Shown here piece after piece: positions 1 to 64,000 of a DNA stretch of 64,000 bases (its first letter is position 1; the number at the start of each line of letters is the position of its first letter). A program made the position numbers and the translations under genes. The notes under the pieces were generated by a model, which saw only the letters and a list, made by a program, of their open reading frames with translations, did not search any database and had not been told where the DNA came from. Source of the DNA: Amphibalanus amphitrite (Eukaryota > Arthropoda > Thecostraca > Balanomorpha > Balanidae); contig NW_024883443.1 of NCBI RefSeq assembly GCF_019059575.1, positions 1-64,000 of the forward strand, given 5' to 3'.

Positions 1-37
<37 letters not shown>

Positions 38-48
38 GAGAAAGAGAC
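1..48. repeat. (AG)n microsatellite, window edge
   Basis: Almost pure AG dinucleotides with occasional GG or AA interruptions, cut by the window boundary. Seen directly. Confidence 0.9.
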
Positions 49-424
49 GATTGGAGGGAGGGAGAAGGGGAATTATGTTGTCATGAACAGTTGTTGAGAT
101 CGGCAGAAGTACGATAAGCATAATTTTCTTCTAGATGACTTTCCCTAATAAATGATAGATTGGAGACAGGTCACTTTTAGAAGTTTCGGGTGGTTTTGGG
201 CAGTCTTTGAAGATACGCCATATGTAGAGTGAATGTCATTGCTGAATTCCACCAAATACATCCAGGAAAGGGGATTAAACTTGTGAACCTCTTACCTCAT
301 CCTATAAGCTCGAAAATTTGTGATAACCGAGTTTATACCAAGCATTGCTTACCCTCTTTGTAAATAATATTTGCCCTGTCGAGAACATCTTGCACAGATT
401 CTTCTATCTCCTCTGATTCTGTCT

Positions 425-460
425 CTCCCGTGGACTTTGGACTACCAAAGTCCACGGGAG
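425..460. repeat. Perfect 16-bp-arm hairpin
   Basis: CTCCCGTGGACTTTGG (425-440) is followed by the loop ACTA and its exact reverse complement (445-460). No T-run follows it and no adjacent gene is recognised, so its role is unknown. Confidence 0.85.
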
Positions 461-1977
461 CCCTCCTGTCGGAATGCGGAACAGCGGAATGCTATAGTTT
501 TGAAACAGGTCGTGTTTTGTGGTGCGATTCATCCTTCAATGTGATGATTGATTTAAGAATGCACTAATTGACTTACATACTAATTGAAAAAGTAACGAAA
601 TTACATTGAAGTCGTTCCGGAATAGAAGTGTAGGAAAGATATTATGCAATTTTAGTCTAGGGAAAAAAATTAAACGATGCTTTTGATTATTCAGGCTATC
701 AATATTCAATAATATTTTATCAGATGCTCACATGCCTTGATATTTCATATTTTTTCAAGCTGCCGCTATATCCGTGCGATAAAGCAGCATACCTACTTGC
801 TATGACAAACATTTAATTTATAGGCTGCCTACCGTTTCAGCACGTGTAGCCGCCGCCATTTTCTTTGGATCAGTACACTCTCCAGAAGTACAGGAAGCCT
901 GGGTACCGGTACATTGGCATACCCCGGTGGCACACAGAGGTACAAAGTACAAACGTACCCAGTGCACTCTCACCCTCACTTCGAAACGGGCTGGTACAGT
1001 TGTACCAGTCTTCAGAGCACAAAGCACGGACTGGAGACTACAGACACTACAGAGGTACGCACTGTGGGGTAGGTGTAATGTGCCTGATACCCAAACGCTG
1101 AGCACATCTTGGGGTCGGCCTCAGCCGCTGTAGCCCCGTATCGTCGGTACCTCAGGCTGATAAAACCGATACCTCAGGAGTGTCCCTTGTCTGCAGGACC
1201 GATATAATGGCTGATAGTCAAGTGGTGGTTGCTTCCTCCTGATTATCAATGTGATCCGGTATGTGCATTGCAACTGTGATGCAGTTGATCACTATACCTT
1301 GTGATTGAAACTTATAGAAAGTCTCAATTAGAAATCTAAAACAAGACTGTCAACAAGTTCAAAAATGATGAACCGCTCAAATGACACTTATAGAGTATGC
1401 CATCTTGCTTGCATTACCAGTGAGGAATACTTATCAGTCAGTGTTGCCGAGCGGCTCAGATTGCGCTCAGTAGCCGGCTGGCTGAGGCACAAGACCCTGT
1501 GTCACGCAGTGGGCGCTGATTGGTCGGGGACAGCAGAGGCGGCAGCCAATGTGACCCGTTTCACTGATTTGCCGTGGGCGGGCAGCAGATACGGCAGCCA
1601 AACCTCACTCACTGACACTCGACTGACCGATGGCTCACAATCCACGCTTCTTTCATCCGTGCTTGACTAATGACATGCCGGTATTGTGCTGCAGACATGC
1701 AATAGTTGACCGCCCTGTCATCTAGCGGCAAACTTTGAAATGTCATACATCCAGATGTCGCTAGCTGTCTAGCGGTGTTCCACCGAAATGTCTTAGGGTT
1801 AGAACAAACGATAAAACAGTGTTTCTGCGGGTTAGGCGAGAGCATTGTCCGTCTTATATTCTAGGAACAAATCTGTCCACCAGTCCATCATCAACATGTA
1901 CGCTATTTGAAGGTCCTCTTTTGCAGCGTGGTGTAAAGGTTAACTATGATCAGGAGTGTAACTTTATGATATTGTCA

Positions 1978-1998
1978 GGGGGGGGGGGGGGGGGGGGG
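1978..1998 (+). repeat. Poly-G tract (21 G)
   Basis: Uninterrupted run of G outside any recognised TTAA element. It could be a remnant of an element end like those elsewhere in the window, but no matching C-run or terminal repeat is seen beside it. Confidence 0.9.
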
Positions 1999-2325
1999 CT
2001 CAGCAGTCAGCAGCAAAACTTTCCATATTTGGGATGTCCGTACGTAGTACGTACCTACCTACGGGTTTTCGACACTCGACAGGGGAGACGGATCGGCCGG
2101 CTAAAAACTTAAACCTATAGATATTGTTACTGTACTTTTTCAGGCCGATGCAATAATGGTGTGGGCCAAATGCCTACACAGTACAGTCAGAAGTCCGTTT
2201 CCATTTGACACCGTTAACGGTAAAACCTTTTGTCTTCTACGAGGTATACATAAATGTTTACAATTACATGTGCCACCGCAGTCTGATAGGTAATGCCATA
2301 GACCACTATATACCTGTATAGTGTG

Positions 2326-4531
2326 TAGGGGAGAGCGGGGCCAGTTGAACCACTTTTTATATGTTGACATGCACAGCGAGATCTAGTTGTCATATCGAAA
2401 AATGCACAATACCATGAAAAAATATGCTCTTTTGGCTTTATTTTAAGATATGTAAAATTATGTTTCAAACATATTTTGCTGCCAAACGCATGCTTATAAA
2501 ACAGCTCTACGCCCGTTTCAAATGACCCCGATGCGAGGGTCAATTGAACCAGCCCACGGGGTCAATTGCACCTATCCTTAACAATGGGATGTTTTCCTCT
2601 TTAAGGCAACTTTTTTAAGGAGATATTTTGTCCGGTTTACTTTTCCAAATGCTACATTCAATAGGTCGTTGGAAAGCTAAAAGTGCAAAGTTCCTCATAA
2701 TAGGTGACATAAAGTACATAGACTATGGTAAAATGAGCGGATGAGGAAAATGAGAAATATCTCAGGCTATAGTGTGCTTTCAAGCAAAAGGCTGGAGAAA
2801 AAGGGGTCAAAAATTGAGATCTATTCAACTACTATTTCAGTTTAAAAGCTCATTTCAAAGGTGGACTATTTCCTGTAACCCGCGCCGGGCCGGTGCTCTG
2901 AGATTCTGCGCCGGGCCGGGGGGGGGGGTGTCTGAACACCCCCCCCCCTTCCAACTCGGCTCCTGGGCCACGTAGCGACACGCGGTAAGCGGCAATCGAA
3001 AGAACGTCCAAAATAAGGACGAAAACACTTCGGTCATTTTTTGGGTCAGGTCAAAGGTCAGGTCACCAGAGGTCACCAAAGGTCAAATGTTCACTATTTC
3101 AACATTTTGGAAACTGCCAACGGCTATCTCGGGAACCGATAGAGCTACAGCGCCGCGGAAAAGCGCATTCGATAGCCCTTTTACAGACCTTTCTGAGTAA
3201 TGTTCTCAGATTTGACCTCAGGTCAACAGTTTAGCCTCCAGAGGGCAAAAGCTAAAAAATAGCCGTTTTTACGAAAAACGTTTTTTCGGCAATAACTTTT
3301 GACTCAAAAGAGTCATGACATTACTTTTGCCACCATCGTGTTCCTCTCGTCGAGACGCGTCGAATGAACTATAATTTGACCTTGAAAGGTCAACTTGAAA
3401 ATTTGACCTCAGGTCAAGGTCATGACCTGACCGGAAAAGGTCACGTTGCATATCAGTCGATCCGCAACGTCGAGCCGAACACATCTAAGGCGTTTTCAGC
3501 GCTCTAGCACGTCTCTATCAGAAGTTATTAGCGAAAAACTGTTAGATTCTGTTCGTGACCTGAGATGACCTCGGGAACATAACGAGGGGTCACAGTTGCC
3601 ATTTTCCGGTTCAGTGTGTCCATTTTATCTACATCTCGATGTTTGAGAGTGTCTAGAATAGCGTTCGTGCAAAACAGACGCTTTTCAATTTTCTCCCATT
3701 GACTTATAATGGAGAGGTCGCAAAATTGACCTGACCTTAGGTCACCGATATCAAAATTCCGATATATAAATTTTATAGATAATGTTGCTCTAATCAATCG
3801 CTGAAGGTTTCAAGGCAATCGATCAATCGGTGTAGCTATGACGAGCATTCTTATTTTTTTCTGAGGTGAGGTCACTTGGCGTGACCTGGTGACCTGACCT
3901 AAGGCGACCTGGGTCTGAAATTTTTACAACATGTGCGGAAAAGACGCCCGAACAGGTGTGTCAAAAACGGCGGCGCTCTGCGCCGCCGTTTTTGAGATAT
4001 CTGCGAAAAACCGCAGGGGGGGTGTTCAAACACCCCTCCCCGGCCCGGCGCGGGTTAATGTTTACAGCCCCTGAACAACAACCATTGCAAAGGTCACCGG
4101 GGTCCATTGAAACGGATTGTGGCCCTGTTTCAACTGACCCTCAGAGAAGCGTTTCAATTGACCCCATCCGCTCCCGCCATCTCGCACGCGCCGTAAAGCA
4201 CATGTCAAACGAGCTGGAGGGACGGCATCATGCTGAATGAAGGGCCAAATAAGGTGTTATTCCGGAGCCAGGAGTTCTTCTTTCAGCAAACAAAGGTATA
4301 TGAGATATCACAAAATATTCATAAAAACGATTTCTCCCAAACGCCCCTCAAAAACACAAAAACAAGTGTCAAATTAAAATTACCGTCCGTTTGCCGCCCA
4401 AACGCCGTTGACAAAGGAAGTGGTCGAGCGCGGATGCGCAGTGGTGTCGGCAACGCCATATGTTGCATACTGTTGAAAATAAAGCCATGTTTCATCTGAC
4501 CCCGTGTTTCAACTGGCCCCGCTCTCCCCTA
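2326..4531. mobile_element. TA-flanked terminal-inverted-repeat element hosting a TTAA element
   Basis: The left end GGGGAGAGCGGGGCCAGTTG (from 2328) is matched by its inverted copy ending at 4529, giving about 22 bp of perfect terminal inverted repeat. TA lies on both sides (2326-2327 and 4530-4531), as expected of the Tc1/mariner or a similar TA-targeting superfamily. The ends repeat the theme 'CAATTGACCCC/TCAACTGGCCCC' internally (2540-2575, 4110-4165). No transposase frame is recognisable, so the copy is non-autonomous. A complete TTAA-type element sits inside at 2875-4058 and accounts for more than half the length. Confidence 0.8.
2875..4058. mobile_element. TTAA element, CCCGCGCC-ended group (copy 1)
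   Basis: It starts GTAA-CCCGCGCCGGGCCGG and ends CCGGCCCGGCGCGGG-TTAA; the left TTAA has one substitution. Both ends carry G-run/C-run hairpins (arms TGT..ACA). Near the right end is a GC hairpin, CGGCGGCGC-TCT-GCGCCGCCG, at about 3968-3988. The body has a direct repeat of GGTCA sites with one-base spacing (AGGTCAAAGGTCA, 3048-3060) and a palindrome AGGTCATGACCT (3417-3428). It is homologous over its length to 5504-6696, 22872-24071 and 39850-41032. No coding capacity is seen. Confidence 0.88.
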
Positions 4532-5356
4532 TACGATATATAGTGTGCGTCTATGGTAATGCATATACATGCCTGCGTCTGCGTGTGAGGGTGCTTAAAC
4601 ACATGTTTGTTGAGGGTGCTTAACGAGGGTTACAACTCACGATCTGTTTTTGACTCGAGTATGAATTGGCGGCGCGAAGTCCCGCGAAAATTGGCAAAAT
4701 CACTTGGCAAAACAGCTCTAAAACATGACTTTTGCAGCCTGTGTAACAAGTTTGATGCCAGAGCACCTAAGATCTCATCACCAAGTCAAGTGGCCTTGCA
4801 TATAAAAAAAACTGAGGCCCTTTCAACCGTATAGCTTATATCCTAGAAGGTTGAGTTTGTTTTTAACTTCTCAGCACTCAGCAGTGCGTAAGGAATCGAA
4901 ATCCGGCGAGTTTTTGGAAATTGAAGAAACTTTTTATGGATATCCCTAATCTGTAGCGTCCAGGACCACTTTCTGGATCCGCCACTGGTCAAGAAACATT
5001 CAGTCAAAAGAAAAAGGCTCATACCACAAGTCAGTTTTACCGTACTGTGGGTTTTAGGAGGCAAACCTGTTGTCAATGGTACAGTAAGAGTCGATCAATA
5101 GACTCTGCAGCACTGCACAGCGATGTAAAGGTAACGGCGCAAGCAATTCGTGTAATTCAGATTTTATATATGTGATCTTACGAAGGGACAACGGAGAAGT
5201 AAGCAGGAAATACAAAAATTGGCCTAGGCATTGTTGGAGGGACCCATTTGTTCGGAGCAGTCGATCGCTTTTTACGAATCTTTTTATCTCAGCCTCTGAA
5301 ATAATGGGACGCCCTCACGACAGTGAAGCTGACTGAAACTCAACCCAGGCGCAGGT
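4532..5356. other. Unassigned spacer
   Basis: AT-rich sequence between a TA-flanked element and a TTAA element. No open frame has a recognisable domain and no repeat structure was found. Confidence 0.5.
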
Positions 5357-5503
5357 TTAACCCGCGCCCCGCTGGGCTATTCAGCCATACGCGCCCTGCT
5401 GGGGGGGGGGGCAGATTCTGCCCCCCCCCCTGTCTAACTTCCGAACCGATGGTCGTAGAAATACGGGGAAAACGGCAATCGAAAGCTCTCAACAAGGCGG
5501 ATC

Positions 5504-6696
5504 TTAACCCGCGCCCTGCTGGGGGGGGGTGTTTGAACACCCCCCCCTTGTGGTTTTTCGCAAATATCTCAAAAACGGCGGCGCGGAGCGCCGCCGTTTT
5601 TGGTACACCTTATCATACATCAATTCTACACATGTTGTGAAAATTTCAGATCAAGGTCGTTCAAGGTCAGGTCACCAGGTCACTTGAAGTGACCTCACCT
5701 CATAAAAAGTTTCAATGTCTGTCATAGCTACACCGAGTGACCGATCGCTTTGAAACTTTCAGCGATTGATAAGGGTAACAGTATCTATAAAATGTATATC
5801 TCGGAATTTTGATATCGGTGACCTAAGGTCAGGTCAATTTTGCGACCTCCCCATTATAAGTCAATGGGAGAAAATTGAAATGCGCCTCTTTTGGACGGAA
5901 GACATTATAAACACTCCCAAACACTGAATTACAAGTGGTTTAGACACACTGAACATGAAAATGGTGTCCGTGACCCCTGTTTATGCCCTGAGGTCATCTT
6001 AGGTCACGAATGGTATCTAACAGTTTTTCGCAAATAACTTTTGATAGAGGCATGCTAGAGCGATGAAAACGCCTTAGATGTGTTCAGCTCGACGATACGG
6101 ATCGACTGATATGCAACATGACCCTTTCCGGTCAGGTCATGACCTTGACCTGAGGTCAAATTTTCAAGTTGACCTTTCAAGGTCAAGTTATAGTTCATTC
6201 GATGCGTCTTGACGAGAGGAACACGATGCCGGTAAAAGTAAGCTCGCACAAGGCTTGGGTCAAAAGTTATTGCCGAAAAACTGTTTCCGAAAATATCGGC
6301 TATTTTTGCAGTTTTTGCCCCCTGCAGGCAAAACCGTTGACGTTAGGTCAAATCTGAGAGGATTACTCAGAAAGGACGTTAATAGGGCTATCGAATGCGC
6401 TTTTCCGCGGCGCTGTAGCTCTATTGGTTCCCGAGTTATGCGTTGGCTTCTTGGAAATTTTCGACATTCGACCTGGAAATCGGCGAAATTTTGCCTTCAA
6501 TGACCTCTGGTGACCTGACCTTTGACCTGACCAAAAAATTGACCGAAGTGATTTCGTCATTATTTTTGACGCTCTTTCGAACGCCGCCTTCCGCGTATCG
6601 CTACGTGGCCCAGGAGCCGAGTTACAAGGGGGGTGTTCAAACACCCCCCCCCAGCAGGGCGTGGAAATCCAGGACCCCCAGCCGGGCGCGGGTTAA
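5504..6696. mobile_element. TTAA element, CCCGCGCC-ended group (copy 2, nested)
   Basis: It starts TTAA-CCCGCGCCCTGCTGG and ends GCCGGGCGCGGG-TTAA, with an extra CCAGCAGGGCG motif just inside the right end. Terminal hairpin arms are TGTTTGAACA and TGTTCAAACA. The internal GC hairpin is at 5571-5601 (loop GGA), here near the left end, so the copy is inverted relative to 2875-4058. The palindrome AGGTCATGACCT is at 6134-6145. Internal frames match those of 22872-24071 almost residue for residue on the opposite strand, so these two copies are recent relatives. Confidence 0.9.
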
Positions 6697-7087
6697 GAGC
6701 CCAAATTTTTTTGCTTAAGTAGGTCAGACGTCAGGTCATGGTCAGGTCAAGGGTGCAAAATGCAAGTTTCTACAGTATCGGCCTTGCACCGTAGTTGCCG
6801 AAGAATGGACTGAGAATGATTGCCCAAAACGTGTTCTTAGACTACAAAGACAATATTCGTTGCACACAATGTCATTCAAAGGCCAAGGTCAAGGTCAGGT
6901 CAGGTCAGGTCAGGTCACCAAAAACAAAATATAGAAAAGGGCATGTGCGACACATGTTTTATGGGTCATTTTACTCGTGGAATTCAATAGGCACACTCTA
7001 TAAGTGATATGGACCACCTCTGGATGAATTTCAGGTCGAGGTCAGGTCAACGTCAGGTGAAGTGAGGTCAAATTTTGAAGTTGGTTG

Positions 7088-8082
7088 TTAACCCTATTCC
7101 TGGCGGGCTCCGCCGGGACAAGGAACTGGCGGGGGGGCCGATTCGGCCCCCCCCTTCAGATCTCAAAAACTACACATCGCAGCGACAAACGGTAAACGGC
7201 ATCGGATACGCACGGTCAAGATCTACAATTTTTACTAAGGTCATTTTCAGGTCAGGTCAAAGATGACGTCACAGGGGTCGAAAAAGTCAAAATGGCGGCG
7301 CTAGATATGGAGAGAGTTTTTCTCGAATAACTTTCGAATTAGTCAAGATAGGAACAAACTAAGGGCATCATCGTGATCCTCTCGTCAATCCGCATCGAAT
7401 GATATATATGTTGACCTCGAAAGGTCAAGGTCAAAGGTTGACCTCAGGTCACGTGACCTCGAGGTCATCATGTATATCATTCGATGCGTCTTGACGAGCT
7501 GAACACAATGAGACCATCCACGCGTCTGTATCTTGTTCCTGTACGGAGTTATTGGCCAAAAACCTTTGGTGACCTTTGATGACGTCACATGACCTCACAG
7601 CTGCCCAACAGCAAAACAGACCTCAAGGTAGTGAAGGTTGATCGTATATGAAGTCATGTATGGTATATGGGGCCATTCCGACCCGTTTTAGTGGTAAAAA
7701 CAGGGAGTTGATTTTTCCCCCATTGACTTATAATGGGGAGGTTGCGAAACTGACCTGACCTTAGGTCACCGATATCAAAATTCCGAGATATACAAATTGC
7801 ACATACTGGTACCCTAACTAAAGCCTGAAGAGAAGAAATTGATCGGTCAAAAACTCTAGCTCTGGCGTGATTGCAAACTTTTCTGAGGCAGGGTCATCAA
7901 ACCGCCTCTGGTGACCTGACCTGAGGTCAGATCAACTTAAAATTTTCAGACATGTTGCGTAGAAGCCTTTTAGGAAAAGTCAGAAAATTTGAGCTTCCTA
8001 GCTCAACGCGTTTGGGAGAAATAACCAAAAAACCTCAGGGGGGGGGGGGCTCCTGAGGCCCCCCCACCAGGAATAGGGTTAA
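7088..8082. mobile_element. TTAA element, CCCTATTCCTGG-ended group (nested)
   Basis: TTAA-CCCTATTCCTGG at the left is matched by CCAGGAATAGGG-TTAA at the right, a perfect 12-bp inverted repeat. Terminal hairpin arms are GGCCGATTCGGCC and GGCTCCTGAGGCC. The body shares the block CCATTGACTTATAATGG (about 7720) with differently ended elements, and shares 'ATGGCGGCGCTAGATATGG' with the fragment at 45432-45840. It is inserted in 5357-8721. Confidence 0.87.
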
Positions 8083-8742
8083 GGCCTAAAAAGGTGTCTA
8101 TCCGATGCAGTTTTTCACGGCGAATCGAATGGTGCTAATTTTGTTTCCGTACGAGGTCTAGAACTTCAAAAAAAAAATCATTTTTTTTAATTTTGTGTGT
8201 CGTGACGTCATAAAATTTTGAATAACTCCCACATTTTTGAACCGATTCTTCTAAAAATTGGTATGTAGGTGCACATAGACCACTTCTTTGACATATATTC
8301 CGGTTTTTTCGATAAACTCAAAATTTTGGATTTTATAAATATTTTCCCAAAAAAGTCAGTTTTTTGAAAAATTTTAGCCAAAATCCAAAATTTTCAAAAA
8401 ACCGAGATAGCCATTTGATAGACAAAGTAGAATCACGTATAACCTTTTTTTACGTCTTGATTCCTTTAAAAATGAAGATGTTAGCGGCGTTTGAAATTTT
8501 GCCGTTTTTGAGGCGAAAATGGCGAACATGACGTCGCTAAAACGTCAATTTCTCAAAAATTTTCCGACGGATTTCGCTCAAATTTTCAGGGAACGTGTCA
8601 AATTGATGTATGATAAGGTACTGAAAGTTTGACGTCGCTGGCGTAACGCGTTTGGAAGTTATTGTTGAAAAACGGGAGGGGGGCAGATTCTGCCCCCCCC
8701 CCCCAGCGGGGCGCGGGTTAACCACCGATCCACATCTACCCA

Positions 8743-8830
8743 GTAGCGGCGGAACACTTTCATTTAAAGGGGGGGGGGCACTGCCGACTTTTGGTCCTAT
8801 TCTTTCCATGCAACGCCCATGGGGCTCATG
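8743..8830. repeat. Dispersed short repeat, copy A
   Basis: The segment GTAGCGGCGGAACA..., G-run, 'CACTGC(C/T)GACTTTTGGT...TTCTTTCCAT' recurs at 28299-28401. Both copies end just before ATGTTAA. Only two copies are in the window, so the family is not identified. Confidence 0.7.
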
Positions 8831-9239
8831 TTAACCCTCGCCCGTATGGGGGGGGGGGGTCGAACGGACGAAACGAACCCTTCGGTTTTTTGGCAAATAC
8901 TCGCGTAAACAGCGGCAGATCGCGACGAAACTTTCAGTACCCTCGCGTTAATCAATTTTACACCTACCCTGAAAATTTCATTACCCTTGTCCAAATGACC
9001 TTTGACCTGTGACCTACTTTTCGAGACCATGTTTGGCCGGAATCGCGATTCGGCGCATGTCGACTCGCATTAGCCAAGCGTTTGCAGTCTTTTCGTGGTT
9101 TTAAGCATTCAACATGGGATATGATGTGGCTCCCATGCATTAGGGTGGATGTCAAGGTCACAGGAAGGTCAAGTCAGGTCATTGACCTTTGATGACCTCG
9201 GTTCACTTTTTCGAGTTTTACATGGTTCTAGACTAGATG
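8831..9239. mobile_element. Truncated TTAA element (group of 52279-53171)
   Basis: It begins TTAA-CCCTCGCCCGTATGG with a G-run and parallels the reverse complement of 52279-53171 through 'GACCATGTTTGGCCGGAATCG' (9025) and 'TTTTACATGGTTCTAGACTAG'. At about 9239 the homology flips orientation into the next segment, so the copy is broken there rather than ending with its own inverted repeat. Confidence 0.7.
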
Positions 9240-9481
9240 CATTTAGGCTAGGTCGGGTCGAGTCATGTCAGGTCAAGTGAAGTCAATCAGTAGGGGTCCT
9301 GCCAGGTATTCATAGTAGGTGTCAACCGCCTCTGACAGCTTCGTAACATATTATGAAGGCACCAAAACTACTTCGTAAATGTTCATACTTCATATGGTGG
9401 CAAATTCCAATTCAGCTCCAAAAACTAGCCTAGAAACATGTAAAACTAAAAAAAAAATGAACCGAGGTCATCAAAGGTCAA
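9240..9481. mobile_element. TTAA-element segment in inverted orientation, left of Gag-protease insert
   Basis: This stretch matches about 52595-52830 in the direct orientation (for example 'CAACCGCCTCTGACAGCTTC' and 'AAAACTAGCCTAGAAACATG'). Homology stops inside 'AGGTCAATG' at about 9481, where Gag-protease sequence begins. It resumes at about 10984 with 'CTGACCTGACCTTCAGGTGA'. Together with 8831-9239 it forms a fold-back arrangement. Confidence 0.7.
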
Positions 9482-10703
9482 TGTGGCCCAGCATGCTGCT
9501 AGTCGATCGAGACAACAGGTTGTACGACATTTCTGTGTCTACAACGTAGAAATCTTCTTGAACGACTGTGCTCTTATATGACATCTGACCCTTGAACAGT
9601 CCAAGAACTTTCAATGGACCACCCACACTTGTTACTTTTGGTTTACATGGGTTCAGTGCAGGCTTGTTTGCCATCTGATCGAATTGCCTTTTTGTAATCA
9701 CATTGATATCAGCACCAGTATCAACTTTAAACGTCATCTGGGTTCCCTCTACTGTAACATCAATCATCCATCTCCGACATCTGCCACCCTGCACATCACC
9801 CAAGAACAGTTCGTCCTCTGCTGTGACCTCGTGCACAGTACGTTGGCGGCTCATGCATACCGACTGGAAGTGATCCATACCACCACAAGAGAAGCAGTTT
9901 GCCCCTAGGGCAGGACACTCACTTGGAGTTCGGTGGCGTCCTCGGCCGCAGTACCTGCATGTTCCGTGCTCCGGCGACTGCCGAAACGCCTGCCGCTGCG
10001 AGCGCCACGGCTGCGGGGGGCGAGGCTGGTAGTGCTGGCGCTGCTGATTCGACCGATACATCGGCCGGTACTGCCGACCCTGCGGCCGATACTGCGGACG
10101 CTGCTCCTGCTGCTGAGACTGCTGAGGATCACAGCGCTGCTGCTGGGCAGCGTCTGCCTGGGCACTGTCGACATCAACCTCAATATTCACATCAACGAGG
10201 TCACTACTTCGTAACATATCGATTACTTTCTCAAGCGTCATGTCAGTCTCCAGTGCCTGGATTTGAATTTTTCTAGCTAACTCTTTGCTTGACATCCCGG
10301 CTATTAGCCTGTCCCTGATCCGTTCTGCTTTGGTGTCACCAAAACCACATTTTTCAGCCAGCAATAGGACCGCGCGAATAAATGCTTCATTTGTTTCTCC
10401 ACGCTTCTGAGCTCGTAACTCGAATGCCTGTCTTTCTGCAATGATATTTGTCTTTGGCATGAAATACCGGTTAAATGCCTCCGTGACGGGCTCAATCAGT
10501 TTCTTATCCTCTTCTCGCATAGCAAAGCTATTCAGCAGCTGCTCGGCAGCGGGTCCCATCGAATAAATGAGTGCACTGACCTGTACCTCCTGGGGGTCCT
10601 TGTAGAGCTTCGATGCCATCTTGAATCTCGTCCATCTGTCTCGCCACTGAGGCCACTCGGATGGAGTTGAAAAATCAAACGAGTCTGGTGCCTTGAATGC
10701 CAT
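9474..10703 (-). CDS. Gag-protease fragment of a Ty3/gypsy-like retroelement, embedded in TTAA-element DNA
   Basis: An uninterrupted minus-strand frame. I prefer the ATG at 10703 (product starts MAFKAPDSF) over the upstream in-frame ATG at 10823, because retroelement Gag proteins of this type commonly begin there; the product is about 410 residues. Order of domains: a Gag core (EWPQWRDRW near the start), a Gln/Arg-rich linker, two zinc knuckles (CRYCGRGRHRTPSEC and CFSCGGMDHFQSVC), then a retropepsin with the active-site motif VDTGADINVI. The frame stops just after the protease (LLSRSTSSML). The last residues and stop are supplied by TTAA-element sequence. Reverse transcriptase, RNase H, integrase and LTRs are absent. 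No internal stop or frameshift is seen, which is unusual for a fragment. It could be a recent capture or insertion, or a domesticated Gag. Confidence 0.8.
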
Positions 10704-11017
10704 TTGACCTCTTCTGAAGTTACCGCACAATATCTTCAACCGTCTGTCTTTACAAACCCTGCCGGCTGCGCCATGTGCCCTCTGCGTCCCGGCTCCACAT
10801 CCACACGCGCGTGTGGATTTCAATGGCCTTACCTGACCTTACTTACCTTACCTTACTTGCGGTTCGCGTTCTGTATTTTCCACACTCGATCCGGCCGCCC
10901 GCCACCGTGACCCCGCTGACCTCTGACGTCACAGACGGTCAGCCGGTCAGCCCGTGCCCCGAGTGGGCACAGCCCAGCACAACCTGACCTGACCTTCAGG
11001 TGATCTTCACACCCACC
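10704..11017. other. Leader of the Gag-protease segment and resumed TTAA-element sequence
   Basis: GC-rich sequence upstream of the Gag start (minus strand). No LTR or primer-binding site could be recognised. From about 10984 the sequence again matches a TTAA element (52838-52862). It runs into the TTAA at 11018 where another element starts. Confidence 0.5.
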
Positions 11018-11940
11018 TTAACCCGCGCCCCATTGCACAGTGGGCCGATATGCCATTCTAGCGCGCAGGGCCTGAATCTTCGAACGGAACCCTTGGTTTT
11101 TCGCGAGTAATTCGCGTAAAAAGCGGCCGATCGCAAAGAAACTTTCAGTACCCTCGCGAAAACTACTTTTACAGCTAACCTGAAAATTTCATGACTCTGA
11201 CCTTAATGATCTTGATCTGTGACCTTCTTTCGAGACCATGTTTGGCCGGAATCGCGATTCAGCGTATGTCGGCTCGCATTAGCCGCGGGTTTGCAGTCTT
11301 TTCTTGGTTTAAAGCGTTCAAACATGGGATATTATGTTGCTCCCATGCATTAGGGTGGGTGTCAAGGTCACCAGAAGGTCAGGTAAGGTCATTGACCTTT
11401 GATGACCTTGGTTCACTTTTTCGAGTTTTACATGTTTCTAGGCTAGTTTTTGGAGCTGAATTCGAATCTAGCAACCATTTGAACATTTACTATGTAGCTT
11501 TGGTGCCTTCGTAACATGTTACAAAGCTGTTAGAGGCGGTTGCCACCTACTGCAAATACCCGGCAAAACCCTTACTGGTTGACCTGACCTGACCTGACCC
11601 GACCTGGCCTAAATGTATGAAGACATCATCTATGATCGTAAATAACATTATATTCGTGATCAGCACCCAAAAAAAAAAAAACCTATAGCAGCCACCCTTT
11701 ACGACGTTCTACCAGGTCCCGATTTTCCCGAATTTTGGGTCATTGACCTGACCTGGAAGGTCAACCGATGACCTAGGACCTTACAATTGGGTATCATCAG
11801 CTTCCTCTTGGCACGGGCAACACGCTCGTCTTTTCCGCGAAGCTCTAGCTCGATCAGGGGCGAAACGGCGGGGGGTGGGGTCCAACGGACCCCTTCTATA
11901 CGTTCGCGGCTGGAAAAACACCACTAGGGGCGAGGGTTAA
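11018..11940. mobile_element. TTAA element, same group as 52279-53171 (complete copy)
   Basis: Bounded by TTAA (11018-11021 and 11937-11940), ends CCCGCGCCCC and GGGGCGAGGG. It is collinear with the reverse complement of 52279-53171 throughout ('GACCATGTTTGGCCGGAATCG' at 11237). The right terminal hairpin (GGGGTCCAACGGACCCC) is intact; the left one has decayed. Left and right flanks belong to different element groups, so it sits on an older rearrangement junction. Confidence 0.85.
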
Positions 11941-12273
11941 GCCAATCTGAGGGCTTATTTCAGAAAGACCGCTAAAAGAGCAATTGAATGCACTTTTCCG
12001 CGACGATGTAGCTCTATTGGTCCCCGAGGTATGGGCCGGTTTTCGAGAAATGTTGATATATGCAACATTTTACCTTTGATGACCTCTGGTGACGTGACCT
12101 TTGACCTGACCTAGAAATGACTAATTACTCCATCTGGAATTTCGGGCGCTCTTTCGAATGCCACTTACTACGTGTCGCTATGTGGCCCAAGAGCCGAGTT
12201 AGAAGGGGGGTGTTCAATCAGCACCTCCCGGCCCGGCGCGTTTGACGCCGAGCACCGGTCCGGCGCGGGTTGA
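11941..12273. mobile_element. Right-end fragment of a CCCGCGCC-ended TTAA element
   Basis: Homologous to about 6345-6696: 'AGCTCTATTGG', 'GTGACCTTTGACCTGACC', 'GTGGCCCAAGAGCCGAGTTA'. It ends CCGGTCCGGCGCGGG-TTGA, with the TTAA altered. The left part of the element is missing. Confidence 0.75.
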
Positions 12274-12789
12274 TGTTTGGCTGCTACATCCAAAGTCGCA
12301 AAAAGTCGCAAAAAAATGACTTTTGGATCTTGAAGTGCAATGAATCATTGACATGTAGCGAGATTTTCGAAGCGGTACTCTGCGGTACTTTTTTTAAAAG
12401 TCTATTTGTGTGTGAGACCAATTATGTGAAATTATATTTTCGTCTTTAAGTCTTTGCGATGCCAATACATCATAACCAAGTAAGAGTTCGCCATTTTCAT
12501 GTGGTTATGTGTGTTCTGCAGACCCGGAGCTATCGTTTGATGTATATAAATGTGGAATTCCTCCTCAAATTGTGATTGTTTTCGTGGATCAAAGATACGT
12601 TGTCGAAGAGCGCGGGGGACGAGTTCGGTCCAAACGATTCCGAAGTTCGTGTTTAAGCTGAGTTTTCGCCATGAAATAGCAATTGTGTTGGAAAACAAAG
12701 ACCACAGCAATGAAGTATGATCATTTTTGAACAAATTGGTATAGGTTTCATTGCACATCCACAAAGTTCGATTTTTTACCCATGTCGTG
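12274..12789. other. Unassigned spacer
   Basis: AT-rich sequence with no recognisable gene. A 131-residue frame on the minus strand (12432-12827) has no domain signature and overlaps an element end, so it is not called. Confidence 0.45.
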
Positions 12790-13740
12790 CTAGCCCTAGA
12801 ACGCCTAGGGGGGGGGGGTTGTATCAACCCCCCCCCCCTGAGGTTTTTTCGAAGTGCACGCTAAACGGCTTGTCGTAGCGGGCTGAAAGTTTCAATACCC
12901 TCTGGGGCAACCTTTGCGCATCTTTTGCCGAAAAAAATTGATCGGGTCATGTCAGGTCACGGAGTTATGACGTCATAAGAGGTACAGCCTCCGGCCGGAT
13001 TTTCACAAACTGAGTGCCAACGCCCGAAGTTTCCTGCCAGTGGTACGGACATCGGTTGATGGATCGTGATGAAACTTCCCATGCATGTTGGGGCAAGTAT
13101 TGGCTATCATATGGTATAAGAAATTTGACCGGGTCAGGTCAGGTCACGGAGCTATGACGTCACAAGAGGAACAGCGTCCGGTACTATTTTTGAAAAGCGC
13201 CCGAACCACTATTTTGCTAATTCTTGTCACCTCAATGGGAATATGCAGCAATATTAGCTTCTATAGGGAGCAAATGGACCTCCCAAATCCAAAAATACAA
13301 TCAGATTTCAAAAATTTAATTTTTGATTTTTCGAATTTCTGCCGCCGACTGTGACCTTGCCGACTTCCGGCGCTCCCAACGCGCCATTTTTAGAGCTAGG
13401 GAAACGAAATACATACCAAACGATAGAGAATTGATCAAGGAACACGATAGTGAAGATTTCAAGTCGATATCTTCCACCGTTTTGCCGCAATCGCCGCCGA
13501 AAGTTGAAAAAAGTCTATTTTTCCGAAAATTTGACCTTTGACCGGTCAAAAGTAGGTCAAATGTTGACCTAGGACCAAAAAATATACCACCAATCGCGAG
13601 ATCTCGTTGAGAGCAATCCGTTGGTTTTTTCCGCTAAGCTCTACGACCTTCCGTTTCGAAACGCCAGGGGGGGGGGTCGTAACAACCCCCCCCCCTGGTC
13701 GTTCGTGTTATGAGAAATGGCCTGGTCGTGCGAGGGCTAG
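12790..13740. mobile_element. CTAG-flanked element, CCCTAGAACGCC-ended group (copy I)
   Basis: CTAG stands at both ends (12790-12793, 13737-13740) where relatives have TTAA, so the duplicated target is CTAG. The left end CCCTAGAACGCCTAGG matches 35806 and 37684. The right end is GGCCTGGTCGTGCGAGGG. Hairpin arms are GGTTGTATCAACC and GGTCGTAACAACC. Two palindromic TGACGTCA-type sites (12968, 13155) sit next to GGTCA pairs. The 89-residue frame at 13085-13354 is conserved among copies only because the DNA is; it has no recognisable domain. Confidence 0.85.
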
Positions 13741-14933
13741 ACCTGGCGATCGGCCCAGTGTGCAGTGGCGGTCTCAGCCAACTTCGCCCTAGTGAGGGGG
13801 GGCATATGTTACCACCCACCTCTAACTCAAAAACTAAGAGGGCTAGAAAGACGCGGTAAAAAGCAGTCGATAGCTCTTAATGCGTACGTTTGAAAGTATT
13901 TTGGTCATTTTTCACCTTAGAGCAATATTGGGGTCACCAGAGGTCATCAAAGGTCAAAATTTGCCAATTGTCATTATATTTTTCAGAAAACATGCCGGTA
14001 TCTCAGGAACTATGGTAGCTAGAAAAAACGCATGGAACAGCAAACGATAGCTTGTGAACTCTTCTTTTGAAAAGGTCATTATCAATATTGACCTCAGGTC
14101 GACGGTTTAGCCTCCAGAGGGCAAAAATTCAAAAAATAGCTGTTTTTACGAAAAGTGTTTTTCGACAATAACTTTCGACTACAAAAAGCCACGACATTTC
14201 TATTGCCAGAATCGTGTTCCTCTCGCCGAGACGCGTCGAATGAACTATAATTTGACCTTGAAAGGTCAACTTGAAAATTTGACCTCAGGTCAAGGTCATG
14301 ACCTGACCGGAAAAGGTCATGTTGCATATCACTCGATGCGTCTCAACAAGACAAACACAATGAGACCATCCCCAGCGTTCTATCTCGTTCCAATCGCGAG
14401 TTATTGGCAAAAAAGTGTTTGTAGCCTCAAGTGACCTCGGATGACCTGTCTAGAGGCTATCAGCAAAAATGACACCTTCTTCATCACGAGTGGACTAAAT
14501 CATTGTGAGTCTGAAATATTTGGACTTTTCCGATGCGTACACACGGATCTAGAGGCATTTTCATTTTTCTCTATTGACGTAATGGTAAGGTCACGCCACT
14601 GACCTGACCTTAGGTCACGGATATAAAAAATCCGAGATATACAAATTGTAGGCGCCCATAACAGCATGCAATCCAACAGGTCTAAAACCTTTCTGACAAA
14701 CACTGCAGGCTGGACATGATTGCAAACTTTTTTTTAGGTTTGGTCAGTTAGCTTGACCTGGTGACCTGACCTGACATGACCTGGGGTCAAAAATTTTACA
14801 TATTGTCCAAAATTGATGTACCAAAAGCTACCCCAAGCGGCGCGGCGCTACGCGCCGCGGTTTTTTATTCACACGCAAAAAACGCGACAGGGTGGTAACA
14901 TATGCCCCCCCCCCCCACTGGGGCGAAGGTTAA
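13741..14933. mobile_element. TTAA element, TTCGCCCCAGTGGG-ended group (copy A)
   Basis: The right end is CCACTGGGGCGAAGG-TTAA (14930-14933). The left boundary abuts the CTAG of the previous element and is degenerate. It is homologous, inverted, to 60771-61953. Inside are AGGTCATGACCT (14293-14304) and a GC hairpin with different stem bases from the other groups (CGCGGCGC-TAC-GCGCCGCG, 14841-14859). The G-run/C-run hairpin here is replaced by CATATGTTACCACC with C-runs. Confidence 0.8.
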
Positions 14934-15611
14934 TCCATCTTATTTGCGCTGCCCACGGTCTCTTCATTGTGCCAGCTGGATGGTGGCTGATAAATGAAAT
15001 TAGGCCGGATTTCGCAATCGCTTTAAACACACGCCGTAAGCCAATAGGTAGGTATAATTGCCACCAAACCGGCTCGACAGGGCTACATCTCGCTCTGTGT
15101 CTTGCATGCACCAACTGCTGTTAGCTCAATGTATGTACAAAACGAGATGTAAACGCCAGCCGATTATAATAATTAACTAATTAGGCCGATCAAAGTTACT
15201 GGAACACTTCTCAGAATCGTTTGAGTTTCTCTCGATATAAAATTAACTAAACGCGAAAAGATCTTTTAGCGTTGTCAACATGTTGACATGTTGCTGAATT
15301 TTTGTATCGTTTCATTCTGCTGGTTTTATCTAAGGCTTGTATCCGCGAAAACTCAACGGATCGAATATAACTTAGGGCTAAGATTATAATTGTTCGAGGA
15401 CAGGTCAACGATTCTTTTACATGATTTATATGCGTCAAATTCAAAATGCAACTTTTTGCCTAGATGTTATCGAGGACATGCTGCGCGACCGAAATGCGTA
15501 AAGTAGGGGTTAGGAACGATCACCAAATCACGCCTTTCAGTGGTGACACCAAGTGAGCCGTCCATTTACAAGGACTTGATTATGTCAGAGCTTTAAAAAA
15601 ACAGTGCCTCA
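14934..15611. other. Unassigned spacer
   Basis: AT-rich, with no repeat architecture or convincing exon. It ends at the TA target of the Tc1/mariner element. Confidence 0.5.
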
Positions 15612-16993
15612 TACAGGGTGTTTCTGAAAATGGTGACACATTTCTTTTGATATTTAGAGGTACTCGCTGCATTTAAATACACGTGTTCGATACACGAGAC
15701 GAAAGAATAATTTCTGGAAATTTGATTGACAGCATCAGTCGTATCATTCATCATGTCGTATTACAGTACGAAGGAAAAAGCTAAGATAGTGCAATTCTAC
15801 TTCGAAACCAAATCAGTTGTTTTGACACAAAAGCGCTTTAGGGCCCATTTAAAAGTTAAAACTGCGCCTTCCAGGAACACTATCCTTTCTCTTACTGAAA
15901 AATATATCCGAGTCGGAAGTGTAAGCAACCTCCAGAAGTCGTTTTCGGGAAGAAAAAAAGTGGATCAGAACGGCAGAAAAGATCAAAACAATCTGCACGC
16001 TCGTTAAGAATGACCCAAAAAAGTCCCATCGACGCCTCGCGCAAGAAGCAGGGTGCAGCAGCTCCACAGCGCAAAGGATCCTCAGAAAGGACCTTCAGCT
16101 GTACCCATACAGGCTTGCTGTGACAAACAAGCTGACAGAAGCCGACAAGATCGCCCGTTCTGCATTCTGTGAATGGTTTTCACAGAAGTGCAGAGAAACA
16201 GTGGGATTTCTGGAGAACGTTTGGTTTACCGACGAGGCCCATTTTTACCTTGACGGCAGAGTCAACTCCCAGAACAACAGGATCTGGAGCGAGAAGGCCC
16301 CAGACGAGGTCGCAGAACGTCAGTTGCATCCGCCACGATGCACTGCGTGGTGCGCTGTGAGCAACACGGGCATTATCGGCCCAATCTGGATCGAAGATGA
16401 CGCGGGCGAGGTCCCCACAGTGACGGCAGAGCGCTATCAGCAGCTGCTAAAGAAGTTAGGGGCTGCGCTCCAGAGGAAGTGTGTGGACACCATCAACGAG
16501 CAGTGGTTGCAGCAGGATGGTGCCCCCGCTCATGCTGCCAATGTGACCCTCAAGTGGCTGCAGGAGCGCTTCGGGGGGCGGCTCATCTCCCGAGGCACCC
16601 CCACCAGGTGGTCACCGAGGTCTCCGGACCTCACGCCGGCGGACTTCTACCTCTGGGGCCATGTCAAGGAAAGAGCCTACAAGAGTGAACCCCGAGACAT
16701 CCCCGAGCTGAAGGCTGCGGTCCGCGCGTGCGTGAGGGCGGTGACTCCCCAGGAGTGCCGCCGAGTTCTGGAAGCAGTGCGCCGTCGGGCCGAACTCTGT
16801 TTGGCCAGAAGTGGTGGCCACTTCGAGCACCTGCTCTAGGTTCCGGGAAGGGGGTCAGATAGTGATTATTGGCGATGGATGTGAATTTCCGATGATGACT
16901 GATCAGTTGTAGCCTATGACGATATCTGTACGTCAATAAACATGAGAGCTATAGGAGAAATAAATGTGTCAGCATTTTCAGAAACACCCTGTA
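15612..16993 (+). mobile_element. Tc1/mariner-superfamily transposon
   Basis: TA lies on each side (15612-15613, 16992-16993). Terminal inverted repeats begin CAGGGTGTTTCTGAAAATG (15614) and continue to about 29 bp with one internal mismatch. At 1378 bp between the TAs it is normal length for a single-gene element. It encodes the transposase at 15753-16839. Confidence 0.93.
15753..16839 (+). pseudogene. Tc1/mariner transposase with one frameshift
   Basis: Cut-and-paste transposase, about 360 codons. The N-terminal part (from ATG 15753: MSYYSTKEKAKIVQFYF) is a helix-turn-helix domain like those at the start of many arthropod mariner-like proteins. It runs out of frame at 16007. The continuation lies in another frame, open from about 15961 (RTAEKIKTICTLVKNDP) to the stop at 16839, so a single one-base shift falls in or near the seven-A run at about 15953-15959. 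The catalytic triad is present: D in VWFTDEAHF, D in WLQQDGAPAH and D in RSPDLTPADFYLWG, with 36 residues between the second and third. The product would be truncated as written; everything else looks intact, so inactivation seems recent. A sequencing error in the homopolymer is possible. Confidence 0.9.
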
Positions 16994-17570
16994 TTTGTGG
17001 TTTTATTATCAAATACCTGGACAGTGGACGGAGCTATTATCAGCATTCGTGCTACATGTGTAGTGAGCAGCATTTACATGGAATAATGAACAGGAGTAAG
17101 GTGAAACAATTGAGCAGACATTTGAAAGGACATTTTTTCAATCCTTACGAGATATGGTACAAAAATAACCAACAATATTTTGTCAAATACCTTATGTATA
17201 AACGTAATTACACAATGCAAACCACTTTCAGACGACACCATTTTCTGCATGCTACAAAATGCTTTGACAAAGCAACGGCCCACACAACACGGTTATGACA
17301 AATTGGCTGGTTTAACATTGGACAGTCTATGCACTCTCTCGTTCAGTTACTGCCTACATACAGTTCACATTTTCGTCCTTCTCCTTCCCCAAACACACGC
17401 CTTTTCCATGGGGAGACCCACTCCCTGTTCATTGCTAGCTGAACCTGCAGCATTCACATGTAAGTGACTCCCTGAATATCAATATTCACCGCCGCACCAA
17501 CCACAGTCCACAACACTCTCCAGAATCCACTAATGTACATTCACATGAACTCCACCACTGCCGTCACACT
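16994..17570. other. Unassigned spacer
   Basis: The 118-residue plus frame at 16942-17298 starts inside the transposon end and has no domain signature. No other structure is seen. Confidence 0.45.
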
Positions 17571-17573
17571 TTA

Positions 17574-17642
17574 TGACGTCACTCAAACACCACCAATGAC
17601 GTCACACATTGTGTAACTCAGTGACGTCATACAGTGACGTCA
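17574..17642. promoter_or_regulatory. Cluster of four TGACGTCA palindromes
   Basis: Exact TGACGTCA at 17574, 17597, 17622 and 17635, four within 69 bp; two more are at 18505 and 18524. TGACGTCA is the established CREB/ATF-type site. The GC-rich stretch downstream (17690-18130) could be a promoter region, but no confirmed gene follows, so the regulatory reading is inference. Confidence 0.5.
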
Positions 17643-17699
17643 CACCAGACCCTGCCGACTTCCCGCCAGCTCCGGAAGCTAGCTATGGCCGCCAGCACT

Positions 17700-18129
17700 G
17701 TGTTATCGCCCGGGGCGCACTGTGGGCCTACTGGGAGACCTTCATGGACCACCCGGGGCGCACTGTGGGCCTACTGGGAGACCTTCATGGGCCGCTAGGA
17801 CACCGCTGAAGGTCCCGGTGCGCCACACTGGGCGCCGGCGCGCCAATTTCAGGGTCACGCGGGCGCCGAATGGACCGACCGACCGCTGTCCGGGGGCGGC
17901 ACGCTGTCAGGTGACGTGTAGGGCCGACCGCTACACTGGCCCCGGGGGGTGGCACACTGCGGGTGTAGGGTGGACCTCTACACTGGCCGGGAGGCGGCTA
18001 CACTGGGGGTGTAGGGCAGATGAGCAGGCCGGGGGCGGCTACACTGGGGATGTGGTGCCGACCGCTGGCCCGGGGCGGCTACACTGGGGGTGTGGGGGTC
18101 GATGACGGCTGGCCGGGGGAGGCTACACT
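17700..18129. repeat. GC-rich degenerate tandem repeats
   Basis: Two copies of a unit containing 'GGGCGCACTGTGGGCCTACT' (17720-17795) are followed by about six units built on 'GGCTACACTGGGGGTGT' (17929-18129). Unit lengths vary. Confidence 0.75.
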
Positions 18130-18173
18130 CCGGTGAGCGGTCGACCTCCGGTGAGGTCGACCGCTCACCGGAG
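18128..18173. repeat. Perfect 21-bp-arm hairpin
   Basis: The arm at 18128-18148 (containing GGTGAGCGGTCGACC) is followed by the loop CGGT and its exact reverse complement at 18153-18173. It sits at the end of the GC-rich repeat block. It would form a very stable stem; function unknown. Confidence 0.9.
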
Positions 18174-19372
18174 GGCTGCAGACTGCCAATGTGGGGTCAA
18201 TGATACTGCCCCGGGGGAGGGGGGCGACATTGGGGATGTGGGGGTTGATGACGCGATCAGAGTCCCACAGAGTGTTGTCACAAACAAAACTCCTGAGAAA
18301 CGAGCACAACAAATGCAAGACAGAACAAAATACGATTACAGGTGTGGATGTCGTAGAAAAATGTAGCTGATCGCGCACATGTCATGGTGTCTCCAAATCC
18401 AATCAACCTGAATCTCCCCTTCCTGCCTTGTTTTGATTATTATCCTAGTCCGTCGATCACAGCTGGCAATTCAAACCAATAAGACGTGACAACTGCCGAT
18501 CCAATGACGTCACAGTGAGTCACTGACGTCACGCTGTCCCGCTCAGTAGACGTAGATGTGTTTCAGCTGTTCGCGACAGTCGGATGGTATGGAGCAGTCG
18601 TGCGTGCTGTGATGAAGGATGTTTTTGCGCGCCTTTCTCGCGACTTGTCTCAGCAGGGACCTGCAGCGGCGAAGACCCTTCTCTGGAGGAATCTCCGCGA
18701 ACTGAAACAAAGAGATTGAACACGTCAGAAAACGGGACGGACGTCAACTCAACTACGTCAAACAACAGCGATACTATCAGTGAAGGGGCAACATCAGTGA
18801 ACATGGAGAACACTAGGGAAAGGCATGAACGTCAGTGAAGGGAACGAACGTCAGTTGAAAGGGTGAGTGTCAGAAAACATGGCAGATGTCACCTTCGCGT
18901 GGGATAAGCGTGAAACGAGGACAAGGAAAGAGAAGATTCGAGTTGGTGTCCTGCATGAGCGAATGAAACGACGTAAACAAGTTGCTGTAAGCCAGCACAC
19001 CAGTTCGTCAGAGGTATTGCAGCTTGTCATGACAAAGACGTGCCATGACAATGAACTGGGGACAGTGGATAGCACAGATCGACAGTGGACAGTACAGATC
19101 GACAGTGGGACGAGCGCCACCCAACAGTCGAACATCCCACGCTGGATTTTATTCCAAAACGCCGATCTCCGGCAATCTACGTTGTAAGTCTCCGGCGCGG
19201 TTCAAAATGATGACCTCTCTCTGCAGCGAGCTCGGCGCACCAATGTCATCCCGGTGCAGATTTATACCCATGCATAGGACCAACCATGCTGACAGGGGCG
19301 AGACGTGCCTGTTACAGGGCCGCCCCTGAACGCTCTCAGCTCTCCACGCCGAGCGCGTACGCAATGCACGAT
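18174..19372. other. Possible transcribed region, gene not identified
   Basis: Two TGACGTCA sites (18505, 18524) lie before a less repetitive stretch with modest open frames (18584-18838, 18867-19187, plus strand). None has a recognisable domain, and no splice-site pair could be supported. It could hold non-coding exons or be intergenic. Confidence 0.25.
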
Positions 19373-19832
19373 ACGCATACCAGGGGCGGATCCAGAAAAT
19401 CTCCAAGGGAGGGGCCATTAGAAACCAGGAGGCCCCCCCCCATAATCCCACCTGTTGGAGGCCCCATCTTCCCACTTGTTGGGCCCCCCCCCCCCCCAAA
19501 AAAAAAACTGCGTCTATTGAGCTTATCTAGCTGTTCAGGCAACATCTCAACATCTGTGCAGGCTTGGAGGCCCCCTGTGCAGGTTAGGAGCAGGGGCGTC
19601 GACGCGTAAGGAAAACTGGTCCGACTTTTTCTCGGGGGGTCCCACCGGTGGGGGCCCCCAGGTGTCGAGCGGCTTCCCAACGTACAGGTCTCGCGAGATT
19701 AAGCGGTAGGTTTTGCACTTTTACATTTCCGGTTATATCTCAGAAACTAGTCGATCTACGATGAAGCCATTTTACACGATCATGGCCGGCTTGTTACCCA
19801 ACAAGTCGATCGCATCTTCAACACTTAAAAGC

Positions 19833-20867
19833 TTAACCCTCGCCGGCCGAGGGGGGGGGGCGGGTGCCGCCCCCCCATAGGGTTTTTTCGCGATAGCTCC
19901 GAACACGCTGGCGATAGAGAGCTGAAACTTGGCATACCTGACCTTTGATCCAAGCCGGATCTTTTGACACCAACCGCATTTTTGGGTCAGGTCAGGTCAC
20001 TGACCTATGACGTCATAAGTGAACCTCTGCACGGTCTTCAGATGTCGCAACTTCGCAACGCCCTCACTGCCAGAGGAGATGTCACAGGGAAATGAAACTT
20101 GCAGGATCTAGTATCCATTATGAGTCCCACAACTTGTATATCTCGGATTTTTCCTTAAGGTCATATGAGGTCAGGTCATTTTCGTGACCTCACCATTATA
20201 AGTCAATGGGGAAAAATTCAAACTGCTATTCTGGCGCCGGGAACGATCTCCAACTATCTCAAGCACACGGAATCGTGATTTGATGCACTCCTTGCAAGGT
20301 TAGATGCGTCACTTTTGCAATGTTGACCCTGCGTGACGTCATTTATGACGTCATCAAGGTCAAATTAGTTTTTCGTCAATAACTCTTGATCAAATTGAGC
20401 TAGCGAGTCGGGAAAGGCACCAATGGACTCAGGAAGGCCTGCCGAATCGAATGATATGCGACATGACCTCTTTCGACCAACTTCGTGACCTGGGGGTGCT
20501 GACCTGACCTTGACCTGAGGTCAACACCCCAAGTTGACCTGACCCGGACAAAAAGTATATCATTCGACGCGCCTGAGCGAGGCGAACACGATGCTGCCAA
20601 AATCGGCGCTCTGCGGCCGTTTTTTGCGAAGTTATTCACCAAACACTGAACCGTACCCTGGGGCACTTGACCTGACCTCAGAGGTCACCGGTTGACCTAG
20701 GACCTTAAAATCGGGTACCAATCTCTGCGTCTCGTAACGGCGCACACGCTCGTTTTTTCCGCGACGCGCTAGCTCCACCAGGGGCGAAACGGCGAGGGGG
20801 GGGTCGTACCCGCCCCCCCCCTCGGCCGGCGCGTATGTAGAAAACCAATAGGTCCGGCGAGGGTTAA
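19833..20867. mobile_element. TTAA element, CCCTCGCCGG-ended group (copy 1)
   Basis: TTAA-CCCTCGCCGGCCGAGGG at the left; GGTCCGGCGAGGG-TTAA at the right. The right end repeats the motif as CCCTCGGCCGG about 45 bp inside. Hairpin arms are GCGGGTGCCGC and GTCGTACCCGC. The body has a TGACGTCA pair, ATAAGTCAATGG and a long GGTCA-rich block. It is near-identical to 54449-55492, which sits in retrotransposon ORF2, and partly present at 63460-63860. Confidence 0.92.
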
Positions 20868-20982
20868 GACGACAAAGATATAGCCTGAAGTACACTAAAT
20901 TTTCTAGGTGCAAAACCTACCGCTAAAACCCGCGAGACCTGTACATTTACATACATACATAAGTATACAAATGTATAGGCCC

Positions 20983-21404
20983 CCGCGATGTTTAGCAGGG
21001 CCCCAGAGGCGCAGCAGGGCCCCCGAATTCTATAGCAGGGGCCCCCGTGGCCGCAGCAGGGACCCCCGTGGCCGCACCAGGGGCCTCGTAGTCGCAGCAG
21101 GGCACCCGCGGGTCGCAGCAGGGCCCCCGCGAGCCGCAGAAGGGGCCCCCGCGGTGTCTAGCAGGGCCCCAGAGGCGCAGCAGGGCCCCCGCATTCTGTA
21201 GCAGGGGGGCCGAGCCGCAGCAGGGCCCCCGTGGCCGCAGCAGGGCCCCCGAGAGCCCCAACGGGGGCCCCCGCGAGCCGCAGCAGGGGCCCCCGTGGCC
21301 GCAGCTGGGCCCCCGAGAGCCCCAACAGGGGCCCCCGCGGCCACAGCAGGGGCTCCCGCGGTCGCAGCAGGGCCCCCGCGAGCCACAGCAGGGCACCGCC
21401 TAGT
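20983..21404. repeat. GC-rich minisatellite, about 21-bp period
   Basis: Roughly twenty degenerate units of the form GCCGCAGCAGGGGCCCCCG with variants (GAGAGCCCCAAC). Long alanine/proline/glycine frames on both strands are by-products of the repeat and are not called. Confidence 0.9.
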
Positions 21405-21749
21405 CGAAAAAGTGGTCCGACTAGTCGGAAAAGTCGGACCGGTGTCGACGCCCCTGGTTAGGAGGCCCTGTAAAAGTGGTCATCTCTGTGAGTATAAGAG
21501 ACCTCCAAGTTATGAAAAGCTTTACCAATCTTCTAACAAAGAAGTCTTCTCAGCTAGTCTTCTAAGAAATATTTAAGTGGGTAGGTTAAAAAAAAACTCA
21601 TCGGATTTCGGCCACTTTATTTTCAGGAGGCCCCCTTTTCAGCTTTTTAACTTTTTAACTTTTTATTTTATTTTTGAAAAAAAAAATCGGCCAAGGGGGG
21701 GCCATGGCCCCCATGGCCCCCCCCCCTTGTATCCGCGCCTGACGCATAC

Positions 21750-22871
21750 ACGCAGTACGCATACAAACTAGGACGTCGGGCTGCACATGTCGCCGGTAGT
21801 TCGGCCCAGGCCGTCCATAGAAGGCAGGCTTACGGCTGGGGACTCGGAGAATTGCTGTACGTGCTTCCGGTATAATATCTGTGTGTGTGTCGCAACAGGC
21901 ATGCATAATCGCAGTTTTGGGCTCGTTCTTGCTGGACAATGGACATGCGCTGCTACATGTCTATAGACAGGCAAGTGTGCAAAATGTGGTTTAAAAGAAA
22001 ACAAAAACAATTGAAAATCACAATTGAAGCCTAGTTTTTTGCTTAGTTTGAATTCAGACAGCTGAAGTTTTTAAAGAGCAGCGCAATGTCTTTAATGCTG
22101 GTTTCGAGTGACAGCAGGTCTTCGTACCGTTACACGAGGGTCATGTTTTATTTAACATATTGCGTCATCCTGGGATATTTGTGACCCTCACTTCGAACAC
22201 GCTAGGAATCTACGAATAATGTAGATTCATACAATGCTATGCAGCAATGCTACTTGTACGTACAGTTTGTTTCCCTGAGTCCTGACGAGCCAGCGTCACA
22301 TATGCTCCCTGTCATGAGAGATGTGACAGCCTGGCATCCATGATGGCCCAGCTTGTCTCATAAATAGTTCGTTATTCCCAGAGCGGCAGGCGTTCGCAGC
22401 GCGGTTACGCAATTACTCCAGAATCCCGATACTAGGCATGGGTGACGAACAGTGAGCACTGACTTCCCGCACGACCTCGTATACTGTCACATGTTACCCA
22501 ATGACGTCATCAATATTCCAATGACCCGTGACGTATTGGAAGCCAGTGCGTCAGCCCCGGTTTTCTCTCTGAGCGGACAGCGTCTGATCCTGAGACGCTT
22601 TTGCAAGGCAGCCGCCATTAGCGGACAGCTTTTTGAATAGACCAAAAGTTGAGTTGTTTGTGTTGAGTTAGGAACAATGTCCAAAAGGGATGATCAGTGG
22701 GAGAGTCTGATAATCAGTTTTATGTGGGCTGATTCGGTACATTGGCGTCATGTGCTGCACTGGTCAAACTATGAACATGACAAGTAACGAAGCTGTTCTT
22801 ATGACATCACTTCAGGTACAAAATCTGCTCATGATGGCTTACATTTTGAAAAAAAATCAGGTGCAAGTCAA
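21750..22871. other. Unassigned spacer
   Basis: No transposon ends or domain-bearing frames are recognised. One TGACGTCA lies near 22502. It ends at the TTAA of the next element. Confidence 0.45.
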
Positions 22872-24071
22872 TTAACCCGCGCCCGGCTGGGGGTCCTGGA
22901 TTTCCACGCCCTGCTGGGGGGGGGGGGTTGAACACCCCCCCCCCTTGTAACTCGGCTCCTGGGCCACGTAGCGATACGCGGAAGGCGGCGTTCGAGAGAG
23001 CGTCAAAAATAATGACGAAATCACTTCGGTCAATTTTTTGGTCAGGTCAAAGGTCAGGTCACCAGAGGTCATTGAAGGCAAAATTTCGCCGATTTCCAGG
23101 TCGAATGGCGAAAATTTCCAAGAAGCCAACGCATAACTCGGGAACCAATAGAGCTACAGCGCCGCGGAAAAGCGCATTCGATAGCCCTATTAACGCCCTT
23201 TCTGAGTAATTCTCTCAAATTTGACCTAACGTCAACGGTTTTGCCTGCAGGGGGCAAAAACTGCAAAAATAGCCGATTTTTTCGGAAACAGTTTTTCTGC
23301 AATACCTTTTGACCCAAGCCCTGTACGAGCTTACTTTTACCGGCATCGTGTTCCTCTCGTCAAGACGCATCGAATGAACTATAACTTGACCTTGAAAGGT
23401 CAACTTGAAAATTTGACCTCAGGTCAAGGTCATGACCTGACCGGAAAGGGTCATGTTGCATATCAGTCGATCCGTATCGTCGAGCTGAACACATCTAAGG
23501 CGTTTTCATCGCTCTAACATGCCTCTATCAAAAGTTATTTGCGAAAAACTGTTAGATACCATTCGTGACCTAAGATGACCTCAGGGCATAAACAAGGGTC
23601 ACGGACACCATTTTCATGTTCAGTGTGTCTAAACCACTTGTAATTCGGTGTTTGGGAGTGTTTATAATGTCTTTCATCCAAAAGAGGCGCATTTCAATTT
23701 TCTCCCATTGACTTATAATGGGGAGGTCGCAAAATTGACCTGACCTTAGGTCATCGATATCAAAATTCTGAGATATACATTTTGTACATGCTATTGCTCT
23801 TAGCAATCGCTGAAAGTTTCAAAGCGATCGGTCACTGGGTGTAGCTATGACAGACATTGAAACTTTTTATGAGGTGAGGTCACTTCAAGTGACCTGGTGA
23901 CCTGACCTTGAATGACCTTGGTCTGAAATTTTTACAACATGTGTAGAATTGATGTATGATAAGGTGTACCAAAAACGGCGGCGCTCCGCGCCGCCGTTTT
24001 TGAGATATTCGCGAAAAACCACAAGGGGGGGTGTTCAAACACCCCCCCCCCCCCAGCAGGGCGCGGGATAA
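22872..24071. mobile_element. TTAA element, CCCGCGCC-ended group (copy 3, inverted relative to 5504-6696)
   Basis: TTAA-CCCGCGCCCGGCTGGG at the left; CCAGCAGGGCGCGGG-ATAA at the right. AGGTCATGACCT is at 23427-23438; the GC hairpin (loop TCC) is at 23971-24001. It is the closest relative of 5504-6696, on the other strand, and keeps the same extra internal end motif. Confidence 0.9.
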
Positions 24072-24601
24072 ACAATATGTAAAACGATCATCAACCAATG
24101 CAAAGTTGAAGGTTAAACTAGACAAAGATGGTGCCAGAAGCCCATATGTTCACATAGTTTCTGGACCGGGCGACATATTCCTGCACATACCAGCTAAACT
24201 CACTACTCAGTACGCGGTAGGGTGACTGCAGTTACGTCCTGTTCCCGCACATAGCAGCTACAAATTCATTACGTGGTAGGGTGAACTAGTTACGTGACAG
24301 CTCGCAATAACAAGGTAATGGCTACGTGTTACCCACGCCATCTCCCCGACCGTGATTATCTAATTCGTGACACCACTGTGCACTGGGAAAGACGCCGCGA
24401 GATATTGCGGTGGATCAGCTCTTAGCGGGGCGGGGGGGGGGGACAGCAACACAGTGGTTGATATCCATTATCTGTAGACGGATATCTACATATTATATTA
24501 GTGGATATGTTGTATGTGTACAACACGGATCGCTGCATTTGCTAGTATACCTGATGTCCCACGGTGAGGTTCACTTCAGCAATGGGTCTCCTCTCCTGAG
24601 T
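24072..24601. other. Unassigned spacer
   Basis: AT-rich with a short G-run near 24433. No gene evidence. Confidence 0.45.
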
Positions 24602-25328
24602 GGTGGTTCACCGGTGATAGCAGCACGCCGCTATTTCATTTCGCGAGCTGACGTCATACTTGTTACGGAGCGAGCGAAGCGAGCGTAGTCTTTCCTTAGA
24701 TTAACGGAAATTTCTGAGTATGAGCGGCCGGCCGGCCGGCCGTGGTCACGCTTTTGCGAGGCTTATATCTCAGCAACCACTTGACCGATTTACATGCGGT
24801 AATTTTTGTAGGGTAGCTTCATTCCTTCTACCAAGCATTGTACTATTCCCGATGCATGTGGGTGACCCCTTATGCACGTGCCACGTGCAAAACGAAGAGG
24901 TGTCACTTTTGTAATTGTTGCAATATCTCGGTAACTACTGGGCCGATTGCGCTGAGAGTTGGCATGTAGGTAGGCACCCACTAGGCAATGCATATCCATG
25001 TGCCAGAGTTGGGGTGCTGCTGCACGTGCGCACGTGCAGGGGTCGTTTCCAGATCTCGAGAACGGCTGGACCGATTGTGCTCAAATTTGGCACATCGCTA
25101 GAGACCGGTTAGTAAGGTGCCGTGCACAAGTCGGTTGGAGGTACCCCCTCGCAATTTCGCACGTGCAAGGCCCACCCTCTCGCTCGCTCCGTTAGTCGCC
25201 ACAAAAGGCGTTATACTGGGGCGTTATACTGGTGGTAGTGTTGGAGAAATGGGCTTGTTGACGTCTCCATGGAAACCCAATTTGACACGTGTGATAGCAG
25301 CGTGCTGCTATCATCGGTGAAACACCAC
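24602..25328. mobile_element. Inverted-repeat element with internal degenerate tandem units
   Basis: The ends read GGTGGTTCACCGGTGATAGC (24602) and, inverted, GGTGGTGTTTCACCGATGAT (to 25328); both continue into AGCAGCACGC(C/T)GCTAT. Further in, 'GGAGCGAGCG' (24667) is inverted at 25180-25195. The core has three roughly 120-bp units each starting with a phrase like 'ATATCTCGGTAACTACTGGG' and ending in GCACGTGC-type palindromes. No target duplication is obvious. Superfamily unknown. Confidence 0.65.
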
Positions 25329-25644
25329 CCCGAAAATAGCACCTTCATTCTGCCCCCAACCGTACCACCTTTACCCAGAACCATTCGCGTCAGGTAGAGG
25401 CAGGATAATAAACATGCGATCGCCGTGGATAAAATGACTCACTGCTGGCTTTATGTTCTGGTGATGACGCGTGCCTGCATGTGCAAACGATATTCGTCGT
25501 CAACTTTGCATACAAAATGAGACACATCGTACCAGCTCGCTCGCCGGATGGATATTACCTCTCTGCACCCCGGGGATGGAAATTACATAGGGTATGGATG
25601 GAAATCACACAGCTGGAAAACTCAGTGACTCAATCAATGATCAG
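25329..25644. other. Unassigned spacer
   Basis: No repeat or domain recognised. A possible splice acceptor closes it at 25644. Confidence 0.4.
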
Positions 25645-25799
25645 AACTTGGTGTTAAGCGCTGCTCCAGTATTGGAATGAGTAAGAATGGAATGACCCGT
25701 AGTTGTGCATTCATACCGTTCAATGTTGATGCTTTCAAGTTGATTCTACCGGACTTCTCACAAGACGTATGCTTGGATGGTAAAGAGTATGGACTGTAA
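25645..25799 (+). CDS. Possible terminal exon of an unidentified gene
   Basis: After an acceptor-like ...GATCAG at 25639-25644 the sequence is open for about 50 codons (containing RSCAFIPFNVDAFKLILPDF) to a stop at 25797-25799. Overlapping AATAAA signals follow at 25816-25825. An open frame, a stop and a poly(A) signal in the right order are suggestive, and the peptide composition is ordinary rather than repeat-like. I do not recognise the protein, no upstream exon was found, and chance cannot be excluded at this length. The exon could also belong to an unrecognised transposon. Confidence 0.25.
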
Positions 25800-26059
25800 A
25801 TACCAGACACTGCCAAATAAATAAATTAAAAAGAAATGGACAACAAGAAGAGTAGTAGACGAACGGAGTGGTTGTTTCTTTGTTTTACACGTCATTGCAA
25901 TCCCACGCAATCGCGTGTGTTCTGTTCAAAGTGCACGGATTTGACAACAATACGGTCGTGTGACATCTGCTTTATCTCTTTTCAAAGTAATTGATTGTCC
26001 TGCTATTTGACACTTGTGTTGCATTGCGAAATTGTCAGCTATTCAGAATGCGCATAGAT

Positions 26060-26132
26060 GGTACTGATACTCTTGTCACTGGGTTATTGATACCCTTGCC
26101 ACTAGGTTACTGATACCCTTGCCACTGGGTGG
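26060..26132. repeat. Three tandem units of about 25 bp
   Basis: Units follow 'TACTGATACCCTTGCCACTGG' with few differences. They abut the left end of the hAT candidate at 26140. Confidence 0.8.
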
Positions 26133-27249
26133 TTACAAACAGGGTTGTATACCAATCAAGTCGATTGAATTGATTGATTTGTTTCAACGCGTATTTTGAG
26201 TTGATTGGATTGAGTCGATTGACTTTTCGAGATGACTGGTTGACTGACTCGTTTGACTTAAGCGACTGGTTGACTGATTTGATTCCCGAAAATTGGAGTG
26301 ACTCGTATGATTGAGTCGATTGAATGGAAAGTTCAAATAAGTTTTAGTTGATGAAAAATAATGACACCAACTGATGACATCAAAGATCACAAAACTACAT
26401 TGAAAACTGCTTGTCAATTGTCATCACAACTGCAATATGGGGTAGATGGCCAAATAAAGAACAGGGCCTAAACATGAACAGCCAACTTTGACTTTCAACT
26501 GCAATAACTCATAACTGCTCCAATCCTGGTGATAGAACCTGGCGATGCACCTACCTACCTTTCTGCACTCAGCAGGAAGCTTTTTTTAATCAGATTATAA
26601 AGCGCAAGGCCCTATATACTAATAAAGTGTGATTAATTAATAATTCACATCTCCACATCTCCTCAGAAACAACCAAACCCCTACAAAAATAACTGAAACA
26701 AAAGCGCCGTTTTCGTCTCGCTAATTACGTTTACGTATACCAATTAATAGCTAATTTGCTGCATTGTTTAAATTGCAGCAAAACATTTGTTGATCCTTTT
26801 CTCCTGAGAGCCTAAGCATAACATATTTAATATATCTCATTTTCCTTAAAATATTTTACCGAATATTATTAAGTGGTTTTATTTCAAATGAAATAATAAT
26901 TAAAACGAAATTGGTGTTGTACAACCGATATATTTTATGATGATCTACCATAGTACATGATAATCAATGACGTCATCTTACAAAAAAATCAAAACACGTA
27001 GAATAAGGATTTATAAAAGCTTAGCATACTTATTGGCAAAACGTTTTCTTTTATTCACAGTCGCACCGTGCCGTTTTCGCGTTTTAATTTTCTTTGTTCC
27101 CACTTCCTTTGTCCTTATCTTATCCTGTGGTTCCAGAGTCCCTGTCCTCTCCATTTCCTTTTAAATATACTTTTAATCCTCATCCTTATCCCCCAGTCCT
27201 AACAGTTTCAAATTGTATTGCAATTAAATGTTTTGAATTCTTCACATAG

Positions 27250-27411
27250 GTACCTAACATTGACATGCCACGTCCAGAGTCGTGGACCGCTAAATACTTC
27301 AAATCTCTTCCTTCCCAATCTGACAACATCCCACGCCTCAAATGCACATTGTGTGGAAAGATTTTTCAGGCTGCCCGTCAGTCTCTGTCTAACTGAAACC
27401 GTCACATGCAG
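27250..27411 (+). pseudogene. BED-type zinc-finger exon of a hAT transposase, with premature stop
   Basis: An acceptor-like TTCACATAG ends at 27249, an ATG follows at 27265, and a strong donor CAG|GTAAGAT sits at 27411/27412. The peptide begins MPRPESWTAKYFKSLP and contains a CTLC knuckle followed by GKIFQ and, after a TGA at 27394-27396, NRHMQ. Spacing of W, F, CxxC and H matches the BED finger that binds DNA at the N terminus of hAT transposases. The TGA interrupts the expected C..C..N..H pattern, so the exon is inactive as written. The following exons may have been displaced by the 27667-30164 insertion. Confidence 0.6.
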
Positions 27412-28171
27412 GTAAGATATTTATTTCTATTTCCCTATGGTTAATATGTTATTGATGCATATTATCCATTAAAATAGACGTGGTGTAGGGTAAATTGTCC
27501 AAATCACGAACACTGTCAAAATCCGAGCAGCCAACTTTCAACCGGAATATCTGATATTTAGTGTAAATGGAGTTGGAATATGGCCAAAATTAAATTGACA
27601 ACCTTTAGGTGAAAGGTGGTGATTTGGGTTAAGGGGCGAGTCAACTACTGGGTTATTTTGCACCCATTAACCCATTTACGCCCTTCGTTGCGTTTTCGCA
27701 ACGCAAGCAAGCGTCGACGTGATCGAAGCTTGAGAAGTGTGTAAAAGAGACTAACCGATGAGACAAGTTTCAGCGTGTGTAGCATGGTTGTGCGCATGAT
27801 AAGTTACGCAGTTACAAGTCTGTGCGGCCGGTAAGTTACTGCCTAGAGCTCCCAGAGGGAAGTCGAAGGTTTTGTGAGTGATGACGTCACGAAAACCAAG
27901 ATAAGTAGGCTAAGTGCTTAATAATATCGTAATGAAAATTGTGTAAACATATTCTGCAGAGTCCCTACAATAGTGTAGATATGCATTTTGTTAAGAAATA
28001 ATGCTACAAAAAGGGTTTGTGACTATTTTCAAATATGACTACGGTCGCGTTGCGGGAACGCAACGAAGGGCACATCGGAAAGACAGCGGTGTTGCGAAAA
28101 CGCAACGATGGGCACATGGCAGGGTAGCGGACTAGCGGAAGTATGAATATCAACAGTAGACTTCACTCGTG

Positions 28172-28280
28172 ATACGCTGTGGGTTCTCTCTTTCTCTCCC
28201 CCATCTTCCTCCCTCTCCTCCTCGTTCCCCAACTCTCCCCCCCTCTCTCTCTCTTTCTCTCTCTCTTTCTTTCTCTCTCT
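28172..28280. repeat. Polypyrimidine tract (CT-rich)
   Basis: Interrupted TCTC and CCCT runs. The Glu/Arg-rich minus-strand frame across it is a repeat artefact. Confidence 0.8.
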
Positions 28281-28298
28281 CATTTTGTAGCCATGAGG

Positions 28299-28401
28299 CT
28301 GTAGCGGCGGAACATCTTCAATTAAGGGGGGGGGAGCACTGCTGACTTTTGGTCTCATTCTTTCCATTTCCATTTCCATGCAACGCCTATCGGGATAATG
28401 T
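28299..28401. repeat. Dispersed short repeat, copy B
   Basis: Matches 8743-8830 (GTAGCGGCGGAACA, G-run, ACTTTTGGTCTCATTCTTTC). It adds two extra copies of CATTTC. It follows a CT-rich tract (28172-28280). Confidence 0.7.
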
Positions 28402-30311
28402 TAAAATGGCAAAATCAAGGGGGGCACGGTGCCCCGGTGCCCCCTCCCCCCGCTCCGCCGCCTATGCCATGAGGGACGTATATAGGTATGTTTAGTGCAA
28501 GGTGTGTTCGCACGTAAAATGTTGCGACACATTTCATATTTGCTGGCTCAAACAGCCACAAACACTCCTTTCTTTTTCTCTCGCAGATTTTCGGCCTCGG
28601 GCTGTTCGTTCACTAAGCAATGTGTTCCCATGCATCTGAAAATCGCATGGTAGGAAAAGGACCCATGCATCAAACGGTCGGCGATGCTAACGGAGCTGAG
28701 AGATAATTAGGTCCTTTGGAAATTGGATCTACTATGTACATTGCGCATAAATAATGAATAACGGGGATGTATTCTGGTATCAGGCGACAGATAGGTATCG
28801 CCATTCTCTGGATAGAATCTGCTGACTACCAGCATTTACGTTAGAAAAGGTAACCGAGGGTCGGCAAATAGTGGGATAGGCCCCCTCCGAGGGTAGCTGA
28901 GCCCTTCGGCAGGGGTAATGAGGGCGGACCCATGGGAAAATAATGATTTTTAGGATTCATAACTCGCATAGATTCATAAGCTGCTTGATGTGGAGTATAC
29001 GCCTGTTTTCTTACTTTGATAGGCTTTTTATCTAATCAGACCATTTTCAGAGCTAGCAGGATTATTGGAATTAGGGGAGACATTTGTCTGACCGGACACG
29101 GTCAATCGTAGACTGGAGACTGAGCCCAGCCAGTGGGCAGCCGCCACCCATGACCCACCCCCTTCCCCCCTCCCAAGCACTCACTGCACCCGGCTACAGG
29201 CGCACCCCTATGTGAGCTGCCCGATTGCGATATACGTTGCCGGTCCAGCCCGGAACAGGGGGATGAGGCGTGGAGGAGGATTCAACTATCCTGAAGATGG
29301 AAAGGACGGATTGACGTCGAATCACCATTCTGTCCTGGCATTGTCTCGAGAAAGAGGTTACACGTGAAGGTCGCTGAGAGTGGGGCCATGAAAATTTTGG
29401 ATTAGGTGTAAACATGATAAACTGGGAGTCGATTTGTTCTGATGCGCTACGCCTTACGCGGGTAATTTGTTAGAGCCGGATCGGTCCTTTTTTTCTTTTT
29501 GCTGAGAGTGGGTACGACTAACCTGCAATGGAATTTAACTTTACTCCTAGGAGGGTGGTTAAAAATGCTTGCGGATATACGCGCATACGAGAGTTACTGG
29601 TTTACTCCCAATCCTCCGTTTAATTGTATTCAGTGTGCACTGTGCAGGGTCTGATAGGTGGGGGTAATGGATCTGTCTAGCTTCCAAAAAGAAAGCATCA
29701 TCCTGGATACGTGTCGACCACAACTTTAAATGAACAGCAATGGACAACGTAAATGGTTGATAATGACCGTGTTGCCATCTCCCCGTTCGCGAATCATGAA
29801 GTTATGCTTCCTCACTGAGGCTCTTAGGCGGGTTATAGAGCATGACGGATGTGGGTTCCGCATTTTCAAGCAATAGTTGTCAACAGTTGATTGATGTTTT
29901 GTCAAAACATATTAGCATATACGGCAGTTCAGTGTACTTTATGTCCGTCTGATGTGCCCGTCGTTGCGTTTTCGCAACGCTGATGGCGCCCGGTGTGCCC
30001 TTCGTTGCGATTTCGCAACGCATGTTTTTTACGTTTTTCTCGAGAAACTTTTGCTGCAGGCAAAAATTATTTTCGATTCCATACAAGGCCCTGGTAGGAG
30101 CATAACATATTCTGATTTCGTCGATTTTCATGATGGTCAATATTCCTGGGCATAAATGGGTTAAATGAAACTTCTGCTCCAATTCTACCCATTGAACCTC
30201 AATGTCATTATCCACCTGTCCATCACTAGGTATCCATCCTTATTACATAGAAACTTTGAATGGTATGGCAATTTATAATTTTAAATGACAATATTTTTAT
30301 GTTTCTTCTGT

Positions 30312-30342
30312 GGGTAGGTAGGAAGGTAGGTAGGTAGGTACA
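30312..30342. repeat. (GGTA)n microsatellite
   Basis: Tandem GGTA with one interruption, within the right half of the hAT candidate. Confidence 0.85.
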
Positions 30343-30560
30343 CCAGACTGCTATGGACACTTTTCCAAGTTGGTGAGGCAAAAAACCTAATGTATGTGTT
30401 GGTTTGAGTCGTTTGATTGAGTTGATTGATTCCTTTCATTGTCGCGTTTGAGTCGATTGAATCAATTCCCGAAAACTGCTCTGACTTGATTGATTTGATT
30501 GGTTTCCCAAATTTGTCGTGATTGAATTGATTGCTATTGATTGAGTCGTATACAACCCTG

Positions 30561-31667
30561 TAATTATTATACAATTTGTAACTTACAAATCATGCTGTTT
30601 ACGCCCTCCTTTACTGTCGAGATTAACGAGCGACAAATCACAACTCAGGACAGTGGCAAACGGAAAGGTCAAAGGACAGTTGCTGCGAGGTCAGAGACCA
30701 TTGATCGGAAGTCAGAGACCATAGTCAAACGTGTCGCTGATCGCACCGATTGATTGTCACACGGATTGTAACGCCATTGCGGAGTGCCTAAACTGAAAGC
30801 GGATGCTAGGTCTGCGGCAGGCAAATTAACCTACCTTGAATGAATCTTAGTCATAGTAAACATTAGTTAATATTTGTGTGAATGAATTGTCGGCCTCCCC
30901 CCCCCTCCCCCCACAAAGGTGAAACATGCACATTGCACTAGTTATGAGAACTTTATCTAAGTAGGTAATTCAGATTTCAGATATACCAAACAATAGCGGC
31001 AATATCTCCACATGCCGAGACATTGAGCAAGATAAGGAAAAGAACAAGGAGAGGAGGGCTCTTTTAAGCAGCAGACCAGATAAACACTGCTTGAAAGGAA
31101 AGGAACCTGATCCACTCACAAACACATTGGAGCAAGCAAGCAATAAAAGTTGTTAAACCATTACATTTCAAAGTAACTAACCCAGTGCTAGTCATTACTC
31201 ATTACAGAATCACCAACTTTCCATTGTCATCTTGGTCATCTTGTCTGCAAGCTGCTCACATCTCAGCGTGCAGTGTGAAAATGTGCACCGCCGCTGGCGC
31301 AGTCGACACGTGCGATTGTTGACCGATAAGCTCACATCTGTCACTGCTAGCCTGTCACGTTTGTCACGGATCGGGATGGCGCGTTCCGTGCACAATGCCA
31401 GTCGTTGGTGCAACTGCACAAAGCAGCAGACATGCCGCGGAAAACAAACTGTGGTACGACGACGTAAAGGCAAATAAAGGTCAGTGAAATACATAGGGCA
31501 ATAATGACGGAGAGTTACGTATATTTGAGGAAAGACGTAATAGGAAGGTCTTATGTCTGAGGTGTGGACAAAGATGCGACATATGGTTTATCAACAATTC
31601 AGTACAATACTGCACTTGCTGTGCGAAATGTTGACTTGTGGTGTTCTGAATTACGCTATTCGTGACC
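30561..31667. other. Unassigned spacer, possible intron
   Basis: Two overlapping frames at 31210-31494 on opposite strands have no known domain. If the exon at 32193-32423 is real, this lies in its first intron. Confidence 0.3.
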
Positions 31668-32214
31668 CATCTCTAACTGGCAGTACTGGTGAGAAGCTGA
31701 GTCATATCTTACCGACAGTATTTGCGATAAACTGAGGTGTCTTACCGGTAATATTGGTGAGAAACTGTGCCATTTCTAACCGGTAATATTGGTGAGAAAC
31801 TGAGCCATCTCTTACCGGCAGCATTGGTGAGAAACTGAGCCATATCTTACCGGCAGTATTGGTGAGAAGCTGAGGGATCTTCCCGACAGCATTGGTGAGA
31901 AGCTGAGGTGTCTTACCGGCAGTATTGGTGAGAAACTGAGATATCTTACTGGCAGTATTGGTGAGAAGCTGAGCCATCTCTAACCGGCAATGTTGGTGAG
32001 AAACTGAGCCATCTCTAACTGGCAATATTGGTGAGAAACTGAGCCATCTCTTACCGGCAGCATTGGCGAGAAACTGAGCCATCTCTTACCGGCAGTATTG
32101 GTGAGAAGCTGAGGTGTCTTACCGGCAGTATTGGTGAGAGGAACTGAGATATCTTACCGGCAGTATTGGTGAGAAGCTGAGCCATATCTTACCGGCAGTA
32201 TTGGTGAGAGGAAC
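31668..32214 (-). repeat. Minisatellite built from a 5' splice-site unit (16 copies)
   Basis: Sixteen units of 33-36 bp. On the minus strand each reads roughly CTCACCAATACTGCCG-GTAAGA followed by (T/G)ATGGCTCAG. Eleven of sixteen keep GTAAG at the donor position; the rest have GTTAG or GGAAG. The unit nearest the exon is the end of the candidate coding exon 32193-32423. Mixed unit lengths rotate the reading frame, so long open frames across it are not evidence of coding. Confidence 0.85.
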
Positions 32215-32423
32215 TCGGCCGAGCCGGGCCGACTCAGTCCCCCGCTCTCTGGAGTCGCTCCTCCGTGAGTCTGAGCCGGCGGCTGGAGTCGACTCACGTC
32301 TCCGTGACTCCGACTCAGCACCGGTCGGCTCTGACTCTGCTCCGCTGACTCGCTGTTCTCGGGGATGCTGGGGAGATCGCCGGCTGATCGCTGCCGCAGC
32401 GGCAGGTTGGGCACGCGCAGCAT
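32193..32423 (-). CDS. Candidate first coding exon of an unidentified host gene
   Basis: Minus-strand ATG at 32423 in a strong context (ACCACCATGC) opens 77 codons beginning MLRVPNLPLRQRSAGDLPSI. They end exactly at CCG|GTAAGAT, a consensus 5' splice site (donor GT at 32192-32191), leaving a phase-0 junction. The peptide is Ser/Pro/Gln-rich and probably disordered. Upstream lies a CAG/GCA-rich leader (32424 to about 33050), then four GTCACGTGAC sites. Downstream the donor region is amplified into the 16-unit minisatellite. I do not recognise the protein and no second exon was found. It could instead be a longer open frame starting further upstream, or an untranslated exon. Confidence 0.45.
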
Positions 32424-33050
32424 GGTGGTACTGCGGCTGCTGGTGATGCTGGATATCACTGCTGCCGCCGAAATTAGCCGCTGCTTCTGCTGCTGCCACA
32501 GGCTACTGATATTAACAGCTGCTTCTATTGCTGTGAGCGTTGCTGCTGCTGTGGCTGCTTGGTTTCCTTGGTGCTATTGCTGCAGCTGAGTGCTCCCTGC
32601 TGCTGGCTTCAGCTGCTATTACTTCTGTTGTTGCTGCTGCTGCCACCATGAGCTGGCTACTGATACTGCCGCTTGCTTCTTTCGGTGAGAACGTTGCTGC
32701 TGCTGCCGTCAGTTACTGGGCAATTGTTCCATCCACCAAGCCACTGATACCGATGACATGAGCCCAATCACAGAATGTCTCCCACTTGCTGTTTTGGCGG
32801 TGCGAGCTGAAGTTCCTCAGCTGACGGTCTAATCGCTGTATTTCTGTGTAGTCTGCCAGCTATACGTGGCCCTCGCCGGTGGTAGCCGCAGCTGCCCACG
32901 GTGATGCGGAAATGTAAGCACTGCTGCTGCTGTTGTACAGCAGTCGTTACAGCTGCCACAGTGTCTAAACAACCGGCCGACGATAGCGGCTCCACGCGGC
33001 TGCTATCTATCCACGGTACCTAGCAGGCGCAGCGGCGCACCGCACTGGAA
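32424..33050 (-). other. CAG-rich probable 5' leader
   Basis: On the minus strand the stretch is rich in CAGCAGCAG and GCAGCAGCAACA words with short interruptions, typical of long arthropod 5' untranslated regions. It connects the E-box cluster with the candidate first exon. The transcription start is not identifiable. Confidence 0.4.
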
Positions 33051-33109
33051 TGCGACTGAAGTTTAGTCCGCTCCGCCGTCCGCCCGCCCGCCCGGCCCGC
33101 AGAGTGGAG

Positions 33110-33232
33110 GTCACGTGACACCACCGGCGGCCGTCACTGAAGGTCACGTGACACCCGGCGGCGGCCGCCGCCGTCCGGTCACGTGACGAAAAAGCACAAA
33201 GGGAGCGCCGATATGCCGGTGGGTCACGTGAC
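33110..33232. promoter_or_regulatory. Cluster of four GTCACGTGAC E-boxes, probable promoter
   Basis: The perfect palindrome GTCACGTGAC occurs at 33110, 33143, 33178 and 33223, spaced 33, 35 and 45 bp, in a GC-rich, CpG-rich stretch with CCGCCGG words. The sequence is the extended E-box bound by USF and MiT/TFE-type bHLH-zip factors (known from other animals). It lies just upstream of the candidate minus-strand gene. A plus-strand transcript from the same region is also possible. Confidence 0.6.
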
Positions 33233-33534
33233 TCATGACAGATTCACGAGGTGGTCGAGAGAGCTACGGGAGAATGTCGGCGATTTGAGACGTCCGGTCG
33301 AACGGGACTGTTCAGCTGGCTTTTACTTCAGTGTTCAACATAATTTAGCTCTAAATATGCATTAGCCATTTATGGTGTGATATTGCTGAAACATGTTGTT
33401 TAATTGGTGATTATAGTATGACTAACTGATCAGGACTGATCGCGTCTATCTCAAGCCGCCGTCGTAATCAAGCGATATTTCGCGTCGTGATCTTTTCCGT
33501 CTACCCTATAGTAGACGGAATTTGGTGGTGATTG
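33233..33534. other. Unassigned spacer
   Basis: No gene evidence. It contains an imperfect inverted pair around 33500-33518 (CCGTCTAC/GTAGACGG). Confidence 0.45.
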
Positions 33535-35008
33535 ATACAAACCAGGGATGCGGAGCCGTGGAAATTTCAGACGGCTCCGGCTCCGGCTCCGGCTCCGGAG
33601 AAAAAAATCGGCTCCGGCTCCGGCTCCGGCTCCGGGTGAAATGTCAAGGCGGCTCCGGCTCCGGCTCCGGCTCCGAGTAAAATGATCCGGCTCCGGTGGC
33701 TCCGGCTCCGGCTTCTACTCAGTACACCCCTACGCGATCAAAAAAATACGGGTGGAAGAAAAAAGGCGATGGGATTGGTACACGCTGCTTCTGTATTTGT
33801 ATAACAAGGCTATTTTGAATACCACATTGTTTTACGCCTTGTACTGTCAAACCGAATTAGGTAAATAATTGTTTCCTGTTCTACTGTTATACAGGGTGTT
33901 TCACTAAAAGTGTCAAAAAGTAAAAGGCCCTTATGCACATAATAACAATGTTTTCTATGGACATTTGCACATCATTCCATCCGCGATTGTTGGACATTTG
34001 AATATATAAAAATGACATCACCGTCACTCAAACCTATTCCACATATCCGCCGCTTCTTTTGATGCACCGTTTCGGCACGTGTCCGGAGGTGCCTCACAGC
34101 CCGTTTTCATCTTCAGCGTCCAGACTGTCGGCAAAGCCTTGCATTGTGCTCTTCAGCTCCAAAAGTGATGCGACTTAAGTCTTCCTCAGCTCTGCGAGAG
34201 CTACTGACCAAAACCAGAAGGCTAGCGGTGACAGATCGGGACCTCGCGCTGGCCAGGGGCGGGCGGTGAGGCAGCTGATTATTCGGCCCGGGAACGGAAC
34301 TTCTGGTCCAGCAAGTTCTTGGTGGCTACAGCCGTTACAGTGGTTGTTTCTGATAAATTGGGGGCTTGGCTATTTCTGATGTTGAAATAAGCTTCTTGTT
34401 ATCTTAAAAGGCCCTAAAAAAGACCCTGACCTTTTCAACGATTTCCGCCGAGAGGTGGGGGCGACCCGCCTTTTTTTTTGGACTGGAACCGGCATCAAAG
34501 GAACCCTTTTAAACCTCTCAAGAAGCCCTTTGAAACTTTTATAATCTGGGTCGTAGCCAGGTGAGAGAGTGAAACGTTTCCTGAAAAGTCGGCGTACGGT
34601 TTCAATGCTTCTGATAGCACCAAATGTAAGTGTAATCCACCGCTCCCGTTGCGGTGTAAATAACCTGTTCTTGTTCTGTATAAGGAAAAAAAAACGACTA
34701 GTAACTTTGGCCTCCTGCCCTCGCTCCGTATGAGTGTAAAATATATCTTAAGTGGCCAAAGCATAAATGTCCAAAAATTTGCAACAAAGCCACGTGCGCA
34801 ACCACGTGCTTTGCGTATTTTATATATCTTTAATAAGCATTTTCTTTTTGACACTTTTAGTGAAACACCCTGTATATGTTTCCTCTTAAGAAAAGGAGCC
34901 GGAGTCGCCCCCTTTTTTGACGGCTCCGGCTCCGGCTCCGGCTCCGGGCTATATTGTTTCACGGCTCCGGCTCCGGCTCCGGCTCCGGGCAAAATATGCC
35001 GGCTCCGG

Positions 35009-35040
<32 letters not shown>

Positions 35041-35056
35041 CATCCCTGATACAAAC
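33535..35056. mobile_element. hAT-like element with (CGGAGC)n subterminal arrays
   Basis: The 8-bp duplication ATACAAAC is at 33535-33542 and 35049-35056. Ends are CAGGGATGCGGAGCCG and its exact inverse (16 bp). Both subterminal regions (33575-33715 and 34918-35045) are arrays of GGCTCC hexamers broken by short A/T-rich words. No transposase of its own. The middle is occupied by a Tc1/mariner relic (33892-34872). Confidence 0.88.
33890..34874 (-). mobile_element. Decayed Tc1/mariner element nested in a hAT-like element
   Basis: TA on both sides; ends CAGGGTGTTTCACTAAAAGT are inverted at 34872 and continue to about 30 bp. The minus strand at about 34260-34020 still encodes a mariner-like C-terminal fragment (WPARGPDLSPL, then FWFW), followed by in-frame stops. 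The catalytic-domain start is missing. It is related in end sequence to, but distinct from, 15614-16991. Confidence 0.85.
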
Positions 35057-35805
35057 TATTATTTTCATTAATCTATAAAGGTAAGCGAATTACTCTCAGC
35101 CCTTCAATAGATAGCTGATATCTTCTCCCCGCAAATGCGTGGCTCCTGTTCGATATGAAGATACCCACTGAAATCCATGAGAGTTTTAATTCTGATTCTA
35201 ACCAGTGACTAGCATAACAACGGACTAAACCATCCCATCCGGCATAGCATTACAACGGACTAAACTGCCCCATCCTACATAGCATAACAACGGACTAAAC
35301 CACCCCATCCTACATAGCATAACAACGGACTAAACCGCCCCATCCTACATAGCATAACAACGGACTAAACCGCCCAATCCTACATAGCATAACAACGAAC
35401 TAAACTGTCCCATCCATAACAACGGACTAAACCGCCCCACCCTACATATATAAAACTTAAAAAGTGAAAACTAACAATAGCGCACGAAGCCAGCGAAAGC
35501 GCCACGCTGACCCAATGCACAGCTTAGAGAAGGAAAAAAAACATTATAATGAACAGCAGACCTAAAACTAGATCCATTTGCGGAATCCTAAGCTACTAGA
35601 TAATGCTCTTAGCAATGTTATTGGTAACCAGACATAAATCCAAGATTACTGGAAAGAGCATCACTTATGCTGCGCCTGCGTCAACTCTCTCAAAATAAGT
35701 AGCCGATTGATAGGAGCATGCTGCCACGCGACCAACGTAGCTACCAGCCTGTCCATTACCACACTTATCTGTGCAAAAGCGCATATTTCCCAAACAGCCT
35801 GGCTT
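35057..35805. other. Spacer with a 36-bp tandem repeat
   Basis: Apart from the tandem block at 35210-35446, no structure is recognised. Confidence 0.5.
35210..35446. repeat. Tandem repeat, about 36-bp unit, seven copies
   Basis: Units follow AGCATAACAACGGACTAAAC then C(C/A)GCCCCATCCTACAT, with few substitutions; the last two are shortened. Confidence 0.88.
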
Positions 35806-37687
35806 TTAACCCTAGAACGCCTAGGGGGGGGGGGGGTTGTATCAACCCCCCCCCTGAGGTTTTTTCGAAGTGCACGCTAAACGGCTTGTCGTAGCGGGCT
35901 GAAATTTTCAATATCCTATGGGGCAACCTTTGCGCATCTTTTGCCGAAAAAAATTGATCGGGTCATGTCAGGTCACGGAGTTATGACGTCATAAGAGGTA
36001 CAGTCTCCGGCCGGATTTTCACAAACTGAGTGCCAACGCCCGAGGTTTCCTGCCGGTGGTACGGACATCGGTTGATGGATCGTGATGAAACTTCCCATGC
36101 ATGTTGGGGCAAGTATTGGCTATCATATGGTATAAGAAATTTGACCGGGTCAGGTCAGGTCACGGAGCTATGACGTCACAAGAGGAACAGCGTCCGGTAC
36201 TATTTTTGAAAAGCGCCCGAGCCACTATTTTGCTATTTCTTGTCACCTCAATGGGAATATGCAGCAATATTAGCTTCTATAGGGAGCAAATGGACCTCCC
36301 AAATCCAAAAATACAATCAGATTTCAAAAATTTAAATTTTGATTTTTCGAATTTCTGCCGCCGACTGTGACCTTGCCGACTTCCGCATGGTGTGTCAAAA
36401 GTGGAAATAGCCGGTGCGCCGTCTGGCAACCCGGCAGCCCGCCGCCATAGGTAAATTCATGCTTTTTGTCGCTTTTTCGCTCCCTATGAGTCACTTGATC
36501 TAATTAGAGCTTAACTAGGAGCGAGGCGGGTCACTTGGACGTATTCGGGAGCCGAATACGGTGTTTTGGAGCCAATACCTGGGAAACCCTGCCCGCCCAA
36601 CGCGAGTTTTTAAGAGTCTGCATGCCCAAATTAACGTTGAGCGCGGCCTTTTTCGGTTGGTTTTCCCCGACCTTGTGGCGAAATCGCCTTATTTATTCAA
36701 CCCGGGTGGGCTAATTCGCTTAACTAGGAATGAGGCGTTGAAGAGAATTATTCAAGGAATAGAGCTGTGCAAAAATATTTTTTGTATTGTTAAAACTGTA
36801 TCCGCCCTCGAACGATAAATATTGTTGACCCATCAGAAACACATCACCTGGAATGCGTTTGGACTTGGCTGGATCTAATATTAGCGAGTATCAGCTAATG
36901 CAGTTTCTTGGCTTACATAGTACGCACACAAGCATACATACTTCCTGCCCTTGGTTATTCCTCACTTGAATGAAAATTTTGCTATAATAACTATTCCAAG
37001 CAGTTAACAGGTTTAAGTGCAGTGCCAATTCGGAACCGTTCAGCGCCGCCAGTCTCCCAGGCGGCGCGTAACGGCTGCCGCCGGTCGCCGCGCCGCCGCT
37101 CTTGGCAGGGTGTTTGACTTCATATCTCTGTTGCTAGAAAAGTTGTGGACCGATTTACTTGATTCTTGCATGAAAAGATCCGCCATTCAATTCTTAGCAG
37201 ATAACGAAAATCTGACGTCAATAGCACGATCCGCTGCCCATATTGTGGTACTGCCATCTATTGACAAGGCTGGCGAACTAAAGCCGGGCGGCTATTTCCA
37301 CTTTTGACACACCATGGGCGCTCCCAACGCGCCATTTTTAGAGCTAGGGAAACGAAATACATACCAAACGATAGAGAATTGATCAAGGAACACGATAGTG
37401 AAGGTTTCAAGTCGATATCTCCCACCGTTTTGCCGCAATCGCCGCCGAAAGTTGAAAAAAGTCTATTTTTAACGAAAATTTGACCTTTGACCGGTCAAAA
37501 GTAGGTCAAATGTTGACCTAGGACCAAAAAATATACCACCAATCGCGAGATCTCGTTGAGAGCAATCCGTTGGTTTTTTCCGCTAAGCTCTACGACCTTC
37601 CGTTTCGAAACGCCAGGGGGGGGTCGTAACAACCCCCCCCCCTGGTCGTTCGTGTTATGAGAAATGGCCTGGTCGTGCGAGGGTTAA
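35806..37687. mobile_element. TTAA element, CCCTAGAACGCC-ended group (copy II), interrupted
   Basis: TTAA-CCCTAGAACGCCTAGG at 35806; GGTCGTGCGAGGG-TTAA at 37684-37687. It is near-identical to 12790-13740 apart from a 931-bp insertion between 'GACTTCCG' and 'GGCGCTCCC' (36386-37316). It shares its right TTAA with the next copy, so the two lie head to tail. Confidence 0.92.
36386..37316. mobile_element. CATGG-ended inverted-repeat element inside a TTAA element
   Basis: CATGGTGTGTCAAAAGTGG starts a 28-bp perfect inverted repeat (36386-36413 and 37289-37316). Comparison with the uninterrupted copies (13370, 38262) places both junctions to within a base. Only one extra G is present, so no ordinary target duplication is evident. 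Inside are GC-rich blocks near both ends and two short plus frames (36561-36818, 37017-37307) with no known domain. Superfamily not assigned. Confidence 0.82.
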
Positions 37688-38637
37688 TCCTAGAACGCCT
37701 AGGGGGGGGGGGGTTGTATCAACCCCCCTGAGGTTTTTTTCGAAGTGCACGCTAAACGGCTTGTCGTAGCGGGCTGAAATTTTCAATACCCTCTGGGGCA
37801 ACCTTTGCGCATCTTTTGCCGAAAAAAAATTGATCGGGTCATGTCAGGTCACGGAGTTATGACGTCATAAGAGGTACAGCCTCCGGCCGACAGTTACCAA
37901 ACGTGTGCGCCGAATCCCTAGGTTTTCTGCCGGTGATACCCACATTGTTTGATGGATCATGATGAAACTTCCCATGCATGTTGAAGCAAGCATTGGCTAT
38001 CGTGTGGTGCAAGAAAATTGACCGGGTCAGGTCAGGTCACGGAGCTATGACGTCACAAGAGGAACAGCGTCCGGTACTATTTTTGAAAAGCGGCCGAACC
38101 ACTATTTTGCTAATTCTTGTCACCTCAATGGGAATATGCAGCAATATTAGCTTCTATAGGGAGCAAATGGACCTCCCAAATTCAAAAATACAATCAGATT
38201 TCAAAAATTTAAATTTTGATTTTTCGAATTTCTGCCGCCGACTGTGACCTTGCCGACTTCCGGCGCTCCCAACGCGCCATTTTTAGAGCTAGGGAAACGA
38301 AATACATACCAAACGATAGAGAATTGATCAAGGAACACGATAGTGAAGGTTTCAAGTCGATATCTCCCACTGTGTTGCCGCAATCGCCGCGGAAAGTTGA
38401 AAAAGTTTGATTTTTTCGGAAAATTTGACCTTTGACCGGTCATAACTCATAAGTAGGTCAAATGTTGACCTAGGACCCAACAATATACCACCAATCGCGA
38501 GATCTCGTTGAGAGCAATCCGTTGGTTTTTTCCGCTAAGCTCTACGACCTTCCGTTTCGAAACGCCAGGGGGGGTCGTAACAACCCCCCCCCTGGTCGTT
38601 CGTGTTATGAGAAATGGCCTGGTCGTGCGAGGGTTAA
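37684..38637. mobile_element. TTAA element, CCCTAGAACGCC-ended group (copy III)
   Basis: It starts at the TTAA shared with copy II, ends GGTCGTGCGAGGG-TTAA, and is uninterrupted at 954 bp. The left hairpin C-run is shortened to six. Two TGACGTCA-type sites flank the GGTCA block as in copy I. Confidence 0.92.
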
Positions 38638-38935
38638 CTCTACATCAATAAGCCAGCGTTCCAGCGACCATCACTAAAAGTCGATCGTAGTGAAAATGCT
38701 AGCTTTCAGGTTGGTATCGCTCGCACGTGCGCTGGTTGCGCCTACGCTCGCGATAACAACGTCTTCATTATCGCTGCCCCGGCGAGGCGGGCAGGACGGC
38801 CACGTGGGGCGATTTTATGCGTGCCTGCGCGCGTGTGTGGGTTGTGTGTGTGTGTGTGTGGGGGGGGCTGGTACTGACGTCTGTAGATGTGTCGCCAGAG
38901 CCGGTTTGAGCCGGTTTGAGCCGGTATCAGATCGC
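38638..38935. other. Unassigned spacer before the AG microsatellite
   Basis: It includes a short GT run (38844-38860) and three tandem copies of GAGCCGGTTT (38899-38925). No gene evidence. Confidence 0.5.
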
Positions 38936-39349
<414 letters not shown>

Positions 39350-39492
39350 GACAGAGGGAGGGCGGCGGGAGGAGGGAGAGGGAGGATAGATGGATGGATG
39401 TCATGGTCGTCCACAGCGAGGCAGAAATGTGGAAAAGAACGGTCGTGGCCTATCGATATTCGATGGCGATGAGATCGCGGTGTTATTCGTAA

Positions 39493-39849
39493 TCAACCCT
39501 CGCCCCGCTGGGGGGGGGGGGGGGTGGAGGGTGGCAATATGCCCCCCCCCCCCCTGTGTTTTTTCCTGAATAGCAAAAAACGCCAAACTTTCAGTACCTT
39601 CCCGGGCATCCATTTGACACCTTCACACGAAATTTCAAGACTTATGTCACCTTAGGTCAGGACTCATTAAGGTCAAACTGAGGTCATGTTCGAGCAAAAA
39701 TGAGCAAAAAACTTGAAATTTTGAAACGCTCACAAAAGCTACAGCTACCAAGTAATTTCAAAGTTCTTTATATGGTGATGTAGACAACAGGCGGCGCTAC
39801 ACAGTTGCTGTCTCGTATTGTCAAAGTTTTGGGATTTTGACCCCCAAAA
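39493..39849. mobile_element. Left part of a CCCTCGCC-ended TTAA element
   Basis: TCAA-CCCTCGCCCCGCTGG, then a G-run and C-run block and GGTCA-poor body. It is broken by the element at 39850-41032. The matching right end was not recognised; 41033-41412 may hold remnants. Confidence 0.6.
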
Positions 39850-41032
39850 TTAACCCGCGCCGTGCTGGTGGCCTGAACTTTCCGCCGAGTGCTGGGGGGG
39901 GGCGTTTTCACGCCCCCCCGTCTAACTCGGCTCCTGGGCCACGTAGCGACACGCGGTAAGCGGCAATCGAAAGAGCGTCAAAAATAAGGACGAAAACACT
40001 TCGGTCATTTTTTGGGTCAGGTCAAAGGTCAGGTCACCAGAGGTCACCAAAGGTAAAATGTTGACTATTTCAACATTTTGGAAACTGCCAACGGCTATCT
40101 CGGGAACCGATAGAGCTACAGCGCCGCGGAAAAGCGCATTCGATAGCCCTTTTACAGACCTTTCTGAGTAATGTCCTCAGATTTGACCTCAGGTCAACGG
40201 TTTAGCCTCCAGAGGGCAAAAACTCCAAAAATAGCCGTTTTTACGAAAAACGTTTTTTCGTCAATAACTTTTGACTCATAAGCGCCATGACATTACTTTT
40301 GCCAGCATCGTGTTTCTCTCGTCGAGACGCGTCGAATGAACTATTCGTTGACCTTGAAAGGTCATTTTGAAAATTTGACCTCAGGTCAAGGTCATGACCT
40401 GACCGAAAAGGGTCATGTTGCGTATCAGTCGATCCGTATCGTCGAGCTGAACACATCTGACGTGTTTTCACCGCTCTAGCACGTCTCTATCAAAAGTTAT
40501 AGCCAAAAAACTGCTGGCGACCGTTCATGACCTGAGATGACCTCAGGGGCACACAGAGGGGTCACAGGTGCATTTTTCCTATTCAGTGTGTCATGTTTAC
40601 CTATGAACCGATGTTTGAGAGCGTTTTGAACGATATTCGTCCAAAAGAGGCGCATTTCAATTTTCTCCCATTGACTTATAATGGAGAGGTCGCAAAATTG
40701 ACCTGACCTTAGGTCACAGATATCAAAAATCCGAGATATACATTTTATACATACTGTTACTCATATCAATCGCTGAAAGTTTCAAAGTGATCGTTCAGTC
40801 GGTGTAGCTATAGCGAGCCTTTGAACTTTTTCTGAGGTAAGGTCACTTGACGTGACCTGGTGACCTGACCTTGAACGGCCTAGGTCTGAAATTTTCACAA
40901 CATGTGCGGAAATGATGTAGGAACACGTGTACCAAAAACGGCGGCGCTGCGCGCCGCCGTTTTTGAGATATTTGCGAAAAACCTGAGGGGGGGGCGTAAA
41001 AACGCCCCCCCCCCCAGCACGGCGCGGGTTAA
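39850..41032. mobile_element. TTAA element, CCCGCGCC-ended group (copy 4)
   Basis: TTAA-CCCGCGCCGTGCTGG with the exact inverse CCAGCACGGCGCGGG-TTAA (15 bp). Hairpin arms are GGCGTTTTCACGCC and GGCGTAAAAACGCC. AGGTCATGACCT is at 40389-40400; the GC hairpin (loop TGC) is at 40934-40964. Collinear with 2875-4058. Confidence 0.92.
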
Positions 41033-41412
41033 GAATGCTATTTTTTTTAGAAACACGAAAAAAGTCCCGAAAGTTTTATAAATTTGGAAAACAACTGAAT
41101 ATATGTGATAGTCCCTGTGCTCTTCTATCTACATATTAATTGTTTGATCGAAACCTCTCTTTTTTTGGCCAAGTTGTAGCCAAAAAACTGTTCACAATTG
41201 ATGACGTAAAATATTTGAACTCAATTCTTGGCAATTCTAGAGCACGTAGCGCAAAACAAGGACCACCATTTACCTACCTCCCCGTGACGAGCTGCATCGA
41301 ACCAACACCCATTTTATGCAAAAATATCAACTTTGAAATTTGACCAAATTTGACCTGACCTTGGACCTGACCTTAGCCTGACCTTCATCAGAACATAATC
41401 GAAACGGACCAT
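41033..41412. other. Spacer with GGTCA half-sites
   Basis: AT-rich; it ends in a run of TGACCT sites (41350-41385). It may be the remnant of the element begun at 39493. Confidence 0.35.
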
Positions 41413-42303
41413 TAACCCTCGCCCGTAAACGGTGTTTTGCCACCTTCGCCCATGCAGGGGGGGGGGGGGGGGTGCGACCCCCCCCCCCCTGGCGTTTGAA
41501 AACGGAGCGTTGTTGCTCTCAACGAGATCTCGCGATTGGTGGTATATTTTTTGGTCCTAGGTCAACATTTGACCTACTTATGACCGGTCAAAGGTCAAAT
41601 TTTCGGAAAAATATAACTTTTTCAGATTTCCGCGCCGATTGCGGCAAAACGGTAAAAGATATCGACTTGAAACCTTTACTATCGTGATCCTTGATCAATT
41701 CTCTATCGTTTGGTGTGTATTTCGATGTCATAACTCTAAAAATGATGCGTTGGGAGCATCGGAAGTCTGCAAGGTCATTTGTGCATTGGGTCACGTCAGG
41801 CGTGTGACGTCACTGACCTGACCCTGACCCAAAATGAACTACAAGAAACAACTGACGATGCCTGAAATGGATAGCAAATTCGAATTCAGGGCATCAAAAT
41901 ACCCCGAAAAGGCATACAAGTGCAAGAAGTCATTACAGGTCAACCGAGGTCACTGACCTGACCTTGACCTTTAGTAACCTTGAAAAGGTCAACGGACATT
42001 GTGCCAATGTCAAATCAGCCAGTTATGATTCTAAAACAATCCATCAGTGTGTCAGGTCAGTCGGCATTTATACCATTGTGAAGCAATCTCCAATTTAGCG
42101 TAAATCTGGCCGGAGGTTGTTCCCTTTATGACGTCATAACTCCGTGACCTGACATGACCTTGACAAAATTGTTTTACCAAAAGTTGCGCAAAGGATGCCC
42201 CAAAGGGTACTGAAAATTTGAGCAGGCTATCTGAAACGGTTCGGCGTGTAGCTAAGAAAAACCTCAGGGGGGGTGCACTCCCCCCTACATGGGCGAGGGT
42301 TAA
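41413..42303. mobile_element. TTAA element related to the CCCTAGAACGCC group, different ends
   Basis: TTAA-CCCTCGCCCGTAAACGG; right end CATGGGCGAGGG-TTAA. The left third (41505-41740) matches the reverse complement of the right third of 12790-13740 ('GGTCAACATTTGACCTACTT'). Terminal sequence has been replaced by CCCTCGCCC. It shares the TTAA at 42300-42303 with the next element. Confidence 0.85.
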
Positions 42304-43223
42304 CCCGCGAGTTGCGGGGGGCGTTAAACGCCCCCACTTTTTTCGCCGGGCCATAGCATAAAAACGGCGCGCCGCAGGCGCGCCAAATTTTGGGTACCTG
42401 TAGGGAATTGATTGAAGTGTATTGTGAAAAAGTTTAAAAAAAAATCGGTCGGAAAATTTTTGAGATATCGAGGTTTTAGTGACGTCATGATTTCTGAGTT
42501 TTCGACCAAAAACGGCATATGTTCAAAAAATCATATAAAATCACAGAATAGACATACAGACATGCCGTAAACGCCATTAGACTGCCAATACCATGAACAA
42601 TCAAATGGCTATCTTCGATTATTGATTATCGTTCCGCATTTTCCAAAATCTTGAACTGAATCTTGGCAATTTCTCGTGACTACTTCACGACCATGATACA
42701 TGCATTTCTTAAATTGAACTTTTTTAGCCAAACACGTACACATATGATAAAATGAATGTCACCATCGTGTTCTACGCCCCAAATTACCCATAAAACATGT
42801 GTCACAGGCTGCGAATATCAGTTTTGATTTTCGGGGATATTTGCCTACCCGGTTGACCTGACCATGACCCTGACCTATGCTTGACTGACCCCTACATGGA
42901 GCTGACACTCTTGTAGGCCTTATATGATGGATTGTGCACCGTTTTGACAGAGTTTATGACGAGAGGCACCCATTGCGCAGTCCTGAATTCCATGCTACTG
43001 AAAGCCCGATTTCAGGTGTTTGACCTGACCTTGACCCGACCTGTGACCTCAAAATTCAACTTTAAAGTATTCATCTGAGGCGTCTCGTCGCGTTCTTTCG
43101 TTTGCCGCCTCGTACGTTTCGCTGCGCCTATTGGTTCTCGAGTTATCGGCTGGGGGCGTTTAACGCCCCCCCCCCCCCCAGCAAACGGTGGGTGGCGAAA
43201 TACCCCAGCAACTGCCGGGTTAA
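42300..43223. mobile_element. TTAA element, CCCGCGAGTTGC-ended
   Basis: TTAA-CCCGCGAGTTGCGGGG; right end GCAACTGCCGGG-TTAA. Hairpin arms are GGCGTTAAACGCC and GGCGTTTAACGCC. It has an internal GC hairpin with yet another stem (GGCGCGCC-GCA-GGCGCGCC, 42366-42384). It is inserted at the edge of the element fragment that follows. Confidence 0.87.
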
Positions 43224-43670
43224 GGCTGCCTGACCCACGTAATCGCATTTGGCATATAAAATGGACCATAAAACATGCATCACATGATACTTTCATATTT
43301 CGACCCTCAGTGACCTGACCTCTGTGACCTGACCTGGTATCAGTGACCTCAAATAGCAAAATGTGTGTTTGAGAAACAATACCCTATCGATGATTTTCAA
43401 TGAAACGCATTTTACTCGATTTTAAAACGCATTTCTTGAAATGCCTGTAAACGGTGCAAATTCGACATTTGACCTGTCCTGTGACGTCATCGGTTTGACC
43501 TAGGTCAATAAAATTGGGTCACAAGGTAGTTCCCTGTTGGGGCTATCTAACGCCCTTTGCTGCTTGTCGCTATGTTGCGTGCTTCTCCAGATCTTTTCGG
43601 GGGGGGGCAAATGCCCCCCAACAGGGCGCGTTGTTCGGCAGATCCGAACGGGTCTCGGGCTACCTAATAT
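43224..43670. mobile_element. TTAA-element fragment homologous to the split copy at 49745/60537
   Basis: It matches, in reverse, both halves of the split element: 'GGCTGCCTGACCCACGTAAT' equals the 60730-60755 side, and 'TGCCTGTAAACGGTG' equals the 49995-50005 side. Here the two halves are continuous (43420-43450), giving the unoccupied form of the 9-bp target used by the 10.5-kb unit. The right end GCGTTGTTCGGCAGATCCG is decayed. Confidence 0.8.
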
Positions 43671-44687
43671 CTAACCCTCGCCCTGGCAGGGCATTTTTCA
43701 TAACACGGCCTGGCAGGGGGAGGGGGGTCGATGCGACCCCCCTCGCGATTGGCTCCTATGGCACCTAGAAACACCAAATTTGGTAGGTAGGTGGGCCCCC
43801 TGGAGTTCTCGCCCCTGTGCAAATTTGGTTGCTCTAGGTCAATATTTAGGGGGGTTTTGGGGGGTATAAATGTCAAAATTTCGCTAAAAACAGGTCAAAA
43901 GTTTTTCGCTTATTACTTTTGATCTATTTAAGATGAAGCAAAAAGAAAAGCACCAGTGAACTCAGCCCGCCAAGGCGCGTCGAATGATATACTTTTTAGC
44001 TTGCTTAAGTGTGCTTAAATTTTTTCTTAATTTTTAAGTAAACTTTAATTAATTAATTCAGTTCAAGTTAACCAAATTGCATCATATTGCATATCATTCG
44101 ATTCGGCTGATCACAAGGAACACAATGACACCATTTTTTAAGCTCTAGCGTCATTATGTGCCAAGTTATTGGCAAAAACGTCATTTGACCTCAGTTGACC
44201 TCATTTGACCTGACCCATGGATAAGTACACCAAACAAAGAAGCCCCAAGTGACCTGCTGTTAAGTACTGTGGTTTTAAAGCACAAAAGTGATAGAACGAA
44301 GCGGATATCTCCAGTATTTTCCGAATTTAGTATTTTCCCATAGGCTTAACATTACGACGTAATGACCTCTAACTGACCTCAGGTCAGTGACCTCAAAAAA
44401 CCCGAACTATATGTTATACAACTCGGTGAACTTAGCACATCCTGAAAGTTTGAAGGAAATCAGTCAAACACTGTGAGTTGGACAGGTGCAAAAAGAAAAT
44501 TGAAATTTGACCATGACCTTGTACCGGTTTTTCACCCGGACCGGAAATTTTCAGGTCATATGTAAAAAGGTTGCCCCATAGGCTGTGCCAAATTTGGCGG
44601 CGCTGCGCGCCGCCGTTTTTACGCTATCTTCGAAAAACCTTAAGGGGGGTCGCATCGACCCCCCCCCCCTGCCAGGGCGAGGGCTAA
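43671..44687. mobile_element. CTAA-flanked element, CCCTCGCCCTGGCAGGG-ended
   Basis: CTAA on both sides (43671-43674, 44684-44687). The 17-bp perfect inverted repeat is CCCTCGCCCTGGCAGGG. Hairpin arms are GGTCGATGCGACC and GGTCGCATCGACC. The GC hairpin (loop TGC) is at 44596-44614. Unlike the others, its centre (44005-44070) has AAGTGTGCTTAA-type words in place of GGTCA. Confidence 0.9.
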
Positions 44688-45431
44688 AATCAATACACTT
44701 TATACGCCAAATCAAATACACACGCGAATGCGCTTTTCATACGCCTATCGATTGCCCCAAAACTCAAGTATATAAATCAATTCAGGGCCAAGCCATTCCA
44801 AACACTCGCTGAGCTGTCGCGTTATTTCAGATCCATTACAAGTGCTTCTAAAATCACCACTCCTTCACACTGTTGCCAGTGGCGCCGTTTTTCCTCCACT
44901 TCTCACTGGTGTCCCATAAAACCATCTCTGGCCGCTTCGCTCACGTGTTGGCGCACGTGAGTGGGTGAGCGGGTATCCTCCGGCGTCGCTTCTTCAGCTG
45001 ATGGCAGCGCCGTCCCGGGACCGATGAGCGAAGGGGGGGGGAGGGGGAGGGGAGAGTCGGAGAGGATGGGAAAGAGTTGGAGAGCTAAAGGGTTACCGTG
45101 GCGACGCCAATGCACAGTGGGAATTTTTCCGATCTAGCGCGTCTTAATTCCCAAAAATCTTTTTTTTTTGTCAGTGGGGCTAAGAAATGTCTGAATTTTT
45201 CATACATTACATTGCTTTATCTGTATATGTCCACAACAAGACTAGGAAAAATGCGCCCAAAGTTCACACTCATGCGTGATTACTCAATGGGCTCTGCAGT
45301 AAGGTCCGGAAGTATAGCTCAATTTCATTTTCCTGTCCTGTTGGTTTTATTCTTGCGAGGTCTCACAGTTGCATATCTTCTGAAAGGCACCCTTATTAGG
45401 AATGGAATGGCAAAAAAATGCCACAACCTTA
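44688..45431. other. Unassigned spacer
   Basis: It contains two GCACGTGAG/GCTCACGTG E-box-like words (44939-44962) and a G-run near 45035. No supported gene. Confidence 0.4.
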
Positions 45432-45840
45432 TTTACCCGCGCACCGACGGGGGTTTGCGCCAACTTCGTACGGACGGGGGGGGGGGGCGGACACCGCCTC
45501 CCCCTGAGATCTCGAGAACGAAGCAAGATAGCGACAAGTGGTAAACGGCACCGGATACGCACGGACAAGGTCTACAATTTTTACAAAGGTCATTTTCAGG
45601 TCAGGTCAAAGATGACGTCACAGGGGTTATAGGTAAAAGTCAAAATGGCGGCGCTAGATATGGCGAGAGTTTTTCTCGAATACCTTTCGAATTAGTCAAA
45701 ATAGGAACAAACTAAGGGCATCATTGTGATCCTCTCGTCAATCCGCATCGAAAGATGTATATGTTGACCTCGAAAGGTCAAGTTCAAAGGTTGACCTCAG
45801 GTCACGTGACCTCGAGGTCATCATGTATATAAATCGACGC
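45432..45840. mobile_element. Left part of a TTAA element (group of 7088-8082)
   Basis: TTTA-CCCGCGCACCGACGG, hairpin GGGGCGGACACCGCCTCCCC. Then sequence matches 7205-7490 ('ATGGCGGCGCTAGATATGG', 'GGTCACGTGACCTCGAGGTC'). Truncated on the right, where CGGAGTATC repeats begin (45870-45910). Confidence 0.75.
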
Positions 45841-46440
45841 GTCTTCAGCGTCAATCAGTTATCTACCGCCGGAGTATCGCGGAGTATCTCCGGAGTATCT
45901 CCGAAATATCGCGAAAAAAAAATGTTTGTGGAGCGACAACCCCTCGGCCGGTGAGATAAACTAATAAATATCATTCATCAATGCAAAAGACACGCAGTCA
46001 TCAACTAGTCCAGCGTTACTATATATGCTGTTATTTCTGGATCGCCATAATTCCACAATGAACTCGGCGGCTGATGTTCTCGTGGACCACCCAGTCCCGT
46101 TTATATCAATTACAATATCTGTGAGACAGCATGGACCTCCTCTGGCGCCGCCCGTTCACCAATCGCCGATCACCAATCACTTCACCAATCACCGCCCGTT
46201 CACCAACCACAGTCTCCGTATGACGGATAGGTCACCTCCAGCCGGCGCGGGCGCGCGGCGGCCGCTCCGGAGCCGGCACCGGCGCCCCAAATTTTCCCGG
46301 CACGAGCCGCGCGCGTGCTGCGGCCCGCTGTTACCGGGCCGTCTTTCTCTCATCTCCTCCCGGGTCCGCTGTTCCCGGGGCAGCTCGCCGTCCTTCTCCT
46401 CTCTCCATACCCCTTACACTCTCTCCCTTCTGTCTTCTGA
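45841..46440. other. GC-rich region, possible promoter
   Basis: A CpG-dense block (46230-46390) follows an AT-rich stretch. No motif cluster or exon can be assigned. Confidence 0.35.
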
Positions 46441-46745
<305 letters not shown>

Positions 46746-48055
46746 CCGGGTCGGCAGCGTATGTCCCTAGGCGGTAACAGTAGAATACCTAATGACTCCA
46801 GTGACGTCAATACAGCTAGCCGTGACGTCAATGGAGCCCTCTAATTTGTGTTTTTGCCCGTTTTGGAAGATGTGGTCCCAGATAGGCGCCGCTCCTCGAC
46901 AGGAACGTTTAATGGCGGGGTCGGCTGAGGCGTTTACCAGGGTAGCGTCATGGGTCCACCGGTTTTTGAGGAGCTGAGATGGCCGACTCCAAACGGCTGC
47001 CTAGTGCCTGCGGTGTGCTATTCCTCTTTGGTGGGTGTGAAAAGGAGGAAAATCTTGCCGATAAGCAGCTTCCTGCGGATAAATGTAGGACCTTTGAAAC
47101 ATTTACAAATTCGATTCGATTTAGCTGTATAGTCGACTACAGAATGATGTTCCGCTCCTCAGAAGCTATCAGTTGACCGGAGCGCTAACGGCTAAGTTGT
47201 GCCATTTGTCACGCAATTAGCCGTGTCGATTGTGAGCACGGGACAAGGCGAATTGGTGAATTCAAAATTTGTGAATTCAGCCCGTGTGATGCGGCACAGC
47301 CTACCACTCCAGGCAACTAATTAAAAACGAAACATTGAAAGTCATATGACTTCGTTTAACTGCATCGAAAGCCGCTTCGCGACAGTCATATAATCCTCAA
47401 CGTAGTCCTCTCGTTCGTGGAACTAGATACGCTGGTGAAGTTTTAATTAGGTATAAAAAGTCGTTAAACGGTAGGGGGGAGTTAGGGACGTTGTTTGATA
47501 TCCTTAGAAACCTTTTAGAATAACACTGAATGCTGCCCGAAACCTTTCGAAAGCGTCTATAAATAACGCTACCAGGTGCACGGTCACAAGGTTGATCAGA
47601 GGCCTCTTGCACCTAACTACCTAGCTAGGTAAAATCGAAAAACCGGTTTTAGAATAAGCTAATCTAACAGTGGTAAATTTGTTTGCAATAGCCCAATACA
47701 TAATCCTACATGTGCTTGCTAAATTTTGCACGCTAATTGTTACATTTGAGACTTGGACTGGGTATGCGATGCAAAATAATCCAAGCTTTGGTGCAAGAGG
47801 ATTTTGGTGCAATTGGCCTCAGATCCTTACGGTTGCCAGTAAATAAGTATTGATATTTCGTTACTCTTCCACAACAGGCGGGACAAACAATAGCAGCCTT
47901 AGAAACAGTAAGTAGCAGCCTAAGTAACTTCAGAAGGCAGAAGCCTTGAGCGTAGTGGGGAGATGGCAAACTGGAATGCTATCAGTTTGAGGTAAAATAT
48001 CACAAAAGAGAGGTGTCTGTCGAATGGTCCTGGCACCAATAAAGCATGAGTTTAC
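46746..48055. other. Spacer with weak coding candidates
   Basis: Two GTGACGTCAAT words (46801, 46824) precede an ATG in good context at 46979 (GAGATGGCC) that opens 65 codons (MADSKRLPSACG...). No domain is recognised and no splice donor is evident, so no CDS is called. The rest is AT-rich. Confidence 0.3.
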
Positions 48056-49696
<1,641 letters not shown>

Positions 49697-49744
49697 CTGG
49701 TCAAATCGCTTGCCACTGATTATATTGAGTTTTGTTTCAAATAA

Positions 49745-50016
49745 TTAACCCGCGCCCCGTTGGGGTCTGCCGAGCAACGCACCCTGCTGGGGGGGGGGGC
49801 AATTTGCCCCCCCCCCCTAAGATCTCGAGAACCACGAACATAGCGACAAGCGGCAAACGGCGTTGGATAGTCCCAAAAGGGAACAACTTCCTTGTGACCC
49901 AATTTCAATGACCTAGGGCAAACCTTGTGACCCAATTTCAATGACCTAGGGCAAATTGATGACGTTCAGGTCAGGTCAAAGTTCGAATTTTCACCGTTTA
50001 CAGGCATTTCAAGGAA
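49745..50016. mobile_element. TTAA element, left half of a split copy
   Basis: TTAA-CCCGCGCCCCGTTGGGG, hairpin G-run CAATTTG C-run, a tandem 36-bp duplication (GTGACCCAATTTCAATGACC twice, 49895-49950). It breaks at TTCAAGGAA (50008-50016). The other half resumes at 60537. Confidence 0.85.
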
Positions 50017-50030
50017 GGGGAGCATTCATT

Positions 50031-50371
50031 CTGGCCAGGGTTCATAATGTCCAGGGTACGCTATGCCCAGTGTCAAAATGGCCAGTGCCTTGAATGGGCC
50101 AGAGTTCATAATGTCCAGGGATTGCATGGTCCAAATGTGGCCAACTGGCTGCAGATAGGGTATATTCAAAGAGGCCAGGGTTCATAATGTCCAGGGCACG
50201 ATGTGTCCAGTGTTCAAAATGGCCAGGGTTCATAATGTCCAGGGCACGATGTGTCCAGTATTCGAAATGGCCAGGGTTCATAATGTCCAGGGCACGATGT
50301 GTCCAGTGTTCAAAATGGCCAGTGCCTTGAATGGGCCAGAGTTCATAATGTCCAGGGATTACATAGTCACT
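50031..50371 (+). repeat. Minisatellite, left inverted arm
   Basis: Units of 45-60 bp combine GGCCAGGGTTCATAATGTCC, AGGGCACGATGTGTCCAGT and GTGCCTTGAATGGGCCAGAG. It mirrors 60187-60525. Confidence 0.92.
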
Positions 50372-50451
50372 GAAAGTGACGTCATTATGGAAAAAACACG
50401 GAATCAGCTCAATGCAAAGCAGTGCAGTGCCGAAGGCAATGCCTTAGGAGA

Positions 50452-50580
50452 GATTACAGGCAATAGTAAATCAAATATTTTTAGGTTAAGTGGTTATGTA
50501 TCTGGCTTCAGGCCGAAGGCCTGAAGCCTGATGCATAACCACTTAACCTAAAAATATTTGATTTACTATTGCTTGCAATC
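50452..50580. repeat. 120-bp near-perfect palindrome
   Basis: About 60 bp (AATAGTAAATCAAATATTTT...GGCTTCAGG) is repeated inverted around CCGAAGG, with only a few mismatches. It lies between the left minisatellite and the TTAGG array. Confidence 0.9.
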
Positions 50581-50631
50581 TATTCATGCGAGAAACTATT
50601 TCCTTATCCCTGGTAGGCAAACATCATTACC

Positions 50632-50706
50632 TTAGGTTAGGTTGGGTTAGGTTAGGTTAGGTTAGGTTAGGTTAGGTTAGGTTAGGTTAGGTTAGGTTAG
50701 GTTAGG
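50632..50706 (+). repeat. (TTAGG)n telomere-type array, left portion
   Basis: About 15 units with one TTGGG variant near the start. It abuts the poly(T) (poly(A) of the minus-strand retrotransposon) at 50707. Confidence 0.95.
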
Positions 50707-50713
50707 TTTTTTT

Positions 50714-51179
50714 ATAATTATATATATATATTTTTATTTCAACATTACATAGCTGTGTGTCCGTAGCGGAATTGTGCACACGTTGCACCACACCACACAC
50801 TACACACATGTACACACGTACACATCATACATAGTATACCCTTAATTAAAAAACATAACATCAACATGACTAAAAACATTATTAAAATTATGCAGCCCAC
50901 CTGGCCCGGCCGGGCGGTGATTAACCCCCGGCATTCACCGTCCGACCCCGGGGAGATCTGGGGGATACCCCCCCCCCGGCCGGGGAGATCTGGGGGATAC
51001 CTCCCCGGCGCCCCAGGCGGGCCGCCCCCCCCCCCTCCCCCCCCCCCGCATCGCCGCGCATTTCTGCGAGGCGGTGTCCCAGTCCAACGGCCCGGCCCGA
51101 CAGTCACCGCGCCGGCTGGCCGGGAGGGCGGGGGCCATGCGCAAAGCGCATATCCCTACTCCTAAACCTACTCCTACTC
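50714..51179 (-). other. 3' UTR of the non-LTR retrotransposon
   Basis: The coding strand contains tandem GGAGTAGG words just after the stop, a very GC-rich block with G- and C-runs (50925-51125), then AT-rich sequence with AATAAA. Confidence 0.75.
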
Positions 51180-52278
51180 CTACTCGCTTATCAACGCCTC
51201 GTTCGCCCGCTCCCATTTATCCTCAAAGTGTTTCCGATCACCCTTACACACCGCAATCATTCTTTCCAGCTCTCGGTCAGCACAAAGCCACCTGATCACT
51301 TCATCCAGGTTCAACCTCTCCCTATTTCCAATAACCATTTTACCTACTATAACTACATGATTAAAGAGGGTCGTCTTACCCAGGCCCAGTAGCACAGTCT
51401 TCGCATTAAATTCAGAACCTTCTTGCATAATTCGATTTGTAAGCATCCAATTTTTAATAGATTCCCAGAAAATCTGAACAACGGGGCAAAACCAAAATTT
51501 GTGTTCAATGCTATCTTCTACTTCGTAACACCTCTTACAATTTATAGATTCAACCACTCCAATCCGATGTAGCAATCGTTGAGTAGCACATGTTCTTGTA
51601 ATTATTTTATATTGCGCACTGCGATAACGCATAAAAATCGAGGCTAATTTGTTATTGGTATAAACTTCACTCCATGCGACCTCCCTAAGCATCGCACTCC
51701 ACTTACATTCCCATTTATGTGCATGGCTTTTAATCTGTTTCTGCATCAACTTCCAATAAATGTGTTTTGATCCTTGTGATTTGGAAACTATAAAAGACAA
51801 GCATGGGTCTATAAGAGGTCCAATTAGCTTAGTTTTGTTGGCTGCCTTCCAGGTTCTCGGTAAACTATTCACCAGACAATCATAGTCAAATTGCACACCT
51901 TCTATTCCATATTGAATTTTCATCTCCTCAAATGACATAATATTACCGTCTGCGTTCAGTAAATCGTTCAAATAATGTATCCCCTTAGAATACCACTCGT
52001 TGATTCTGCTAGTGCAAAATTTGCTTAAGTCAGAATACCAAAGCGTGCTTGCGGCCATTTCATCTAATGAGTAATCCCCATATGCATCTTTTAAGTCTGC
52101 TACTGCTTCCATAACCTCGCACCAGAAACGACTATATGACACTCGTCTACTGAAATTTCGCAAAGACACTGCATTTCTATCCCAGATGCAATTCTTCTGA
52201 CCTATTTTACTTTCAAAAAGTTGTATCCACTGGCTATCAGACTGCAACATTCGCCTAACCCACGCAATTTTCAACGAC
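51180..52278 (-). CDS. Non-LTR retrotransposon ORF2, segment 4 (C-terminal, zinc-knuckle)
   Basis: The last part of ORF2, open from the TTAA insertion to a stop at 51180-51182. Near its end is the cysteine-histidine motif CKRCYEVEDSIEHKFWFC (CX2CX8HX4C) found C-terminal to the reverse transcriptase in L1-type elements, where it contributes to RNA binding or target-primed synthesis. It connects in frame to segment 3 across the element at 52279-53171. About 470 bp of 3' UTR follow. Confidence 0.9.
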
Positions 52279-53171
52279 TTAACCCTCGCATGTGTGCGGC
52301 GTTTTCCAGCTTCTAATGTGTAGGGGGGGGGGTCGGTTGGACCCCCCCCCCCTTGCCGTTTGGCCCCTGATCGAGCTAGAGCTTCGCGGAAAAAACGAGC
52401 GTGTTGCCCGTGACGAGAGGAAGCCGATGATACCCAATTTTAAGGTCCTAGGTCATTGGTTGACCTTCCAGGTCAGGTCAATGACCCAAGGTCGGGAAAA
52501 TCGGGACCTGTTAGAAAGTCGTAAAGTGTGGCTGCTAAGGGGTTTTTCGGGGTGCTGATCACGAATATCGTGTTAGTTTTGATCACAGATGATGTCTTTA
52601 AGCATTTAGACCAGGTCGGGTCAGGTCAGGTCAGGTCAACCAGTAGGCGTCGTGACGGGTATTAGTATTACGTGTCAACCGCCTCTGACAGCTTCGTAAC
52701 ATGTTACGAAGTCACCAAAACTACTTCGTAAATGTTCAAATGGTTGCTAAATTCGAATTCAGCTCCAAAAACTAGCTTAGAAACATGTAAAACTCGAAAA
52801 AGTGAACCGAGGTCACCAAAGGTCAATGACCTGACCTGACCTTCAGGTGACCTTGACACCCACCCTAATGCATGGGAGCAACATCAAATCACATGTTTGA
52901 ACGTTTGAAACCACGAAAAGCTTGCAAACGCGCGGCTAATGCCAGTCGACATACGCGGAATCGCGATTCCGGCCAAACATGGTCTCGGAAAAGAGGTCAC
53001 AGGTCAAAGGTCATTGGGGTCAGGGTCATGAAATTTTCAGGGTAGGTGTAAAATTGATCAATGCGAGGGTACTGAAAGTTTCGTCGCGATCGGCCGCTTT
53101 TTACGCGAGTTATTCGCGAAAAACCATGGGGGGGGGGTCCATCCGACCCCCCCTACACATGCGAGGGTTAA
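52279..53171. mobile_element. TTAA element inside retrotransposon ORF2 (group of 11018-11940)
   Basis: TTAA-CCCTCGCATGTGTGCGGCG at the left; CACATGCGAGGG-TTAA at the right. Hairpin arms are GGTCGGTTGGACC and GGTCCATCCGACC. 893 bp. It separates ORF2 segments 3 and 4 without loss of coding sequence. Confidence 0.95.
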
Positions 53172-54448
53172 GGTACAGGTTGACGTCTATCATTCCAGCT
53201 CCTCCATATTCTATCGGTTGTACAAGACTCTTCCTACTTATCTTATCTCGCTTCCCGTTCCATACAAAATTGAATAGAATCGTATTTAACTCTTTCAAAA
53301 AATCAGGCGATGGATTCGGTAGTGCCGCGAATAAATGTGTCAGTTTAGGTATTATTAGACTTTTTATTACACATATTTTCCCGTATATGGTTAGGTATCT
53401 TTTCTGCCAGTCTTTAATAGTCGCATGAATTTCTCCCTTTTTCCTTTCAAAGTTATTATTGGTCATTTTCTGGATATCATTTTCGTAAATGATTCCAAGA
53501 ACCTTTTTCTGTTTTGTCCATTTAATCGGAAGTTCTTCACAGATCTTTGCTTTATTCTGTACATCATAACCTACCCACATAGCCTCGGTTTTAGTTATAT
53601 TCGGCCGCAATCCAGAGAACTTCGCGAACACTCCTAGGTCATGAAAAAGGCATCTGCAGCTGTTGACAGAGCCATCTAAGAAAAAGAGGGTATCATCCGC
53701 ATAACATGATACTTTGTTCTCTACGTCACCTATTGCAATTCCACGAATATTCTTGTTTTGCCTCACAAGTGAAGCTAAACACTCAATGGCCAACAAGAAA
53801 ATATAAGGACTTACAGGGTCCCCCTGTCTACAGGATCTAAGCAGTTTAACTTTGTTAGACAAATGTCCATTGTATAGAATTCTTGCATATGTCCTCTCAT
53901 TCATCAAATGAAACCATCTAATGGATTCTGCAGGGAAGTTATACTTATCCAGAGCGGCGCTAATAAATTTCCAGCTTAGTGTGTTGAACGCCCCTTCAAT
54001 ATCCAGACTCAAAAAGATCCCGGAACGTCCTTCATGTTCCAAATACGTCATGATATCACTCATCAACCGCGTATTGTCTCCGATAAATCGACCTTTAATG
54101 AACCCAGTCTGTGCTGGATCTACTAACTTCCCTACCACTTGTTTGTATCTATTTGCTATACAAGCGGATAAAATTTTATAACTTGTGTTCAAGAGCGTAA
54201 TAGGTCGATATGAATTGATCAGGTTCCTGGGTTTCCCACCCTTCGGTATCAAAGTTATGATACCTTCTCTTAATGACGGTGGCATGACTCGTGACGTGAA
54301 GCAAGACGACAACATCCTCATCACAATAAATTTTAGATCTATCCAAAAGAATTTATAAAACTCTGCTGGAAACCCGTCACTACCTGGCGACTTATTGTTT
54401 TTCATTGCATAAAGGGCGTGTCCAGCCTCCTTCAATGTCAACGCTACT
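53168..54448 (-). CDS. Non-LTR retrotransposon ORF2, segment 3 (reverse transcriptase)
   Basis: Reverse transcriptase domain for target-primed reverse transcription. Motifs in order: NNKSPGSDGFPAEFYK, RPITLLNTSYKIL, QTGFIKGRFIGDN, LSLDIEGAFNTLSW (first catalytic Asp), RQGDPVSPYIFLLAIE, YADDTLFFLDGS (catalytic Asp pair), FSGLRPNITKTE, KKVLGI. All expected motifs are present and there are no stops. It is bounded by TTAA elements at 53168-53171 and 54449-54452; reading frame is continuous with segments 2 and 4 across both. Confidence 0.95.
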
Positions 54449-55492
54449 TTAACCCTCGCCGGCCGAGGGGGGGGGGCGGGTGCCGCCCCCCCCCCCATAG
54501 GGTTTTTTTCGCGATAGCTCCGAACACGCTGGCGATAGAGAGCTCAAACTTGGCATACCTGACCTTTGATCCAAGCCGCATCTTTTGACACCAACCGCAT
54601 TTTTGGGTCAGGTCAGGTCACTGACCTATGACGTCATAAGTGAACCTCTGCACGGTCTTCAGATGTCGCAACTTCGCAACGCCCTCACTGCCAGAGGAGA
54701 TGTCACAGGGAAATGAAACTTGCAGGATCTAGTATCCATTATGAGTCTCACATTTTGTATATCTCGGATTTTTCCTAAAGGTCATATGAGGTCAGGTCAT
54801 TTTCGTGACCTCACCATTATAAGTCAATGGGGAAAAATTCAAACTGCTATTCTGGCGCCGGGAACGATCTCCAACTATCTCAAGCACACAGAATCGTGAT
54901 TTGATGCACTCCTTGCAAGGTTAGATGCGTCACTTTTGCAATGTTGACCTTGCGTGACGTCATTTATGACGTCATCAAGGTCATATTAGTTTTTCGTCAA
55001 TAACTCCCGATCAAATTAAGCTAGCGAGTCGAGAAAGCCACCAATGGACTCAGGAAGACCTGCCGAATCGAATGATATGCGATATGACCTCTTTCGACCA
55101 ACTTCGTGACCTGGGGGTGCTGACCTGACCTTGACCTGAGGTCAACACCCTAAGTTGACCTGACCCGAACAAAAAGTATATTATTCGACGCGCCTGAGCG
55201 AGGCGAACACGATGCTGCCAAAATCGCGGCTCTGCGGCCGTTTTTTGCGAAGTTATTCACCAAAAACTCAACCGTACCCTGTGGCACTTGACCTGACCTC
55301 AGAGGTCACCGGTTGACCTAGGACCTTAAAATCGGGTACCAATCTCTGCGTCTCGTAACGGCGCACACGCTCGTTTTTTCCGCGACGCGCTAGCTCCACC
55401 AGGGGCGAAACGGCGAGGGGGGGGTCGTACCCGCCCCCCCCCCCCCTCGGCCGGCGCGTATGTAGAAAACCAATAGGTCCGGCGAGGGTTAA
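54449..55492. mobile_element. TTAA element inside retrotransposon ORF2 (group of 19833-20867)
   Basis: TTAA-CCCTCGCCGGCCGAGGG; right end GGTCCGGCGAGGG-TTAA. 1044 bp. Very close to 19833-20867 (same ends, same hairpins, few substitutions), which points to recent activity of this group. Confidence 0.95.
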
Positions 55493-56188
55493 TATGGTCT
55501 ATATCGACCTTAGTAAGTTTTTGAAGTTCTACACAGTTCAAAAATTCAAGCGGATCGTCTTCCGTGTCGTGTGACCGAAACATCTCGCTGAAATGACGCT
55601 CTACCACGCTAAGAATTTCATTTTGATTTTGAACTGTCTCGCCATCATCTGTCTGCAAACACGGTATTAATTTGCTAACGTAATTGCGTTTTTCCAGACC
55701 CAAGAAATACTTGGTCGATCTCTCCCCTTCTTCAAACCATTGCACCCTAGATCGGGTTATGTTCCCACTCATCAAAATTTGTCTATGCTCTTCTAGTTTT
55801 CCCTGAGCATCCGCCAGTTCACTAGCCGTTTCACGGTTAGGATTACTATTCATTGTTTGCTCAAGTTGAGATACTGCAAGTTTTAATACCCTTCCCTCTC
55901 TTCTGTAATGTTTTGCCTTTTTAATTCCATCAGTTATACTTTCTGTTCTGAGATTTAAAATTAGCACCTCAAACAAAAGCGAATCACTTATAGTGAATTG
56001 CACGTCACTGAAATATTCAGTACCTATAACTGACTGCAGAAATTCATGCGAGTATACGGGTAAGGCATAGTCTATGATTGTATTTACTATAGTTCGCTTT
56101 ATTAAAGTGGAGTATTCTTGATCCCGCAATAAAGAACAATTAAACTTAAATAAACCTCTTCCTCTATCTTGGTTCGCGAAGTTCAGCG
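55489..56188 (-). CDS. Non-LTR retrotransposon ORF2, segment 2 (endonuclease-RT linker)
   Basis: A 700-bp open segment. It carries the conserved linker region preceding the reverse transcriptase, including SRVQWFEEGERSTKYFLGLE, a signature of L1-type ORF2 proteins, and a charged, probably helical stretch before it. It has no stops. Flanking TTAA elements at both sides leave the frame intact. Confidence 0.93.
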
Positions 56189-57102
56189 TTAACCCTCGCC
56201 CGCACATGCCATTTTCCCATCCTAGAACGCACATGGGGGGGGGGGGGTGGTTGCCACCCCCCCCGCGCCATTTCGTTCCTGTTGGAGATAGAGCTTAGCG
56301 GTAAAGACCAAAAAGATTCTTTGGGAAGAGACGAATCCAATGATACCCAGTTTTACCTTCTCAGGTCAGTCATTGACCTTCCAGGTCAGGTCAAACTAAA
56401 AAATGTTGCTGTTTTGGGTCACCGTTGGATATCAAGTGCGCTGCTTATCAAATACCGATGACGATGCTGTTTTCTGGTGCCAAGCCAGCTAGAACCTCTT
56501 TGTCACACTACCCGACCATAATTTTGCTGCTGAGGTCATTTCAGGTCAAGTTAGGTCAAGGTCAATTATATGTGTTTGTATGTCTGTGTGTGTCTGTGTG
56601 TATGCTGATGTGTGCACCGATTGTTTTTGGGTCCATATTACATGAAATCATGATCTGAGAAGCTTTTACCAAAAATGCAGTCAAAAAACTTCACAAAAAG
56701 TAAATTCAGCTTGCCTAAAACGCAATTATCTTAGATGACCTAGGTTGACCTTGACCCTGACCTTGACCCCTGTACATCGTCGAACAACATGTTCCATGAT
56801 AGGTGGGAGGTAAGACTGGCAAAAAAGGCCGAAATCAGGGTGTCAAAAGCTCACAAGGCCCATGGCAAACGCAAGATGTTGAGAATTGGCCATTTGGGTC
56901 ATGACATGACCTGAAAAACAAGGTCATATCTCCGAAACCAAAAATCACAGAAACTTGAAATTTTCAGTGGACATCAAGAAAGGATAGAGGAGCAGCTATA
57001 CGAAAAATCAGCCTTCTAGCTCTAAAAATGTTGAGTGCAGAGCAGAAAGACTACCTGAGGGGGGTGGCAACCACCCCCCCCCCATGTGCGGGCGAGGGTT
57101 AA
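56189..57102. mobile_element. TTAA element inside retrotransposon ORF2 (CACATG-ended group, copy 2)
   Basis: TTAA-CCCTCGCCCGCACATG with its exact inverse at 57083-57102. Hairpin arms GGTGGTTGCCACC and GGTGGCAACCACC. 914 bp; nearly identical to 61968-62879. Confidence 0.95.
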
Positions 57103-57855
57103 ACAAACCATAGAATGGTCGGTTCTATAACCTGGAACAATAGTAGCCTCAACTGTCACCGCACACAGTTCCTCTGATATAACAAAGAAATCAAGTCTGG
57201 CCTGTTTGATCTCGGGATTGATAACACGCCATGTATATTGCCTTTCGTCAGGATTACGCCTCCTGTATATATCTACCAGGTTTCTCTTTTTAAGAATTTC
57301 CAAAACTTTGCCTCTCGCTCTAGGGTGATTACTGCGCCTATACCCGTACGTATCTAGTCCCTGATCCATAACTAAATTCCAATCACCAGCAATAATAATT
57401 GGGAGATCGTTATAGTCTTCAAGTATTCTATCTCTGTTGCTGAAAAACATTGGATTGTCCGTATTTGGCGCATAAATGTTCACCAAGATAAGCTGGTACA
57501 CTTTATCAATAGTAATTTTTGCTATTATAAAGTTTCCATCTCTATCGTATGTCACATTACTGTACTCAACTTCAACTCCGTGAGTCAATATCGCGACCCC
57601 TCTAGCATTATGTGTGTATGGCGCTAATAAAATGTCTTTACCCCAACTATTTCTGAATTCGTTCTGTTTATCAGCTTTGCAGTGTATATCCTGAAGAAGA
57701 AGAATATTATATCCATCTTTCCTTAATTTATTGAACACATCTCTACGTTTTCTGAAATCTGCTAAGCCCCTGCAATTTAGCGAGCAAAAATTCAAATTAC
57801 TACTTCCCATAATTACTGTCTGAGGTCCAAGCTGTGCCACTGACCCTGGGCGCAT
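57099..57855 (-). CDS. Non-LTR retrotransposon ORF2, segment 1 (apurinic-type endonuclease)
   Basis: N-terminal endonuclease that nicks target DNA. Motifs: SLNCRGLADFRKR, LLLQDIH (catalytic acidic position as in Tx1-type elements), NIYAPN, IIAGDWN, ARLDFFVISEEL, RTDHSMVCL. The start at 57855 gives 15 residues before MGSSNLNF; the internal ATG at 57810 is an alternative. It lies 365 bp downstream of the ORF1 stop. Counting through the four segments, ORF2 would have about 1278 codons, normal for the family. Confidence 0.93.
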
Positions 57856-58220
57856 CGCCCCTGATCTCTCTTACATATAGCGTTACTATCCTTAATTCTA
57901 CCGCCTTCTAATAGGCAACAACAACACAATGAAATGAACTGTTCGATACACACATTTAATACAACGTTGCCGCCTAAGTCAAAACAGCAACACAAAGTAC
58001 TGAACAGTACGAGATGCTTACTTAACATCGCGTTGCCACGTACGACTAAACTAAATGCTGACTTCTTAAAGTACACTTCAAGGTAAAACAGCGCTGCCGT
58101 CGCATCAGTGCCGCACCCCGCCGCGATATACCGACAATGATGCTGGCTATCAGGTGACCTTATCCAGTTATCCATATCAATTATCATCGTGTTGATCGTC
58201 CTTCACTGTTCTGACCTGCC
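57856..58220 (-). other. ORF1-ORF2 intergenic spacer of the retrotransposon
   Basis: 365 bp between the ORF1 stop and the ORF2 start. The open frame crossing it has Cys-rich composition and no domain; not called. Confidence 0.7.
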
Positions 58221-59612
58221 CTAATCACACTTACTGTGACCTCGCGGGGGCCCCAGGAACTGTCGGATGTCCGCTCCTTGCCGCCGGCGGAGGTTGGACA
58301 TCGGCTCGCCACCCTGGCGTCTGTCCGTCCGCGCGGCTGGACGGCGCTCCGGTTCGCCAAGTTCAGGCTCGAGCTCGCGCCTGCTGTGACCCTGCTGTTG
58401 AACAGCAGACGCGCGAACAGGAGCTGCAGATCGGTCTTCCTGGGCCTCGTTGCAGTCTCGTGGTCTGTGCTGTTGCATTGGACTGGCGGTTGCCGTGGTG
58501 GCTGACACGGTTCTCCTGGTTGTTGGTTCCGGCGACTGTATGGTTTGGCCGTCACCGTCACCGCCATCTCGGGCCTCGCGTCCCGCCACCTGGTGGCTGG
58601 CTCGGCGGCTCCCGTCGGCGTGTGAGTCGGCGTGAGAGCTGGCTGGAGTGTGCATCTCGAGCTCCTGGGAAGCTGGAGACTCCGAGCTAGCAGCCCGCCG
58701 TGGCTGGTCCGCCGGTTCCGTCGGCACGCTGCTGTGCTGCTGGCTGCCGGCAGACGGGGCTGCGGCTCCGTTTCGGCCGATGAAACTGATCAGCCTCCGC
58801 AGCTCCTCCTCACCGCGCACAGGGCGCGGGCGCTCGCCTTGGCTCACCACGACAAATACGGTGCCGCTCCTGGTGAGAACTGTGGCGATTTTCTTTTCCC
58901 TCTTCATGAGCGAGAGCTCATTGAAGATAATCAGCCGTTGTTTGGTCAGACTCTCCCTGATATACAGGCCTGTCCCCCGCAGTTTTGTTTTATTGCGGAA
59001 CAGAATGTCTCTATCTGACCCAGGCCTGGAAGTTACGAACCGCACCCTGATCTGCCTGTCTTCTCGGTGAACTTCGCTGATCTGGTCCATGTCTATCTGG
59101 AACTCCAGTAGCTGCGCCAGCATGGAAGACAGCATCTGTGGCGTGTTCTCTCTGCCGTTCCTGGGGCGGCGAGGGACGGCGGGGCCGGAGAAAATCAGCC
59201 AGTCCATCATCTTGCTCTGCTGAATGTCGTCCAGCTCCAACTCCAGTGTGCAGAGGCGCTTGGCACAGCGGAGAAAGTCCTGTTCAGCCTGCTCCGCCCG
59301 CTTTTCAACTGTTACGAGACGTTTACTCAGCGTTTCATTGACGGTTAAGGCGAATGATAAGGAATTCTCCAGTGCTGTCATTCTCTCCTCAGTACATCGT
59401 TTGATTTCTTCCGTGATACATTTCCGACTGTCTTGATTTTCAGCTCTGATGAATTTCTTCAGGTCTGCGATCACACCATCTCCTGTGTCGGGCCCAGTCG
59501 TGCTGTCCTCTTCTAACAGCTCCACATCGTCCTCTTCATTTCCGTCCGTGCGCCTGGTTTTTGCGGCCTCCTTGAGCAATGGGCTGACATTTTTCCGCTT
59601 CGGTTTTCCCAT
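58221..59612 (-). CDS. Non-LTR retrotransposon ORF1 (coiled-coil RNA-binding protein)
   Basis: 463 residues starting MGKPKRKNVSPLL. A basic N terminus (1-22), acidic linker, long coiled coil at about 48-135 and an L1-ORF1-like RNA-binding domain at about 136-257 (starting MMDWLIFSGP). The tail from about 285 is Ser/Arg/Gln-rich and low-complexity. Expected role: trimerise and coat the element RNA as nucleic-acid chaperone. Intact; start chosen as the first ATG after a stop-rich leader. The plus-strand frames opposite the GC-rich tail are shadows. Confidence 0.88.
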   Translation of the reverse strand: MGKPKRKNVSPLLKEAAKTRRTDGNEEDDVELLEEDSTTGPDTGDGVIADLKKFIRAENQDSRKCITEEIKRCTEERMTALENSLSFALTVNETLSKRLVTVEKRAEQAEQDFLRCAKRLCTLELELDDIQQSKMMDWLIFSGPAVPRRPRNGRENTPQMLSSMLAQLLEFQIDMDQISEVHREDRQIRVRFVTSRPGSDRDILFRNKTKLRGTGLYIRESLTKQRLIIFNELSLMKREKKIATVLTRSGTVFVVVSQGERPRPVRGEEELRRLISFIGRNGAAAPSAGSQQHSSVPTEPADQPRRAASSESPASQELEMHTPASSHADSHADGSRRASHQVAGREARDGGDGDGQTIQSPEPTTRRTVSATTATASPMQQHRPRDCNEAQEDRSAAPVRASAVQQQGHSRRELEPELGEPERRPAARTDRRQGGEPMSNLRRRQGADIRQFLGPPRGHSKCD

Positions 59613-60095
59613 CGCGGAGCCGTGACCAGTAGCTGAGCTTCCTCGACCTCTCAGCAGGTGTCGCTACCGTCCGCTCCTGCTGACGACCGCCAAGGTTCAG
59701 CTACAATCCCTTCTCAACAGGTGTCGCTACCGTCCGTTCCGGCTGACGTGCGTGCGCGCGTGGCCGTGTCCCAGCAGTGTCGTGAGCTGATGCTGTGGTG
59801 ATGTCACGCCAGGTCGGCCAATCAGCTGCTCTGAATCCGGAGGTATGACGTCATACTTCCGTCCACTCGAGCAGCGGGACGGTAATGGCGGCGATTCTAG
59901 CGGGGTCACCCTCAAAACGCAACACCGACTCTACGGCCTATGTCGGGAGCGTACGGTTTCTAACTGAAATAGAGCGATGCACTGACATCCAACGAATATC
60001 ACTGCGGGTTCTGGCAACACTGAAAAAGCTAGTTCCTTCAAAATAAGGCAGAAAGCGTGAGCGGTCTGACCGCCGCCCGTCAGGTCGTGACGTCA
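59613..60095 (-). promoter_or_regulatory. 5' UTR / internal promoter region of the retrotransposon
   Basis: About 480 bp between the CCTAA array and ORF1. It has two direct repeats of a unit containing CGGACGGTAGCGACACCTG (about 59650-59690 and 59710-59750) and two TGACGTCA-type sites (59846, 60089), one at the extreme 5' end. Promoter activity is inferred from element class only. Confidence 0.6.
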
Positions 60096-60098
60096 CCT

Positions 60099-60183
60099 AG
60101 GTTAGGTTAGGTTAGGTTAGGTTAGGTTAGGTTAGGTTAGGTTAGGTTAGGTTAGGTTGGGTTAGGTTGGGTTGGGTTGGGTT
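60099..60183 (+). repeat. (TTAGG)n telomere-type array, right portion
   Basis: About 17 units in the same orientation as the left portion; the distal end degenerates to TTGGG. It passes directly into the right minisatellite. Confidence 0.95.
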
Positions 60184-60186
60184 GAC

Positions 60187-60525
60187 TATGTAATCCCTGG
60201 ACACTATGAACTCTGGCCCATTCAAGGCACTGGCTATTTTGAACACTGGACACATCGTGTCCTGGACATTATGAACCCTGGCCATTTCGAACACTGGACA
60301 CATCGTGCCCTGGACATTATGAACCCTGGCCATTTTGAACACTGGACACATCGTGCCCTGGACATTACGAACCCTGGCCTCTTTGAATTTACCCTATCTG
60401 CAGCCAGTTGGCCACTTTTGGACCATGTAATCCCTGGACAATGTGAACACTGACCAATTCAAGGCACTGGCCAATTCGAGCACTGGACACATTGTGCCCT
60501 GGACATTATGAACCCTGGCCTAAAT
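60187..60525 (-). repeat. Minisatellite, right inverted arm
   Basis: Inverted counterpart of 50031-50371, with units GGACATTATGAACCCTGGCC and AACACTGGACACATCGTGCC. Confidence 0.92.
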
Positions 60526-60536
60526 AATACGCACCC

Positions 60537-60770
60537 TTCAAGGAATGCGTTGCAAAATCGAGTTAAATGCATTTCATTGAAAATCATCGATGGTGTATTG
60601 TTCGTCAAAGATATATTTTGCTATTTGAGGTCACTGATACCAGGTCAGGTCACAGAGGTCAGGTCGCTGAGGGTCACAATATAAAAATATCATGTGATAC
60701 ATGTTTTATGGTCCATTTTATATGTCAACTGTGATTATGTGGGTCAGGCAGCCTTTGGGGTCAGTTTAGA
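60537..60770. mobile_element. TTAA element, right half of the split copy
   Basis: It resumes at TTCAAGGAATGCG and matches the reverse complement of 43224-43435. It ends against the element at 60771; its own right inverted repeat is not visible. Confidence 0.8.
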
Positions 60771-61953
60771 TTATCCTTCGCCCCAGTGGGGGGGGGGGCA
60801 TATGTTACCACCCTGTCGCGTTTTTTGCGTGTGAATAAAAAACCGCGGCGCGTAGCGCCGCGCCGCTTGGGGTAGCTTTTGGGACATCAATTTTGGATAA
60901 TGTGTGAAATTTTTGACCCCAGGTCATGTCAGGTCAGGTCACCAGGTCAAGTTAACTGACCAGGCCTAAAAAAAGTTTGCAATCATGTCCAGCCTGCAGT
61001 GTTTGTCAGAAAGGTTTCAAACTTGGTGGATTGCATGCTGTTATGGGCGCCTACAATTTGTATATCTCGGATTTTTCATATCCGTGACCTAAGGTCAGGT
61101 CAGTGGCGTGACCTTTCCATTACAAGTCAATGGAGAAAAACGAAAATGCCTCTAGATCCGTGTGTACGCATCGGAACAGTCCAAATATTTCAGAACCACA
61201 ATGATTTAGACCACTCGTGATGACCAAGGTGTCATTTTTGCTGATAGCCTCTAGACAGGTCATCCGAGGTCACTTGAGGCTACAAACAGTTTTTTGCCAA
61301 TAACTCGCGATTAAAAAGAGATAGAACGCTGGGGATGGTCTCATTGTGTTTGTCTTGTTGAGACGCATCGACTGATATGCAACATGACCTTTTCCGGTAA
61401 GGTCATGACCTTGACCTGAGGTCAAATTTTCAAGTTGACCTTTCAAGGTCAAATTATAGTTCATTCGACGCGTCTCGGCGAGGGGAACACGATTCTTGCA
61501 ATAAAAATGTCGTGGCTTTTTGTAGTCGAAAGTTATTGTCGAAAACCACTTTTCGTAAAAACGGCTATTTTTGGAGTTTTTGCCCTCTGGAGGCTAAACC
61601 GTTGACCTGAGGTCAATATTGATAATGACTTTTTCAAAAGAAGAGTTCAAAAGCTATTGATTGCTCTTCCATACGTTTTTCTAGCTACCATAGTTCATGA
61701 GATAGCGGCATGTTTTCTGAAAAATATAATGACAATTAGCAAATTTTGACCTTTGATGACCTCTGGTGACCCCAATATTGCTCTAAGGTGAAAAATGACC
61801 GAAATACTTTCAAACGGACGCATTGAGGGCTATCGACTGCTTTTTACCGCGTCTTTCTAGCCCTCTTAGTTTTTGAGTTAGAGGTGGGTGGTAACATATG
61901 CCCCCCCTCACTAGGGCGAAGTTGGCCGAGACCGCCACTGGGGCGCGGGTTAA
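60771..61953. mobile_element. TTAA element, TTCGCCCCAGTGGG-ended group (copy B)
   Basis: TTAT-CCTTCGCCCCAGTGGG at the left; CCACTGGGGCGCGGG-TTAA at the right, with an extra CACTAGGGCGAAG motif just inside. Inverted homologue of 13741-14933. AGGTCATGACCT is at 61400-61411; GC hairpin CGCGGCGC-GTA-GCGCCGCG at 60843-60861. Confidence 0.87.
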
Positions 61954-61967
61954 AAGTCTGAATAATG

Positions 61968-62879
61968 TTAACCCTCGCCCGCACATGCCATTTTCCCATC
62001 CTAGAACGCACATGGGGGGGGGGGTTGCCACCCCCCCCCCCCGCGCCATTTCGTTCCTGTTGGAGATAGAGCTTAGCGGTAAAGACCAAAAAGATTCTTT
62101 AGGAAGAGACGAATCCAATGATACCCAGTTTTACCTTCTCAGGTCAGTCATTGACCTTCCAGGTCAGGTCAAACTAAAAAATGTTGCTGTTTTGGGTCAC
62201 CGTTGGATATCAAGTGTGCTGCTTATCAAATACCGATGACGATGCTGTTTTCTGGTGCCAAGCCAGCTAGAACCTCTTTGTCACACTACCCGACCAGAAT
62301 TTTGCTGCTGAGGTTATTTCAGGTCAAGTTAGGTCAAGGTCAATTATATGTGTTTGTATGTCTGTGTGTGACTGTGTGTATACTGATGTGTGCACCGATT
62401 GTTTTTGGGTCCATATTACATGAAATCATGATCTGAGAAGCTTTTACCAAAAATGCAGTCAAAACACTTCAAAAAAGTAAATTCAGCTTGCCTAAAACGC
62501 AATTATCTTAGATGACCTAGGTTGACCTTGGCCCTGACCTTGACCCCTGTACATCGTCGAACAACATGTTCCATGATAGGTGGGAGGTAAGACTGGCAAA
62601 AAAGGCCGAAATCAGGGTGTCAAAAGCTCATAAGGCCCATGGCAAACGCAATATGTTGAGAATTGGCCATTTGGGTCATGACATGACCTGACAAACAAGG
62701 TCATATCTCCGAAACCAAAAATCACAGAAACTTGAAATTTTCAGTGGACATCAAGAAAGGATAGAGGAGCAGCTATACGAAAAATCAGCCTTCTAGCTCT
62801 AAAAATGTTGAGTGCAGAGCAGAAAGACTACCTGGGGTGGCAACCACCCCCCCCCCCCCCATGTGCGGGCGAGGGTTAA
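61968..62879. mobile_element. TTAA element, CCCTCGCCCGCACATG-ended group (copy 3)
   Basis: TTAA and 16-bp inverted repeat as in 56189-57102, 912 bp, with very few differences, including variation in G/C-run length. Confidence 0.94.
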
Positions 62880-63175
62880 CGGAAAGCATTGAGTATTAGT
62901 AGTTAGGAACCGTGATCGACAAATGTCGAGAGACATTAAATGCTAAGCTGAGAAACGGGATTCAAGAAGAGAGGAAAAGTGACTGTTTGCAGTTCATAAT
63001 TTGTGGTAAGAAACCAATAATTTTATGTTTTCTGCCTTCATTGTCATTTGTCTCCTGTCAATTTTTCTTCTTTTTGTTTTCACTGACAATGCGTCAAGCG
63101 TTTATTTTCGTTATTTTGTGTTCTTGCTATGAGAAAAGCTGTAACTGTTCTAAAGGATGTCTAAAAGCCGTACGT
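62880..63175. other. Unassigned spacer
   Basis: An 89-residue plus frame (62912-63181) contains a hydrophobic stretch but has no recognisable family and runs into a repeat; not called. Confidence 0.4.
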
Positions 63176-63294
63176 CAGTAGGTCTACAAAATAAGTCACC
63201 GCCGTATGCGGGTCATCAGTGGGCAGTTAGCACCTGAGCACTTCTCAGGCCCCACCTGCCCGCATAGGGTAGGACTTATTTTGTAGACCTACTG
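63176..63294. mobile_element. 119-bp fold-back repeat (very short MITE-like)
   Basis: CAGTAGGTCTACAAAATAAG starts a 22-bp perfect inverted repeat extending imperfectly to about 36 bp (TATGCGGG). Flanks share TACG. No other copy in the window. Confidence 0.75.
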
Positions 63295-63459
63295 TACGAA
63301 GTGTTTCGAAGGCTGAACACCTGTTTGCTGTTCACATATGTAATTGCCACTGTGTGATGCCTTCACCTACCAGAACGCTTGTGTGATTTTTCTCCTTGAA
63401 AACCATTTAATATTCCCAAAGTACGTTAATGATAATGACTGGGATGTGTCCCTGCCTGA

Positions 63460-63860
63460 CCCCTCGCCGGACCTATTGGTTTTCTACATACGCAGAGATT
63501 TGTATCCGATTTTAAGGTCCTAGGTCAACCGGTGACCTCTGAGGTCAGGTCAAGTGCCAAAAGGTACGGTTCAGTTTTTGGTGAATAACTTCGCAAAAAA
63601 CGGCCGCAGAGCCGCGATTTTGGCAGCATCGTGTTCGCCTCGCTCAGGCGCGTCGAATGATACACTTTTTGTCCGGGTCAGGTCAACTTGGGGTGTTGAC
63701 CTCAGGTCAAGGTCAGGTCAGCACCCCCAGGTCACGAAGTTGGTCGAAAGAGGCCATGTCGCATATCATTCGATTCGGCAGGTCTTCCTGAGTCCATTGG
63801 TGGCTTTCCCGACTCGCTAGCTCAATTTGATCAAGAGTTATTGACGAAAAACTAATGTGG
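63460..63860. mobile_element. Fragment of a CCCTCGCCGG-ended TTAA element
   Basis: Starts CCCCTCGCCGGACC and matches, inverted, about 20400-20865 and 55025-55490. It lacks the G-run/C-run hairpin segment present in both other copies. Homology ends at 'TTGACGAAAAACTAATG' near 63860. Confidence 0.8.
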
Positions 63861-64000
63861 GTCTCAGGGTAAATAGGGGCGTGTTCGGAGGAAAGGAAAT
63901 TACCCACAATGAAAGAACGAAATAAACAGCGAAACGATGGTTAGATATGGGTTAAAACTGGGAGAAAAACGTGAGAAATAAAACTAGGAACTCGTCGAAA
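63861..64000. other. Unassigned window edge
   Basis: Too short to judge; nothing recognised. Confidence 0.5.

Follow-up and report, generated by a model that had tools for sequence, protein, structure and literature searches.

Covarying palindromes at the ends of piggyBac elements in Amphibalanus amphitrite, probably gripped by the elements' own transposase

Introduction

Across positions 2875-62879 of the window, the 64,000-nucleotide stretch of Amphibalanus amphitrite DNA analysed here, TTAA-type termini are adjoined by G5+...C5+ motifs, in which a G-run and a C-run enclose a short core. The initial annotation proposed that the core arms differ by group yet pair with themselves, that a structure rather than a sequence is therefore conserved, and that no named family fits. 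What are these elements, and what keeps their arms paired?

Results

TTAACCC occurs 39 times in the window against 9.4 expected. The elements, with their short (S) and long (L) ends and neighbouring features, are as follows; L073 is a transposase-bearing element.

2875..4058, minus strand: E01, family TGTTTGAACA; L end left, palindrome 2918-2948; S end right, palindrome ~4016-4041; sites GTAA left, TTAA right
5357..8721, minus strand: E02, core CAGATTCTG; L palindrome 5401-5430, S 8678-8704; E03 and E04 nested within
5504..6696, plus strand: E03, core TGTTTGAACA; S palindrome 5521-5547, L 6628-6652
7088..8082, minus strand: E04; L palindrome 7131-7154 (CCGATTCGG), S 8038-8065 (CCTCAGGAG, poor pairing)
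8831..11940, plus strand: E05, relative of E20; S end decayed; insertion carries a gag-protease frame
12790..13740, plus strand: E06, internally deleted L073 relative; S palindrome 12808-12838, L 13667-13695; CTAG on both sides instead of TTAA
13737..14933, minus strand: E24, family CATATGTTACCA, not self-complementary; L end left, decayed; S end right
19833..20867, plus strand: E07, core CGGGTGCCG; S palindrome 19851-19876, L 20796-20821 (imperfect, CGGGTACGA)
22872..24071, minus strand: E08, core TGTTTGAACA; L palindrome 22916-22944, S 24025-24054; right site ATAA
27667..30164, plus strand: TTAA element, tips CCCATTTAYGCCC; palindrome on the left end only, at bp 16-33; without G/C runs
35806..37687, plus strand: E09, internally deleted L073 relative, retaining about the first 391 and last 315 bp of L073 around ~1.2 kb of unrelated-looking insert; S palindrome 35824-35854, L 37616-37642
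37684..38637, plus strand: E10, E09's family; S palindrome 37702-37728, L 38568-38592; one TTAA shared with E09
39493..39554, plus strand: E11, solitary S end, tract 39510-39554; partner end not found
39850..41032, minus strand: E12, cores CGTTTTCACG (L, 39894-39919) and CGTTTTTACG (S, 40987-41015)
41412..42303, minus strand: E13; L palindrome 41457-41489, S 42267-42285; TTAA shared with E14
42300..43223, plus strand: E14, core CGTTAAACG; S palindrome 42316-42335, L 43152-43179
43599..43661, minus strand: E15, solitary decayed L end; palindrome 43599-43619
43671..44687, minus strand: E16, core TCGATGCGA; L palindrome 43716-43742, S 44644-44669; CTAA on both sides
45432..45504, plus strand: E17, solitary L end; palindrome 45476-45504 (CGGACACCG)
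48056..49696, plus strand: E18, family TGGTTGCCA; S end interrupted by an insertion with a (TG)n tract; S palindrome shifted to 48792-48813; L end on the right
49745..49817, plus strand: E19, solitary L end; palindrome 49789-49817 (CAATTTG); no partner found
51180..57870, minus strand: LINE ORF2 with matches to endonuclease and reverse transcriptase; split by insertions E20, E21 and E22
52279..53171, minus strand: E20, within LINE ORF2; cores TCGGTTGGA (L, 52323-52352) and TCGGATGGA (S, 53128-53153)
54449..55492, plus strand: E21, within LINE ORF2; S palindrome 54467-54496, L 55417-55446
56189..57102, minus strand: E22, within LINE ORF2, core TGGTTGCCA; L palindrome 56235-56264, S 57059-57083
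60771..61953, plus strand: E25, family CATATGTTACCA; S end left (TTAT), L end right
61968..62879, minus strand: E23, core TGGTTGCCA; L palindrome 62014-62042, S ~62834-62860

Rfam and tRNA scans of the window returned no matches. Both runs are present in 40 of the 45 assigned window ends (G 4-16, C 4-13; 27 distinct cores) and a qualifying run pair is absent from the other five. The description of most TTAA elements as carrying a G-run, arm and C-run inside both ends holds. Termini start CCC or CCY with few exceptions (E10 S begins TCC; E24 L is decayed), and most element ends bear the tip motif CCC[T/G]CGCC. On the long end the tip segment is duplicated at a shift of 27 and the palindrome lies further inward than on the short end (offset 26-30, mode 27), the L ends of E03, E08 and E14 being ambiguous because G4-5 also follows the outer tip copy. 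The S and L labels were set partly by eye; motif-start counts and final element boundaries are independent of them.

The same layout is found in a wider sample of 243 kb, comprising the window and 34 fetched loci picked for transposase matches or their extensions. There the motif lies within 90 bp of 57 of 128 TTAACC[CT] sites, the expectation derived from overall motif density being 0.03 per 90 bp, and it starts at bp 13-16 or 40-45 in 55 of those 57. Genome-wide, a strict short-end pattern gave 17,174 forward matches and its reversed control 0. Comparison of copies suggests that the G and C runs are prone to slippage and drift in length after insertion.

Pairing was scored at the three outer positions of cores of at least 6 bases, against a null of 20,000 swaps of right halves between cores. 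In 25 window cores the outer positions were paired 60 times out of 75, compared with 28.9 on average in the swaps (maximum 48). When each family contributes a single core (13 of 14 families; E25, which is without a C-run, is omitted) 35 of 39 were paired versus 16.3 (maximum 30), and the feature is common to separate groups, as had been claimed. The genome search listed 81 short ends on contig C1, and these yield 28 distinct cores; the 27 of at least 6 bases gave 60 of 81 paired versus 28.3 (maximum 51), and all three outer pairs are present at 57 of the 81 listed short-end places. Arms that differ by group and pair with themselves are found both in the window and in the C1 short ends. The S and L cores within one element, ~0.8 kb or more apart, also agree (74/84 versus 33.7 for swaps), core length scarcely varies and the motif begins at a fixed position. 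Pairing is imperfect in the long ends of two families (TTGTTACGA, CGGGTACGA), poor in the E04 short end and at both ends of E20 (2/4 pairs), and lacking in the core of the E24/E25 family.

Removing E20, E21 and E22, with the flanks joined at one TTAA, restores a single 1,283-codon LINE ORF2 frame. TTAA stands on both sides of 15 of 21 elements; of the remaining six, E06 has a matching CTAG pair, E16 a matching CTAA pair and the others one altered side. A DDE_Tnp_1_7 transposase lies inside these ends, in the same orientation, in seven copies of four lineages. The linked transposase has the catalytic DDD residues and a predicted core fold, and its best match in sequence and in fold is the T. 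ni piggyBac transposase. The Cys/His positions of a putative C-terminal cross-brace zinc domain (CRD) can be aligned with 6x67 and are also present in L068, L074, L076 and L082; this CRD-like segment falls outside the structural alignment, and that part of the predicted model is of low to middling confidence (pLDDT ~55-73). E06, E09 and E10 are non-coding copies sharing both ends with the transposase-bearing L073. Among the best-scoring candidates, no transposase-bearing partner was found for most window families. The elements are members of the piggyBac superfamily.

The genome holds further piggyBac ends. Of the first 28 transposase loci, three belong to the L073 family, 14 have CCCATTA-type tips without G/C runs, and others have further CCC tips. 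Six loci (L026, L066, L068, L075, L076 and L080) had no own ends in the stretch first examined; those of L068 and L076 were located afterwards. The 604-codon transposase of L064 was rejected as a partner, as it belongs to a separate CCCATTAGTGCC element that lies within a G/C-palindrome element, and so was the L081 frame, which lies outside the nearby CATATG-family element. Outside the clade, bp 12-40 of each end were scanned for palindromes in eight transposase-bearing families, L061, L062, L065 and L069 being among those left out. No significant palindrome was found in this range of the 5' end in three of the eight (L024, L029, L064), and that of L077 is weak (19 of 500); in a scan of bp 1-75 the L029 family has one at bp 53-70 of its 5' end, beyond the bp 12-40 range. 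The other piggyBac group has palindromes at about bp 15-34 in six cases, L077 being the weak one. In L023, L067 and L077, the transposases of which best match piggyBat, this is a 5'-end palindrome. Both main piggyBac end designs seem to be present in one genome, a palindrome at both ends with a piggyBac-like transposase and one at the 5' end with a piggyBat-like transposase.

Discussion

The claim that no named family fits is not supported, as the elements belong to piggyBac and a palindromic internal repeat has already been described for T. ni piggyBac at this position, and an unrelated palindrome for piggyBat (excerpted text of PMC7351741 and PMC11707139). Like T. ni piggyBac (IFP2; LE35/RE63) as described in the excerpted PMC7351741, these elements have TTAA, a CCC tip, a short 5' and a long 3' end, a duplicate of the tip on the long end and palindromes at both ends in nearly the same positions. 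Unlike it, they have a G-run, a 9-10-bp core and a C-run rather than TGCGT...ACGCA, an offset of 27 rather than 28, run lengths that differ among copies and many half-site variants in one genome. In piggyBat of Myotis lucifugus the palindromes are described, in the parts of PMC11707139 and preprint PMC13405395 used here, on the left end only, whereas in the G/C elements each end carries one and the transposase is more like that of piggyBac. The CMITE piggyBac-related MITEs of Acropora resemble them as TTAA-flanked non-coding families with differing TIRs, a conserved interior and tandem copies, but are ~100 bp, with neither a G/C palindrome nor two kinds of end in the sections of PMC2872659 drawn on. 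Human and invertebrate piggyBac-like elements with STIR or inner inverted repeats likewise have palindromic repeats near their ends, but G/C homopolymer arms are not described in the excerpts of preprint PMC12324416. The main text of PMC10813416, as available, lists tips of CCC and, as occasional exceptions to TTAA, sites like CTAA, and the word palindrome is absent from it. In the open-licence literature, as far as its text was accessible, no G/C-run palindromes at TTAA element ends were found, and the string TTAACCCGCGC occurred only in works unrelated by title. This is a known end design, here in many variants flanked by long G and C runs.

The palindrome is probably a mirror-image end site gripped by the elements' own transposase. 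Very likely these are piggyBac transposons, mostly non-coding, with T. ni-type asymmetric ends, whose arms covary because identical CRDs read both half-sites. By analogy with solved piggyBac complexes, the transposase core would contact the tip motif at each end and a CRD dimer would bind the palindrome, selection acting through that binding. On the long (3') end the repeated tip motif would shift the palindrome inward by 27 bp, made up roughly of an insert of 16 bp (its size taken by difference) and a repeat of 11 bp, and two transposase dimers would assemble an asymmetric complex spanning one short and one long end. Were a lineage's specificity to change, both arms at both ends would change together. 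A two-fold symmetric dimer on duplex DNA predicts covariation, a near-constant core length, a fixed start and one core at both ends. The arms covary, as was proposed, but palindrome symmetry need not mean a hairpin. Against a CRD dimer are the two families with imperfect L palindromes, the E24/E25 family without a self-complementary core, and the varying run lengths, which change the distance from tip to palindrome centre by several bp; in T. ni piggyBac a 5-bp insertion in the right end costs about half of the activity (excerpted text of PMC7351741). Also weighing against this reading are the low to middling confidence of the CRD model, the failure to find a transposase-bearing partner for most window families among the best-scoring candidates, and the three of eight non-clade families in which bp 12-40 of the 5' end show no significant palindrome.

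It is very unlikely that the transposase or a host factor recognises an extruded or single-stranded shape, a cruciform or hairpin, or that such a shape protects the ends. Four of five tested pieces do form strong single-stranded folds (z -2.5 to -3.6; the fifth covers only part of the site), and possible hairpin or cruciform binding by PGBD5 at similar repeats is discussed in a 2025 preprint (PMC12324416, in part). However, at a given site the length of the G-run does not correlate with that of the C-run (r 0.12, p 0.45, n 40), so stem arms are not kept equal, one imperfect L core is unchanged in all four transposase-bearing family e copies, and the layout of tip plus palindrome is known as duplex-bound in piggyBac. 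Of the roles first offered, cruciform extrusion or end protection alone does not predict the fixed start, the core length or the shared core; transposase recognition, also among them, is the probable role. Long palindromes are substrates of templated mutation, and quasi-palindrome correction, a templated repair in the hairpin, would yield compensatory changes and match the arms without selection for binding. Such a bias is very improbable as the explanation, as it accounts neither for the agreement of S and L cores within one element nor for the persistence of imperfect L cores, nor for the bp 15-34 palindromes of the other piggyBac group. TTAA target sites also occur outside piggyBac and most window families are so far without a linked transposase, as would be expected of a distinct TTAA superfamily, Sola3 or one without a name, that has a transposase of its own and the piggyBac genes as bystanders. 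No Sola-type gene was noticed in linkage with these ends. The seven copies in four lineages that enclose the transposase, oriented alike, between these ends, and the non-coding family e copies that retain both ends of a transposase-bearing element, make this extremely unlikely.

If the palindromes are read by a transposase dimer, an apparent structural oddity becomes a testable statement on end recognition. It is possible, if somewhat doubtful, that there is a recognition code, in which dozens of piggyBac lineages have one constant scaffold of tip, G-run, 9-10-bp core and C-run and exchange only the symmetric half-sites along with their CRDs; related transposons could then share a nucleus without mobilising each other. 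A contrast of two against two gives a hint of it. The sister transposases of L073 and L068 (62% identical) both have TTG..CAA short-end and TTG..CGA long-end cores, and L076 and L082 both have CCA..TGG-like cores. With 28 core variants among the 81 listed short ends and several open-frame transposase copies, the variation may suffice to read which CRD residues select which half-site. The elements provide a natural set for learning how a transposase recognises its ends and add candidate transposases for gene delivery.

When outside collections were searched for the end pattern, there were 0 viral matches and, later, 21 in named prokaryote contigs and 1 in a viral contig (L022), none of which enters into the reading above.

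Covarying palindromes at TTAA termini

The initial annotation held that TTAA elements carry a terminal G-run, arm and C-run with covarying arms, and this is borne out: in a plain scan, such tracts adjoin TTAA-type termini throughout the window, where TTAACCC is in four-fold excess (39 observed, 9.4 expected), and the arms pair far better than swapped ones. The 45 ends assigned in the window belong to 21 two-ended elements, of which E24 had its second end identified separately, and 4 solitary ends; both runs are present in 40 of the 45, with 27 distinct cores (the bases between the runs) among them. At the three outer positions of 25 distinct cores, 60 of 75 pairs form, versus a mean of 28.9 and a maximum of 48 when right halves were swapped between cores in 20,000 trials. 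Taking one core from each of 13 of the 14 families gives 35 paired positions of 39, versus 16.3 for swaps. The exceptions are the imperfect cores TTGTTACGA and CGGGTACGA of long (3', L) ends, the poorly pairing CCTCAGGAG and cores of element E20, and the E24/E25 family (CATATGTTACCA), which lacks self-complementarity.

A strict pattern for the short (5', S) end has at least 17,174 forward matches in the barnacle's own genome (808 Mb, 2,644 contigs), versus 0 for the reversed control; the reverse-strand count, in which one place can appear at several lengths, was left out. The 81 places listed on contig C1 hold 28 distinct cores; the 27 that are at least six bases long form 60 of their 81 outer pairs, versus 28.3 for swaps (maximum 51). 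The arms therefore covary beyond the window as well.

Layout of the two ends

In 55 of the 57 tracts beside TTAACC[CT] in 243 kb, the first base of the G-run is at bp 13-16 or bp 40-45, counted from the TTAA. Each of the 19 measurable two-ended elements has one S and one L end, with offsets of 27 (11 elements), 26 (3), 28 (3), 29 (1) and 30 (1); of the remaining two, E18 has an S end split by an insertion and E24 a decayed L end. The E18 insertion (48076-48790) holds a long (TG)n tract. The L end has the tip motif twice: bp 4-14 recur 27 bp inward with a mean identity of 0.656 in 14 family representatives, where the runner-up shift reaches 0.383 and 2,000 shuffles never exceeded 0.442. In a wider sample the best shift was 25-28 in all 31 distinct L ends and, with ties resolved towards 27, exactly 27 in 25 of them. 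The S end is accordingly tip and palindrome, and the L end tip, insert, tip and palindrome.

Just inside the S palindromes of several families lies a recurrent stretch, GGTTTTTCGC..TATCTC..AAACG (for example at 5548-5610 of the window), and a different one, of CGTAGCGACACGCGG type, lies inside L ends. Either extra recognition or shared ancestry could account for these stretches.

Duplex site or hairpin

A hairpin would fit the strong single-strand folding of four of five tested pieces, but any long palindrome would fold so, and the result does not discriminate. Several features argue against it. Core length is nearly constant (74 of the 81 C1 short ends have 9 or 10 bases, under a pattern permitting 5-14) and start positions are fixed. 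Despite their wide separation, the S and L cores of a family agree at 74 of 84 outer positions, versus 33.7 for swaps (14 families), and imperfect L cores are kept in all four copies of the family of transposase locus L073. At a given site the lengths of the G-run and the C-run show no correlation (r 0.12, p 0.45, n=40), so there is no matching of the two sides in length. In a second transposase-bearing lineage, core and start stay constant from copy to copy as the runs drift (S: G8/C9, G11/C12; L: G10/C8, G11/C10, G9/C8). Together these features favour recognition of the palindrome as duplex DNA.

TTAA insertion, the end layout, the covariation and a linked piggyBac-type transposase are observed, and a mechanism may be proposed on the model of the solved piggyBac complexes. 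The transposase core would bind the tip motif and dimers of its putative C-terminal cysteine-rich domain (CRD) the palindromes; two transposase dimers would bridge S and L in an asymmetric complex, with seamless excision and then TTAA integration to follow. Arm covariation would be expected if one protein surface reads two half-sites. The cores of loci L073 and L068 have TTG..CAA and those of L076 and L082 are CCA..TGG-like, so that half-sites appear, from two sequences against two only, to track transposase kinship.

Comparison with piggyBac and piggyBat

The initial annotation named no comparable family. In every sequence-testable respect, the elements match the end design of T. ni piggyBac, except that they have homopolymer arms and an offset that differs by one base. 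For T. ni piggyBac, 35 bp at one end and 63 bp at the other suffice (Chen et al. 2020, PMC7351741), both with a 19-bp palindrome-like internal repeat; in the structures, a CRD dimer binds one short end at bp 17-33, in duplex form, and bends it, and in cells the native enzyme carries out excision plus integration only with asymmetric ends. The piggyBat CRD is reported to bind a palindrome of unrelated sequence, with palindromes confined to the left end (2025, PMC11707139).

Other piggyBac elements of this genome are similar to piggyBat, with the palindrome at the 5' end. We tested bp 12-40 of the ends of eight transposase-bearing families outside the G/C-palindrome clade against 500 shuffles. 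In L023, L067, L078 and L079 the 5' end carries a clear palindrome around bp 15-34 (0/500 shuffles as good in each) and in L077 a weak one (19/500); none was found within bp 12-40 in L024, L029 and L064. Among six 3' ends none stands out (best L067, 28/500). The L023, L067 and L077 transposases match piggyBat above piggyBac. The window holds a second kind of TTAA element (27667-30164), with CCCATTTAYGCCC tips, no G/C runs and a palindrome confined to one end, at bp 16-33 (left 6/500, right 468/500 shuffles), resembling this piggyBat-like group.

Target sites and abundance

E20, E21 and E22 interrupt the reading frame of a LINE. When each element is taken out and its flanks are rejoined at one TTAA, frames of 282, 322, 477 and 419 codons merge into a single stop-free frame of 1,283 codons. 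This settles where the elements begin and end, and suggests an intact LINE at the time of insertion. TTAA flanks both sides of 15 of the 21 elements, and four have one altered site. The other two have matching non-TTAA flanks, CTAG for E06 (12790-13740) and CTAA for E16 (43671-44687), which may reflect insertion into non-TTAA sites rather than decay. Neighbours E09/E10 (37684-37687) and E13/E14 (42300-42303) have a single TTAA in common, and so do neighbouring elements at locus L073 (615-618), as if one element had inserted at the other's boundary.

The 19 outer elements cover 25,469 bp, or 40% of the window, with all that is nested in them; the other two, E03 and E04, both lie in E02 (5357-8721). 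The window has 4 strict forward matches where the genome-wide mean for 64 kb is 1.36 (a lower bound), and is therefore a rich patch. As the strict pattern catches 10 of about 25 window elements on both strands, extrapolation assuming equal strands suggests tens of thousands of copies in the genome. The proteins of three copies of one transposase frame (G000:C33, C431, C257) are 100% identical after rounding, which points to recent movement.

Other features of the window are as follows.

9471-10838, inside E05: gag-like frame that matches an aspartyl protease (PF13650) slightly below the cut-off
15925-16839: transposase frame of Tc1/mariner type (matches PF01498, below the cut-off)
50632-50708 and 60098-60183: short TTAGG/TAGGT arrays

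Each TTAGG/TAGGT array lies close to a related 48-bp tandem array, in opposite orientation.
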